DNA from: Diplolepis rosae | Taxonomy: Eukaryota > Arthropoda > Insecta > Hymenoptera > Diplolepididae | Length of the DNA: 64,000 nucleotides | Assembly (NCBI GenBank): GCA_030998225.1 | Contig: JAPYXD010000755.1 | Span: forward strand, 2,604,001 to 2,668,000 | Direction of reading: 5' to 3' | In this document: positions 1-64,000 of the stretch, in pieces | Numbering within the stretch: position 1 is the first letter of the stretch | Layout: each line of letters opens with the position of its first letter | Notes under the pieces: generated by a model | The model's database searches: none | Told to the model about the DNA's origin: nothing | Seen by the model: the letters and a program-made list of their open reading frames with translations, nothing else | Translations under genes and position numbers: made by a program

Positions 1-92
1 AGCAAAAATTTAGTCACATCGCTTGACGAACTTCGCCTTTTTTCTGATTTCATAACCTTTGTAAGCAGAAAAAAGGTCCGAAGTGACAGAAA

Positions 93-217
93 TAGTATAT
101 TACATTACAAGGGGCGAAACAGAGCGATTGCATGAGTGTGAAGTTTGCTCTACCCGAGTGAAACGAGGGCTGCAATCACACGAAATGCTTTCGCTCTGTT
201 TTGTTTCGAGTAATGTA
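93..217. mobile_element. Hairpin MITE, copy 1
   Basis: The ends are inverted: TATTACATTAC at the left, and GTAATGTA at the right. GCGAAACAGAGCG pairs with CGCTCTGTTTTGTTTCG farther in. A near-identical copy lies at 10,612-10,735 with complete AGTATA...TATACT ends. No coding capacity is visible, which fits a short non-autonomous element. The superfamily is not recognisable. Confidence 0.6.
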
Positions 218-637
218 TTAGTACATTACGTACCCGAATTGTGTGCATTGGCACGTATTCTATTTTATGTGACTTCGGTGCGTATACGAGTTTTTATGCG
301 TACACTGGAATCTAAACTAGTATTGTAGTTGTTTGCGGCGCTAGTCATTACACTTGATATGTCACGACTAGTCCCGGCCATTTTGATTTTATCGATCTTG
401 TGTACTAGTAATGGATTTTAGTAGACGCATGCGCAGTTCAAATGTACAAGGCTTTGCCAGTAAGATGCTAACGCTGTACGAAGAAGAAGAAGAATAAGAA
501 GGATTGAGCTTCGTTTCATGGCTATGGGCGCATGCGCAGTTCAGTTTTTACATTTCATTCCTTTCTGGCGAAATGTACTACATTGCGCTACTGTTAACTG
601 TAGCGAAAAAAACAGTTTGCGCGTCGATGGCACATAA

Positions 638-790
638 ACTATTTTTCATATCAACTCTTTTGAGAATCTGATTGTCTGTAACTGTGGAGCAGGTTGAAAC
701 AGCGACTTTCAACCCTAGGGTTGAAAATCGTAGTTTCAACCCGCTCTACAGGTACCGAAAATCGGATTTTCAAACGAGGCGCTATGAAAA
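638..790. repeat. Hairpin repeat with a 20-bp perfect palindrome, copy 1
   Basis: The core TTTCAACCCTAGGGTTGAAA is a perfect 20-bp palindrome. It lies between outer arms GGTTGAAAC and GTTTCAACCCGCTC. The whole block recurs at 10,735-10,890, where it directly abuts the second copy of the hairpin MITE. The shared arrangement suggests one compound repeat family, with the copy here split by inserted sequence at about 218-637. Confidence 0.55.
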
Positions 791-1120
791 AAAATTGCAT
801 GATATTCTGGGAAACGCGGAAGTAATGCGAGAGTAATTATAAATAACAAAAATTTAGTCACATCGCTTGATGAACTTAGCCTCTCTTCTGATTTCATAAC
901 CTTCGTAAGCAGAAAAAAGGCCCAAAGTCACAGAAAAAAATTGCATGATATCCTGGGCAATTCACAAGAAAAAAGATATCATCGAAAAAGAAATCATTAC
1001 ATTTTCACCTTTATTTCATTTAACAACATTCGCGTGAAAATCAAAGGTTCGAACTTTCAGATTAACATCGCGGGGCGTTAAACCGTAGCCTTTAGTTAAA
1101 ACATTGAAAATGTTATATGA

Positions 1121-1136
1121 GGGGGGGGGGGGGGGG
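1121..1136 (+). repeat. Homopolymer run of 16 G
   Basis: Sixteen consecutive G residues follow an AT-rich stretch. The length is likely polymorphic and error-prone in sequencing. Confidence 0.9.
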
Positions 1137-1480
1137 TTATGATTTCCGATTTCATTCGGAAATGTATTTTTCTGGATAGACTTGATCAAGCGTTACACAT
1201 AATGTATGGAGGATGTTGTTTTAAGGTTATGTTATGAACTTTCCCTCTGGAATGCATAAATGTAGATAATAGATGATATCGTTTCTTCAACAAATATCTG
1301 AAACATTGACGTATAGGTAATGTTATTATTTTTTCGACAGAAACGTGTTCCTATTGATTTAAATGATCAAGTGCGACACTAGATAGACAAAAGATATATT
1401 TATAGGTTATGTTTTCCAATTTCATTTGGAAATATATTTTTATGTATAGGCACGATCAAGCGTTACACAGAATGTATTTA
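1136..1480. repeat. Two 75-bp direct repeats
   Basis: A block at about 1,138-1,207 recurs at about 1,404-1,475. The shared core includes TTTCATT(C/T)GGAAAT and GATCAAGCGTTACACA. The 200 bp between the copies is AT-rich and shows no gene. Confidence 0.55.
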
Positions 1481-2388
1481 TTTTGAATGCGAAGAAGTAT
1501 TTGTGATGATTTTCCAAAGAGCTCGTCATTGTAAGAAGTAAACCAGGTGATCTAAGTGTTTAAAATACACTTTCCTAAGAACTTATGCTGAGAACAGATA
1601 TTTTAGATACCTGGTTTATATTTTAGAGATTCTGTCATTTTGAAAATTGTAGTTAGTAGTCCAAGAGCCTAAAATACATCTTCCTCATGGAACTTAAGCT
1701 GAGAACTGAAATTTAAGATACCTGGTTTATATTTTAGAGATCTTGTCATTTTGAAAATTATATTTAATAGTCCAAGAGCCTAAAATACATCTTCCTCGGG
1801 GAACTTAAGCTGAGAACTGAAAATTAATATACGTATTTCATATTTTAGGGATCCCAGTATTTTGAAAATTATATTTAGTAGCCCAAGTGCTGCAGCTTAC
1901 GCTGCAGCGTAAACCTAGTGTTCAACAGGTTCGCTAAGGTCAGTTTAACTTCCGTCAAAAAGATGTATTTTAAACATATGGACTTCTAGATATAATTTTT
2001 GGAATGACTGGACCTCTGAAATACCATTTGGGTATCTTAATTTTCAGTTGACAGCTTAACTCCCCTGAGGAAGATGTGTTTTAACCACCTGGAATACTAG
2101 ATGTAATTTTGAAAATGACGTGATCTCTAAAATATAAACCAGGTATCTTAAATTTCAGTTCTCAGTTTAAGTTCCATGAGGAAGATGTAGTTTAGGCTCT
2201 TGGACTACTAAATATAAGTTTCAAAATGACAGGATCTCTAAAATATAAACCAGGTATCTTAAATGTCTGTTCTCAGCTTAACTTCCTCGAGGAAGGTGTA
2301 TTTTGAGCACTTAGATCACCTGGTTTACTTCTTACAATGACGAGCTCTTTGAAAAATCTTCACAAATACTTCTTCGCATTCAAAATAA
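1481..2388. mobile_element. Foldback element with tandem-repeat arms
   Basis: GAATGCGAAGAAGTAT at the left end is the exact inverse of the sequence at 2,366-2,382. Each arm contains about three copies of a 123-bp tandem repeat with the recurring blocks ATACCTGGTTTATATTTTAG and CTAAAATACATCTTCCTC. In the right arm these appear in reverse complement. The axis lies near 1,890-1,915. No reading frame is evident, so this is a non-autonomous foldback element or a folded tandem array. Confidence 0.75.
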
Positions 2389-2655
2389 TATTTACGCAGA
2401 ATACTTTAGTAACCTCATAAGAAATATATTCATCGTGCCATCTGTTTCTTTATTTTCTAAAAACGTGCCTACCTTATCAAATTTCACGCTTTTTTGAAAC
2501 CATACACCAGTGATCCCAGAACGTGGGAGCTGGTAGCCCCCACCACGCTCCCATGTCGGAGCATACACAATCAAGCACGCCGTGTAGGTGTGTCCCCACT
2601 TTCTCGCTTCGATTTCACGCTTTCGTCTGTTGAGCCAAGATCGAAACATCGAAAT
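2389..2655. other. Intervening sequence with no supported gene
   Basis: This segment is less AT-rich and includes a GGGGGCTAC-like block around 2,530-2,560. A minus-strand open frame of 85 codons covers it, but its translation shows no recognisable domain, splice context or repeat in the window. I leave it unassigned. Confidence 0.4.
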
Positions 2656-2701
2656 AGTATATTGCGTGCCTAGTCGAACAATGAGGGTTATTGCGTGACA
2701 A

Positions 2702-2759
2702 GCGACAATGCTCGCAGGAGACGAAGCCGAGGCGCGATCAGTCCTGCGAGCATTGTCGC
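2702..2759. repeat. Perfect 18-bp stem hairpin
   Basis: GCGACAATGCTCGCAGGA at 2,702-2,719 is perfectly complementary to TCCTGCGAGCATTGTCGC at 2,742-2,759, with a 22-nt loop. It lies at the junction where the repeat copy at 2,760-3,102 starts, which suggests a foldback insertion. It is too isolated to call a terminator or microRNA precursor. Confidence 0.6.
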
Positions 2760-2803
2760 GAGTCTCGTAATTTCCCGAATTGTGTGCATTGGCACGTATT
2801 CAT

Positions 2804-3102
2804 TACACTTGATATGTCACGACTAGTCCCGGCCATTTTGATTTTATCGATCTTGTGTAGTAGTAATGGATTTTAAAAGACGCATGCGCAGTTCAAATCT
2901 ACAGGGCTTTGCCAGTAAGATGCTAACGCTGTACGAAGAAGAAGAAGAATAAGAAGAAGATTGTGCTCCGTTGCATGGCTTTAGGCGCATACGCAGTTCA
3001 ATTATTACATTTCATTCCTCTGTAGCGCAATATACTACATTGCGCTATTGTTAACTGTAGCGAAAAAACGAGTTTGCGCGCCGGTGGCACATAAATTATG
3101 TT
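2804..3102 (+). repeat. Direct-repeat copy of 349-643
   Basis: This block aligns to 349-643 over nearly its whole length, including the CATGCGCAGTTCAAAT block, the GAAGAAGAAG microsatellite and the final GGCACATAAA. The family is unknown. The two copies flank the foldback element at 1,481-2,388. Confidence 0.75.
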
Positions 3103-3109
3103 TCTGTCG

Positions 3110-5600
3110 ACTTCGTGTCAAAGTGGCGCGAGGCAGACGACAAATTTAAGATCACCAAATATATCATTTAAGATAATACCTTTCTTTCTTTGATACTCTT
3201 AAAAACATTCACCTAAAATGAATATCTAAACATTTTATTTTGAATTTTAGGATGATTTAAAGGCTCAAAAAATGATTTTCTATTGAAATTTAAACTCAAT
3301 AAATTTTCAAAGTTTCAAAACAAAATATCAATTTCAATATTTTTTAGCTATGCAAATCAAATAGTTCAATTAGAAAATTATGTAGAGAATATTATATATT
3401 AAGGAATGATAAAATATGATATTGGAGTTTAAAAAAATATATTACAATACTTAAGTAATACATAAATTATATCTAATTATACACTCGAAATTATACAGTA
3501 GAGTTTCTTCTCTGGTATAAAAAAACATTAAAAAAAATTTCACACTTATCAACTTTTTTTTGTTTAAATTTTCATAATATCAATTTAATTTTAAGAATTA
3601 AAGTTTTTGAAATTAAAATTTTTTTATGTGTGCCCAAGGCGCAGATTACTTTCATTCGTTCCTGCGTGAATAGATGTAGCCGTTGGAATAAATCTTGCCA
3701 TTCACGGTTTACTCAACTCTCGATTGAAGCGTAGAGTAGAATGAACGGAAAGCTCTACTATTTTTGTGATTTAATAAAAGATTGGTTTTTTATAGTTATA
3801 CTACGAGTAATAATATATATATTTAAAAATTTTTAATGCACGCTTTCATACTTCACCCTACACTTCTGAATTTTACTCAACTTTGATTTATTTTTGAACA
3901 TTTAATATATCACAAATAAATGCAGTGATACTAAATAACTTGTAACTTGTCCTTATATCCCAAATTTGATCGGAAGTTGAGTAAAATTGCTTCAACTATT
4001 TTTCTCCGTGTAATTACATGGTGCGATAGTAGATAAAAATTCCATACGATGTTGTTAATAATTGGCTTCAGGGTCCAGAAATGATAACTCAGGAAATCAC
4101 ATACTTTCAAACATTTCGACTCTAATCGGAGTCCTCAACAGTGATCTTTATTTCTTAAATTTTAAAACAGTAGAAAAAAAATTTTGCACATATGGGCCCT
4201 ATTTTGGAATAAACTTTGGTAATGTAAAAAATGTAAAAAAATGTAAAATATCGTGAGAAAATTTACATAAAATTGTACAGAAAACAAAATGTCGTTCGGC
4301 ATATTTTTTCATTCATAAATTTTTGTGTCAGAACTCTAGTTTTTTCTATAATCGAAGAAAACCGCATTTTTTGAAAGTACGAAATCAATTGATATTTTAC
4401 AATTAACTCTCTGTTTTTCGTACAAATTTGTCTCGAATAGTCTGAAATTTTATCAACAGACTCAAAAAATCCTAGAACTTCAGATGGTTATGTTCAACAG
4501 AACAAAATTCTGAATTTGTTAATAATTTTTATTATAACAGTTGCGACTGGCAGAATTCTCATGTTTCAACTTCAAAGAAAAAAAGTATGCGAGGAAGTTT
4601 AGAGTCCATTATATAATTTATATCTATTTTAAAATTAAAATAAAAAATTAGGTCAGACAAAATAATATCTAATTAAATTAGTAGTATTCAAACATGAATA
4701 ATTGGAAGAAAATTACAAGTTATTGATCAAAATACTTACTAAAGTAATCGGTGAGCGATTCCAAACTTTTAAAATTACTTTAGTTTTCTACCTATTTATA
4801 TCAAGCGACTATATTGAATTAATTTTGATAACATATACTTTTTTATGATTCACAGACAAAATTTCTTCGAATTTTTCCCACATGGCAAAACAAATATTTG
4901 CATGATTCGAATAAATTGTTCTTTATACAAACAATTTTCCTAAATATGAAGTTTACTTTTTGAACATAAATTATGATTGAAGATAATTTGATTAATTGAA
5001 GTATATAATTTAAAACAGTCGATTATTCAGGAAAAGAAGGAATAAAACCTATAAGACTTATTTGATTATTTGTAACTTTCAGACTTGCCTACTCCAATGT
5101 CGGTGAATAAAGTTAAGTTAACTTATTTCAACGTAGTATTGAGTCTTACAGGTCTACTTCTGATCTATTTTGAATAAAAAGCCATTTCATTTATATAATT
5201 TACAAATTTTTTCATTAATTTATATTATCCTAAATTTTTCAGTTTCAAATATTTTCCTAAATTCTTTTGATATTTATGAGAGGTGTCTCTCTTTATAAGA
5301 CACATTATTTCTAAGAAAAATATTTTATTTTCTCCAATTTAATGAAAAGATATAAACATTTTAAAAGTGGGATTAAACAAATATTTTCATTCTTTTCCTA
5401 ATTATTTATCATAAAAAAATTCGTTAAAAAAAAAATAATATGCTAAACATATATAATGTAAATACATATATGATGTAAATAGTTGAGCCAGGTTTTACAA
5501 TTTACAAATTATGCTCGATCTGAATTTATTGAACTTCTGTGCTTGTCGTGACTCAAATAGTAGAAAAGCTCAGGTGATAAATTGATTCTAACTTCCATCG
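3110..5600. other. AT-rich intergenic DNA
   Basis: Long A and T runs dominate, and there is no open frame with recognisable protein similarity. The only identifiable object is a decayed PLE end at about 4,060-4,160, annotated separately. Confidence 0.5.
4060..4160 (-). pseudogene. Decayed PLE end with hammerhead-like core
   Basis: Read on the minus strand, positions 4,107-4,145 give ATCA, CTGTTGA, a stem II (GACTC...GAGTC) and GAAA. This is the layout of the PLE hammerhead motifs at 55.6 and 57.5 kb. The core is damaged: CTGTTGA replaces CTGANGA, and the stem III dinucleotide and H17 context are lost. The flanking sequence GGCTTCAGGGTCCA also resembles GGCTTTAGGGTCCA at 55,557. I infer an old, inactive PLE terminus. 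Confidence 0.5.
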
Positions 5601-7082
5601 TTTACCGACGCGTCATGTATACCTCTGAAAGCACGATGACGTAACTCTTACACTACCGTCGGAAATAATGCGCACGGTGCTTGTCATCGCTATTAAAAAT
5701 CACTGCTGACTTTGAAACACGATATCTCGGTGAAAAAAAGAGATAGGGCATTTTTAAAAATACAGTTGGAACGCTTATGAAATTCCACGTCTAGTGGTAC
5801 TCAACAAATATTTTTTTGATTTTCTGAAAATAATACAGCCCGTGGGGAGTTAAAAAAAAAAATTCAAGATTTTTTCAAATTCTCTACCTCAACTTCAACT
5901 TTTTGCATGACCTAGGAAATTTTTTTTAAAAATCTGAAAATTATACGACATAAAGTGTAAAATCTTATCTTTAATTTAAGCCAAGAAAACTCCAAAAATA
6001 TTCATGGGTACCTGAGATACGATTAAAAATGTTCAATCGTATCTGAGTTGAATTTTAATTGACGATCACGGTTCTCAGCCGGTTTTTTGCTCGCCTTCTT
6101 CGTTGAGGCAGGACCGAATAGGCCACGCACAAAGGTGGCGCTTAAGTGGAGCCGTCTTATATGTTCTTTGATCCAAGAAAGTGTTTCCTTTATTTCCTTA
6201 CTTTTTATTCTTAGTTGATATTTACAATGACTATTAAAATTTTTATTAATGTTCTAGTTTATAAGAATTTTAAGAAATAAAAAATGTTTACGAGTCATTC
6301 CACGGGAGATTTACCCCCACATTTTTTGCGTGAAAAATTTTATTTTTCTTTCTTTGTTAAAAAATATTTGATACGTATTTTTTTATTTCAATATGATATG
6401 CAAAATTTCGGAGAAATGAATTTTTGAAAATTATCGTGTTAAAAAAAGTGATCGTCTTAACTTTTTTATAACTAAAAAAGTACTTATCAAAAAAATGTTA
6501 AATATTTTATCTAATATGCGGCTGATCCCAAACTTCGAAATGACATATACTGAAAAATTGTTCCAATGAATTTTCATAAATAAATTAGCCATTTTTATAA
6601 ACAAATAGAGATTGCTGAAAAAGGACCTAATTTTTAAAAAAAATTTTTGTGGATTAATATTCCTAACACATTCCAGGATATACTGTAAAAAATTGAAAGT
6701 GGAGAAATGAATAGTTGTTGAGTAATAAATTTGTTTATACGACACATCGAAAAATGATATGTTTGTTTCCATGTTATTTTCTTTAATAAAACAAACTACA
6801 TGTTTATACGCTAAGTAACAAACTTCATCTACAATTTTTTCGGATGGCTTTTTTTCTGATGTAGACTTTAGAATAAAATTTAGTTAAAAGTAATCGCACT
6901 GGACATCGTAACTTGCCAGAGTAAAACTTTAATTATTAATTATATCGTGACATGTTTTCGTACATGTTCAATGTTTTATTGACCCACAATAATAATTTTG
7001 TAAAAGTTAATTTGGCATGGGGTCAGTTTTGATACGGATTTATTTTTTTAATTAAGTGATAGAACACATAAAAAATACAAAA

Positions 7083-7124
7083 GGCAAAACGTTTCGGCCA
7101 CAAATGGGGGCCCTCTTCAGTGCC
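7083..7124 (-). ncRNA. Hammerhead ribozyme candidate (PLE type)
   Basis: On the minus strand this reads GGCA, CTGAAGA (fits CUGANGA), a stem II based on GGCC...GGCC, GAAA, CGT and then TGCC. Stem I pairs GGCA with TGCC. One extra U lies near the cleavage position compared with the other copies. Stem III is only ACGU, which can self-pair between two molecules, as known for minimal type I PLE hammerheads. Confidence 0.55.
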
Positions 7125-7809
7125 AATTAGCTTAATAGTAACCTTTAAATATTTATTAACTAAGGCATGCAACTTAATAATTATTGTATTTTTTGTTTTT
7201 TTCTTTTTTCTTTGCTTATTGATATTAGAAAAAGATAGAGTAAACATGCGGAAAGACTTATGGGTAAGCGAGTTCCTAGGTGTGAAGGAACCAGACCGTT
7301 CCAAAAACTGTTCCAACGAGTAATCCTCTCCCACAGGAACCGTGAAAAATGCGACCGCGGAACGCACTCTCTCAAGGGCACATATATAAACACGATTATT
7401 TCACCAAAGAAAGAAACAACACGATGGAGAATATAACGTGGATCCTTGGTAAAGCACGCACAGCAAACCACACACATCCACGAGCACCAGAAGTAAAGGA
7501 CACATTCTCCATCGTGTTGTTTCTTTCTTTGGTGAAATAATCGTGTTTATATATGTGCCCTTGAGAATGCGTTCCGCGGTCGCATTTTTCACGGTTCCTG
7601 TGGGAGAGGATTACTCGTTGGAACAGTTTTTGGAACGGTCTGGTTCCTTCACACCTAGGAACTCGCTTACCCATAAGTCTTTCCGCATGTTTACACTATC
7701 TTTTTCTAATATCAATAAGCAAAGAAAAAAGAAAAAAACAAAAAATACAATAATGATTAAGTTGCACGCCTTAGTTAATAAATATTTAAAGGTTACTATT
7801 AAGCTAATT

Positions 7810-7850
7810 GGCACTGAAGAGGGCCCCCATTTGTGGCCGAAACGTTTGCC
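7810..7850 (+). ncRNA. Hammerhead ribozyme candidate (PLE type)
   Basis: The order is GGCA, CTGAAGA, a GGCC/GGCC stem II, GAAA, CGT, U at position 17 and TGCC closing stem I. It is the mirror copy of the candidate at 7,083-7,124 and matches the one at 38,150-38,190. Predicted cleavage is after the U preceding TGCC. Activity is inferred from the consensus only. Confidence 0.6.
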
Positions 7851-9475
7851 TTTTGTATTTTTTATGTGTTCTATCACTTAATTAAAAAAATAAATCCGTA
7901 TCAAAACTGACCCCATGCCAAATTAACTTTTACAAAAAACTTTAATTTTTAACGTGCTTCGTAACGAAAATGTCGTTTAAAAGCAGAAAAGATCTTTGTT
8001 GCAATCCATTTAACATGTCAAAACATTCTGGAAAGAAGCAAAAAATGAGTTTGCGTCGTGTTTCTTTTTCGATTCTCGAAAACTTTCAAATTGTGAACTT
8101 CACGAAATCAAAAAAAAAGGCCATCCGAAAAAATTGAAGATGAAGTTTGTTACATAACGTATAAGTATCTATTTTGTTTCATTAAAGAAAATAATATGGG
8201 AACAAACATATCATTTTTTGGTGTGTCGTATTTACGTATATCCAAATTTGAATCACACTGAGAGAGTCGTACGTCACGCGCATGGTAGCACGCGTGCTTG
8301 AAAAGTGAAACGGCTTTAGTTGAAAATTTGTTACTCAACAACTATTTATTTCTCCACTTTCAAATTTTTACAGTATATCCTAGAATGTGTTAGGAAAATT
8401 AATCGACAAAAAAAAGTCAAAAAAATTAGGTCCTTTTTTAGCAATCTCTATTTGTTTATAAAAATGGCTAATTTATTTATGAAAATTCATTGGAACAATT
8501 TTTCAGTATATGTCATTTCGAAGTTCGGGGTCAACTGCATATTAGATAATTTTATCTATATCTTTTATATCTTTATATCTTTTATATCTTTTATCTTATC
8601 TTTATCAATATTTTTTTGAAAAATCCTTTTATAGTTATAAAAAAGTTAAGACAATTACTTTTTTTAACACGATAATTTTCAAAAATTTATTTCTCGGAAA
8701 TTTTGCATATCAAGTTGAAATAAAAAAATACGTATCAAATATTTTTTAACAAAGAACGAAAAAATATATATTTCAAGCAAATAAAAATGTAGGGGGTAAA
8801 TCTCCCGTGGAATGACCCTTACATATCATTGTTCTATTCGTTAATATAGGGATAATATTGGATTTGAATAATTTTTAATAATCACAAATAACAATAAATA
8901 TTTTTTAAAGTTTAGAATAATTAGAAATAAAAATTACTAATAAACAGAATCAAAAATACATATAAGAGGGCTCCACTTAAGCGCCACCTTTGTGCGTGGC
9001 CTATTCGGTCCTGCCTCAACGAAGAAGGCGAGCAAAAAACCGGCCGAGAACCGTGATCGTCAATTAAAATTCAACTCAGATACGATTGAACATTTTTAAT
9101 CGTATCTCAGGTACCCATGAATATTTTTGGAGTTTTCTTGGCTTAAATTAAAGATAAGATTTTACACTTTATGTCGTATAATTTTCAGATTTTTAAAAAA
9201 AAATTCCTAGGTCATGCAAAAAGTTGAAGTTGAGGTAGAGAATTTGAAAAAATCTTGAATTTTTTTTTAACTCCCCACGGGATGTATTATTTTCGGAAAA
9301 TCAAAAAAATATTTGTTGAGCATCACTAGACGTGGAATTTCATAAGCGTTCCAACTGTATTTTTAAAAATGCCCTATCTCTTTTTTTCACCGAGATATCG
9401 TGTTTCAAAGTCAGCAGTGATTTTTAATAGCGATGACAAGCACCGTGCGCACAATTTCCGACGGTAGTGCAGGTG

Positions 9476-10610
9476 GATCCAGCAAGAAGGCGCATTTATC
9501 AGCCTAGTTTTGTTGAAATCTCTTTTCCGTAAGGACTAGCAATTTCCCACCTCAGTTCTGCTTATGACACCAATACAACTAAATTTGGCTTATGAAAAGT
9601 ACAATTAATATTTCTTGAGAAACTCAAGATTTCTCATATTTTATTATTCATACAACATTCTAATGCAAAATAAATACTGTGAGAGACTTGTAGGGGGTAA
9701 AAGGAAACCATGACAACATTTTGAAACGTGATTTAAACAATCATTTTTATGATCGAATTAAAAAAAAATTGGCCTCTTCGGTAGTCGGCCTATCCTCAGT
9801 TATATAAATACCGATACCAGGCGTGATTTAAATACATTTTTATAATCATTGCGTGTGTTTGAATCTCGAAGAAATCATTTACTTTTATATTTTCGTAAGT
9901 GTTGTAATTATTTATTGAAATGTTTCCGAATATTTGAGGAATTTCTACACTTCAGAAATGATTTCAGCGGTTATACGTCAATTTGCCGGCTGGATATATG
10001 CGGCAAATACAAAAGTGTTGTAAATTAATTAAAATTGTACTTACCATTAAATACACGTATTTTTTCAATAACGAAAACTTTTATCGGAACACACGAGAAT
10101 ATACGATAAATAACATAAACAATAAATCCAAAGCATCCGCAAAGATCTGCATGGGTTATAGACAATATCCCGTGTAGAAAATTATCGTGGCCTTCCATAA
10201 GTTCGACAATGGCTAGGCAGTAATTTTCGTGGAAACTGAATTTAAAAAAACTGGCATGGTATTGTACAGGCTCTAGAGAGTATTCCCTTTTTTGTTGTAA
10301 AATTATCCATTTTTTGTCTCGACAGAACGCCTGTCTATAAAATAGTATGGCTATGGCTAAGATGCCATTTTCATCGCGCGATATACATATATAATAAAGT
10401 TCACCAAGTTGGTGGCACTGCAGGCGTTTCATTGCCTTGACCTTCGCTTTGGTGTTTTTTGTTTATTTCTACAAGTGAAATTAAATCGAAATCGTAAATA
10501 TCACAAAAAATTATGATAATTTTAGAATATTGATGTGCAATAGCGCAATGTATTGTTTCTTGTATTTTTTTCTTAAAATCCACTTAGTTTTTATGACTTT
10601 GAACATCAAT
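9476..10610. other. Intergenic DNA with no supported gene
   Basis: No conserved domain is recognisable. A minus-strand frame of 135 codons at 10,025-10,432 and one of 60 codons at 10,401-10,583 were inspected and not recognised. A CCCGTGTAGAAA motif near 10,171 resembles the TIRs of the elements at 14.1 and 15.1 kb and may be an isolated element end. Confidence 0.4.
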
Positions 10611-10611
10611 A

Positions 10612-10735
10612 GTATATTACATTACAAGGGGCGAAACAGAGCGATTGCATGAGTGTGAAGTTTGCTGCCCGAGTGAAACGAGGGCTGCAATCACACGAAA
10701 TGCTTTCGCTGTGTTTTGTTTCGAGTAATGTATAC
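10612..10735. mobile_element. Hairpin MITE, copy 2 (complete)
   Basis: This copy has both ends (AGTATATTACATTAC and GTAATGTATACT) and the internal inverted arms of the copy at 93-217. At about 124 bp and without coding capacity, it fits a MITE. Superfamily unknown. Confidence 0.65.
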
Positions 10736-10890
10736 TATTTTTCATAGCAACTCTTTTGAGAATCTGATTGGCTGTAACTGTGGAGCGGGTTGAAACAGCG
10801 ACTTTCAACCCTAGGGTTGAAAATTGTAGTTTCAACCCGCTCTGCAGGTACCGAAAATCGGATTTTCAAAGGAGGCGCTATGAAAAAAGA
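10735..10890. repeat. Hairpin repeat with 20-bp palindrome, copy 2
   Basis: The block matches 638-790, including the perfect palindrome TTTCAACCCTAGGGTTGAAA and the outer inverted arms GAGCGGGTTGAAA / TTTCAACCCGCTC. It directly follows the hairpin MITE. Confidence 0.6.
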
Positions 10891-11280
10891 TTTTACAAAA
10901 TATAAATCTAGATTGGATTATGTTATTCAGTACAGTAAACAGTACCAATGGTTAAGTTTCCTAACCTTTAAATATAACCTAATATAATATATTCATAATC
11001 AGAGCTGCCAGAACGCAGATCAGAAATTCAAATTCACAATTTAATATTTTGTAGCTGTTATTAAAGTATAATTTTTTGTTTTTAAACAATTTTAACTAAA
11101 ACAAAAATTGCATCTTTAATTTAAATTCTTTATTTGTATTGATTACTAAAAACTGTCGATGAAAAAGAAGTATTACTTTGATTTATTGCATAAATCAAGG
11201 ATTTGTTATTTTTATTCAATGAAATATAAATTATCGATACATTATATTTACATTCGAATATAGCGCCAGAATTTTATCCA

Positions 11281-11553
11281 GCAATCAGCATAATGCACAA
11301 CGTCAACATTCAAAAACTTACACCACAGAATTTAGTATTGTGTCTCGAAATTGTTCCATCAACGTGGATAGATTATGAAAAAAACAGTAGAAAATTTGTA
11401 ATCCGTTTTATGCCAAAACCTTATACAAAAATGAAGACGCAAAAACTTTACAAAATGGTTGAAGACTTAGAAGAATCACTAGATGACTGGCCAACTTTTG
11501 AAATTGAAATAAGAGGACATGCTGGTAATGTATTTTTTCAAACATTAAAATGA
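11281..11553 (+). CDS. Possible exon of a DUF4806-like protein (N-terminal part)
   Basis: The frame from the ATG at 11,293 encodes 86 residues with a coherent, charged composition. It contains VPSTWI, then KPYTKMKTQKLYKMVEDLEE, then DDWPTFEIEI. The order (a VP..W segment, a proline-containing basic stretch, an acidic helix, then W plus aromatic and alternating hydrophobics) resembles the region preceding the DUF4806 domain in many arthropod uncharacterised proteins. That resemblance is from memory, not a search. A plausible acceptor (TTTTATCCAG) ends at 11,280 and a plausible donor (GCTG|GTAATG) lies at about 11,522, so the coding part may stop there rather than at the stop codon at 11,551. 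The companion exon would be at 13,279. It may be a pseudogene or part of a larger gene whose other exons lie elsewhere. Confidence 0.35.
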   Translation, partial: AISIMHNVNIQKLTPQNLVLCLEIVPSTWIDYEKNSRKFVIRFMPKPYTKMKTQKLYKMVEDLEESLDDWPTFEIEIRGHAGNVFFQTLK

Positions 11554-12499
11554 ATATTTAAAGAATTGGAAAATCTTTCTGTGGGAAAAAAGACGCTTTC
11601 GAATACTATCTCTCGTTAATTTCTGAAAATTTTAGGGTTTTTTTCTCATCAGACCCCAGGAAACAGAAATTACCACCAATTTTAATAACATGTTGTGAGA
11701 AATCAAACGATTGATTAAAGGAATATATTTATAAAAGAGACAGGGTATTTCGATATTTTCATTTATCATGATTACTTTTCATTTAGTAATCGGGATAATT
11801 TGAAACAATGTTATCGTTTACCATAAAAGAGAAAGGATTTATTTTGCACGATGAACAAATTGTAATTGTAAAAAAGTTATTTATTTAAAAAGTTTTATGT
11901 ATGTTTAATCGAACTTTTTTATCGTATCGGTTTTTTTACTAATTTTATAAAAAAAATTCCGATTTTAATAAGTGATAACAAACTTTCTCAGCAGAAATAT
12001 TCTCTAAATAAACATTTTTCAAAATAAACTTCTTAGTGATTAAAATAATTAAAAAATATGTAGCACCACAGATCATAATTGAAAATAATTCGTCTTGAAT
12101 TGAACTATTCTTTGAATTACATAATTGCATAGAATTTAGAATTTTAAATATCTTCTGTAGTCATCAGAAATATTTTTAAAACTTTGGATATTGTTAAGGA
12201 AAATCCTCGAGAAACTTTCGATACCTTGGGAAATCGTTAAAAATCCCCAAGAATGTTTTGAAATCCTTGCCAATCTTTAGGAATTACAAAAAAATACTTC
12301 ATAATCTTTAGAAATCATAAACAATTTCGTTGGAACTCCTTAAAAATCTTTTGCAATCCTCAAAAATCTTTATAAACCGACGAAAATTTTTAATACATTT
12401 TGATTACCTGCTAAATTTATTATAAATATTTAAAACCCTCTATAAATTGTTTAAAAAAAAAGAAAACCTTAAAAAGTCTTTTGAAATCTATTGAAATTA
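11554..12499. other. AT-rich putative intron, first part
   Basis: No open frame or repeat family is recognised. Around 12,180-12,480 there is a degenerate run of short AAATC(C/T)T-type units, which looks like decayed simple repeat. Confidence 0.4.
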
Positions 12500-13043
12500 T
12501 TAAGGGCATGCGATGCTTTGAAATTATCAAGTTGAGGTTTCTGCAGCTTTATTTCCAAAATAATGTTTTATTACGATCCCAATCAAAAAGAGTCGATTGA
12601 TGTCCGTTAGATGTTCATTAACATTTCCTAAATTTTTAGGGCTGAATCTGCATTATTTTGGAAATAAATTTGCTGAAACCTCAAATCCATAATTTGACAA
12701 GTACCAAATTTTTAAATAAAATAAACTTTTTAATTGCCGACATAGAAGGTTATTTTCCAGACATGTTTTCAGATTTTATTTTTTTTTCTTCTAAGTCTTA
12801 GGCAACAAATCCCTTGTATTTCGGAAGTAACTTGTAGGAAGTGATATCACAGAACCTCAAAGTGATACACAATTTTATTAGTTTTTGTATGATTAATTTT
12901 TTTTCACTATCCCAAGAAAAAAGTGTCTATCTACTTCCGTTAGCGTATTCTTTGCCATTTCCGTAGGGCCAAATTTGCATTATTTTGGAAAAAAAGTTGC
13001 AGAAACCTCAACTCGATATTTTCAAAGTATCACATGACCTTAA
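12500..13043. mobile_element. TTAA-flanked MITE with 40-bp TIRs
   Basis: TTAA at 12,500-12,503 and again at 13,040-13,043 bracket inverted ends GGGCATGCGATGCTTTGAAA and, on the other strand, GGTCATGTGATACTTTGAAA. The arms extend through GTTGAGGTTTCTGCA and a CATTATTTTGGAAA block, and a third partial copy lies inside near 12,645-12,705. A TTAA target duplication is the hallmark of piggyBac-type transposition. There is no transposase, so this is non-autonomous. Confidence 0.7.
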
Positions 13044-13278
13044 CAACAACCAAAATATTTAGAAATTCATTAAAATCGCTAAAAAAATTCCGAAAGCTTT
13101 TAAAAATTTTAGCATATGTTATTAATCTTTGAGAATTGATAACATTCCTGAATTTCTTTGGAAAGTAGTGAAAATCTTTAAAAAAATTTACAAATCGATT
13201 GGAACTGTTAAAATATGCACATTCAAAAATGTAATGCAGATTATATAAATTGAGTTAAATAAAAATTTTCATTCACAG

Positions 13279-13447
13279 AAACAGTCATTGCGTCTTCTTG
13301 TGGACAATGAAGATGTACTCAGTAAAAGTATAACAAATATGCTGAAACGATATATTTCTCGAGATGTCGCTATTTCGTTTACAGCCACCAAAAAATTAGA
13401 AGGAAAAAAATATTCAAGGGGACACGCTTCTGCAACACTATCTTTGG
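13279..13447 (+). CDS. Possible exon of a DUF4806-like protein (core part)
   Basis: A good acceptor (TTTCATTCACAG) ends at 13,278 and a donor-like TTTG|GTAATA lies at about 13,446. Between them the frame encodes LRLLVDNEDVLSKSITNMLK followed by RYISRDVAISFTATKK and a GKKYSRG segment. DUF4806 domains typically have a short helix ending in a pair of basic residues, then a 'D..A..F...G..GK..F' stretch, and this fits that outline. With the exon-like block at 11,281 it would form one gene on the plus strand with an intron of about 1.75 kb. The assignment is tentative. A TTAA MITE starts only 23 bp after the proposed donor. Confidence 0.35.
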
Positions 13448-13469
13448 TAATAATTATTTTAATACTTAT

Positions 13470-14001
13470 TTAAGGTGGGTTGATCGTTTGGTGTCGTATG
13501 AAGTGAGGGGCACCGTGGGGGCACGTGTTACATGAATGCTCATTGCTACTTATTTTTTTAATAATCATATGTATTATAGTAACATCTGAGTAGAAGGGTA
13601 AGAAATCGCGGAAATGTCCCCGGAAAAAAGCGATAGTAAAAAATTATTAGTTTCACCTCGAGGCGATTTCTATATTCTGTACCTTTTTCGCAATTTTCTC
13701 TTGATTGAAGTCGTTAACCCTTTGTTTTTATAATACTAATAGATTCCTCGAAATCGAAAGTATTAGTATATATTTAATTTATGGGGACTTCGGATTTTTT
13801 CCGGAGTTTCGCCGATTTTGACGAAGAATCCCATAAGACTACGTGTTAAACTGACATTTTTTCGGTAGCGATTTTTTCGGCAATGACATCGTCAACCACG
13901 GTATTTCTTTTTTCCATATGAATCTAGCATATTTTATTAAGATAATCTCTAAGTTTCAGAGCAGTCTATAATTTTTTTCAAAAACGATCAATTCACCTTA
14001 A
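13470..14001. mobile_element. TTAA-flanked MITE with GGTGGGTTGATCG ends
   Basis: TTAA at 13,470-13,473 and 13,998-14,001 flank inverted ends GGTGGGTTGATCGTTT and, on the other strand, GGTGAATTGATCGTTT. The 530-bp interior has no coding frame. The TTAA duplications point to piggyBac-type mobilisation, but the TIRs differ from the MITE at 12,500, so this is a separate family. Confidence 0.65.
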
Positions 14002-14107
14002 ATTTATTATATTTATGTGTAAATACTTTTAAACTACTTTTGTATTCTTTTAGAGGTCATTGCTTCTAAATGTTTAACGCAAGGGAAAGCGTTCTCAGAG
14101 AAGACTT

Positions 14108-15084
14108 CCCGTGTGGAAAAATCCCATGACAGACTATTGTCTGATCTGGCCCAGGTCTGGCCACGTCCAGAACGGCTAGTCTGGACGTTCTGGTCTGGCT
14201 CAGATCTGGCACTGGTCAGCATTCCATGACTAAAAAGTTTGGATGTGGCGAACGAAATTTTTTTTTACAAGTTTCGTAAAATTCATAGGTTAGTAACAAG
14301 TTTTTAGAAACATTTTTTACGCGACCCGAAACAAGTATCTCTTTTTTGCAAATATTTCTACTACTTACTTTATGATTTTTAATCGAAGTCTATAAATGTT
14401 GAATTAAAATGGTTTTTCAACCAAAACTTTATTAACTGACCACTAATTAGTGGCTGGCCAGCCGCGAATTCGTGGCTGACTAGCCGCTGGCTTGTGACTG
14501 GCCAGCCACTGCCTAGCGGCTGATCGTACAAAAACGTTACAGTTCTGGGCAGCCCCAGACAAGGCCTTATAGTCAGCGCCAGAACTGGAAACCAGACAGT
14601 CTGGTCTGGCGCTGGCCAGCGCCATGAAATTTTTCCACACGGCCTTTTTTAGAACCCTGATAGGAATAGTATTATCGAATTCCAAGGATTGGGAGGGCTT
14701 TCGCCAGTCAAGGAGGAAGACTGTCCAACCAACGCTTATCGCAGAGTTAAATCTTCCAAAATAAATTAATCTTTGTACTCATTGCATTAATGTAAAATAA
14801 AAAATTATTCTTTATTCAACAATGTGATGGAGTAAACATTTCTTTTAGATCTCCACCGTTTAAAATAAATAAAACAAATTTGTTGAGGGGCCTACATACG
14901 TGACCTGGACAGTGGCTTATATTTTGATGAAAAGGTACTGTACAGCTGACCTGGATAGAAACTTTATGATTTTAGTGTAACAGCCCATGTTCAGACCTTA
15001 CGAGTTCGCCTTTACAGGAAATTGCCAGTGTCTAGACCAGCTGGCCAGGCCCTCAACGTTTTCCACGACAAATTTCTACACGGG
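14108..15084. mobile_element. TIR element with CCCGTGT ends and GC-rich interior
   Basis: The left end reads CCCGTGTGGAAAAAT and the right end, on the other strand, CCCGTGTAGAAATTT. A third internal end (GCCGTGTGGAAAAATTT, minus strand) lies at about 14,643, so the block may be two nested or tandem elements (14,108-14,643 and on to 15,084). The interior carries imperfect GC-rich units built on CTGGCCAGC and GTCTGG, in contrast to the AT-rich surroundings. The two minus-strand frames across it are by-products of these units. The ends resemble the CCCAGGCGGAAA ends of the element at 19,465-54,118. Confidence 0.6.
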
Positions 15085-16128
15085 ATTAACATGGCTCCCA
15101 TGTCATGCCGAGTTTTCCGCTCATCTGTTGCGCAGTGACGTCATAAGTTAACTAAGAGAACTAGAATCCAGGCCTCAGTGCTAGAAACAAGCTTCGCAAA
15201 ATTCTACTTTCAAGCTAACAAGATCTTCCTTTATGTTCTAAAACACTTAGGGATTTTTTTAAGCAAAGTGCACTTACAACTAGCCATACTTGAGTATTGT
15301 TTTTAGTTAAAGACATATAAAGACTTATTTCAAGACAATTTTCGTGATTGATTTGTCATCGTCTTCATTTAGGCCAAAACATATTTAATTATACTTTAGT
15401 AAATTGTAATATTTTTATTTATTATATCATTTAAAAAATATAAGATTTTTCTTTATAAAAAACGATAACCATACAGACAATTACTTATTTAAAACGATTT
15501 ATAAAAGATTCTCCACAACTTGAGTGTCCAATTTCTGAAAATTGATTTTTCGATGCATAAAATCATTGAAAAATATGCAGAAAAAAATTAAAAAGGACAA
15601 AATTGTAAAAAATATTGTGAATTTCTATGTAATTTTTTACCAGAGCGAAGATGAGTCTGTTTAAATTAGAATAGTTTCCAGGTGAAACAAATATTTAGAA
15701 ACAGTTCTTAATTCTTAAAGGTCAAATTAAAATTAGCATGTGTGTTTATTTTTGCAAAACAAACTCTGCAGCTTGGCATATCATTGAAAATAAATAATAA
15801 AAATTTGGACTTTCAAAAAAACGCTTGTTTGCCCGGTGGTAGGAGCTCTCGTGACTACATGCAACGTGTTCAAAAAGTCAGTTTATACTGGAATTATTAT
15901 CTCTTCCTGAATATCATGGCGTGAACATGCCACACTAAAAAGAAATATCCTTCGAACTATCTGAAGGTTGCTAACATTCGTTGTATTCTGTAAATGGGGC
16001 GTGCATGGAACTTGTATATTAATAAAGGAAAAGTTAACTGAAAGAACAAATGTATGCAAGGACTAAATGAAAATAGAACGAGCAGTCAAGTCAATTTTCA
16101 ATATTAAGTACCCTACTGTTCCAAATTG
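15085..16128. other. Intergenic DNA with nothing recognised
   Basis: AT-rich sequence without recognisable genes or repeats. A short plus-strand frame at 15,742-15,924 has no recognisable content. Confidence 0.4.
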
Positions 16129-16853
16129 TAGGTTCACCTGTCGTTTAAGCCATTGTTGAAGTGCCTTAATTTCTATAAAAACAAGTAAACATCTTTCTCC
16201 AATAACAACATGTATGTTAATGAAATATAACATCTAATGATCCCAAGTTGAAGGCGAAGTGTTAATTTTATATAAATAAAGTTTAATATTAATTCGCTTA
16301 CTGATCAAGATATTTTTAGAATTCTTGTCTGCATTCTATCCTAGAGTCAAACGTGATACAAAAATGTAACATTTCAAATAAAGATTGTACTCTATAGATT
16401 ACGTAAATAAATAGAAAATATCAATATTTTTATAATTATTCCTAAAGATTATTGAAACATGATATACATTGATTTTTTTTAAATTCTTGTGACACATTTT
16501 AAAAATTTTATGACGTTTTTGTATTACGTTTGACCCCAGGATAGAATCCAAGAAAAAATTCTAAAAATATCTCGATCGGTGAGCAAATTACTATAAACCT
16601 TACCTTTAAAACGAGTCCGAAAATTTCAAAAAATATTAATTCCTTTCAGAATCAACATTTTCCAAAAAGATCGAGATTTAATGTTTTTTGTAATATATTT
16701 TTATAAAATTAACATTTTGCCTTCAACCTGGGATCATTAGATGCTAAATTTTGTTAACATACATGTTATTATCAGAAAAAATGTTAACTTATTTTTATAA
16801 AAATTAAAACAATCCAGCAATGGCTTGAACAACAGGCGAACTTAAAATTTTGA
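16129..16853. mobile_element. Foldback element with long diverged arms
   Basis: The left arm from about 16,129 and the right arm ending at about 16,853 are inverted copies over roughly 300 bp each. Paired blocks include TTTAAGCCATTG / CAATGGCTTGAA, TAATGATCCCAAGTTGAAGG / its inverse at 16,715, and TCTATCCTAGAGTCAAACGT / its inverse at 16,520. The axis is near 16,430-16,450. No coding potential is visible, so this is likely a non-autonomous foldback of considerable age. Confidence 0.65.
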
Positions 16854-17197
16854 ACGGCAAGCATTTTGCTAAGCCAAACAATTTTTTCTTGCATAACAAA
16901 AATTCATTTAAGATAGAAATCAAATTCTAATTTTCAAATATTATTTTCCAATTCAAGAAGATAATTTGCAAAAATATTTCTGAACGCAAAAAATATGAAT
17001 AGTACAATTTTTTTTCTAATCTGTAAAGTATTTATTTACAACAAAGATATATGAAATTTGGTATGGATAAAATACATGTAATGTTGCTACGTTTACACAT
17101 TTTCTTCATAGTAATTTACTCCCTGATTATTTAAAAATTCTATAATTAGACTGATAGAAAAAAGTCATTCAAATATAAACATAAAAAATATATATAG
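16854..17197. other. AT-rich spacer
   Basis: No gene or repeat is recognised. Confidence 0.4.
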
Positions 17198-17741
17198 ATA
17201 GGGTGACCATAATTGATTTTCGAAAAGTAGGACAAAAAGGTTTGAAAAATGAGGACAAAGTAGGACAGAAGAGTTTGAAAAAGAGGACAAGGTAGGACAG
17301 AAGTTTGAAATAAGAGTACAAAGTTAGACAAAAAAGTCTGAAGATAGAACAAAGTAGGACACAGTACAATACAAAGGATGAAATAAAAAAGAGAATTTTC
17401 AAACATGTTTTTCAAATTAACTATTTTATTGAATGTTATCAACGCTTAACATCTTATATTTTTATTGTTGAACCCTGGTGCATTCTAGTCAATAATCTAT
17501 TGAGTTAAAAGATTATTTTTAAGTTGTCGAGACTTGTGAATTGAGAAAGAAATCGTTAGATGGCATTAAATGATAAAATTTTGAACAAAAAAAATAACCA
17601 AAAGTTGATTAATAAATAAAAATATATCATTTGAAAAATCCGGCTAAAAACCCGGAAAAAGTAAAAAATCCTGTAGGACAACTCACACAAACCCTAAAAT
17701 AAGGAGATGTCCGGAGAAATACGGACGGATGGACACCCTAT
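17198..17741. mobile_element. TIR-like element with ATAGGGTG ends
   Basis: ATAGGGTGACCAT at the left is mirrored by ATGGACACCCTAT at the right. Inside the left end, about five imperfect units of AGGACAAAGTAGGACA type (30-35 bp) run from 17,225 to 17,365, and a GTCCGGAGAAATACGG block sits near the right end. The GGGTG(A/T)CCAT end with short GGACA units resembles widespread hAT-like non-autonomous elements. That family call is uncertain. Confidence 0.45.
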
Positions 17742-17907
17742 ATATAAATATACCAAATATACACAAAAATATCTCAACAGAGAATCGTTTAATTTCTTAA
17801 TGTTCTTTTTAGTCTTTCAACTAGAAAAAAATACTTGATTCTTTAATTGTTTTATTATTGTATATTTCTAATTTCGTAATGAAAATCTGCTAATAGCTCA
17901 CCAGTAT

Positions 17908-17974
17908 CTGTCCAAGTATTCGTATCATCGCTGAGCATAATGAATTCAATTTTCAAATCCTCGTAGCTAGCCAT
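17908..17974 (-). CDS. Possible first coding exon, function unknown
   Basis: On the minus strand the ATG at 17,972-17,974 sits in a favourable context (G at -3, G at +4). It opens about 22 codons that begin MASYEDLKIEF and end TNTWTDT. A GGTGAGC donor-like site follows at about 17,908. Without splicing the frame stops after about 37 codons. The upstream region (17,980-18,460) is less AT-rich than the surroundings, as promoters and 5' exons often are. I do not recognise the peptide, and no partner exon was found on this strand, so this is a weak call. Confidence 0.2.
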
Positions 17975-17979
17975 AGCCG

Positions 17980-18460
17980 TTTTGGTTTTTGGAACACTTT
18001 TTTCACCTCTTGAGTCCTCAGACCACGACCTAATGAAGGTTGTTCTTCACTTAAGATTCAATGCCTATTTACTAAAAACACAAATATCCCAAATTTTCAC
18101 ATTCACCGACTCAGTAAAGTGGATTGAGCACACGGGTATCAACGTACGATTACATTACTGTTTCGTTTCATCGGTTTCATACAGAGTTATTCACCTCTCT
18201 GTCACCGTCGAAGTTGTGATTTTCCCGCTCTTGCTACGCGTCTCTCTTCCTTTGGCTCCTGTCTCTTGCCCCATGTTCTGTTTCTTATCTGCTTGGTCTT
18301 TGCTCAGCATTTCGTTTTCTTTCTACCCCCCCCCCCCCCCCTCACCCCGCCTCTCTGATTTCTATTTGATTTTAGTTTTTAAAGAAATTGAGCGTCGCGT
18401 GTGACGGAATGATGTAAGGACGCATATTACATATATTTATAGAGTAACAAATTGTTACGT
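17980..18460. other. Lower-AT region of unknown role
   Basis: Base composition changes here to CT-rich sequence with CpG-containing words. It ends in a run of 16 C (18,326-18,341). It could be the promoter and 5' leader for the putative exon at 17,908-17,974 (minus strand). A 140-codon plus-strand frame crosses it but shows no domain. No TATA box or initiator can be assigned with confidence. Confidence 0.25.
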
Positions 18461-18756
18461 CCAACAACGCTTAAATAATCCTATTGGATAATAATGTTAT
18501 GTCAACACCCGTGCGTTATAACCTGGGAATCTAGGCCTACTTAAACGTAAGGACGACTGCAAATACTATAAGAGTCAAAAGGGTAGTTTACAAGGTTGAG
18601 AACAAACCATGGCGAACATACGTTATCTAAAGTTGAGTTGAATGTATAGAGTTTTGATAAAGAGTTTTTGAATATTTCCTCACTGAATCCGATTGATTAC
18701 GAGGCAAGTGTCATCAAAATCCGAGGAAACCCATAGCCATGCGAAAAGTTATACCA

Positions 18757-19075
18757 ATTAATGCTCAATGTTATTGGATTTCATTGATAAACAATCTTTA
18801 ACAACATTTTTACTGCACTAAATGAATGTCGAAGGTAGAACTTAATTTAGAAGGAAATGTTAATTAACACTGACCAAAATTAATGTCCAATGTTGTTAAA
18901 TTTTAACAATAAAAAATTTAAAAATAATTTACCCTGAATTACATGAATGTCCAAAGTAGAATTTAATTTTGAAGAAAATGTTAATTAACAAACACTGAAC
19001 TAAATTAATGTCCGATGTTATTAAATTTTAACAATAAACAATTTTAGAAAACAATTTACTCTGAACTAAAACTAA
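18757..19075. repeat. 128-bp tandem repeat, about 2.5 copies
   Basis: Units share ATTAATG(C/T)(C/T)CAATGTT-like starts, a TTAACAATAAA block, AATGAATGTC(G/C)AA and AAATGTTAATTAACA. Copies start near 18,757, 18,880 and 19,005. Internal palindromes such as GTTAATTAAC are frequent. No coding function is seen. Confidence 0.6.
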
Positions 19076-19221
19076 ATTACTAAACTAAATGAAATGAAAA
19101 GAATGTTCAATTAATAGTTGAAAATTTGGAACGTGCTTAACACTTGTTCATCAAATACGTTAGAATTTGAACAGACCTTAAAATTTGTTTCCAGTTAATA
19201 AAAAAATAAAATTGTGAGGAA

Positions 19222-19464
19222 AATGAACAAACACAATGTTAAACTTACTTGTAGATTTATCAAGTACTAGTATTGAGGTTGAAAGTACAAACGTTGCTTG
19301 GAGATCTCCAATGAACGTGAAACGCTGAGACAAAATTGAGAAATATAAATAAAGTAAATGTGTTCTGGGGCTGAGTCCAAACTGAACTGCCTAATGCATT
19401 GTTTCCGGCCTTTTTATGTCTAAAAATCTCCATAAGGCCCATGAGTAAGACAGAGAAAGCACTA
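19222..19464. repeat. Left part of an interrupted host repeat
   Basis: This segment is the inverse of 58,667-58,903 at about 90% identity. The remainder of the same repeat is found at 54,119-54,243, so the repeat is split by the 34.65 kb insertion. A shared open frame between the two copies (minus strand here, plus strand at 58.7 kb) accumulates mostly amino-acid-changing differences, which argues against a coding role. Confidence 0.8.
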
Positions 19465-19484
19465 CCCAGGCGGAAAAACCGGTG

Positions 19485-19905
19485 TACTGCCAATCCTTAC
19501 AACCGGCGCGGTACCGTTCCGGTTGTAACCCGTGAGTAATGCCAGTGCTGCCGATCAGCACTGTACCAAGCGTTGGCACACCACTGGGGCGGCACTGGCT
19601 AAACACCGGCGCAGTACTGCTTTTCAGTGCTGGCAAACAACCAAAATTTGTGTATTGCCAAGCATCGGTGCAGCACTGAATCAGCACCGGCGCAGTACCA
19701 ACATTCAATGTTGGCAAACAACCAACTTTTGAGTAATGCCAAGCGCCGATGCAGCACCGGCGTGGTACCGCTTTTCAGTATTGGCGATCAACAAATATCG
19801 CGTAATGTCAAGTATCGACGCAGCACTGGATCAGCACCGGCGCAGTGCCACCGTTCAGTGTCAGCAAACAACCAACTTTTGAGTAATGCCAAGCCTTTCG
19901 ATCGC
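19485..19905. repeat. GC-rich tandem repeats at the left TIR
   Basis: Imperfect units of about 80 and 160 bp contain CAGCACCGGCGCAGTACC, TTCAGT(G/A)TTGGC and AACAACCAAC. They alternate in a fixed order. Overlapping open frames on both strands are products of the repeat. The composition contrasts sharply with the AT-rich flanks. Confidence 0.75.
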
Positions 19906-20492
19906 CTTTCATTGCCGACAAACATGTTAGTAATGCTATGAGTAGTACTCTAAAAAAATCAATTACATTCTACACATTCGTTTGTGTCCCCGCATTGGTG
20001 TGATGGTAAGTAAAATTTCGCTGATCAAAAAACATTTTTATTGAAGTAAACCAAAGTTTATTGCTTGAATTAGTTAAACTTTCCATCGATTGGTTTTATG
20101 ATTGTACCAAAGTATGCTGCGGTTCCAAAGTTTCATCATATTTTTGAAATTGGAAAAACTCAAAATTTTCAGATTCTGAACATACGTTGATTTTACTCTT
20201 GAAAACAAAAATTAAAGGAATCATAGCCTGTATAAAGTATCACTAATATACAATAATAAAAGTTAATAATTCTAAAATGCATATAAATATTTTTATTATG
20301 TAATTTTTTTTAATTCAAAAATTTGATCGCTTTCTTTCAAAAATATTTTATCTTATAGAAAATCGATTTAATAATTAAAAATCTTAAAAATTTTAATCAG
20401 AATCATAAATTGGGATAAAATCTAAAAATTCCCGATTACACGGGGCCTATACACTTCTTACACGGCCCTGCAGTAGTTGAAGGTTATAAGCG
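19906..20492. other. Interior of the TIR element, no gene
   Basis: AT-rich sequence between the GC-rich repeats and the PLE junction at 20,493. Nothing coding is seen. Confidence 0.45.
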
Positions 20493-20640
20493 CTTCAGTT
20501 TTTATCTTGACCCAAAAATAAATTCAATGTAGTTTATTTATATTGGCATTGGGTCATAATTTTTCATTAAAGAACAATGTTCAAGCAAACATATCAAAAA
20601 AGTTTTAAAGGGGCAGAAAATATATTGTAGGGGTGAAAAA

Positions 20641-20681
20641 GGCAAACGTTTCGGCCACAAATGGGGGCCCTCTTCAGTGCC
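20641..20681 (-). ncRNA. Hammerhead ribozyme candidate in the inverted arm
   Basis: The minus strand has the same 41-nt order as 38,150-38,190: GGCA, CTGAAGA, a GGCC/GGCC stem II, GAAA, CGT, U and TGCC. All core positions match CUGANGA...GAAA, and stem I pairs perfectly over 4 bp. Stem III (ACGU) is self-complementary without a loop, so a dimeric fold is expected. Activity is inferred. Confidence 0.6.
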
Positions 20682-21539
20682 AAATTTAATGTACTTAGTG
20701 TCTAAGCTGTAAACGTGCAAGAAAAGTTATTAGCACTAACATTAGATTTTTTTGTTTTTGTTTTTTTGGTATTTTTTAATGATATTTTATAAGCATGCAA
20801 AACTTATGTGAGAAAGGAAGATGGTAAGCTCCAAGGCATCTAGGAACGAGACCGCTCCAAAACACAGCCTTAAAAAAGTGTGAGAACTCCTAACTTGCAG
20901 ATCCGCGAAGAGTGAATCCGCAAACTGCCCCTCCTCAAAGGTACACACGAGAACCACCTATGGACACTGATATCTCCTACAAAATAAGCACAGATCCTGC
21001 AGAAAAAACATCACCATCCACAAGGGGGCTCACAACACCCACAAGAAGTAAGCACTTCACAAAATCACAAAACACGAACCCGGAAGGAAACAGATTTTTC
21101 GTTGAAGGGCAAAATCAAAAATTGATAGTTTTTATTTCAATTTTTAATCTTCTATTTTCCTTTAAGACACAGAGGCGGCAGATAGAAGTAGCCACACACT
21201 CTGTTTGGTGTCAAAAAGGAAACTGATTTGAGAAGAGAGCAGTACCGTTTGAAAACTAGCATAAAATTTTAATATATACAGTGAAAATTTGTTGTGGAGG
21301 GTCAAGTTACAAACGCATAAACAAACCCCATACACGGTCTATGTCCTGGAAACTCGGGACCCTAGTACGCTTAAGTGTTCGGAGAGCGATGAGAGAGAAA
21401 GAAGGGATTCAGACCACATGTTGAGAGAGACCCTCGGAGGAAGTAATTTTGGAATAAAATAAAATGTGATGATTAAAAAACATATTCTTAGAAAGAGAGT
21501 TGCAAAACAATGAAAAGGGCTATGTCTTATTCAGTTAGT

Positions 21540-21645
21540 TTATTTAAAAATGCATTATTTTATATTTATAAAAATCTTATATTCATAAAAATTTCATATT
21601 TATAAAAATTTTATACTTATAAAAATTTTATGTTCGGATTAAAAC
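21540..21645 (-). repeat. 18-bp AT repeat at the array end
   Basis: About five imperfect units of TATAAAAATTTTATA type. The same block appears in the other orientation at 37,195-37,275 and 53,018-53,100, always just outside the last satellite monomer. Confidence 0.6.
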
Positions 21646-21674
21646 AAAAATATTATATTTAAGATGGTAAGAAT

Positions 21675-24600
21675 ACGTATAAAAATCGCATTTCTTTTAA
21701 AGGTACCACTCGCGTATGTACGTTATTATGTAGCGTTAATTAAGTAAAGAATGTATTCATAATTTTAAACCGGCGTTGAATCAAAATATTTCTCAATTGC
21801 TTTAAATCAGCGAGAAGTATTAGCGTATGTAATATAGTGAACGCTTCGCGGCTTGTTAATGCGATTTAATATTCACATCGAACTAACGTTGAGCAATCTC
21901 ACATAAGATACGTTAACTGTTAACAAAAGTCGTATTTATTTCATAAGTAAAACTCGCGTGTATAAATTTTATGTAGCGTTGAGAATGTGTTTAAAGAATC
22001 CATCATTTGATAAACGACACGGGGCGCGAAATTCAAAATTCTCAGAGATTATATTCCGCGAGAAATATTCGCGTATGTAATATATTGAACGCTTCGCGGC
22101 TTGTTTATGCGAAAATATGTTCACATAGGACTAATCCTGACGAATCTCATATATGAGACGTTAAATATACATAAAAATCGTATTTATTTCCCAAAAGTAA
22201 ACTCGCGTGTACAAATTTTAATGTAGCGTTGAGTACCTGTTGAAAGAATCCACCATTAGGTAAACGGCACGGGGCGCGAAACTCAAAAATCTAGAAGATT
22301 ATATTCCGCGAAAAGTATTCGTGTATTTAATATGTAGAATGCTTTGCGGCTTGTTTATGCAAATTGATGTTCATATAGGACCAATTGTGATGAATCTCAT
22401 ATGTAAGACGTTAAATATAGATAAAAATCGTATTTATTTCCCAAAAGTGAACTCGCGTGTAAAAATTTTAATGTAGCGTTGAGTACCTGTTGAAAGAATC
22501 CATCATTCGGTAAACGGCACGGGGCACTAAACTCAAAAACCTCGGAGATTATATTCCGTGAAAAGTATTCGCGTATTTAATATATAGAATGCTTTGCGGC
22601 TTGTTTATGCAAATTGATGTTCACATAGGACCAATCCTGATGAATCTCATATGTAAGACGTTAAATATAGTTAAAAATGTTATTTATTTCCCTAAAGTGA
22701 ACTCGCGTGTAAAAATTTTAATGTAGCGTTGAGTACCTGTTGAAAGAATCCATCATTCGGTAAACGGCACGGGGCGCGAAACTCAAAAATCTCGGAGACT
22801 ATATTCCGCGAAAAATATTCGCGTATGTAATATATTGAACGCTTCGCGGCTTGTTTATGCGAATATATGTTCACATAGGACTAATCCTGACGAATCTCAT
22901 ATATGAGACGTTAAATATACATTAAAATCGTATTTATTTCCCAAAAGTAAACTCGCGTGTAAAAATTTTAATGTAGCGTTGAGTACCTGTTGAAAGAATC
23001 CACCATTAGGTAAACGGCACGGGGCGCGAAACTCAAAAATCTAGAAGATTATATTCCGCGAAAAGTATTCGTGTATTTAATATGTAGAATGCTTTGCGGC
23101 TTGTTTATGCAAATTGATGTTCATATAGGACCAATTGTGATGAATCTCATATGTAAGACGTTAAATATAGATAAAAATCGTATTAATTTCGAAAGTAAAC
23201 TCGCGTGTATAAATTTTATGTAGCGTTGAGGAACGTGTTTAGAGAATCCATCATTTGATAAACGACACAGGGCGCGAAATTCAAAATTCTCAGAGATTAT
23301 ATTCCGCGAGAAATATTCGCGTATGTAATATATTGAACGCTTCGCGGCTTGTTTATGCGAATATATGTTCACATAGGACTAATCCTGAAGAATCTCATAT
23401 ATGAGACGTTAAATATACATAAAAATCGTATTTATTTCCCAAAAGTAAACTCGCGTGTAAAAATTTTAATGTAGCGTTGAGTACCTGTTGAAAGAATCCA
23501 TCATTCGGTAAACGGCACGGGGCGCGAAACTCAAAAATCTCGGAGATTATATTCTGCGAAAAGTATTCGCGTATGTAATATATTGAACGCTTCGCGGCTT
23601 GTTTATGCGAATATATGTTCACATAGGACTAATCCTGACGAATCTCATATATGAGACGTTAAATATACATTAAAATCGTATTAATTTCGAAAGTAAACTC
23701 GCGTGTATAAATTTTATGTAGCGTTGAGTACCTGTTGAAAGAATCCACCATTAGGTAAACGGCACGGGGCGCGAAACTCAAAAATCTAGAAGATTATATT
23801 ACGCGAAAAGTATTCGCGTATTTAATATATAGAAAGCTTTGTGGCTTGTTTATGCAAATTGATGTTCACATGGGACCAATCCTGATGAATCTCATATGTA
23901 AGACGTTAAATATAGATAAAAATCGTATTTATTTCCAAAAGTGAACTCGCGTGTAAAAATTTTAATGTAGCCTTGAGTACCTGTTGAAAGAATCCATCAT
24001 TCGGTAAACGGCACGGGGCGCGAAACTCAAAAATCTCGGAGACTATATTCCGCGAAAAGTATTCGCGTATGTAATATATTGAACGCTTCGCGGCTTGTTT
24101 ATGCGAATATATGTTCACATAGGACTAATCCTGACGAATCTCATATATGAGACGTTAAATATACATTAAAATCGTATTTATTTCCCAAAAGTAAACTCGC
24201 GTGTAAAAAATTTTAATGTAGCGTTGAGCACCTGTTGAAAGAATCCACCATTAGGTAAACGGCACGGGGCACGAAACTCAAAAATCTAGAAGATTATATT
24301 CCGCGAAAAGTATTCGTGTATTTAATATGTAGAATGCTTTGCGGCTTGTTTATGCAAATTGATGTTCACATAGGACCAATTCTGATGAATCTCATATGTG
24401 AGACGTTAAATATACATAAAAATCGTATTTATTTCCCAAAAGTAAACTCGCGTGTAAAAATTTTAATGTAGCGTTGAGTACCTGTTGAAAGAATCCATCA
24501 TTCGGTAAACGGCACGGGGCACTAAACTCAAAAATCTCGGAGATTATATTCTGTGAAAAGTATTCGCGTATTTAATATATAGAATGCTTTGCGGCTTGTT

Positions 24601-27600
24601 TATGCAAATTGATGTTCACATAGGACCAATCCTGATGAATCTCATATGTAAGACGTTAAATATAGATAAAAATCGTATTTATTTCCCAAAAGTGAACTCG
24701 CGTGTAAAAATTTTAATGTAGCGTTGAGTACCTGTTGAAAGAATCCATCATTCGGTAAACGGCACGGGGCGCGAAATTCAAAAATCTCGGAGATTATATT
24801 CCGCGAAAAATATTCGCGTATGTAATATATTGAACGCTTCGCGGCTTGTTTATGCGAATATATGTTCACATAGGACTAATCCTGACGAATCTCATATATG
24901 AGACGTTAAATATACATTAAAATCGTATTTATTTCCCAAAAGTAAACTCGCGTGTAAAAATTTTAATGTAGCGTTGAGTACCTGTTGAAAGAATCCACCA
25001 TTAGGTAAACGGCACGGGGCGCGAAACTCAAAAATCTAGAAGATTATATTCCGCGAAAAGTATTCGTGTATTTAATATGTAGAATGCTTTGCGGCTTGTT
25101 TATGCAAATTGATGTTCATATAGGACCAATTGTGATGAATCTCATATGTAAGACGTTAAATATAGATAAAAATCGTATTAATTTCGAAAGTAAACTCGCG
25201 TGTATAAATTTTATGTAGCGTTGAGGAACGTGTTTAGAGAATCCATCATTTGATAAACGACACAGGGCGCGAAATTCAAAATTCTCAGAGATTATATTCC
25301 GCGAGAAATATTCGCGTATGTAATATATTGAACGCTTCGCGGCTTGTTTATGCGAATATATGTTCACATAGGACTAATCCTGAAGAATCTCATATATGAG
25401 ACGTTAAATATACATAAAAATCGTATTTATTTCCCAAAAGTAAACTCGCGTGTAAAAATTTTAATGTAGCGTTGAGTACCTGTTGAAAGAATCCATCATT
25501 CGGTAAACGGCACGGGGCGCGAAACTCAAAAATCTAGAAGACTATATTCCGCGATAAATATTCGCGTATGTAATCTATTGAACGCTTCGCGGCTTGTTTA
25601 TGCGAATATATGTTCACATAGGACTAATCCTGACGAATCTCATATATGAGACGTTAAATATACATTAAAATCGTATTTATTTCCCAAAAGTAAACTCGCG
25701 TGTAAAAAATTTTAATGTAGCGTTGAGCACCTGTTGAAAGAATCCACCATTAGGTAAACGGCACGGGGCGCGAAACTCAAAAATCTAGAAGATTATATTC
25801 CGCGAAAAGTATTCGTGTATTTAATATGTAGAAAGCTTTGTGGCTTGTTTATGCAAATTGATGTTCACATGGGACCAATCCTGATGAATCTCATATGTAA
25901 GACGTTAAATATAGATAAAAATCGTATTTATTTCCAAAAGTGAACTCGCGTGTAAAAATTTTAATGTAGCCTTGAGTACCTGTTGAAAGAATCCATCATT
26001 CGGTAAACGGCACGGGGCGCGAAACTCAAAAATCTCGGAGACTATATTCCGCGAAAAATATTCGCGTATGTAATATATTGAACGCTTCGCGGCTTGTTTA
26101 TGCGAATATATGTTCACATAGGACTAATCCTGACGAATCTCATATATGAGACGTTAAATATACATTAAAATCGTATTTATTTCCCAAAAGTAAACTCGCG
26201 TGTAAAAAATTTTAATGTAGCGTTGAGCACCTGTTGAAAGAATCCACCATTAGGTAAACGGCACGGGGCACGAAACTCAAAAATCTAGAAGATTATATTC
26301 CGCGAAAAGTATTCGCGTATTTAATATGTAGAATGCTTTGCGGCTTGTTTATGCAAATTGATGTTCACATAGGACCAATTCTGATGAATCTCATATGTGA
26401 GACGTTAAATATACATAAAAATCGTATTTATTTCCCAAAAGTAAACTCGCGTGTAAAAATTTTAATGTAGCGTTGAGTACCTGTTGAAAGAATCCATCAT
26501 TCGGTAAACGGCACGGGGCGCAAAACTCAAAAATCTCGGAGATTATATTCCGTGAAAAGTATTCGCGTATTTAATATTTAGAATGCTTTGCGGCTTGTTT
26601 ATGCAAATTGATGTTCACATAGGACCAATCCTGATGAATCTCATATGTAAGACGTTAAATATAGTTAAAAATCCCATTTATTTCCCAAAAGTGAACTCGC
26701 GTGTAAAAATTTTAATGTAGCGTTGAGTACCTGTTGAAAGAATCCATCATTCGGTAAACGGCACGGGGCGCGAAACTCAAAAATCTCGGAGACTATATTC
26801 CGCGAAAAATATTCGCGTATGTAATATATTGAACGCTTCGCGGCTTGTTTATGCGAATATATGTTCACATAGGACTAATCCTGACGAATCTCATATATGA
26901 GACGTTAAATATACATTAAAATCGTATTTATTTCCCAAAAGTAAACTCGCGTGTAAAAAATTTTAATGTAGCGTTGAGTACCTGTTGAAAGAATCCACCA
27001 TTAGGTAAACGGCACGGGGCGCGAAACTCAAAAATCTAGAAGATTATATTCCGCGAAAAGTATTCGTGTATTTAATATGTAGAATGCTTTGCGGCTTGTT
27101 TATGCAAATTGATGTTCATATAGGACCAATTGTGATGAATCTCATATGTAAGACGTTAAATATAGATAAAAATCGTATTAATTTCGAAAGTAAACTCGCG
27201 TGTATAAATTTTATGTAGCGTTGAGGAACGTGTTTAGAGAATCCATCATTTGATAAACGACACAGGGCGCGAAATTCAAAATTCTCAGAGATTATATTCC
27301 GCGAGAAATATTCGCGTATGTAATATATTGAACGCTTCGCGGCTTGTTTATGCGAATATATGTTCACATAGGACTAATCCTGAAGAATCTCATATATGAG
27401 ACGTTAAATATACATAAAAATCGTATTTATTTCCCAAAAGTAAACTCGCGTGTAAAAATTTTAATGTAGCGTTGAGTACCTGTTGAAAGAATCCATCATT
27501 CGGTAAACGGCACGGGGCGCGAAACTCAAAAATCTAGAAGACTATATTCCGCGAAAAATATTCGCGTATGTAATATATTGAACGCTTCGCGGCTTGTTTA

Positions 27601-30600
27601 TGCGAATATATGTTCACATAGGACTAATCCTGACGAATCTCATATATGAGACGTTAAATATACATTAAAATCGTATTTATTTCCCAAAAGTAAACTCGCG
27701 TGTAAAAAATTTTAATGTAGCGTTGAGCACCTGTTGAAAGAATCCACCATTAGGTAAACGGCACGGGGCGCGAAACTCAAAAATCTAGAAGATTATATTC
27801 CGCGAAAAGTATTCGTGTATTTAATATATAGAAAGCTTTGTGGCTTGTTTATGCAAATTGATGTTCACATGGGACCAATCCTGATGAATCTCATATGTAA
27901 GACGTTAAATATAGATAAAAATCGTATTTATTTCCAAAAGTGAACTCGCGTGTAAAAATTTTAATGTAGCCTTGAGTACCTGTTGAAAGAATCCATCATT
28001 CGGTAAACGGCACGGTGCGCGAAACTCAAAAATCTCGGAGACTATATTCCGCGAAAAATATTCGCGTATGTAATATATTGAACGCTTCGCGGCTTGTTTA
28101 TGCGAATATATGTTCACATAGGACTAATCCTGACGAATCTCATATATGAGACGTTAAATATACATTAAAATCGTATTTATTTCCCAAAAGTAAACTCGCG
28201 TGTAAAAAATTTTAATGTAGCGTTGAGCACCTGTTGAAAGAATCCACCATTAGGTAAACGGCACGGGGCGCGAAACTCAAAAATCTAGAAGATTATATTC
28301 CGCGAAAAGTATTCGTGTATTTAATATGTAGAATGCTTTGCGGCTTGTTTATGCAAATTGATGTTCACATAGGACCAATTCTGATGAATCTCATATGTGA
28401 GACGTTAAATATACATAAAAATCGTATTTATTTCCCAAAAGTAAACTCGCGTGTAAAAATTTTAATGTAGCGTTGAGTACCTGTTAAAAGAATCCATCAT
28501 TCGGTAAACGGCACGGGGCACTAAACTCAAAAAATCTCGGAGATTATATTCCGTGAAAAGTATTCGCGTATTTAATATATAGAATGCTTTGCGGCTTGTT
28601 TATGCAAATTGATGTTCACATAGGACCAATCCTGATGAATCTCATATGTAAGACGTTAAATATAGTTAAAAATCCCATTTATTTCCCAAAAGTGAACTCG
28701 CGTGTAAAAATTTTAATGTAGCGTTGAGTACCTGTTGAAAGAATCCATCATTCGGTAAACGGCACGGGGCGCGAAACTCAAAAATCTCGGAGACTATATT
28801 CCGCGAAAAATATTCGCGTATGTAATATATTGAACGCTTCGCGGCTTGTTTATGCGAATATATGTTCACATAGGACTAATCCTGACGAATCTCATATATG
28901 AGACGTTAAATATACATTAAAATCGTATTTATTTCCCAAAAGTAAACTCGCGTGTAAAAATTTTAATGTAGCGTTGAGTACCTGTTGAAAGAATCCACCA
29001 TTAGGTAAACGGCACGGGGCGCGAAACTCAAAAATCTAGAAGATTATATTCCGCGAAAAGTATTCGTGTATTTAATATGTAGAATGCTTTGCGGCTTGTT
29101 TATGCAAATTGATGTTCATATAGGACCAATTGTGATGAATCTCATATGTAAGACGTTAAATATAGATAAAAATCGTATTAATTTCGAAAGTAAACTCGCG
29201 TGTATAAATTTTATGTAGCGTTGAGGAACGTGTTTAGAGAATCCATCATTTGATAAACGACACAGGGCGCGAAATTCAAAATTCTCAGAGATTATATTCC
29301 GCGAGAAATATTCGCGTATGTAATATATTGAACGCTTCGCGGCTTGTTTATGCGAATATATGTTCACATAGGACTAATCCTGAAGAATCTCATATATGAG
29401 ACGTTAAATATACATAAAAATCGTATTTATTTCCCAAAAGTAAACTCGCGTGTAAAAATTTTAATGTAGCGTTGAGTACCTGTTGAAAGAATCCATCATT
29501 CGGTAAACGGCACGGGGCGCGAAACTCAAAAATCTAGGAGAATATATTCCGCGAAAAATATTCGCGTATGTAATATATTGAACGCTTCGCGGCTTGTTTA
29601 TGCGAATATATGTTCACATAGGACTAATCCTGACGAATCTCATATATGAGACGTTAAATATACATTAAAATCGTATTAATTTCGCAAAAGTAAACTCGCG
29701 TGTAAAAAATTTTAATGTAGCGTTGAGTACCTGTTGAAAGAATCCACCATTAGGTAAACGGCACGGGGCGCGAAACTCAAAAATCTAGAAGATTATATTC
29801 CGCGAAAAGTATTCGCGTATTTAATATATAGAATGCTTTGCGGCTTGTTTATGCAAATTGATGTTCACATGGGACCAATCCTGATGAATCTCATATGTAA
29901 GACGTTAAATATAGATAAAAATCGTATTTATTTCCAAAAGTGAACTCGCGTGTAAAAATTTTAATGTAGCCTTGAGTACCTGTTGAAAGAATCCATCATT
30001 CGGTAAACGGCACGGTGCGCGAAACTCAAAAATCTCGGAGACTATATTCCGCGAAAAATATTCGCGTATGTAATATATTGAACGCTTCGCGGCTTGTTTA
30101 TGCGAATATATGTTCACATAGGACTAATCCTGACGAATCTCATATATGAGACGTTAAATATACATTAAAATCGTATTTATTTCGCAAAAAGTAAACTCGC
30201 GTGTAAAAAATTTTAATGTAGCGTTGAGTACCTGTTGAAAGAATCCACCATTAGGTAAACGGCACGGGGCACGAAACTCAAAAATCTAGAAGATTATATT
30301 CCGCGAAAAGTATTCGCGTATTTAATATGTAGAATGCTTTGCGGCTTGTTTATGCAAATTGATGTTCACATAGGACCAATTCTGATGAATCTCATATGTG
30401 AGACGTTAAATATACATAAAAATCGTATTTATTTCCCAAAAGTAAACTCGCGTGTAAAAATTTTAATGTAGCGTTGAGTACCTGTTGAAAGAATCCATCA
30501 TTCGGTAAACGGCACGGGGCACCAAACTCAAAAATCTCGGAGATTATATTCCGCGAAAAGTATTCGCGTATTTAATATATAGAATGCTTTGCGGCTTGTT

Positions 30601-33222
30601 TATGCAAATTGATGTTCACATAGGACCAATTGTGATGAATCTCATATGTAAGACGTTAAATATAGATAAAAATCGTATTTATTTCCCTAAAGTGAACTCG
30701 CGTGTAAAAATTTTAATGTAGCGTTGAGTACCTGTTGAAAGAATCCATCATTCGGTAAACGGCACGGTGCGCGAAACTCAAAAATCTCGGAGACTATATT
30801 CCGCGAAAAATATTCGCGTATGTAATATATTGAACGCTTCGCGGCTTGTTTATGCGAATATATGTTCACATAGGACTAATCCTGACGAATCTCATATATG
30901 AGACGTTAAATATACATTAAAATCGTATTTATTTCCCAAAAGTAAACTCGCGTGTAAAAATTTTAATGTAGCGTTGAGTACCTGTTGAAAGAATCCACCA
31001 TTAGGTAAACGGCACGAGGCGCGAAATTCAAAAATCTAGAAGATTATATTCCGCGAAAAGTATTCGTGTATTTAATATGTAGAATGCTTTGCGGCTTGAT
31101 TATGCAAATTGATGTTCATATAGGACCAATTGTGATGAATCTCATATGTAAGACGTTAAATATAGATAAAAATCGTATTAATTTCGAAAGTAAACTCGCG
31201 TGTATAAATTTTATGTAGCGTTGAGGAACGTGTTTAGAGAATCCATCATTTGATAAACGACACAGGGCGCGAAATTCAAAATTCTCAGAGATTATATTCC
31301 GCGAGAAATATTCGCGTATGTAATATATTGAACGCTTCGCGGCTTGTTTATGCGAATATATGTTCACATAGGACTAATCCTGAAGAATCTCATATATGAG
31401 ACGTTAAATATACATAAAAATCGTATTTATTTCCCAAAAGTAAACTCGCGTGTAAAAATTTTAATGTAGCGTTGAGTACCTGTTGAAAGAATCCATCATT
31501 CGGTAAACGGCACGGGGCGCGAAACTCAAAAATCTAGAAGATTATATTCCGCGAAAAGTATTCGTGTATTTAATATGTAGAATGCTTTGCGGCTTGTTTA
31601 TGCAAATTGATGTTCATATAGGACCAATTGTGATGAATCTCATATGTAAGACGTTAAATATACATATAAATCGTATTTATTTCCCAAAAGTAAACTCGCG
31701 TGTAAAAATTTTAATGTAGCGTTGAGTACCTGTTGAAAGAATCCATCATTCGGTAAACGGCACGGGGCGCGAAACTCAAAAATCTCGGAGATTATATTCC
31801 GCGAAAAGTATTCGCGTATGTAATATATTGAACGCTTCGCGGCTTGTTTATGCGAATATATGTTCATATTGGACCAATTGTGATGAATCTCATATGTAAG
31901 ACGTTAAATATAGATAAAAATCGTATTTATTTCCCTAAAGTGAACTCGCGTGTAAAAATTTTAATGTAGCGTTGAGTACCTGTTGAAAGAATCCACCATT
32001 AGGTAAACGGCACGAGGCGCGAAATTCAAAAATCTAGAAGATTATATTCCGCGAAAAGTATTCGTGTATTTAATATGTAGAATGCTTTGCGGCTTGTTTA
32101 TGCAAATTGATGTTCATATAGGACCAATTCTGATGAATCTCATATGTAAGACGTTAAATATACATAAAAATCGTATTTATTTCCCAAAAGTAAACTCGCG
32201 TGTAAAAATTTTAATGTAGCGTTGAGTACCTGTTGAAAGAATCCATCATTCGGTAAACGGCACGGGGCGCGAAACTCAAAAATCTCGGAGATTATATTCC
32301 GTGAAAAGTATTCGCGTATTTAATATATAGAATGCTTTGCGGCTTGTTTATGCAAATTGATGTTCACATAGGACCAATCCTGATGAATCTCATATGTAAG
32401 ACGTTAAATATAGTTAAAAATCGTATTTATTTCCCAAAAGTGAACTCGCGTGTAAAAATTTTAATGTAGCGTTGAGTACCTGTTGAAAGAATCCATCATT
32501 CGGTAAACGGCATGGGGCGCGAAACTCAAAAATCTCGGAGATTATATTCCGCGAAAAGTATTCGCGTATGTAATATATTGAACGCTTCGCGGCTTGTTTA
32601 TGCGAATATATGTTCACATAGGACTAATCCTGACGAATCTCATATATGAGACGTTAAATATACATTAAAATCGTATTTATTTCCCAAAAGTAAACTCGCG
32701 TGTAAAAATTTTAATGTAGCGTTGAGTACCTGTTGAAAGAATCCATCATTCGGTAAACGGCACGGGGCGCGAAACTCAAAAATCTCGGAGATTATATTCC
32801 GTGAAAAGTATTCGCGTATTTAATATATAGAATGCTTTGCGGCTTGTTTATGCAAATTGATGTTCACATAGGACCAATCCTGATGAATCTCATATGTAAG
32901 ACGTTAAATATAGTTAAAAATCGTATTTATTTCCCAAAAGTAAACTCGCGTGTAAAAATTTTAATGTAGCGTTGAGTACCTGTTGAAAGAATCCATCATT
33001 CGGTAAACGGCACGGAGCGCGAAATTCCAAAATATAGGAGACTATATTCCGCGAAAAGTATTCGCGTATTTAATATATAGAATGCTTTGCGGCTTGTTTA
33101 TGCAAATTGATGTTCACATAGGACCAATCCTGATGAATCTCATATGTAAGACGTTAAATATAGTTAAAAATCGTATTTATTTCCCAAAAGTGAACTCGCG
33201 TGTAAAAATTTTAATGTAGCGT
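21675..33222 (-). repeat. 250-bp satellite array, inverted copy (about 46 monomers)
   Basis: Monomers are marked by GCGGCTTGTTTATGC every 247-250 bp. Each contains the palindrome CTCATATATGAG or a close relative, and a GCGAA(T/A)A...CGCG hairpin. Several monomer types alternate in order. From about 23.1 kb the pattern repeats with a 2,000-bp period (equivalent points at 23,121, 25,116, 27,116, 29,116 and 31,116), giving an eight-monomer higher-order repeat. Short open frames in each monomer are repeat by-products. Confidence 0.9.
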
Positions 33223-33439
33223 ACTTTTTTATCAATTCATTTATTCCTGGCAATTTCCAATTAAATATTATATCGGACACCGTTTATATGAGGAATAAAT
33301 GATGATATATATAAATAAAAAATATTATAAATAAATAATAATAATTATTATAAATAATTATAAATATTATGTATAGGCCACTAAACGCTCGACTTATACC
33401 TGTTAATATTTCTTTTAATATAAAATCAATTAACGTCTC

Positions 33440-36400
33440 ATATATACGATTGGTCAACGATAGTCCGTTGAGAATATTAAATTGCATGAACCAGCCGCGA
33501 AGCGTTCCATATATTACATACGCGAATACTTCTCGCGGAATATAATCTCCGAGATTTTTGAATTTCGCGCGCCGTATCGTTTTTAAAAAATGATGAATTC
33601 TTACAACGGGTTCTCAACGCTACATTAAATTTATACACGTGAGTTTACTTTTGGAAATAAATACGATTTTAGGTATAATTAACGTCTCATATATGAGATT
33701 CATCAGGACTAGTCCAATGGGAACATCAATTCACATAAACAAGCCGCGACGCGTTCAATATATTACATACGCGAATATTTCTCGCAGAATATAATCTCGG
33801 AGAATTTTGAATTTCGCGCCCCGTGTCGTTTATCAAATGATGGATTCTTTCAACAGGTACTCAGCGCTTAATAATATTTATTCACGCGAGTTTACTTTTG
33901 CAAATAAGTACGATTTTTATCTATATTTAACGTCTTACATATGAGATTCATCAGGATTGGTCCTATGTGAACATCAATTTGCATAAACAAGCCGCAAAGC
34001 ATTCTACATATTAAATACGCGAATGCTTTTCGCGGAATATAATCTCCGAGATTTTTGAATTTCGCGCGCCGTATCGTTTTTAAAAAATGATGAATTCTTA
34101 CAACGGGTTCTCAACGCTACATTAAATTTATACACGTGAGTTTACTTTTGGAAATAAATACGATTTTAGGTATAATTAACGTCTCATATATGAGATTCAT
34201 CAGGACTAGTCCAATGAGAACATCAATTCACATAAACAAGCCGCAAAGCGTTCAATATATTACATACGCGAATACTTTTCGCGAAATATAATCTCCGAGA
34301 TTTTTGAGTTTCGCGCGCCGTATCGTTTTTAAAAAATGATGAATTCTTACAACGGGTTCTCAACGCTACATTAAATTTATACACGTGAGTTTACTTTTGG
34401 AAATAAATACGATTTTAGGTATAATTAACGTCTCATATATGAGATTCATCAGGACTAGTCCAATGGGAACATCAATTCACATAAACAAGCCGCGACGCGT
34501 TCAATATATTACATACGCGAATATTTCTCGCAGAATATAATCTCGGAGAATTTTCAATTTCGCGCCCCGTGTCGTTTATCAAATGATGGATTCTTTCAAC
34601 AGGTACTCAGCGCTTAATAATATTTATTCACGCGAGTTTACTTTTGCAAATAAGTACGATTTTTATCTATATTTAACGTCTTACATATGAGATTCATCAG
34701 GATTGGTCCTATGTGAACATCAATTTGCATAAACAAGCCGCAAAGCATTCTACATATTAAATACGCGAATGCTTTTCGCGGAATATAATCTCCGAGATTT
34801 TTGAGTTTCGCGCTCCGTATCGTTTTTAAAAAATGATGAATTCTTACAACGGGTTCTCAACGCTACATTAAATTTATACACGTGAGTTTACTTTTGGAAA
34901 TAAATACGATTTTAGGTATAATTAACGTCTCATATATGAGATTCAACAGGACTAGACCAATGGGAACATCAATTTGCATAAACAAGCCGCAAAGCGTTCA
35001 ATATATTACATACGCGAATACTTTTCGCGGAATATAATCTCCGAGATTTTTGAGTTTCGCCCCCCGTGCCGTTTACCGAATGATGGATTCTTTCAAGAGG
35101 TACTCAACGCTACATTAAAATTTTTACACGCGAGTTTACTTTTGGGAAATAAATACGATTTTTATGTATATTTAACGTCTCATATATGAGATTCGTCAGG
35201 ATTAGTCCTATGTGAACATATTTTCGCATAAACAAGCCGCGAAGCGTTCAATATATTACATACGCGAATATTTCTCGCGGAATATAATCTCTGAGAATTT
35301 TGAATTTCGCGCCCCGTGTCGTTTATCAAATGATGGATTCTTTAAACACATTCTCAACGCTACATAAAATTTATACACGCGAGTTTTACTTATGAAATAA
35401 ATACGACTTTTATTAACAGTTAACGTATCTTATGTGAGATTGCTCAACGTTAGTTCGATGCGAATATTAAATCGCATTAACAAGCCGCGAATCGTTCACT
35501 ACATTACATACGCTAATACTTCTCGCGGAATATAATCTCTGAGAATTTTGAATTTCGCGCCCTGTGTCGTTTATCAAATGATGGATTCTCTAAACACGTT
35601 CCTCAACGCTACATAAAATTTATACACGCGAGTTTACTTTCGGAAATAAATACGATTTTTATCTATATTTAACGTCTTACATATGAGATTCATCAGGATT
35701 GGTCCTATGTGAACATCAATTTGCATAAACAAGCCGCAAAGCATTCTACATATTAAATACGCGAATGCTTTTCGCGGAATATAATCTCCGAGATTTTTGA
35801 GTTTCGCGCTCCGTGCCGTTTACCGAATGATGGATTCTTTCAACAGGTACTCAACGCTACATTAAAATTTTCACACGCGAGTTTACTTTTGGAAATAAAT
35901 ACGATTTTATTTATATTTAACGTCTCATATATGAGATTGGTCAGGATTTGTCCTATGTGAACATCAATTCGCATAAACAAGCCGCAAAGCGTTCAATATA
36001 TTACGTACGCGAATACTTTTCGCGGAATATAGTCTCCGAGATTTTTGAGTTTCGCGCCCCGTGCCGCTTACCGAATGATGGATTCTTTCAACAGGTACTC
36101 AACGCTACATTAAAATTTTTAAACGCGGGTTCACTTTTGGGAAATAAATGGGATTTTTAACTATATTTAACGTCTTACATATGAGATTCATCAGGATTGG
36201 TCCTATGTGAACATCAATTTGCATAAACAAGCCGCAAAGCATTCTATATATTAAATACGCGAATACTTTTCACGGAATATAATCTCCGAGATTTTTGAGT
36301 TTAGTGCCCCGTGCCGTTTACCGAATGATGGATTCTTTCAACAGGTACTCAACGCTACATTAAAATTTTTACACGCGAGTTCACTTTTGGGAAATAAATA

Positions 36401-37170
36401 CGATTTTTAACTATATTTAACGTCTTACATATGAGATTCATCAGGATTGGTCCTATGTGAACATCAATTTGCATAAACAAGCCGCAAAGCTTTCTATATA
36501 TTAAATACGCGAATACTTTTCACGGAATATAATCTCCGAGATTTTTGAGTTTCGCGCCCCGTGCCGTTTACCTAATGGTGGATTCTTTCAACAGGTACTC
36601 AACGCTACATTAAAATTTTTACACGCGAGTTTACTTTTGGGAAATAAATACGATTTTTATGTATATTTAACGTCTCATATATGAGATTCGTCAGGATTAG
36701 TCCTATGTGAACATATTTTCGCATAAACAAGCCGCGAAGCGTTCAATATATTACATACGCGAATATTTCTCGCGGAATATAATCTCTGAGAATTTTGAAT
36801 TTCGCGCCCCGTGTCGTTTATCAAATGATGGATTCTTTAAACACATTCTCAACGCTACATAAAATTTATACACGCGAGTTTTACTTATGAAATAAATACG
36901 ACTTTTATTAACAGTTAACGTATCTTATGTGAGATTGCTCAACGTTAGTTCGATGCGAATATTAAATCGCATTAACAAGCCGCGAAGCGTTCACTATATT
37001 ACATACGCTAATACTTCTCGCTGATTTAAAGCAATTGAGAAATATTTTGATTCAACGCCGGTTTAAAATTATGAATACATTCTTTACTTAATTAACGCTA
37101 CATAATAACGTACATACGCGAGTGGTACCTTTAAAAGAAATGCGATTTTTATACGTATTCTTACCATCTT
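33440..37170 (+). repeat. 250-bp satellite array in pseudo-LTR A (about 15 monomers)
   Basis: The first monomers are more divergent from the consensus. Examples are the CGTATCGTTTTTAAAAAATGATG variant at 33.57, 34.07, 34.32 and 34.83 kb, and a 500-750 bp block of them is itself duplicated. The last monomers (36,900-37,170) are also divergent, with a GCTGATTTAAAGCAATTGAG segment. Central monomers match those of the other two arrays closely. Confidence 0.85.
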
Positions 37171-37194
37171 AAATATAATATTTTTGTTTTAATC

Positions 37195-37275
37195 CGAACA
37201 TAAAATTTTTATAAGTATAAAATTTTTATAAATATAAAATTTTTATGAATATAAGATTTTTATAAATATAAAATA
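37195..37275 (+). repeat. 18-bp AT repeat at the array end
   Basis: About five units of the TATAAAATTTTTATAAATA type. The same block lies at 21,540-21,645 (inverted) and 53,018-53,100. Confidence 0.6.
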
Positions 37276-37667
37276 ATGCATTTTTAAATAAACTAACTGA
37301 ATAAGACATAGCCCTTTTCATTGTTTTGCAACTCTCTTTCTAAGAATATGTTTTTTAATCATCACATTTTATTTTATTCCAAAATTACTTCCTCCGAGGG
37401 TCTCTCTCAACATGTGGTCTGAAACCCTTCTTTCTCTCTCTCCGCTCTCCAAACACTTAAGCGTACTAGGGTCCCGAGTTTCCAGGACATAGACCGTTTA
37501 TGGGGTTTGTTTATGCGTTTGTAACTTGACCCTCCACAACAAATTTTCACTGTATATATTAAAATTTTATGCTAGTTTTCAAACGGTACTGCTCTCTTCT
37601 CAAATCAGTTTCCTTTTTGACACCAAACAGAGTGTGTGGCTACTTCTATCTGCCGCCTCTGTGTCTT

Positions 37668-38352
37668 AAAGGAAAATAGAAGATTAAAAATTGAAATAAA
37701 AACTATCAATTTTTGATTTTGCCCTTCAACGAAAAATCTGTTTCCGTCCGGGTTCGTGTTTTGTGATTTTGTGAAGTGCTTACTTCTTGTGGGTGTTGTG
37801 AGCCCCCTTGTGGATGGTGATGTTTTTTCTGCAGGATCTGTGCTTATTTTGTAGGAGATATCAGTGTCCATAGGTGGTTCTCGTGTGTACCTTTGAGGAG
37901 GGGCAGTTTGCGGATTCACTCTTCGCGGATCTGCAAGATAGGAGTTCTCACACTTTTTTAAGGCTGTGTTTTGGAGCGGTCTCGTTCCTAGATGCCTTGG
38001 AGCTTACCATCTTCCTTTCTCACATAAGTTTTGCATGCTTATAAAATATCATTAAAAAATACCAAAAAAACAAAAACAAAAAAATCTAATGTTAGTGCTA
38101 ATAACTTTTCTTGCACGTTTACAGCTTAGACACTAAGTACATTAAATTTGGCACTGAAGAGGGCCCCCATTTGTGGCCGAAACGTTTGCCTTTTTCACCC
38201 CTACAATATATTTTCTGCCCCTTTAAAAATTTTTTGATATGTTTGCTTGAACATTGTTCTTTAATGAAAAATTATGACCCAATGCCAATATAAATAAACT
38301 ACATTGAATTTATTTTTGGGTCAAGATAAAAACTGAAGACATTATTACAAAC
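37668..38352 (+). other. PLE 5' region upstream of the reading frame
   Basis: This segment is absent from pseudo-LTR B but present, inverted, at 20,493-21,170. It contains the hammerhead candidate at 38,150. It is probably the 5' leader of the PLE transcript. No promoter motif can be assigned with confidence. Confidence 0.55.
38150..38190 (+). ncRNA. Hammerhead ribozyme candidate upstream of the PLE ORF
   Basis: GGCA (38,150-38,153), CTGAAGA (38,154-38,160), stem II segment (38,161-38,178, GGCC pairing with GGCC), GAAA (38,179-38,182), CGT, U at 38,186, then TGCC (38,187-38,190), which pairs with GGCA as stem I. Predicted cleavage is 3' of 38,186. Minimal type I hammerheads with very short stem III are known in PLEs and are thought to act as dimers. 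The motif lies about 165 bp before the first ATG of the reading frame and is on the same strand. Confidence 0.65.
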
Positions 38353-38830
38353 ATGTCTCGAAATTATTTTAATAATGGCAATACATACCGCGGCAAAAGA
38401 GGGAAAGGTTTTTATTATCAAATACAATGTACATATGGGTTTAGCGGGGTCAGACTGCTTAAAGACTGGTCTCATTTAGAAATCGATTATGTTAAGCAGT
38501 TTAATCAAAGAGTTTTCCTCCTACGTTGTAGGAAACTTGAAATCTTTCCAAGACATCTACAAACATAAGGGTTGCAATCCATGGTTTTTTACTGTCCAAA
38601 TATGGAGAACAGACTCTCCAACATACGTCACAACTTCCAAAAATCTATCTTGAACTTGGAAATTCGAGATCTCTGCGCTTCTATTGTGAGGCTGAAGAAT
38701 CATATTTCACAGTTAGAAGATCAAATTTACCACTTTTTTCCAGACCACGTTTCGCACAATTTTTTCCGGTTAGAGACAATTAAAATAAATAGGATTTTTC
38801 ATGATTGCAAATTAAAGTGTAAAAACAAAT
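38353..38830 (+). pseudogene. N-terminal part of the PLE protein, broken by a stop and a frameshift
   Basis: The frame opens at the ATG at 38,353, is interrupted by TAA at 38,566-38,568, continues in the same frame to about 38,820, and then must shift to join the RT frame. The first part contains FLLRCRKLEIFPRHL, and the second a coiled-coil-like stretch (IRDLCASIVRLKNHISQLED). Both are typical of the region before the RT core in PLE proteins: a Cys- and Pro-containing motif, then helices. The shift falls in an A-rich tract near 38,818-38,830, and the RT frame has its own stop at 38,820-38,822. With these parts the reading frame would be about 837 codons, normal for a PLE. This copy is therefore unlikely to make a full-length protein. 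Confidence 0.7.
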
Positions 38831-38837
38831 TGACAGG

Positions 38838-40865
38838 TTGCTTGGCTTACTCGAACACAGTACGTGTACCATCTCCAACAGCGTTCTTAACCAGAAATGG
38901 TTCAAAAACCTATCTGGAACTCAAATCCCTGAAAATGTCGCGAAAGTTGCTAGTTTAGGCATCAATTTCGGTTTGACTGTGGACAATCGTGATACCCCTA
39001 CCTTTAACATCATCGCGGATATTGAGTCGAACATTAATAAAATTCCGGTTGAATCACAAGACGAGGCCCGCCTGAAAATAGTAAATTGCGTTAACAACTT
39101 CTCTAAGAATGGTAGTAAACCTAAATCAAAACTTTTGCAACCCCTTAAAGAAATTAAAGAGACAAAGAATTTCATTAAAAACAACCCTGATATAGTTTTT
39201 ACCAAGGCTGACAAAGGAAACGTTACTGTTGCCTTAACGCGAACTGACTATAATGCTAAGGTAAAAAACCTCCTTGATGACGTCAGTACTTACGAAGTTA
39301 GGACGAATGATACGACCACCAAGATACAGAATAAGGTCAACAAACACGTTAAAAAATGGGAAAACAAAAAACTAATAAACAATCTCTTGGCGAAGGAACT
39401 CAGAACTTCTATCGCAGTTCCTTCCAGATTTTATGGTCTGCCCAAGATTCACAAAGTGGGTCACCCTCTTAGACCTATCGTCTCCTATGTGGGTAGTCCT
39501 ACGTATAACCTAGCATCCTATTTTAGTAACGTCATCACGAAAAACGTTACACCTCCACAGTCCAAAGTTATTAACAGTTTCGAACTGGTAAAAAAACTAA
39601 AAAATGTTACAATTCCTAACAATGCAGTTTTCGCATCCTTGGACGTTGTATCCCTCTTTACAAACGTTCCAAAAGAGGCAGCTGTATCTGCAGTAAAAAG
39701 TAGATGGCATGAAATTCAGCCGAAAGTAAAAATGCCATGGAAAGATTTTGAAGAAGGTCTACGTCTGTGTTTGGATAGCACGGACTTCAATTTCAATGGT
39801 AAAACTTTCTTCCAAAAACGAGGGTTACCCATGGGCTCTCCCTTTTCCCCTATCCTGGCTGATATAGTCATGGACGATTTAGAAAAAAAAAGGTTATCAA
39901 GCCTTGGTTTTCAACTACCACTATACCTTCGGTACGTTGACGATATTTTAATTGTGTCTCCTCATACAGAGATTGAAAATATTTTACAATGTTTCAATAC
40001 AAACCAATTCAACATCAAATTTACCCTAGAAAAAGAGAAAGAACGGACTATTAACTTCTTAGACATTTCTATTACTAGAAAACAGGACCAAAAACTCTCG
40101 CTTAATTGGTATAGAAAACCTACTTGGTCAGGTAGATACTTGAACTTTTTTTCTCACCACCCATTGAGATACAAAAAAAGTGTAGTCAATAACTTAGTGG
40201 ACAGAGCCATTCTTCTATCAGACAAGGAATTCCACACGGAAAACCTTGACCAAATAAAAAACGTTCTACAAGAAAATTGCTATCCCTCAACCATTGTAAA
40301 AGAGATCATTGAATTTAGACTTCAGACGTTAGAACGTAAATCACGACTAGGTAGAAACCAGATAGTTACAGACACAGAAATTAAACCCTTTATTAGCATA
40401 CCTTACGTTGAAGGCCTATCTGAAAAAATTTCAAGAATCTTAGGTAACTACAATATTAATACTGCCTTCAAAAACCATAAAAGTTTAAAAATGATATTTA
40501 AATCTACAAAAGACCGGTTAAAAAAAGAACAGCTCTCTAATATCGTGTATAGCATCCCATGTAAAGACAATAACTGTAAAGCTGTTTACATAGGGCAAAC
40601 TAAACGTTTTCTAAAAAATCGAATAAACGAACATAAAAATAATATTAGAGAATGCCCTACTAAACAAAACGCGTTAACAAAACACACCATAGAAAAGGAC
40701 CATTTTTTCGATTTCGATGGCACCAAGATATTATCCATGGAATGTAATTACAAAAAGAGATTGCTGTTGGAAATGTGTCACATTGCAGGTACGAAAGAAG
40801 CCGTAAATCTCAGAACAGATATTGAGAACCTTTCTAAGATTTACAACCCGATCATAAAAAAATAA
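38838..40865 (+). CDS. PLE reverse transcriptase with GIY-YIG endonuclease
   Basis: This uninterrupted 675-codon frame is counted from a TTG; the true N-terminus lies upstream in another frame. The product copies PLE RNA into DNA at a nick made by its own endonuclease. An N-terminal block holds TKADKGNVTVAL (about residues 122-133), conserved in PLEs. RT signatures follow: FYGLPKIHK and PLRPIVS; LDVVSLFTNVP with the catalytic Asp at 269; GLPMGSPFSPILAD at 329; and YVDD at 366-369 with the second and third metal-binding Asp. YRKPTWSGRYLNFFSHHP is a further PLE hallmark. The C-terminal GIY-YIG domain has VYSIPC (571), YIGQTKR (584-590), Arg 595, EH (598-599) and a candidate catalytic Glu at 645. 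All catalytic residues appear intact, so the domain structure is complete even though the N-terminus is disabled. The class is that of canonical Penelope/Neptune-type elements. It ends 180 bp before pseudo-LTR B. Confidence 0.93.
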   Translation: MLGLLEHSTCTISNSVLNQKWFKNLSGTQIPENVAKVASLGINFGLTVDNRDTPTFNIIADIESNINKIPVESQDEARLKIVNCVNNFSKNGSKPKSKLLQPLKEIKETKNFIKNNPDIVFTKADKGNVTVALTRTDYNAKVKNLLDDVSTYEVRTNDTTTKIQNKVNKHVKKWENKKLINNLLAKELRTSIAVPSRFYGLPKIHKVGHPLRPIVSYVGSPTYNLASYFSNVITKNVTPPQSKVINSFELVKKLKNVTIPNNAVFASLDVVSLFTNVPKEAAVSAVKSRWHEIQPKVKMPWKDFEEGLRLCLDSTDFNFNGKTFFQKRGLPMGSPFSPILADIVMDDLEKKRLSSLGFQLPLYLRYVDDILIVSPHTEIENILQCFNTNQFNIKFTLEKEKERTINFLDISITRKQDQKLSLNWYRKPTWSGRYLNFFSHHPLRYKKSVVNNLVDRAILLSDKEFHTENLDQIKNVLQENCYPSTIVKEIIEFRLQTLERKSRLGRNQIVTDTEIKPFISIPYVEGLSEKISRILGNYNINTAFKNHKSLKMIFKSTKDRLKKEQLSNIVYSIPCKDNNCKAVYIGQTKRFLKNRINEHKNNIRECPTKQNALTKHTIEKDHFFDFDGTKILSMECNYKKRLLLEMCHIAGTKEAVNLRTDIENLSKIYNPIIKK

Positions 40866-41043
40866 GGTCTCTCGGTCTAGCTGTTCCACAACATCTAACC
40901 ACATGGCGACCCAGAATGAGAAAGAAGTCACGTTCAAACAATGAAGAGGGCTCATTAGGCTCATTGGGCTTATAGTCCTAATTTTTAAAAATATATATCA
41001 ATTTCGAATGAAAGGTTTTGTTAATTATATCAACCTTTAGTAA
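40866..41043 (+). other. PLE 3' region between stop codon and pseudo-LTR B
   Basis: A 178-bp noncoding stretch with a GGCTCATTAGGCTCATTGGGC direct repeat. No polyadenylation signal is certain. Confidence 0.45.
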
Positions 41044-41259
41044 ACTTTTTTATCAATTCATTTATTCCTGGCAATTTCCAATTAAATATTATATCGGACA
41101 CCGTTTATATGAGGAATAAATGATGATATATATAAATAAACAATATTATAAATAAATAATAATAATTATTATAAATAATTATAAATATTATGTATAGGCC
41201 ACTAAACGCTCGACTTATACCTGCTAATATTTCTTTTAATATAAAATCAATTAACGTCT

Positions 41260-44200
41260 CATATATAAGATTGGTCAACGATAGTCCGTTGAGAATATTA
41301 AATTGCATGAACCAGCCGCGAAGCGTTCCATATATTACATACGCGAATACTTCTCGCGGAATATAATCTCCGAGATTTTTGAATTTCGCGCGCCGTATCG
41401 TTTTTAAAAAATGATGAATTCTTACAACGGGTTCTCAACGCTACATTAAATTTATACACGTGAGTTTACTTTTGGGAAATAAATACGATTTTTATGTATA
41501 TTTAACGTCTCATATATGAGATTCTTCAGGATTAGTCCTATGTGAACATATATTCGCATAAACAAGCCGCGAAGCGTTCAATATATTACATACGCGAATA
41601 TTTCTCGCGGAATATAATCTCTGAGAATTTTGAATTTCGCGCCCTGTGTCGTTTATCAAATGATGGATTCTCTAAACACGTTCCTCAACGCTACATAAAA
41701 TTTATACACGCGAGTTTACTTTCGGAAATAAATACGATTTTTATCTATATTTAACGTCTTACATATGAGATTCATCACAATTGGTCCTATATGAACATCA
41801 ATTTGCATAAACAAGCCGCAAAGCATTCTACATATTAAATACACGAATACTTTTCGCGGAATATAATCTTCTAGATTTTTGAGTTTCGCGCCCCGTGCCG
41901 TTTACCTAATGGTGGATTCTTTCAACAGGTGCTCAACGCTACATTAAAATTTTTTACACGCGAGTTTACTTTTGGGAAATAAATACGATTTTAATGTATA
42001 TTTAACGTCTCATATATGAGATTCGTCAGGATTAGTCCTATGTGAACATATATTCGCATAAACAAGCCGCGAAGCGTTCAATATATTACATACGCGAATA
42101 TTTTTCGCGGAATATAATCTCCGAGATTTTTGAGTTTCGCGCCCCGTGCCGTTTACCGAATGATGGATTCTTTCAACAGGTACTCAACGCTACATTAAAA
42201 TTTTTACACGCGAGTTTACTTTTGGGAAATAAATACGATTTTTATGTATATTTAACGTCTCATATTTGAGATTCGTCAGGATTAGTCCTATGTGAACATA
42301 TATTCGCATAAACAAGCCGCGAAGCGTTCAATATATTACATACGCGAATATTTCTCGCAGAATATAATCTCTGAGAATTTTGAATTCGCGCCCTGTGTCG
42401 TTTATCAAATGATGGATTCTCTAAACACGTTCCTCAACGCTACATAAAATTTATACACGCGAGTTTACTTTCGAAATTAATACGATTTTTATCTATATTT
42501 AACGTCTTACATATGAGATTCATCACAATTGGTCCTATATGAACATCAATTTGCATAAACAAGCCGCAAAGCATTCTACATATTAAATACACGAATACTT
42601 TTCGCGGAATATAATCTTCTAGATTTTTGAGTTTCGCGCCCCGTGCCGTTTACCTAATGGTGGATTCTTTCAACAGGTACTCAACGCTACATTAAAATTT
42701 TTACACGCGAGTTTACTTTTGGGAAATAAATACGATTTTTATGTATATTTAACGTCTCATATATGAGATTCGTCAGGATTAGTCCTATGTGAACATATAT
42801 TCGCATAAACAAGCCGCGAAGCGTTCAATATATTACATACGCGAATATTTCTCGCGGAATATAATCTCTGAGAATTTTGAGTTTCGCGCCCCGTGCCGTT
42901 TACCGAATGATGGATTCTTTCAACAGGTACTCAACGCTACATTAAAATTTTTACACGCGAGTTTACTTTTGGGAAATAAATACGATTTTTATGTATATTT
43001 AACGTCTCATATATGAGATTCGTCAGGATTAGTCCTATGTGAACATATATTCGCATAAACAAGCCGCGAAGCGTTCAATATATTACATACGCGAATATTT
43101 CTCGCGGAATATAATCTCTGAGAATTTTGAGTTTCGCGCCCCGTGCCGTTTACCGAATGATGGATTCTTTCAACAGGTACTCAACGCTACATTAAAATTT
43201 TTACACGCGAGTTTACTTTTGGGAAATAAATACGATTTTAATGTATATTTAACGTCTCATATATGAGATTCGTCAGGATTAGTCCTATGTGAACATATAT
43301 TCGCATAAACAAGCCGCGAAGCGTTCAATATATTACATACGCGAATAATTTTCGCGGAATATATACTCCGAGATTTTTGAGTTTCGCGCCCCGTGCCGTT
43401 TACCGAATGATGGATTCTTTCAACAGGTACTCAACGCTACATTAAAATTTTTACACGCTAGTTTACTTTTGGGAAATAAATACGATTTTTATGTATATTT
43501 AACGTCTCATATATGAGATTCTTCAGGATTAGTCCTATGTGAACATATATTCGCATAAACAAGCCGCGAAGCGTTCAATATATTACATACGCGAATATTT
43601 CTCGCGGAATATAATCTCTGAGAATTTTGAGTTTCGCGCCCCGTGCCGTTTACCGAATGATGGATTCTTTCAACAGGTACTCAACGCTACATTAAAATTT
43701 TTACACGCGAGTTTACTTTTGGGAAATAAATACGATTTTAATGTATATTTAACGTCTCATATATGAGATTCGTCAGGATTAGTCCTATGTGAACATATAT
43801 TCGCATAAACAAGCCGCGAAGCGTTCAATATATTACATACGCGAATATTTCTCGCGGAATATAATCTCCGAGATTTTTGAGTTTCGCGCCCCGTGCCGTT
43901 TACCGAATGATGGATTCTTTCAACAGGTACTCAACGCTACATTAAAATTTTTACACGCGAGTTTACTTTTGGGAAATAAATACGATTTTTATGTATATTT
44001 AACGTCTCATATATGAGATTCTTCAGGATTAGTCCTATGTGAACATATATTCGCATAAACAAGCCGCGAAGCGTTCAATATATTACATACGCGAATATTT
44101 CTCGCGGAATATAATCTCTGAGAATTTTGAATTTCGCGCCCTGTGTCGTTTATCAAATGATGGATTCTCTAAACACGTTCCTCAACGCTACATAAAATTT

Positions 44201-47200
44201 ATACACGCGAGTTTACTTTCGAAATTAATACGATTTTTATCTATATTTAACGTCTTACATATGAGATTCATCACAATTGGTCCTATATGAACATCAATTT
44301 GCATAAACAAGCCGCAAAGCATTCTACATATTAAATACACGAATACTTTTCGCGGAATATAATCTTCTAGATTTTTGAGTTTCGCGCCCCGTGCCGTTTA
44401 CCTAATGGTGGATTCTTTCAACAGGTACTCAACGCTACATTAAAATTTTCACACGCGAGTTTACTTTTGGGAAATAAATACGATTTTAATGTATATTTAA
44501 CGTCTCATATATGAGATTCGTCAGGATTAGTCCTATGTGAACATATATTCGCATAAACAAGCCGCGAAGCGTTCAATATATTACATACGCGAATACTTTT
44601 CGCGGAATATAATCTCCGAGATTTTTGAGTTTCGCGCCCCGTGCCGTTTACCGAATGATGGATTCTTTCAACAGGTACTCAACGCTACATTAAAATTTTT
44701 ACACGCGAGTTCACTTTTGGGAAATAAATACGATTTTTAACTATATTTAACGTCTTACATATGAGATTCATCAGGATTGGTCCTATGTGAACATCAATTT
44801 GCATAAACAAGCCGCAAAGCATTCTATATATTAAATACGCGAATACTTTTCACGGAATATAATCTCCGAGATTTTTGAGTTTGGCGCCCCGTGCCGTTTA
44901 CCGAATGATGGATTCTTTCAACAGGTACTCAACGCTACATTAAAATTTTTACACGCGAGTTTACTTTTGGTAAATAAATACGATTTTAATGTATATTTAA
45001 CGTCTCATATATGAGATTCGTCAGGATTAGTCCTATGTGAACATATATTCGCATAAACAAGCCGCGAAGCGTTCAATATATTACATACGCGAATACTTTT
45101 CGCGGAATATAGGCTCCGATATTTTTGAGTTTCGCGCCCCGTGCCGTTTACCGAATGATGGATTCTTTCAACAGGTACTCAACGCTACATTAAAATTTTT
45201 ACACGCGAGTTTACTTTTGGGAAATAAATACGATTTTTATGTATATTTAACGTCTCATATATGAGATTCTTCAGGATTAGTCCTATGTGAACATATATTC
45301 GCATAAACAAGCCGCGAAGCGTTCAATATATTACATACGCGAATATTTCTCGCGGAATATAATCTCTGAGAATTTTGAATTTCGCGCCCTGTGTCGTTTA
45401 TCAAATGATGGATTCTCTAAACACGTTCCTCAACGCTACATAAAATTTATACACGCGAGTTTACTTTCGAAATTAATACGATTTTTATCTATATTTAACG
45501 TCTTACATATGAGATTCATCACAATTGGTCCTATATGAACATCAATTTGCATAAACAAGCCGCAAAGCATTCTATATATTAAATACGCGAATACTTTTCA
45601 CGGAATATAATCTCCGAGATTTTTGAGTTTCGCGCCCCGTGCCGTTTACCGAATGATGGATTCTTTCAACAGGTACTCAACGCTACATTAAAATTTTTAC
45701 ACGCGAGTTTACTTTTGGGAAATAAATACGATTTTTATGTATATTTAACGTCTCATATATGAGATTCTTCAGGATTAGTCCTATGTGAACATATATTCGC
45801 ATAAACAAGCCGCGAAGCGTTCAATATATTACATACGCGAATATTTCTCGCGGAATATAATCTCTGAGAATTTTGAATTTCGCGCCCTGTGTCGTTTATC
45901 AAATGATGGATTCTCTAAACACGTTCCTCAACGCTACATAAAATTTATACACGCGAGTTTACTTTCGAAATTAATACGATTTTTATCTATATTTAACGTC
46001 TTACATATGAGATTCATCACAATTGGTCCTATATGAACATCAATTTGCATAAACAAGCCGCAAAGCATTCTACATATTAAATACACGAATACTTTTCGCG
46101 GAATATAATCTTCTAGATTTTTGAGTTTCGCGCCCCGTGCCGTTTACCTAATGGCGGATTCTTTCAACAGGTGCTCAACTCTACATTAAAATTTTTCACA
46201 CGCGAGTTTACTTTTGGGAAATAAATACGATTTTAATGTATATTTAACGTCTCATATATGAGATTCGTCAGGATTAGTCCTATGTGAACATATATTCGCA
46301 TAAACAAGCCGCGAAGCGTTCAATATATTACATACGCGAATACTTTTCGCGGAATATAATCTCCGAGATTTTTGAGTTTCGCGCCCCGTGCCGTTTACCG
46401 AATGATGGATTCTTTCAACAGGTACTCAACGCTACATTAAAATTTTTACACGCGAGTTTACTTTTGGGAAATAAATACGATTTTTATGTATATTTAACGT
46501 CTCATATATGAGATTCTTCAGGATTAGTCCTATGTGAACATATATTCGCATAAACAAGCCGCGAAGCGTTCAATATATTACATACGCGAATATTTCTCGC
46601 GGAATATAATCTCTGAGAATTTTGAATTTCGCGCCCTGTGTCGTTTATCAAATGATGGATTCTCTAAACACGTTCCTCAACGCTACATAAAATTTATACA
46701 CGCGAGTTTACTTTCGAAATTAATACGATTTTTATCTATATTTAACGTCTTACATATGAGATTCATCACAATTGGTCCTATATGAACATCAATTTGCATA
46801 AACAAGCCGCAAAGCATTCTATATATTAAATACGCGAATACTTTTCACGGAATATAATCTCCGAGATTTTTGAGTTTCGCGCCCCGTGCCGTTTACCGAA
46901 TGATGGATTCTTTCAACAGGTACTCAACGCTACATTAAAATTTTTACACGCGAGTTTACTTTTGGGAAATAAATACGATTTTTATGTATATTTAACGTCT
47001 CATATATGAGATTCTTCAGGATTAGTCCTATGTGAACATATATTCGCATAAACAAGCCGCGAAGCGTTCAATATATTACATACGCGAATATTTCTCGCGG
47101 AATATAATCTCTGAGAATTTTGAATTTCGCGCCCTGTGTCGTTTATCAAATGATGGATTCTCTAAACACGTTCCTCAACGCTACATAAAATTTATACACG

Positions 47201-50200
47201 CGAGTTTACTTTCGAAATTAATACGATTTTTATCTATATTTAACGTCTTACATATGAGATTCATCACAATTGGTCCTATATGAACATCAATTTGCATAAA
47301 CAAGCCGCAAAGCATTCTACATATTAAATACACGAATACTTTTCGCGGAATATAATCTTCTAGATTTTTGAGTTTCGTGCCCCGTGCCGTTTACCTAATG
47401 GTGGATTCTTTCAACAGGTGCTCAACGCTACATTAAAATTTTTTACACGCGAGTTTACTTTTGGGAAATAAATACGATTTTAATGTATATTTAACGTCTC
47501 ATATATGAGATTCGTCAGGATTAGTCCTATGTGAACATATATTCGCATAAACAAGCCGCGAAGCGTTCAATATATTACATACGCGAATATTTTTCGCGGA
47601 ATATAGTCTCCGAGATTTTTGAGTTTCGCGCCCCGTGCCGTTTACCGAATGATGGATTCTTTCAACAGGTACTCAACGCTACATTAAAATTTTTACATGC
47701 GAGTTTACTTTTGGGAAATAAATACGATTTTTATGTATATTTAACGTCTCATATATGAGATTCTTCAGGATTAGTCCTATGTGAACATATATTCGCATAA
47801 ACAAGCCGCGAAGCGTTCAATATATTACATACGCGAATATTTCTCGCGGAATATAATCTCTGAGAATTTTGAATTTCGCGCCCTGTGTCGTTTATCAAAT
47901 GATGGATTCTCTAAACACGTTCCTCAACGCTACATAAAATTTATACACGCGAGTTTACTTTCGAAATTAATACGATTTTTATCTATATTTAACGTCTTAC
48001 ATATGAGATTCATCACAATTGGTCCTATATGAACATCAATTTGCATAAACAAGCCGCAAAGCATTCTACATATTAAATACACGAATACTTTTCGCGGAAT
48101 ATAATCTTCTAGATTTTTGAGTTTCGTGCCCCGTGCCGTTTACCTAATGGTGGATTCTTTCAACAGGTGCTCAACGCTACATTAAAATTTTTTACACGCG
48201 AGTTTACTTTTGGGAAATAAATACGATTTTAATGTATATTTAACGTCTCATATATGAGATTCGTCAGGATTAGTCCTATGTGAACATATATTCGCATAAA
48301 CAAGCCGCGAAGCGTTCAATATATTACATACGCGAATATTTTTCGCGGAATATAGTCTCCGAGATTTTTGAGTTTCGCGCCCCGTGCCGTTTTACTAATT
48401 ATGGATTCTTTCAACAGGTACTCAACGCTACATTAAAATTTTTACACGCGAGTTTACTTTTGGGAAATAAATACGATTTTTATGTATATTTAACGTCTCA
48501 TATATGAGATTCTTCAGAATTAGTCCTATGTGAACATATATTCGCATAAACAAGCCGCGAAGCGTTCAATATATTACATACGCGAATATTTTTCGCGGAA
48601 TATAGTCTCCGAGATTTTTGAGTTTCGCGCCCCGTGCCGTTTACCTAATGGTGGATTCTTTCAACAGGTGCTCAACGCTACATTAAAATTTTTTACACGC
48701 GAGTTTACTTTTGGGAAATAAATACGATTTTAATGTATATTTAACGTCTCATATATGAGATTCGTCAGGATTAGTCCTATGTGAACATATATTCGCATAA
48801 ACAAGCCGCGAAGCGTTCAATATATTACATACGCGAATACTTTTCGCGGAATATAGTCTCCGAGATTTTTGAGTTTCGCGCCCCGTGCCGTTTACCGAAT
48901 GATGGATTCTTTCAACAGGTACTCAACGCTACATTAAAATTTTTACACGCGAGTTTACTTTTGGGAAATAAATACGATTTTTATGTATATTTAACGTCTC
49001 ATATATGAGATTCGTCAGGATTAGTCCTATGTGAACATATTTTCGCATAAACAAGCCGCGAAGCGTTCAATATATTACATACGCGAATATTTCTCGCGGA
49101 ATATAATCTCTGAGAATTTTGAGTTTCGCGCCCCGTGCCGTTTACCGAATGATGGATTCTTTCAACAGGTACTCAACGCTACATTAAAATTTTTACACGC
49201 GAGTTTACTTTTGGGAAATAAATACGATTTTTATGTATATTTAACGTCTCATATATGAGATTCTTCAGGATTAGTCCTATGTGAACATATATTCGCATAA
49301 ACAAGCCGCGAAGCGTTCAATATATTACATACGCGAATATTTCTCGCGGAATATAATCTCTGAGAATTTTGAATTTCGCGCCCTGTGTCGTTTATCAAAT
49401 GATGGATTCTCTAAACACGTTCCTCAACGCTACATAAAATTTATACACGCGAGTTTACTTTCGAAATTAATACGATTTTTATCTATATTTAACGTCTTAC
49501 ATATGAGATTCATCACAATTGGTCCTATATGAACATCAATTTGCATAAACAAGCCGCAAAGCATTCTATATATTAAATACGCGAATACTTTTCACGGAAT
49601 ATAATCTCCGAGATTTTTGAGTTTCGCGCCCCGTGCCGTTTACCGAATGATGGATTCTTTCAACAGGTACTCAACGCTACATTAAAATTTTTACACGCGA
49701 GTTTACTTTATTGAAATAAATACGATTTTTATGTATATTTAACGTCTCATATATGAGATTCTTCAGGATTAGTCCTATGTGAACATATATTCGCATAAAC
49801 AAGCCGCGAAGCGTTCAATATATTACATACGCGAATATTTCTCGCGGAATATAATCTCTGAGAATTTTGAATTTCGCGCCCTGTGTCGTTTATCAAATGA
49901 TGGATTCTCTAAACACGTTCCTCAACGCTACATAAAATTTATACACGCGAGTTTACTTTCGAAATTAATACGATTTTTATCTATATTTAACGTCTTACAT
50001 ATGAGATTCATCACAATTGGTCCTATATGAACATCAATTTGCATAAACAAGCCGCAAAGCATTCTACATATTAAATACACGAATACTTTTCGCGGAATAT
50101 AATCTTCTAGATTTTTGAGTTTCGCGCCCCGTGCCGTTTACCTAATGGTGGATTCTTTCAACAGGTGCTCAACGCTACATTAAAATTTTTTACACGCGAG

Positions 50201-52990
50201 TTTACTTTTGGGAAATAAATACGATTTTAATGTATATTTAACGTCTCATATATGAGATTCGTCAGGATTAGTCCTATGTGAACATATATTCGCATAAACA
50301 AGCCGCGAAGCGTTCAATATATTACATACGCGAATATTTTTCGCGGAATATAGTCTCCGAGATTTTTGAGTTTCGCGCCCCGTGCCGTTTACCGAATGAT
50401 GGATTCTTTCAACAGGTACTCAACGCTACATTAAAATTTTTACACGCGAGTTCACTTTTGGGAAATAAATACGATTTTTATGTATATTTAACGTCTCATA
50501 TATGATATTCTTCAGTATTAGTCCTATGTGAACATATATTCGCATAAACAAGCCGCTAAGCGTTCGATATATTACTTACGCGAATATTTTTCGCGGAATA
50601 TAGTCTCCGAGATTTTTGAGTTTCGCGCCCCGTGCCGTTTACCTAATGGTGGATTCTTTCAACAGGTGCTCAACGCTACATTAAAATTTTTTACACGCGA
50701 GTTTACTTTTGGGAAATAAATACGATTTTAATGTATATTTAACGTCTCATATATGAGATTCGTCAGGATTAGTCCTATGTGAACATATATTCGCATAAAC
50801 AAGCCGCGAAGCGTTCAATATATTACATACGCGAATATTTCTCGCGGAATATAGTCTCCGAGATTTTTTGAGTTTCGCGCCCCGTGCCGTTTACCGAATG
50901 ATGGATTCTTTCAACAGGTACTCAACGCTACATTAAAATTTTTACACGCGAGTTTACTTTTGGGAAATAAATACGATTTTTATGTATATTTAACGTCTCA
51001 TATATGAGATTCGTCAGGATTAGTCATATGTGAACCTATTTTCGCATAAACAAGCCGCGAAGCGTTCAATATATTACATACGCGAATATTTCTCGCGGAA
51101 TATAATCTCTGAGAATTTTGAGTTTCGCGCCCCGTGCCGTTTACCGAATGATGGATTCTTTCAACAGGTACTCAACGCTACATTAAAATTTTTACACGCG
51201 AGTTTACTTTTGGGAAATAAATACGATTTTTATGTATATTTAACGTCTCATATATGAGATTCTTCAGGATTAGTCCTATGTGAACATATATTCGCATAAA
51301 CAAGCCGCGAAGCGTTCAATATATTACATACGCGAATATTTCTCGCGGAATATAATCTCTGAGAATTTTGAATTTCGCGCCCTGTGTCGTTTATCAAATG
51401 ATGGATTCTCTAAACACTTTCCTCAACGCTACATAAAATTTATACACGCGAGTTTACTTTCGAAATTAATACGATTTTTATCTATATTTAACGTCTTACA
51501 TATGAGATTCATCACAATTGGTCCTATATGAACATCAATTTGCATAAACAAGCCGCAAAGCATTCTACATATTAAATACACGAATACTTTTCGCGGAATA
51601 TAATCTTCTAGATTTTTGAGTTTCGTGCCCCGTGCCGTTTACCTAATGGTGGATTCTTTCAACAGGTGCTCAACGCTACATTAAAATTTTTTACACGCGA
51701 GTTTACTTTTGGGAAATAAATACGATTTTAATGTATATTTAACGTCTCATATATGAGATTCGTCAGGATTAGTCCTATGTGAACATATATTCGCATAAAC
51801 AAGCCGCGAAGCGTTCAATATATTACATACGCGAATAATTAACGCGGAATATAATCTCCGAGATTTTTGAGTTTCGCGCCCCGTGCCGTTTACCTAATGA
51901 TGGATTCTTTCAACAGGTACTCAACGCTACATTAAAATTTTTACACGCGAGTTTACTTTTGGGAAATAAATACGATTTTTATGTATATTTAACGTCTCAT
52001 ATATGAGATTCTTCAGGATTAGTCCTATGTGAACATATATTCGCATAAACAAGCCGCGAAGCGTTCAATATATTACTTACGCGAATACTTTACGCGGAAT
52101 ATAATCTCCGAGATTTTTGAGTTTCGCGCCCCGTGCCGTTTACCTAATGGTGGATTCTTTCAACAGGTGCTCAACGCTACATTAAAATTTTTTACACGCG
52201 AGTTTACTTTTGGGAAATAAATACGATTTTAATGTATATTTAACGTCTCATATATGAGATTCGTCAGGATTAGTCCTATGTGAACATATATTCGCATAAA
52301 CAAGCCGCGAAGCGTTCAATATATTACATACGCGAATACTTTTCGCGGAATATAGTCTCCGAGATTTTTGAGTTTCGCGCCCCGTGCCGTTTACCGAATG
52401 ATGGATTCTTTCAACAGGTACTCAACGCTACATTAAAATTTTTACACGCGAGTTTACTTTTGGGAAATAAATACGATTTTTATGTATATTTAACGTCTCA
52501 TATATGAGATTCGTCAGGATTAGTCCTATGTGAACATATTTTCGCATAAACAAGCCGCGAAGCGTTCAATATATTACATACGCGAATATTTCTCGCGGAA
52601 TATAATCTCTGAGAATTTTGAATTTCGCGCCCCGTGTCGTTTATCAAATGATGGATTCTTTAAACACATTCTCAACGCTACATAAAATTTATACACGCGA
52701 GTTTTACTTATGAAATAAATACGACTTTTATTAACAGTTAACGTATCTTATGTGAGATTGCTCAACGTTAGTTCGATGTGAATATTAAATCGCATTAACA
52801 AGCCGCGAAGCGTTCACTATATTACATACGCTAATACTTCTCGCTGATTTAAAGCAATTGAGAAATATTTTGATTCAACGCCGGTTTAAAATTATGAATA
52901 CATTCTTTACTTAATTAACGCTACATAATAACGTACATACGCGAGTGGTACCTTTAAAAGAAATGCGATTTTTATACGTATTCTTACCAT
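41260..52990 (+). repeat. 250-bp satellite array in pseudo-LTR B (about 47 monomers)
   Basis: The marker ATAAACAAGCCGCGAAGCG (or its AAAGCATTC variant) recurs every 248-250 bp. Higher-order periods are visible. Equivalent points at 45,287, 46,534 and 47,781 are about 1,247 bp apart (five monomers). Equivalent points at 47,781 and 49,779, 48,280 and 50,278, and 49,281 and 51,280 are about 1,998 bp apart (eight monomers). A 250-bp dimer-like run occupies 42.8-43.8 kb. Terminal monomers (first and last) are the most divergent, as expected for tandem arrays homogenised from the centre. Confidence 0.9.
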
Positions 52991-53017
52991 CTTAAATATA
53001 ATATTTTTGTTTTAATC

Positions 53018-53100
53018 CGAACATAAAATTTTTATAAGTATAAAATTTTTATAAATATGAAATTTTTATGAATATAAGATTTTTATAAATATAAAATAAT
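53018..53100 (+). repeat. 18-bp AT repeat at the array end
   Basis: Same block as 37,195-37,275, with one A/G difference in a unit. Confidence 0.6.
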
Positions 53101-53490
53101 GCATTTTTAAATAAACTAACTGAATAAGACATAGCCCTTTTCATTGTTTTGCAACTCTCTTTCTAAGAATATGTTTTTTAATCATCACATTTTATTTTAT
53201 TCCAAAATTACTTCCTCCGAGGGTCTTTCTCAACATGTGGTCTGAAACCCTTCTTTCTCTCTCTCCGCTCTCCAAACACTTAAGCGTACTAGGGTCCCGA
53301 GTTTCCAGGACATAGACCGTTTATGGGGTTTGTTTATGCGTTTGTAACTTGACCCTCCACAACAAATTTTCACTGTATATATTAAAATTTTATGCTAGTT
53401 TTCAAACGGTACTGCTCTCTTCTCAAATCAGTTTCCTTTTTGACACCAAACAGAGTGTGTGGCTACTTCTATCTGCCGCCTCTGTGTCTT

Positions 53491-54118
53491 TCACTTAACT
53501 TCAAAAATAACACTGGGGCCTTTACGAACTACGGAAAGTAAGTTAAAAAGTAGTCAAACCTACTGAGATTTTTTTTCTGTGTACGTGTAACGAAAAAGTA
53601 TTGTCAATTTACTCAGAAAAAATTTTCTATGCTTGAAAACAGATTTTTTACTGTGAAAACAGTAAACTTAACCTTCCAAGCGAATATCCCTCCGTTGCCG
53701 TTAAAAACGGTAAATATTAGAGTCTTAACTCGAACTTTCCCTGTACTTTTTATCTAAGTACAATACAGATTTTCTGTACATTTTCCAGTTCTGCCCCAGT
53801 ACTAAAAGACAACTCCCAGCCGAGTGACATTTTGTACTAGTGCCAGCACCGCACCAGCACTGAAGGCCAGCGCTAGCGCAGTACCGCTGATTAGCACTAT
53901 GCCGTTGTTAACTATCGGAGTTCCGCCAGCACCGCGCCAGCACTGAATGTCAGCGCTAACGCAGCACTGCTGGTCAGCACTATGCCGGTGTTACCTTTCG
54001 AAGCTTTGCCAGCACCGCGACAGACTTCATGACGATCTACTGCCAGCACTATGCCAGCGCTGGAAGTCCGCTGGCAGTGCTGGCGCGGTGCTGCGCCGGT
54101 TGTAAATTTCCGCCTGGG
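53491..54118. repeat. Right part of the TIR element with GC-rich repeats
   Basis: After about 280 bp of AT-rich sequence, imperfect units of CCAGCACCGCGCCAGCACTG and GCGCTA(G/A)CGCAG run from 53,825 to 54,105 and lead into the right TIR. They resemble but do not copy the left-end repeats. The minus-strand frame across them is a repeat by-product. Confidence 0.7.
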
Positions 54119-54243
54119 TAGGATTGATAACATTTATACGCGGTGTCCCAGTATTTTCTCTGCCTTTCATAGACATTTTCTACGCTAATAGACTAAATCT
54201 TGTACAATATGTTCTTAAAATTAATATAATAATTGTTCCTTAC
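54119..54243. repeat. Right part of the interrupted host repeat
   Basis: This segment is the inverse of 58,548-58,667. Together with 19,222-19,464 it rebuilds the intact paralogue at 58,548-58,903. Confidence 0.8.
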
Positions 54244-55540
54244 AGCTAGTTTCCACCAGTTAAACTATTTTGCAATTTTCTATAATTATTCATCATCCAA
54301 CCTATTCTTATGGATAATTAATATTCTTTGCTAAGTACCTCAAATAAAATATTGTCTAAACTCCTCTTATAATAATTAGTTATATATAAATATATTTATA
54401 ACAAAAAATATCTGAGTTTCCCTACTTTAACATTTATTAAATTTTAAACAAATTTTTACTTCATTAAATTAACTTCCTACCTAAATGTATGAAGCCTTAC
54501 TGGTTATTTAAATTTTGTGATCGTATTTATAATTTTATATCTGTCTTTTCATGATTACTCTCTGATTTGGGTAATCTGAATTCTTGAATAATTTCTTGTT
54601 TAGAAAATTCTGCTCTAAAGTGCATTCAAACTTACGTTCTGGCGTCAAAGATGCATTGTTATCGAGGATGCATGTTTGTTTTTTGATTCTCGTTCCGAGT
54701 TTCGTCTACTAGAAGAGATTATTCTTAATTCTGCCGGATGGAAGGATTTCTTATGAATTACATATTTTAAATTATTCCCATCATTTATATCAGACGTAAT
54801 ACCCCGACCCTAAAGCGCTTACTGCTAATTTTTCTTAAATTATAGGAAGCGCACGCTGCGTAGTTGACTTGATCTTGCCTGCTGAGTTGTTAACTCGTTG
54901 GTTTCCTATAGACTATATTTTGACCATTCAAGTTTACCTACTCCCTTATGATTTGTATGAAAAAAAGGCCTTCGGTACTTTCTTCTCGGCTTCTGAAGCA
55001 TTTTGTGGTTCAATATTCACTGCTACGTGCAGGCCGTGCAAATCTAATGCATAGATGGTGGGCGATGTTACGAGCCGCGCACGCGTGATATCACAGGTGT
55101 TCAAACTCTAGAACGATTGGTTCGTTCCAGTGCTAACCCTTTATAGGGACCGGGAAAATTTTAAGTTTGCAAATAATTAAGGAAACACAGATTTTGTTGA
55201 AATTAATGTTTAATCACTTTATAGAGTTTAAACTTCGTTAAATCTGGACCCGTATAAAATATAATACCCGTCTTTCCGGAGAAGCTCGACTAGAAGAATC
55301 CGAATCCGAAGAAGCCTGATTCGGAAAACCCCAGTCCTAGCCTCTCTCCTCGCAGCTGCAAGTTTTTATGGTCCTTGCTGTGAAAGCGTGAAAGGCAGTA
55401 AAACAGTAAATCTTAAAGGATTACTTTTTACCTCCTTCTGGTGACCAGACGTGCTATTTTCAATTTCTTTAACTTTATGTGACTAAAGTTTCTATAATTA
55501 AAATGGTAGTTTGTATTGACCCTTGATTTAATTTATAAAA
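54244..55540. other. Intergenic DNA with no supported gene
   Basis: AT-rich up to about 54,840, then a moderately CpG-containing stretch to 55,420 (for example GAGCCGCGCACGCGTGATATC near 55,072). The 61-codon frame at 54,869-55,054 shows no domain. A regulatory role for the CpG-containing part is possible but not supported. Confidence 0.35.
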
Positions 55541-55591
55541 CTTGGTACGTTTGCATTGGCTTTAGGGTCCATAAATGAAGAAGTCTATTTA

Positions 55592-55631
55592 ATCAGACGT
55601 TTCGGCTCTGATCGGAGCCCTCATCAGTGAT
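55592..55631 (-). ncRNA. Hammerhead ribozyme candidate, intact core
   Basis: Minus strand: ATCA, CTGATGA, G, GGCTC, CGATCA, GAGCC, GAAA, CGT, C, TGAT. The core matches CUGANGA...GAAA, stem II is a perfect 5-bp helix with one extra G, stem I pairs ATCA with TGAT, and cleavage would follow GUC. Stem III is the loopless ACGU type. Confidence 0.65.
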
Positions 55632-55699
55632 ATTTATTAAAATCTAAAAATACAAAACAGATGATGTCGCTAATTTCACATATTTTAACGGAATAACTA

Positions 55700-57060
55700 G
55701 AGTACTTAGCATATGATATAAAAAGGAGTACTTGGTATGTTAAACTGTAATTGAAAATGAAAAGCTTGGATATACGACTATTCTTTGGACTATTTTTCCC
55801 TGAAACTATTTTGAACCTATTTGTAAACTATTTATAAAAATATTCACATTTTTGACTGTTTTATCTATACTGGTGTCTACAATTGAATTGGTTGAGGCTA
55901 TTAGGGCTTTGTTTGAACTATTTTGCTCAAACTATATTAAAACTATTCTGAAAAAAGTATATATATTTTTTGGTATGTCCTATCCATACTCGCATCTACA
56001 ATAATTCTTTGGTGTGGAGTTGGATGGAAAATGACAGATCTAGATCATCAAGGCTATTCTTGGAATATTCGTCTGAAACCCCTTTAAAACTATTTTAAAA
56101 CTATTCACAAAAAATATTCAGCACTCTACATATATGTGCTACATTTCTTAAAGGTTTGCAGGGATTCCTTGAGAAACTATAAGGTTATATAATAAGGTTT
56201 GAACTCAAATAAATTGGTGCGAAGCTGAATGTGAACAGCCTTATCTAGACAATTGAGGCCATTTTTTGGACTATTTATTCCCTAAAACTATTTTAATCTA
56301 TTTATAGACTATTTATAAAAATGTTCACATTTTTGACTGTCTTTTCTATGCCGGTGTCTACAATTGAATTTGTTGAGGCTATTAGGGATTGGTTTGAACT
56401 TTTTAACTTGGACTATTTTAAACTATTTTAAAACTATTTTTTAAAAACTAAATATTCACATTATTTTTTAAGAAAGGTCTTATCCATACCGGTTTCTATA
56501 ATAATTCTTCGGTTACAGATTGAAAGGAAGAGATTGATGTAAAGCATTAATGATATTTTGAACTATTTCGACTGAACAACTATTTTTAAACTCTTTATAA
56601 AATAATTATTCATATTTGTGAATATCTAATCCATTATTGCATCCACTATAGGTTCTTTGGCGCGAAGCTGAATTGGTTGACGTTATTGGGGCTTGGTTTG
56701 AACTAATTTACCTAAAACTATTTTAAACCTATGTTGGAAAATGTATTAATATTAAATATTTTGGTATGACCTATCTATAGCAGTATCTACATTAAATTCT
56801 TTGGTGTGAAGCTGGATGGGAATAGTTGATCATTAAGGCTTTCCTTTTTGTACTATTTTGTCTGAATACTATTTTTAAATATTCACATTTTTTATAATAT
56901 TTTGAACATTTCTTATCTATATTGGTAATCTGCAACCAAATTCTCTGGTAACAAGTTAACAAAATCAGCCTGATTCACACATTAAAGTTGTTTTTGAACT
57001 ATTTTCCCTGAGTTTGCTATTTTTAACCTATTTCAAAAAAAATTTTAATTTGTATTTTGG
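55700..57060. repeat. Diverged tandem repeat of about 160 bp
   Basis: Recurring words in fixed order are GAACTATTTT.CCT(G/A)AAACTATTTT, TTATAAAAAT.TTCACATTTTTGACTGT, CTAT.C(T/C)GGTGTCTACAATTGAATT and GGTTGAGG(C/T)TATTAGGG. About eight units are present, with a stronger match every third unit (55,845 versus 56,320). It is more decayed than the 250-bp satellite. Confidence 0.6.
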
Positions 57061-57120
57061 ATGTTTTATATATGGATGTCAGAAATTCTTTGAAAAGCCT
57101 TAAGTTGAAAAAATAGATAT

Positions 57121-57490
57121 CTAGATATCCAAACTTTCCAGTCTTAACTGATCTTGATTAAAATCTGATTTGAGTAATTTTGCCATACTGTCATTGATGT
57201 AATTTTTCTTTTTCCAATTTTTTACAAGATCATTAACTTTTTTTTGTGTGGTATTTGTGGGATCTTTTTTAAGAGGTATGTACGTTGTGGTGTCTGAAAG
57301 CATGGTTTTTATTTCATTGACATATTTGGTCTTGTCCAAGGCTACGGTTGTGTTGCCTTTGTCAGCTTTTGTAATTAGAATGTTGGGATTGTTTTTTAGT
57401 AAAATGTGTGTTGATTTAATGTCGGGTCATTTCATTTTGTAAAGCAGTGTGTGTTCGTCTTTGAAATTAGCGACAGCATCTTTTTTGTAT
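57121..57490 (-). pseudogene. PLE reverse transcriptase fragment (N-terminal block)
   Basis: The minus-strand translation contains NNPNILITKADKGNTTVAL, then KTKYVNEIKTMLSDTTTY and KKVNDLVKNWKKKNYINDSMA. This aligns along its whole length with residues of about 113-190 of the PLE protein at 38.8 kb (FIKNNPDIVFTKADKGNVTV and onward). A stop interrupts the upstream part near 57,430, and the frame ends before any RT catalytic motif. It is a relic, useful only for identifying the surrounding repeat as PLE-derived. Confidence 0.85.
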
Positions 57491-57508
57491 TTTTAGATTT
57501 TAATAAAT

Positions 57509-57548
57509 ATCATTGATGAGGGCTCCGATCAGAGCTGAAACGTCTGAT
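57509..57548 (+). ncRNA. Hammerhead motif with a mutated core
   Basis: Mirror copy of 55,592-55,631, with TTGATGA in place of CTGATGA and a G-U pair closing stem II (GAGCT). Loss of the conserved C3 is expected to abolish or strongly reduce cleavage. Confidence 0.6.
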
Positions 57549-57600
57549 TAAATAGACTTCTTCATTTATGTACCCTAAATCCAATGCAAACGTACCAAAG

Positions 57601-58547
57601 TTTCTATACCTATCTACGTATCTTTTTCGTTTAGTTTTTGCCTACCTTAAATAAATGAGTATTACCTCTATATTCCTAGTTCTATCTCAACTTAATTTAT
57701 TTAAATCCTATAGTCCAGACTTAACCTTTTCTTATCCTTAAAACTAGTATACACAGTAGAAATATAAAACTTACACAGAAATCTTAAAACTAATTTACAT
57801 TGTTGAATTCCTTGTTGACGACACATGCTTTCTTGGTTTTGTTATAATAAATACAAATAAAAAATATCTGCAATTTGCATTTTTATTTCCAGAAGAAATG
57901 TTCAGAAAATTTTCCTATGCAACGAACTGGGATCCTTAAAAGCATGTGATACTTACGAAAATAGCAAATTTCATTGATTTTAGAGTTCTAAATTTTTGTG
58001 GCTAAAGTGCATAAATGAGACCGCTCAACTTCAAGTCTTGATCTTTTTAGGAGAAAAAGGGAACCAAATTCCCAAAAATAATCGCGTGATAGGGTTAAAC
58101 ACATTCAGCCCGAACTCACACACAGAAATCGCGAGGTTTCGTTGACTCTTAGTACCCTAATTGTATATTAAACTCGGAACCGGAAGTGTGCACATGGGAA
58201 ATCTCCACGTGAACATTAAGAGCTCTCACGCTACCATCCAATAGAAGTGCGCATTTAGCCAGGGAGCGCGTGTGATTGGAGTCTTAAACACGGACGACCA
58301 ATCAACGAGTGGTTAAGCCATGCATGGATCGTTACTCGTGCCAGGAGAGACGCGTGTAGTGGTAGGCGCTTTCCTCGTTAACGCGCGGTATGCCCTCTCC
58401 TTTCAACACGTACAGATTTCCAAACTCCTCCAGCGGACGTAGTATGCGATTTTTTGGGATAAAAAACACATTGTAATAATCGCGAAAATGTTAGCTTTCT
58501 TTCGATATCCAATTACATGTCTAGAGCGGTCTGGAAGGGGGAGAAAG
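57601..58547. other. Intergenic DNA with no supported gene
   Basis: AT-rich to about 58,080. Then comes a 400-bp stretch with higher GC, CCAAT words (58,238 and 58,299) and CpG-rich words such as GAGACGCGTGTAGTGG. It could be a promoter-like island, but no exon or initiator is recognised nearby. Confidence 0.35.
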
Positions 58548-58903
58548 GAACAATTATTACATTAAGTTTAAGAACATATTGTACAAGATTTAGTCTAATA
58601 GCGTGGAGAATTTCTATGAAAGGCAGAGAAAATACTAGGACACCGCGTATAAACGTTATTAATCTTCGTGCTTTCTCTGTCGTACTCATGGGACTTATGG
58701 AGATTTTTAGATATAATAAGGCCGGAAACAATGAATTAGGCAGTTCAGTTTGGGCTCAGTCCCAGAACACATTTGCTTTTTTTATATTTCTCAATTTTGT
58801 GGCAGCGCTTCACGTTTATTCGAGATCTCCAAGCAACGCTTGTACTTTCAACGTCACTATAAGTACTAAATAAATCTACAAGTGAGTTTAACATTGTGTT
58901 CAA
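58548..58903. repeat. Uninterrupted paralogue of the split host repeat
   Basis: The minus strand runs through sequence equal to 19,222-19,464 and then directly into sequence equal to 54,119-54,243. At the insertion point this copy has GA where the other has TA. It serves as an empty-site reference for the 34.65 kb insertion. The family is unknown and its ends show no clear TIRs. Confidence 0.8.
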
Positions 58904-59289
58904 ACTTAATCTTCACATGGAATGGGGATACAAACGATTTGAATATTTATTTTGTTTCTTTAGTGAGTTCGCTAGGGTTGACGGTGATCTTGCCAAGCCT
59001 TCAAAGACCACTTCAAAAGGTGTATGATTTGTTCCTTTATGTATGAACGTGTTGTAATTGAATATGGCAATCTCTACCCATTGATCCCACTCGTAGTCCT
59101 TTTCAAGATACTATTGAAATCGATTTTATTTTATTAGCTTAAAAAATTCTTTGAACCTTGTAGAATAAAGGATAAAAGGTTTTATACGTGTTCGAAATCG
59201 ATTTCATTGAAATTTTGAGCCCTTTTACCGAGCGTGTCGGGCCTCTCCGCAACGACCACCTGCGTCGGATGGCTACCTGCAGGTGCTTT
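58904..59289. other. Spacer with no supported gene
   Basis: Nothing recognised, apart from a possible upstream extension of the Mutator-like fragment from about 59,200. Confidence 0.35.
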
Positions 59290-59745
59290 GAGCGATTACC
59301 ATCATAAGCCACCACTTTCACAAGAAGTTTTCAAAGCCATTAAACGCGTTTATGACGACCTCAGCAGAGACGAATTATTGAACCGTTGCTTGTGAGAATT
59401 TATACAAAATAGTAACGAAAGCTTTAACGCGGCAATGTGGAAATTGGCTCCAAAAGCTTATTCTAGCGTCAAGATAGTCTTAAATATTGCAACGGATATT
59501 GCCGTACGCAATTTCAATGATGGACTGAAAAGTGTTTCGAGAATTATGCAAGTTTTAGAAATTGAAATTGGGGCAAAATCTTACAACTTTTGAGTTGAAA
59601 GCGATGCTAAGCCTATTCTGGACGCTGAGCGGGCACTGCCGGATGCAGCAAAGGAGGCGCGTTTCAACCTTCAATCGCCCAGGAAGGAGAATGAAGAAAA
59701 ATATATAAATACGGAAGGGCGTCTTTACGGTGCTGGAATTGCAGA
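59290..59745 (+). pseudogene. Mutator-like transposase fragment
   Basis: Plus-strand translation gives HHKPPLSQEVFKAIKRVYDD, LSRDELLNRCL, stop, EFIQNSNESFNAAMWKLAPK, then a segment ending AVRNFNDGL. The QN.NESFN..(M/I)W signature followed by P(K) and F.DG is characteristic of a widespread arthropod family annotated as Mutator-like transposase domain proteins; this family call is from memory. Two in-frame stops (TGA near 59,392 and 59,592) and the missing N-terminal catalytic region show that it is dead. No TIRs or target duplication were found around it. Confidence 0.6.
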
Positions 59746-60239
59746 TTAAAGAAAAAAACATTTTAACATTAAAATTTTTCACTTTTTCCTATTTTTCACA
59801 TATCTCAAAAACTTCAAACGCGTTTTTCTCAAAACACGTTTTTTTTTAAATCGACACGCAGCATAACAGACAATTTTCAATATTTTTAATCGGGTTTTTC
59901 CCTACATCTTTACAATAACATTTCAAAGAGAAACACGTAGGGGATTTTTGATAAATTAATTTAAACAATTGTCATAAACAATTAAGTGCCGTTTTTTTGG
60001 TCGAAAAATGACTTTATTTTCAAATGCTTGCCAACTACACAAAACTCAATATTTTTTAAATTCCCTACGTGTTTCTCTAGCTATTCTCATATAATTTAAA
60101 AAGATTTTTTTTATTTTGTTCTCCCCAAATCATTATAATTGCATTCCCTTTCCTTCCATAAAAAAAAATTCTTGAAAAAACGTGTTTTTTGTCGTTTACA
60201 GTGGTGTTACCTCTTAAGTGGCTAAGGAAATTTCGACCT
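59746..60239. other. AT-rich spacer
   Basis: Long T and A runs with repeated CACGT(A/T)GGG words (near 59,935 and 60,065), possibly a small inverted repeat. No gene. Confidence 0.4.
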
Positions 60240-60600
60240 TGATAAGCCAAAATGACCTTAGGTGCTAAAAAGATGCAAATGATTCTTTTAATAAATGCGT
60301 CAGGTATTGTACTGTGCATTTAACTCTGATTTTAGTTGCCTCTAATAAGACTTTACTACCTTCATCGCAAGGGCGTCCATTGCTTGTTATGCAGTACACG
60401 ATGTTATCTGAAAACAACTGTAATACTTCCCTTGTTTCAACTATGTTACGATTAAACGCAGTCTCACTTATTGTTTTAACATGGGATGTACTCCCTGCGT
60501 CGTCTGAATTCTCTCCTGTTATTTGCTGATTACAATTACTTCCGTCCGTTTCTCTTTCAGCTACCGTTACAAATTCATGTTATTCGGTATCGGTTTGTTT
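60240..60600 (-). pseudogene. Gypsy pol, linker after RNase H
   Basis: The minus-strand frame reads through NCNQQITGENSDDAGSTS, VETREVLQLFSDNIVYCI and GRPCDEGSKVLLEATKI. It follows directly downstream of the RNase H segment, where Gypsy elements have the linker before integrase. No integrase zinc finger or core (D,D,E) is found beyond it, so the element is 3'-truncated here. Confidence 0.5.
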
Positions 60601-60619
60601 AAGTTTAACCAAGTTTCTT

Positions 60620-61065
60620 GAAGGGGAATTTGCGTTGGCATTCATTCTCCCGTGTTTATACACAATTTCATAATCATATTCTGACAGCTTGAACCTCCAT
60701 TTCTGAACTTTGGTCTTCAAATTCGCTGTTTTAAACCAAATAAAAGGTTCATGATCTGTGACAATTGTGAATTATCTTGCAAACGCGTAAGGTGGGAATG
60801 TTCGTACTGCGTGTATGAGCGTTAATACTTCCTTTTCGTCAGTTTCATACTTTAGTTTAGGTCCTCTAAGTACCCGAGAAGCGTACGCAACCGGTAGTCA
60901 CTTCCAATTTTCCCTTGTAATGAAAATTCCGCTGACGGCATAACCGGATGTATCAGTAGTGATTAAGAAAGGTTGGCTCAATTCGGGAGGTTTCTATACA
61001 GGTGTTGTGCACAAGTCTTCCTTGAGTTTTACAAACGCTTTCTCAGCCTTTTTCTGACCAATAAA
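60620..61065 (-). pseudogene. Gypsy RNase H domain, with stops
   Basis: The minus-strand translation shows FLITTDTSGYAVSGIF (first catalytic Asp), PVAYASRVLRGPKLKYETDE (catalytic Glu), then FTIVTDHEPFIWFKTANLKT (third Asp) and VQKWRFKLSEYDYEIVYKHG. This is an unmistakable Ty3/Gypsy RNase H and connector. Stops interrupt it near 60,897 and 60,774, and another precedes it near 61,000. The normally preceding RT core is missing: the segment joins, across at most about 100 bp of uncertain sequence, to a protease-like fragment. Confidence 0.85.
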
Positions 61066-61174
61066 TTTCGTGATCTCTCTCTAATTTACTGTAAGGACCA
61101 TCATCCTCTGAAGCTGATGTCTCATTTTTCTCAGTTTTTGAATAACCGCTAAATTTTACCACATCTTTCTTGTT

Positions 61175-61265
61175 CCAATGTTGGAAAAGAACTTATTTTA
61201 ATTGAATTATCTTCCGAACCGGTGTCTAATATGAACTGCCCTGTGTGCTCCCTCTGCCGACTTAT
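61175..61265 (-). pseudogene. Gypsy protease fragment B
   Basis: The minus strand encodes REHTGQFILDTGSEDNSIKI, the flap-proximal start of a retropepsin with the DTG catalytic triad. It breaks off after about 26 residues. A second, more complete protease lies just upstream (61,290-61,600), so the two may come from different copies joined by recombination. Confidence 0.6.
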
Positions 61266-61289
61266 AATGTCGATAAGGGGTAAAGATCG

Positions 61290-61600
61290 ATCCAGACAAC
61301 AATTATTAACACTATATATTCTTTTGGCACCGTTTGTTTCATTGTTAAGGAATTCAATTCCTAAGATACCATCATAAGAGATTTCTATTTCGTTTAAATC
61401 ACATAGAATTTGATTAATTGATCAAAAATCTTCAAATTGACGCTTCCCAGTGCAGTCAAAGATTTCTTTGAAATCCCTTTTACCTATATTTTATCTAAAT
61501 AGTTTACTTCATAATTACTTGGTATGACATCAATTTTAATTACATTGCCTTGTGAACCAGAGTCTACCATTAAGTCTATTTGTCAACCAGGCCGGGAGTG
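61290..61600 (-). pseudogene. Gypsy protease domain A
   Basis: The minus strand gives IDLMVDSGSQGNVIKIDVIP, VKGISKKSLTALGSVNLKIF and EISYDGILGIEFLNNET. Together these make a retropepsin: the DSG active site, the GIS...LGS.N strand and the DGILG.(E/D)FL signature near the end. Stops occur near 61,490 and 61,400. It lies between gag zinc knuckles and the remaining pol, the expected Gypsy order. Confidence 0.7.
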
Positions 61601-61829
61601 TTTGAATGATATAAATGGTATCATCTCATCAGCCCTACTTTATCAAATGACAGGAGTTCGCAGATTGGATCCTCTGTTTGTATAGAGTTGATTGAGCGCA
61701 CTTGGTATTTTGGAGTCTCCTGCCTGTGCTCGTACTCGGGAAATCTCGCCTGTTTTCCGATTTTATCCTTTCATTATATTGTCGTTTCCGACAGTCTTCA
61801 ATAGTGTGTTCATTATTTTGTCAATAAGC

Positions 61830-62169
61830 ACAACTTTTGCTGGTATTCACCCGACAGGTGGCAGCTGTGTGTCCAGTTCTTTCACAGAGCTGACAATTCA
61901 GGTGTGATTTGGCCTCTAACTGAGGGACTGCATTGTCTGTTCGCCAAATGTCCCATTTCATCACATATTTGGCATTTAGTTGAATAACTACACTGATTAG
62001 CTGCATGTCCCTCCTCGCTACATATTTGGCAAACTAATTGTGCCAAACTGATTCTACTGAGTCTGTTGCGACACTTATTCGCCGCGTGCCCTACCTTGTT
62101 ACAACATTGATAGGTAATTGAAAATTGCGTATTATAGGTGTCCCTAACTTCAGAGTTTTCTTTGGGCAT
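61830..62169 (-). pseudogene. Gypsy gag C-terminus with four CCHC zinc knuckles
   Basis: From 62,169 downward the minus strand has CCNKVGHAANKC (first Cys lost), CQICSEEGHAANQC (perfect CX2CX4HX4C), CQICDEMGHLANRQC (one extra residue) and, after a frame change near 61,930, CQLCERTGHTAATC (perfect). Gag knuckles bind genomic RNA during packaging. Four knuckles is more than the usual one to three. The frame change and damaged first knuckle show decay. The 5' part of gag is missing: a hairpin MITE starts 51 bp beyond the first Met. Confidence 0.8.
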
Positions 62170-62219
62170 GAAAACTTGGGATACATACGTCCCTCTTCTG
62201 CGATCAAATTTGAATTGGC

Positions 62220-62463
62220 AGGTGTAGGAATAAATACAATAATTTTATTATTCAGAGACAAAAACTAGAAAAACATCGTATACCTGTCATTGAAGGCACT
62301 GCAGTGTTTCACAATTGGCGGAACGTCTCCACCGTGAAGGTTTACTATTGGTGGAGACGTTCTGCAAATGGTGAGCCACTGCAATGCCTTCAATAACAGG
62401 TACATGATGTTTTCCTAGTTTTTATCGCTGAAACATAAAATTATTGTATTTATTCCTACACCT
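62220..62463. mobile_element. Hairpin MITE with about 115-bp TIRs
   Basis: AGGTGTAGGAATAAATACAA at the left is mirrored exactly at the right, and the arms stay paired through CCTGT(C/T)ATTGAAGGCA and GAACGTCTCCACC almost to the centre (62,342). The whole 244 bp can fold into one long stem. No target duplication is obvious. Confidence 0.75.
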
Positions 62464-62953
62464 TCTATTCCAAATTTTGCCACGGAATCATAATTGCAAT
62501 GTTTTGAATGTTTTTTTATCGTTCTTAGCCATAATAATGTGAGGCCAGAGAACGGTCAGAGAACAGTCAGAGAACGCTCAGGGTATTCTATGACAGTATT
62601 TGGGGTAAAAATCTATTTTTTCAATTATTCGCGAGAAATTCTTTTCATATGTCTATAACTTCGTCAAAAATTGACCGATTTTAACAATGTACACTTTTGA
62701 ATGCTTGTAATAATTTGGACTACCGAACACACTTATTAAAAATTGCTTGTCGATTGTTATTAATTTTTTATTTAGCAATAAACAAAAATTGAATTTTTTT
62801 TAAATTTCTATATCTCGAAAAGTGTATTTTTTTTCTCTCAAACTTTTTTCGCATCAAAAAGACACCTTGAGTTTCAATTCTACTGAATCTCTAGTAGCTA
62901 AAACTTTTTATACAACATAAGCATGTTTTTCTCGCTTTTTGACGCATGTTTTG

Positions 62954-63192
62954 CGGGCATAAAGTTTGTCATTCTAGCCCCAGGGCGTAAATAGGGATGC
63001 AGTGCTTAAAAGTAGTCATTTAAGCACCCCCACTCCCTATTTACGCTCGCAGGGCTTAAATGACAAACTTTACAAAATGCGAGAAAAACCTGATTTTGTT
63101 GTATAAAGTACCGTGTACAACACGGGGGTAAGATCATTTAAAATCTCGTGCGATGTTTACTGTCCTCGGCTTAAATGACAAACTTTATCCCC
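62954..63192. mobile_element. MITE with GGG(C/G)ATAAAGTTTGTCATT ends and inner hairpin
   Basis: Left end GGGCATAAAGTTTGTCATT and right end, on the other strand, GGGGATAAAGTTTGTCATTT. An inner hairpin pairs GCGTAAATAGGGA (62,986) with TCCCTATTTACGC (63,038), and a third GGCTTAAATGACAAACTTTA copy lies at 63,053. No coding capacity. Confidence 0.6.
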
Positions 63193-63605
63193 TTGTTGTA
63201 CAATGTACTATTGTTTCTGAGTTATGATTTTTTGAAGTAAAAAGTCGTTTTCTTCTTAAAACGTGGACTCCACAATGAATATCAACTTTATATGTGCGTC
63301 CTCACATTATCGCAAACTCTAATATAAATAATGGAAAAAGTAATTATCTTCTTTTCTGCAAGTTTTTTTTTCTATGCATTGAAAATAAGAATGATCAAAT
63401 TTTACATAATTTAAAAGTCAACTTATATTCAATTTTGTATTTATTACACTTATCAGATAAAATAGATTTTAATGTTGGAAAAAGTAGAACCATTACACTC
63501 TACTGGTGGCTTTTTCTCGAATTATTGAAAAAGTAGTGTTCAACAAATCATTTACATTGATTCAACTATTTCGAATACAGAGGATGGAATTGCAGTAAGA
63601 GATAT
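63193..63605. other. AT-rich spacer
   Basis: No recognisable gene. An 80-codon plus-strand frame at 63,294-63,536 shows no domain. Confidence 0.4.
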
Positions 63606-64000
63606 AATTCAGTGAACGGCCATTGATTCGCAGTGACTACTCACTGATAGCAGCAGCTATAAGTCTTTCACTGAGAATCAGTGAAATTCGACTGATGAAT
63701 CAGTGAAATAGATTGAACTCACTTATTGAATCAGTGAAAGCTTCAGGTGGAAGTAATAAAACTAGCAATATATTTTAACGACCGATGAACTCGTTTATGT
63801 TAGGCTAAACAACACTAAAACGAAATTACGTAATTATTATTATTTTTAAGGGACGATAAATCAGTCAAGTGTAGATGAAAGTTTTGAATTCGCGAATTCA
63901 AAAGCTATGTTCACGTGATGCATTCACTGATTCCTCAGTGAAATCAAAGCAGGGCACTGATTCATCACTTGATATATTTTCACTGATATAATCAGTGACT
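63606..64000. repeat. Cluster of TCACTGA / TCAGTGA words, cut by the window edge
   Basis: At least twelve copies of TCACTGA or its inverse occur in 390 bp, many as small palindromes such as TTTCACTGAGAATCAGTGAAA near 63,669 and CACTGATTCCTCAGTGAAA near 63,920. They cluster at both ends of the segment (63,611-63,740 and 63,917-64,000), which suggests subterminal repeats of one element whose right end lies outside the window. Confidence 0.55.

Follow-up and report, generated by a model that had tools for sequence, protein, structure and literature searches.

A 33-kb Penelope-like element of Diplolepis rosae with satellite arrays inside its pseudo-LTRs

A 33-kb insertion was detected in a 64,000-nucleotide stretch of the Diplolepis rosae genome (contig JAPYXD010000755.1, positions 2,604,001 to 2,668,000), hereafter the window. 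The insertion is a Penelope-like element (PLE), in which an RT/GIY-YIG ORF lies between direct pseudo-LTRs (pLTRs) of 4.4 and 12.4 kb. An inverted, 5'-truncated pLTR of 12.1 kb with a 0.67-kb tail adjoins the first direct pLTR (pLTR1) head-to-head (Table 1). The pLTRs occur in both direct and inverted order, as in other PLEs. The layout is that of an ordinary Penelope, and the novelty is the satellite-filled pLTR.

Table 1. Features of the insertion, in window coordinates.
Feature	Position	Strand	Basis or remark
Tail of the inverted copy	20493..21163	-	equivalent to 37,668-38,338; outer (3') end of the insertion; has hammerhead motif
Minimal type I hammerhead motif of the inverted tail	20641..20681	-	core CTGAAGA...GAAACGT at 20,677; pairs counted
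Inverted, 5'-truncated pLTR	21164..33222	-	end block and 46-anchor 250-bp array
Direct pLTR1	33223..37667	+	AT-rich head, 15-anchor satellite array, end block
250-bp satellite array of pLTR1	33430..37021	+	TRF
Internal 5' untranslated segment (tail region)	37668..38352	+	contains hammerhead motif
Hammerhead motif upstream of the ORF	38150..38190	+	motif and pair counts
N-terminal piece of the PLE ORF (frame 1)	38353..38568	+	terminated by in-frame stop
Main piece of the PLE ORF (frame 3)	38823..40865	+	RT (PF00078) and GIY-YIG (PF01541)
Direct pLTR2	41044..53490	+	head, 47-anchor satellite array, end block; without hammerhead and tail
250-bp satellite array of pLTR2	41251..52844	+	TRF

The PLE ORF is interrupted by one stop and one frameshift. 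The frame-1 similarity goes on beyond the stop to about 38,832, as indicated by tblastn with P0001 (76% over 162 aa), an intact 841-aa relative sharing 88% identity with the protein of the element. Both the RT domain (E 4.1e-14) and the C-terminal GIY-YIG domain (E 2.4e-6) scored above the curated cut-offs. The YVDD motif and a cysteine pair upstream of GIY-YIG (C580 and C585) were invariant in all 10 aligned proteins. PLE proteins from ants, such as Temnothorax curvispinosus LOC112468084 and Solenopsis invicta LOC120358632, displayed about 40% identity at 97-98% query coverage. In prokaryote contigs, where the host is not expected, 20 pattern matches to the protein were obtained and none was confirmed.

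The preliminary description had reported direct repeats flanking this ORF, and they proved real, with 255 of the first 258 bp (the heads) and 691 of the last 693 bp (the end blocks) identical between the two direct pLTRs. The end block was also measured across copies at 687/693, and the unique heads, ends and tails were 98.8-99.7% identical between copies. The common exact start and end are no independent evidence, since the pLTR repeat is defined by the start and stop points of the element. The proposal of a PLE with long satellite arrays inside its pLTRs was likewise borne out, as the same unique head is present in both direct pLTRs and the same end block in all three copies. This arrangement also makes it least probable of all that a PLE inserted by chance into or beside unrelated satellite DNA, because the order of head, array and end is kept in both direct pLTRs, the end block in all three copies, and the array lies within the repeat and not outside it.

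The inverted copy extends over 20,493-33,222. It matches the pLTR over 12.06 kb and then continues for 671 bp into the internal region, where its tail is identical to the equivalent segment at 668 of 671 positions. Its internal match stops 14 nt before the ATG of the ORF (38,353), while its other end begins mid-monomer at 33,222. An inverted third copy with about 46 monomers had been described before and was recovered here; the tail, and the place and orientation of an ordinary Penelope inverted pLTR, are additions to that description. A hammerhead in both direct pLTRs is expected of complete copies but is not defining. Here pLTR2 stops at 53,490, before the hammerhead, and its right end is 671 nt shorter than the end of the inverted copy.

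Arrays with a period of 250 bp were detected by TRF in all three copies (21,810-33,222 in the inverted one) and sum to 26,599 of the 32,998 bp of the insertion. In repeating one defined monomer over long tandem stretches, with homogenisation or higher-order structure, they resemble satellite DNA proper. Anchor counts agreed with the monomer numbers given earlier, namely 15 in pLTR1, 47 in pLTR2 and 46 in the inverted copy. The three arrays should not be read as three independent copies, since all lie at one locus and may stem from one insertion. Within the window but outside the element, only chance-like matches to the satellite of up to 22 bp were found. The satellite pattern gave no matches in prokaryote contigs or in viral contigs, collections that are not expected to include the host. 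A c-di-GMP match in an array, obtained by a relaxed Rfam search of 33,000-42,500 (25.9 bits against a gathering score of 65.9), was taken as chance.

The arrays had been said to differ mainly in copy number. Copy numbers do differ; however, the order of monomers is not common to the arrays either. The inverted array contains an 8-monomer higher-order repeat (about 2.0 kb), whereas the pLTR1 array contains a repeated trimer, with the terminal monomer type present twice. At 98.5% identity or more, the inverted array and pLTR2 are collinear over no more than three monomers at a stretch, and a straight copy of pLTR2 (46 versus 47 monomers) was rejected on this difference in order. The last monomer type holds its position in all three arrays at 99.2-99.6% identity, while the internal order is scrambled. 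Best monomer matches between pLTR1 and pLTR2 drop to 90.8%, whereas the unique parts differ by at most 1.2%, which disfavours simple copying of one array.

Near the pLTR-ORF junction, a putative hammerhead of minimal type I, a feature that PLEs commonly have but that does not define them, was identified by motif and pair counts only. Cleavage is predicted from the sequence after 38,186, about 166 nt before the ATG. Five hammerhead cores were present in the window, compared with a mean of 0.025 (maximum 1) in 40 dinucleotide shuffles. All 10 named pairs were kept in the five distinct motifs, with three pairs changed on both sides. A 47-nt block around the motif was 100% identical to one arm of the 7-kb locus and the other arm was 97.9% identical over 48 nt; the next best similarity to the tail at that locus was about 70% over 122 bp.

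No Rfam family matched 20,000-54,500 at gathering scores, and the motif of the element does not fold as a hammerhead monomer. All matches in relaxed searches of short stretches stayed below threshold; among them, RAGATH-1-hammerhead reached 12.8 bits in the element (gathering 56.3), with a microRNA family higher at 15.0, and Hammerhead_3 reached 14.4 bits at the third locus against a gathering score of 48.5; no hammerhead was among the relaxed matches in 33,000-42,500. The hammerhead pattern had no matches in viral contigs, where the host is not expected. On the strand opposite the ORF, most monomers carry the partial motif CTGANGA (10 in pLTR1, 34 in pLTR2 and 36 in the inverted copy). A hammerhead within the satellite monomer was rejected, as the CTGANGA...GAAAC core is absent from every array.

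Two other loci of the window carry hammerhead motifs, and all three hammerhead-bearing loci display divergent head-to-head pairs pointing outward. The locus at 55-57 kb encodes a PLE protein fragment, with degenerate tandem repeats between the fragment and the hammerhead (282 bits, against a maximum of 42.5 in 30 shuffles). Several further inverted repeats are present in the window. A repeat copy at 58,545-58,900 joins the matches of both flanks (19,230-19,462 and 54,122-54,241) with 3 nt between them, suggesting that the insert lies inside one older repeat. No convincing target-site duplication (TSD) was found; the longest common word in the compared stretches was a 7-mer, which was not at the ends. 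According to the available part of PMC3846280, published PLE copies without a TSD exist, and the TSD is variable and not defining.

We consider it probable that the locus is one Penelope insertion of canonical layout, in which the array is a built-in pLTR module of labile copy number and the arrays were copied via RNA from internal priming. The insertion would be ordered as inverted pLTR with tail, direct pLTR, ORF and direct pLTR, with the satellite module preceded by the ORF 3' end and the AT-rich head, and followed by the end block, the hammerhead and the start of the ORF. We infer that kb-long arrays pass through RNA, by steps of the following kind. A read-through or tandem transcript would cover the array, the nuclease would cut both target strands, and reverse transcription would be primed by both 3' ends at an internal site close to the start of the ORF. 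The tail, the hammerhead, the end block and then the array would be copied into each cDNA before the ORF could be reached. The left cDNA may have halted mid-array, at 33,222, with a 5'-to-5' junction then formed with the right cDNA at 33,223. The arrays would afterwards change fast in length and order by slippage, template switching or unequal exchange.

This scheme follows the Poseidon element PAc, in which both strands are cut and extended and initiation is internal, near the ORF start (PMC11167929). Several points count against it, among them the missing TSD, the divergent monomers and the low Rfam scores given above, and no independent genomic copy was encountered in the sequences searched. 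Both sites of PAc fall within the ORF, initiation at 111-118 bp and the hammerhead cut at 26 bp (PMC11167929), whereas here the end of the inverted copy and the predicted cut lie 14 nt and about 166 nt before the ATG. For head-to-head copies, the available text of PMC3846280 favours self-priming on an antisense template. Finally, the right end of the insertion is atypical, since published tails have about 30-40 nt and 671 nt are missing here.

It is also possible, but unlikely, that the pLTR first had few tandem units and that the long arrays grew in place after insertion by unequal exchange, in which case the element would move short arrays and the kb-long ones would be a local accident; this account overlaps with the one above, and the two are not exclusive. 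The differing higher-order patterns and non-collinear arrays beside unique parts about 99% identical agree with such growth, as does a last monomer type fixed in place with a scrambled interior. A precedent is given by satellites of Lathyrus, which arose from short arrays in LTR retrotransposons that were occasionally expanded (available part of PMC7004042). However, separate expansions at one locus would be required, two of them to 46-47 monomers, and the monomer differences between pLTR1 and pLTR2 exceed the divergence of the unique parts.

Duplication and inversion at the DNA level, for instance by break-induced replication without retrotransposition, could account for inverted copies whose unique parts are about 99% identical, in a window that has other inverted repeats. 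It is nevertheless very improbable, as the inverted copy reaches to within 14 nt of the ATG, near the published internal initiation region, two other loci carry the same outward-pointing divergent hammerhead pair, and the array contents are unlike between copies. We regard misjoined arrays or a misassembled inverted copy as slightly less probable still: long near-identical arrays are difficult to assemble, but the copies differ privately at 6 of 693 end-block positions and 3 of 671 tail positions, the higher-order patterns differ between copies, and the layout agrees with the published one.

The origin and scattering of satellite arrays is an open question. Two reviews of transposon-derived satellites trace them, in the available parts, to Helitrons, MITEs, other DNA transposons, LTR elements and LINEs; the word 'penelope' occurs in neither review, and one of them (PMC9659126) contains one word beginning 'ple'. 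No PLE with a satellite in its pLTR was described in the titles and abstract openings listed or in the passages covered, which include few subscription papers. Penelope elements whose terminal repeats carry a kb-long satellite would extend these sources by a class in which the order of the reaction would favour copying of the array before the gene. Provided that the published mechanism applies here, satellite would be deposited first even in truncated insertions. The satellite-carrying pLTRs suggest a possible route by which PLEs copy and spread satellite DNA. More tentatively, Penelope might act as a satellite factory, each insertion, even a short truncated one, depositing monomers first and the repetitive template yielding new lengths and higher-order repeats. 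A PLE insertion can also reach 33 kb without additional genes, and automated annotation would probably divide such an insertion into a satellite and a fragmentary RT.

The preliminary description had placed pLTRs of 4-12 kb outside standard PLE descriptions, and the comparison upholds this, the pLTRs in the available part of PMC3846280 being about 0.2 kb (181-218 bp). Whole PLEs are typically 4-6 kb, as far as the available text of PMC6431247 goes. Like the present element, Pen2a_Av and others of Adineta vaga have a single RT/GIY-YIG ORF, a pair of direct pLTRs and, next to these, a shorter inverted pLTR that may bear a tail. However, Pen2a_Av has a pLTR of about 0.2 kb, a 31-bp tail and a 9-bp TSD, with an overlap of 15 bp between its inverted and direct pLTRs (PMC3846280, available part). 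Here the pLTRs are 4.4-12.4 kb with the satellite inside, the tail is 671 bp, no TSD was found and the start of the inverted copy is displaced about 0.4 kb into the pLTR. Poseidon PAc of Anolis likewise has a hammerhead close to where the ORF begins; initiation in that region, and cutting and extension of two strands, were assayed there and are inferred here. The sites of PAc fall just within the ORF and ours just upstream of it, and no satellite is described in the main text of PMC11167929. The giant telomeric Terminons are also very large, PLE-related and equipped with hammerheads, but in the available part of PMC6431247 they have extra ORFs and telomere attachment, whereas the size here comes from the satellite array beside a standard single ORF. 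The foldback transposon Tetris of D. virilis carries tandem repeats of about 220 bp (TIR-220) in its inverted terminal repeats, which also form kb-size satellite arrays; unlike a PLE, it is an apparently nonautonomous DNA transposon moving without reverse transcription (PMC4079207, in the text available). The LTR retrotransposons of Lathyrus belong to another retroelement class and their internal arrays are short, but, according to the available part of PMC7004042, they too are retroelements bearing tandem arrays that expand into satellites.

In layout, enzyme and hammerhead, the 33-kb insertion (20,493-53,490) is an ordinary Penelope, a member of the Penelope-like elements (PLEs), and 26,599 of its 32,998 bp are satellite as delimited by TRF spans. 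No PLE with a satellite in its pseudo-LTR (pLTR) was found among the literature titles and abstract openings listed, and the word "penelope" was absent (0 occurrences) from two reviews of transposon-derived satellites. Both direct pLTRs consist of an AT-rich head (about 0.2 kb), an array of 250-bp monomers and a unique end block, in that order. The heads of pLTR1 and pLTR2 were identical at 255 of 258 positions and their last 693 bp at 691, while either end block matched that of the inverted copy at 687/693. The inverted copy overshoots the pLTR end by a tail of 671 bp, identical at 668 positions to its counterpart in the internal region, which leaves a gap of 14 nt to the ATG.

Coordinates of the PLE insertion, the third hammerhead locus and the dispersed repeat
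Feature	Position	Strand	Remark
Inverted copy	20,493-33,222		leftmost part
Direct pLTR1	33,223-37,667
Internal region	37,668-41,043
Direct pLTR2	41,044-53,490		rightmost part
Third locus	55,534-57,608		divergent hammerhead motifs, one degenerate
PLE protein fragment, third locus	57,166-57,480	(-)	47% identity over 108 aa to the protein P0002
Dispersed repeat, split copy	19,230-19,462 + 54,122-54,241
Dispersed repeat, nearly continuous copy	58,545-58,900	(-)

Frame 1 of the PLE opens at the ATG at 38,353 and meets an in-frame stop at 38,566-38,568, past which similarity runs on in frame 1 to about 38,832 and thereafter in frame 3 to 40,865. As judged from this interruption and resumption, the coding region of the present copy is disrupted by one stop and one frameshift. 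RVT_1 and GIY-YIG both scored above the curated Pfam cut-offs. The protein search scored only the 7,987 candidates with most words in common; among the matches listed, the closest was P0001 (841 aa), a relative with an uninterrupted reading frame (88% identity over the main piece, 76% over the N-terminal piece). The named relatives among the matches listed, the best 120 of 1,672, were from Hymenoptera, ant proteins included, with about 40% identity.

Monomer anchors numbered 15 in pLTR1, 47 in pLTR2 and 46 in the inverted array. The monomer types are common to all three arrays, in differing order. The last type holds the same place in each (99.2-99.6% identity), and the inverted array and pLTR2 also have certain inner types in identical form. 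Mean identity in the inverted array was 97.1% at a lag of eight monomers versus at most 93.5% at lags 1-7. At positions 7-35 (0-based), 28 of the 29 lag-8 pairs reached 97.2-100% and the remaining one 95.6%; the pattern was absent on either side. The pLTR2 array lacked a clean period (its best lag, 22, gave 94.2%), and that of pLTR1 contained a repeated trimer, with the terminal monomer type at positions 7 and 13. The best pLTR2 matches of pLTR1 monomers 1-6 reached just 90.8-95.6%, against a divergence of at most 1.2% in the unique parts, suggesting either that array turnover outpaces the accumulation of point mutations there or that the array donors were different.

Exact cores of the form CTGAAGA...GAAACGT were located in the element at 38,154 (+) and 20,677 (-) and in a second, 7-kb locus at 7,120 (-) and 7,814 (+). 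The third locus carries a CTGATGA-form core at 55,627 (-) and, by near-match search, a degenerate core at 57,514 (+) with the first core C replaced. The window thus holds five exact cores, where 40 shuffled sequences averaged 0.025, and the motifs form a divergent pair at all three loci. The structure was drawn by eye on six aligned motifs, five of them distinct. The named pairs were kept (10/10) in all of them, and three pairs change on both sides. None of 500 shuffles matched the covariation score, percentage paired or number of changed cells, while the count of both-side pairs was reached by 153 and that of further pair types by 479. Since all both-side changes separate the third locus from the other motifs, pair covariation gives modest backing to the predicted hammerhead. 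The motifs fell below the Rfam threshold. As a monomer, the 66-mer of the element gave no hammerhead fold (z -0.22), and the 65-mer of the third locus formed stem II without the whole hammerhead (z -1.06). Stem III has two pairs and no loop; such minimal-type hammerheads may work as dimers, according to PMC7761336.

At the 7-kb locus, a palindrome (6,996-7,937, 93.5%) bears an outward-facing motif on each arm; longer inverted arms (5,651-6,732 and 8,324-9,469, 86%) lie outside it. The element and the 7.8-kb arm have in common a block of 47 nt with 100% identity, beyond which the next best similarity to the tail was about 70% over 122 bp. A search of the locus for PLE protein gave no match, so its origin is read from the hammerhead and this weak tail similarity; it is probably PLE-derived and probably represents a pair of inverted pLTRs from a different PLE family. 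In the third locus, degenerate tandem repeats occupy 55,679-57,165, between hammerhead and protein fragment. Their best self-match (lag 481, 892 bp, 65%) scored 282 bits against at most 42.5 in 30 shuffles, and the majority of lags point to a repeat unit in the range of about 130-160 bp. A Pfam search of the protein fragment gave no RT match. Another palindrome (1,478-2,388, 82%), foldback-like with about three 111-bp tandem units per arm, yielded no hammerhead core. Frames at 61,149-61,421 and 61,882-62,244 (-), with DTGS-like and CCHC zinc-knuckle-like motifs by eye, are probable LTR-retrotransposon remnants.

The reverse-strand query 58,500-58,960 matched the left part of the split dispersed repeat at 90.6% and, 3 nt further on, the right part at 92.5%. 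Together with about 1.7 kb of other sequence, the composite thus seems to sit within a single older repeat, an argument for one insertion site. A target-site duplication was sought for the 33-kb insertion and not found. GC-rich minisatellites with similar-looking CAGCAC-rich units (by eye) flank the insertion at 19,604-19,894 and 53,842-54,023; their best mutual match was 49 bp at 76%, and they are possibly one interrupted element.

PMC3846280 describes the typical Penelope insertion as an ORF flanked by two pLTRs with an adjoining shorter inverted pLTR, whose end may bear an optional tail. In vitro, a PLE protein cleaves both strands of the target and extends them, and its reverse transcription begins inside the template, 111-118 bp past the start of the ORF (PMC11167929). 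Taken together, this layout and the internal start suggest that two cDNAs, each begun near the ORF start, would run back through the pLTR and be joined 5' to 5'. Such a model is consistent with the junction at 33,222/33,223 and with the end at 38,338. The right end at 53,490, which lacks hammerhead and tail, fits it poorly and may reflect an early start, loss of 3' sequence or repair. PMC3846280 itself prefers self-priming on an antisense template as the origin of head-to-head copies whose junctions are palindromic; the present junction is not a direct palindrome, because the inverted copy begins mid-monomer, about 0.4 kb into the pLTR by the best collinear match. Under the two-cDNA model the array would be copied ahead of the ORF, so that truncated insertions would be mostly satellite, as exemplified by the inverted copy. 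The end of this copy lies just upstream of the ORF, in contrast to the PLE of PMC11167929, in which reverse transcription starts inside it.
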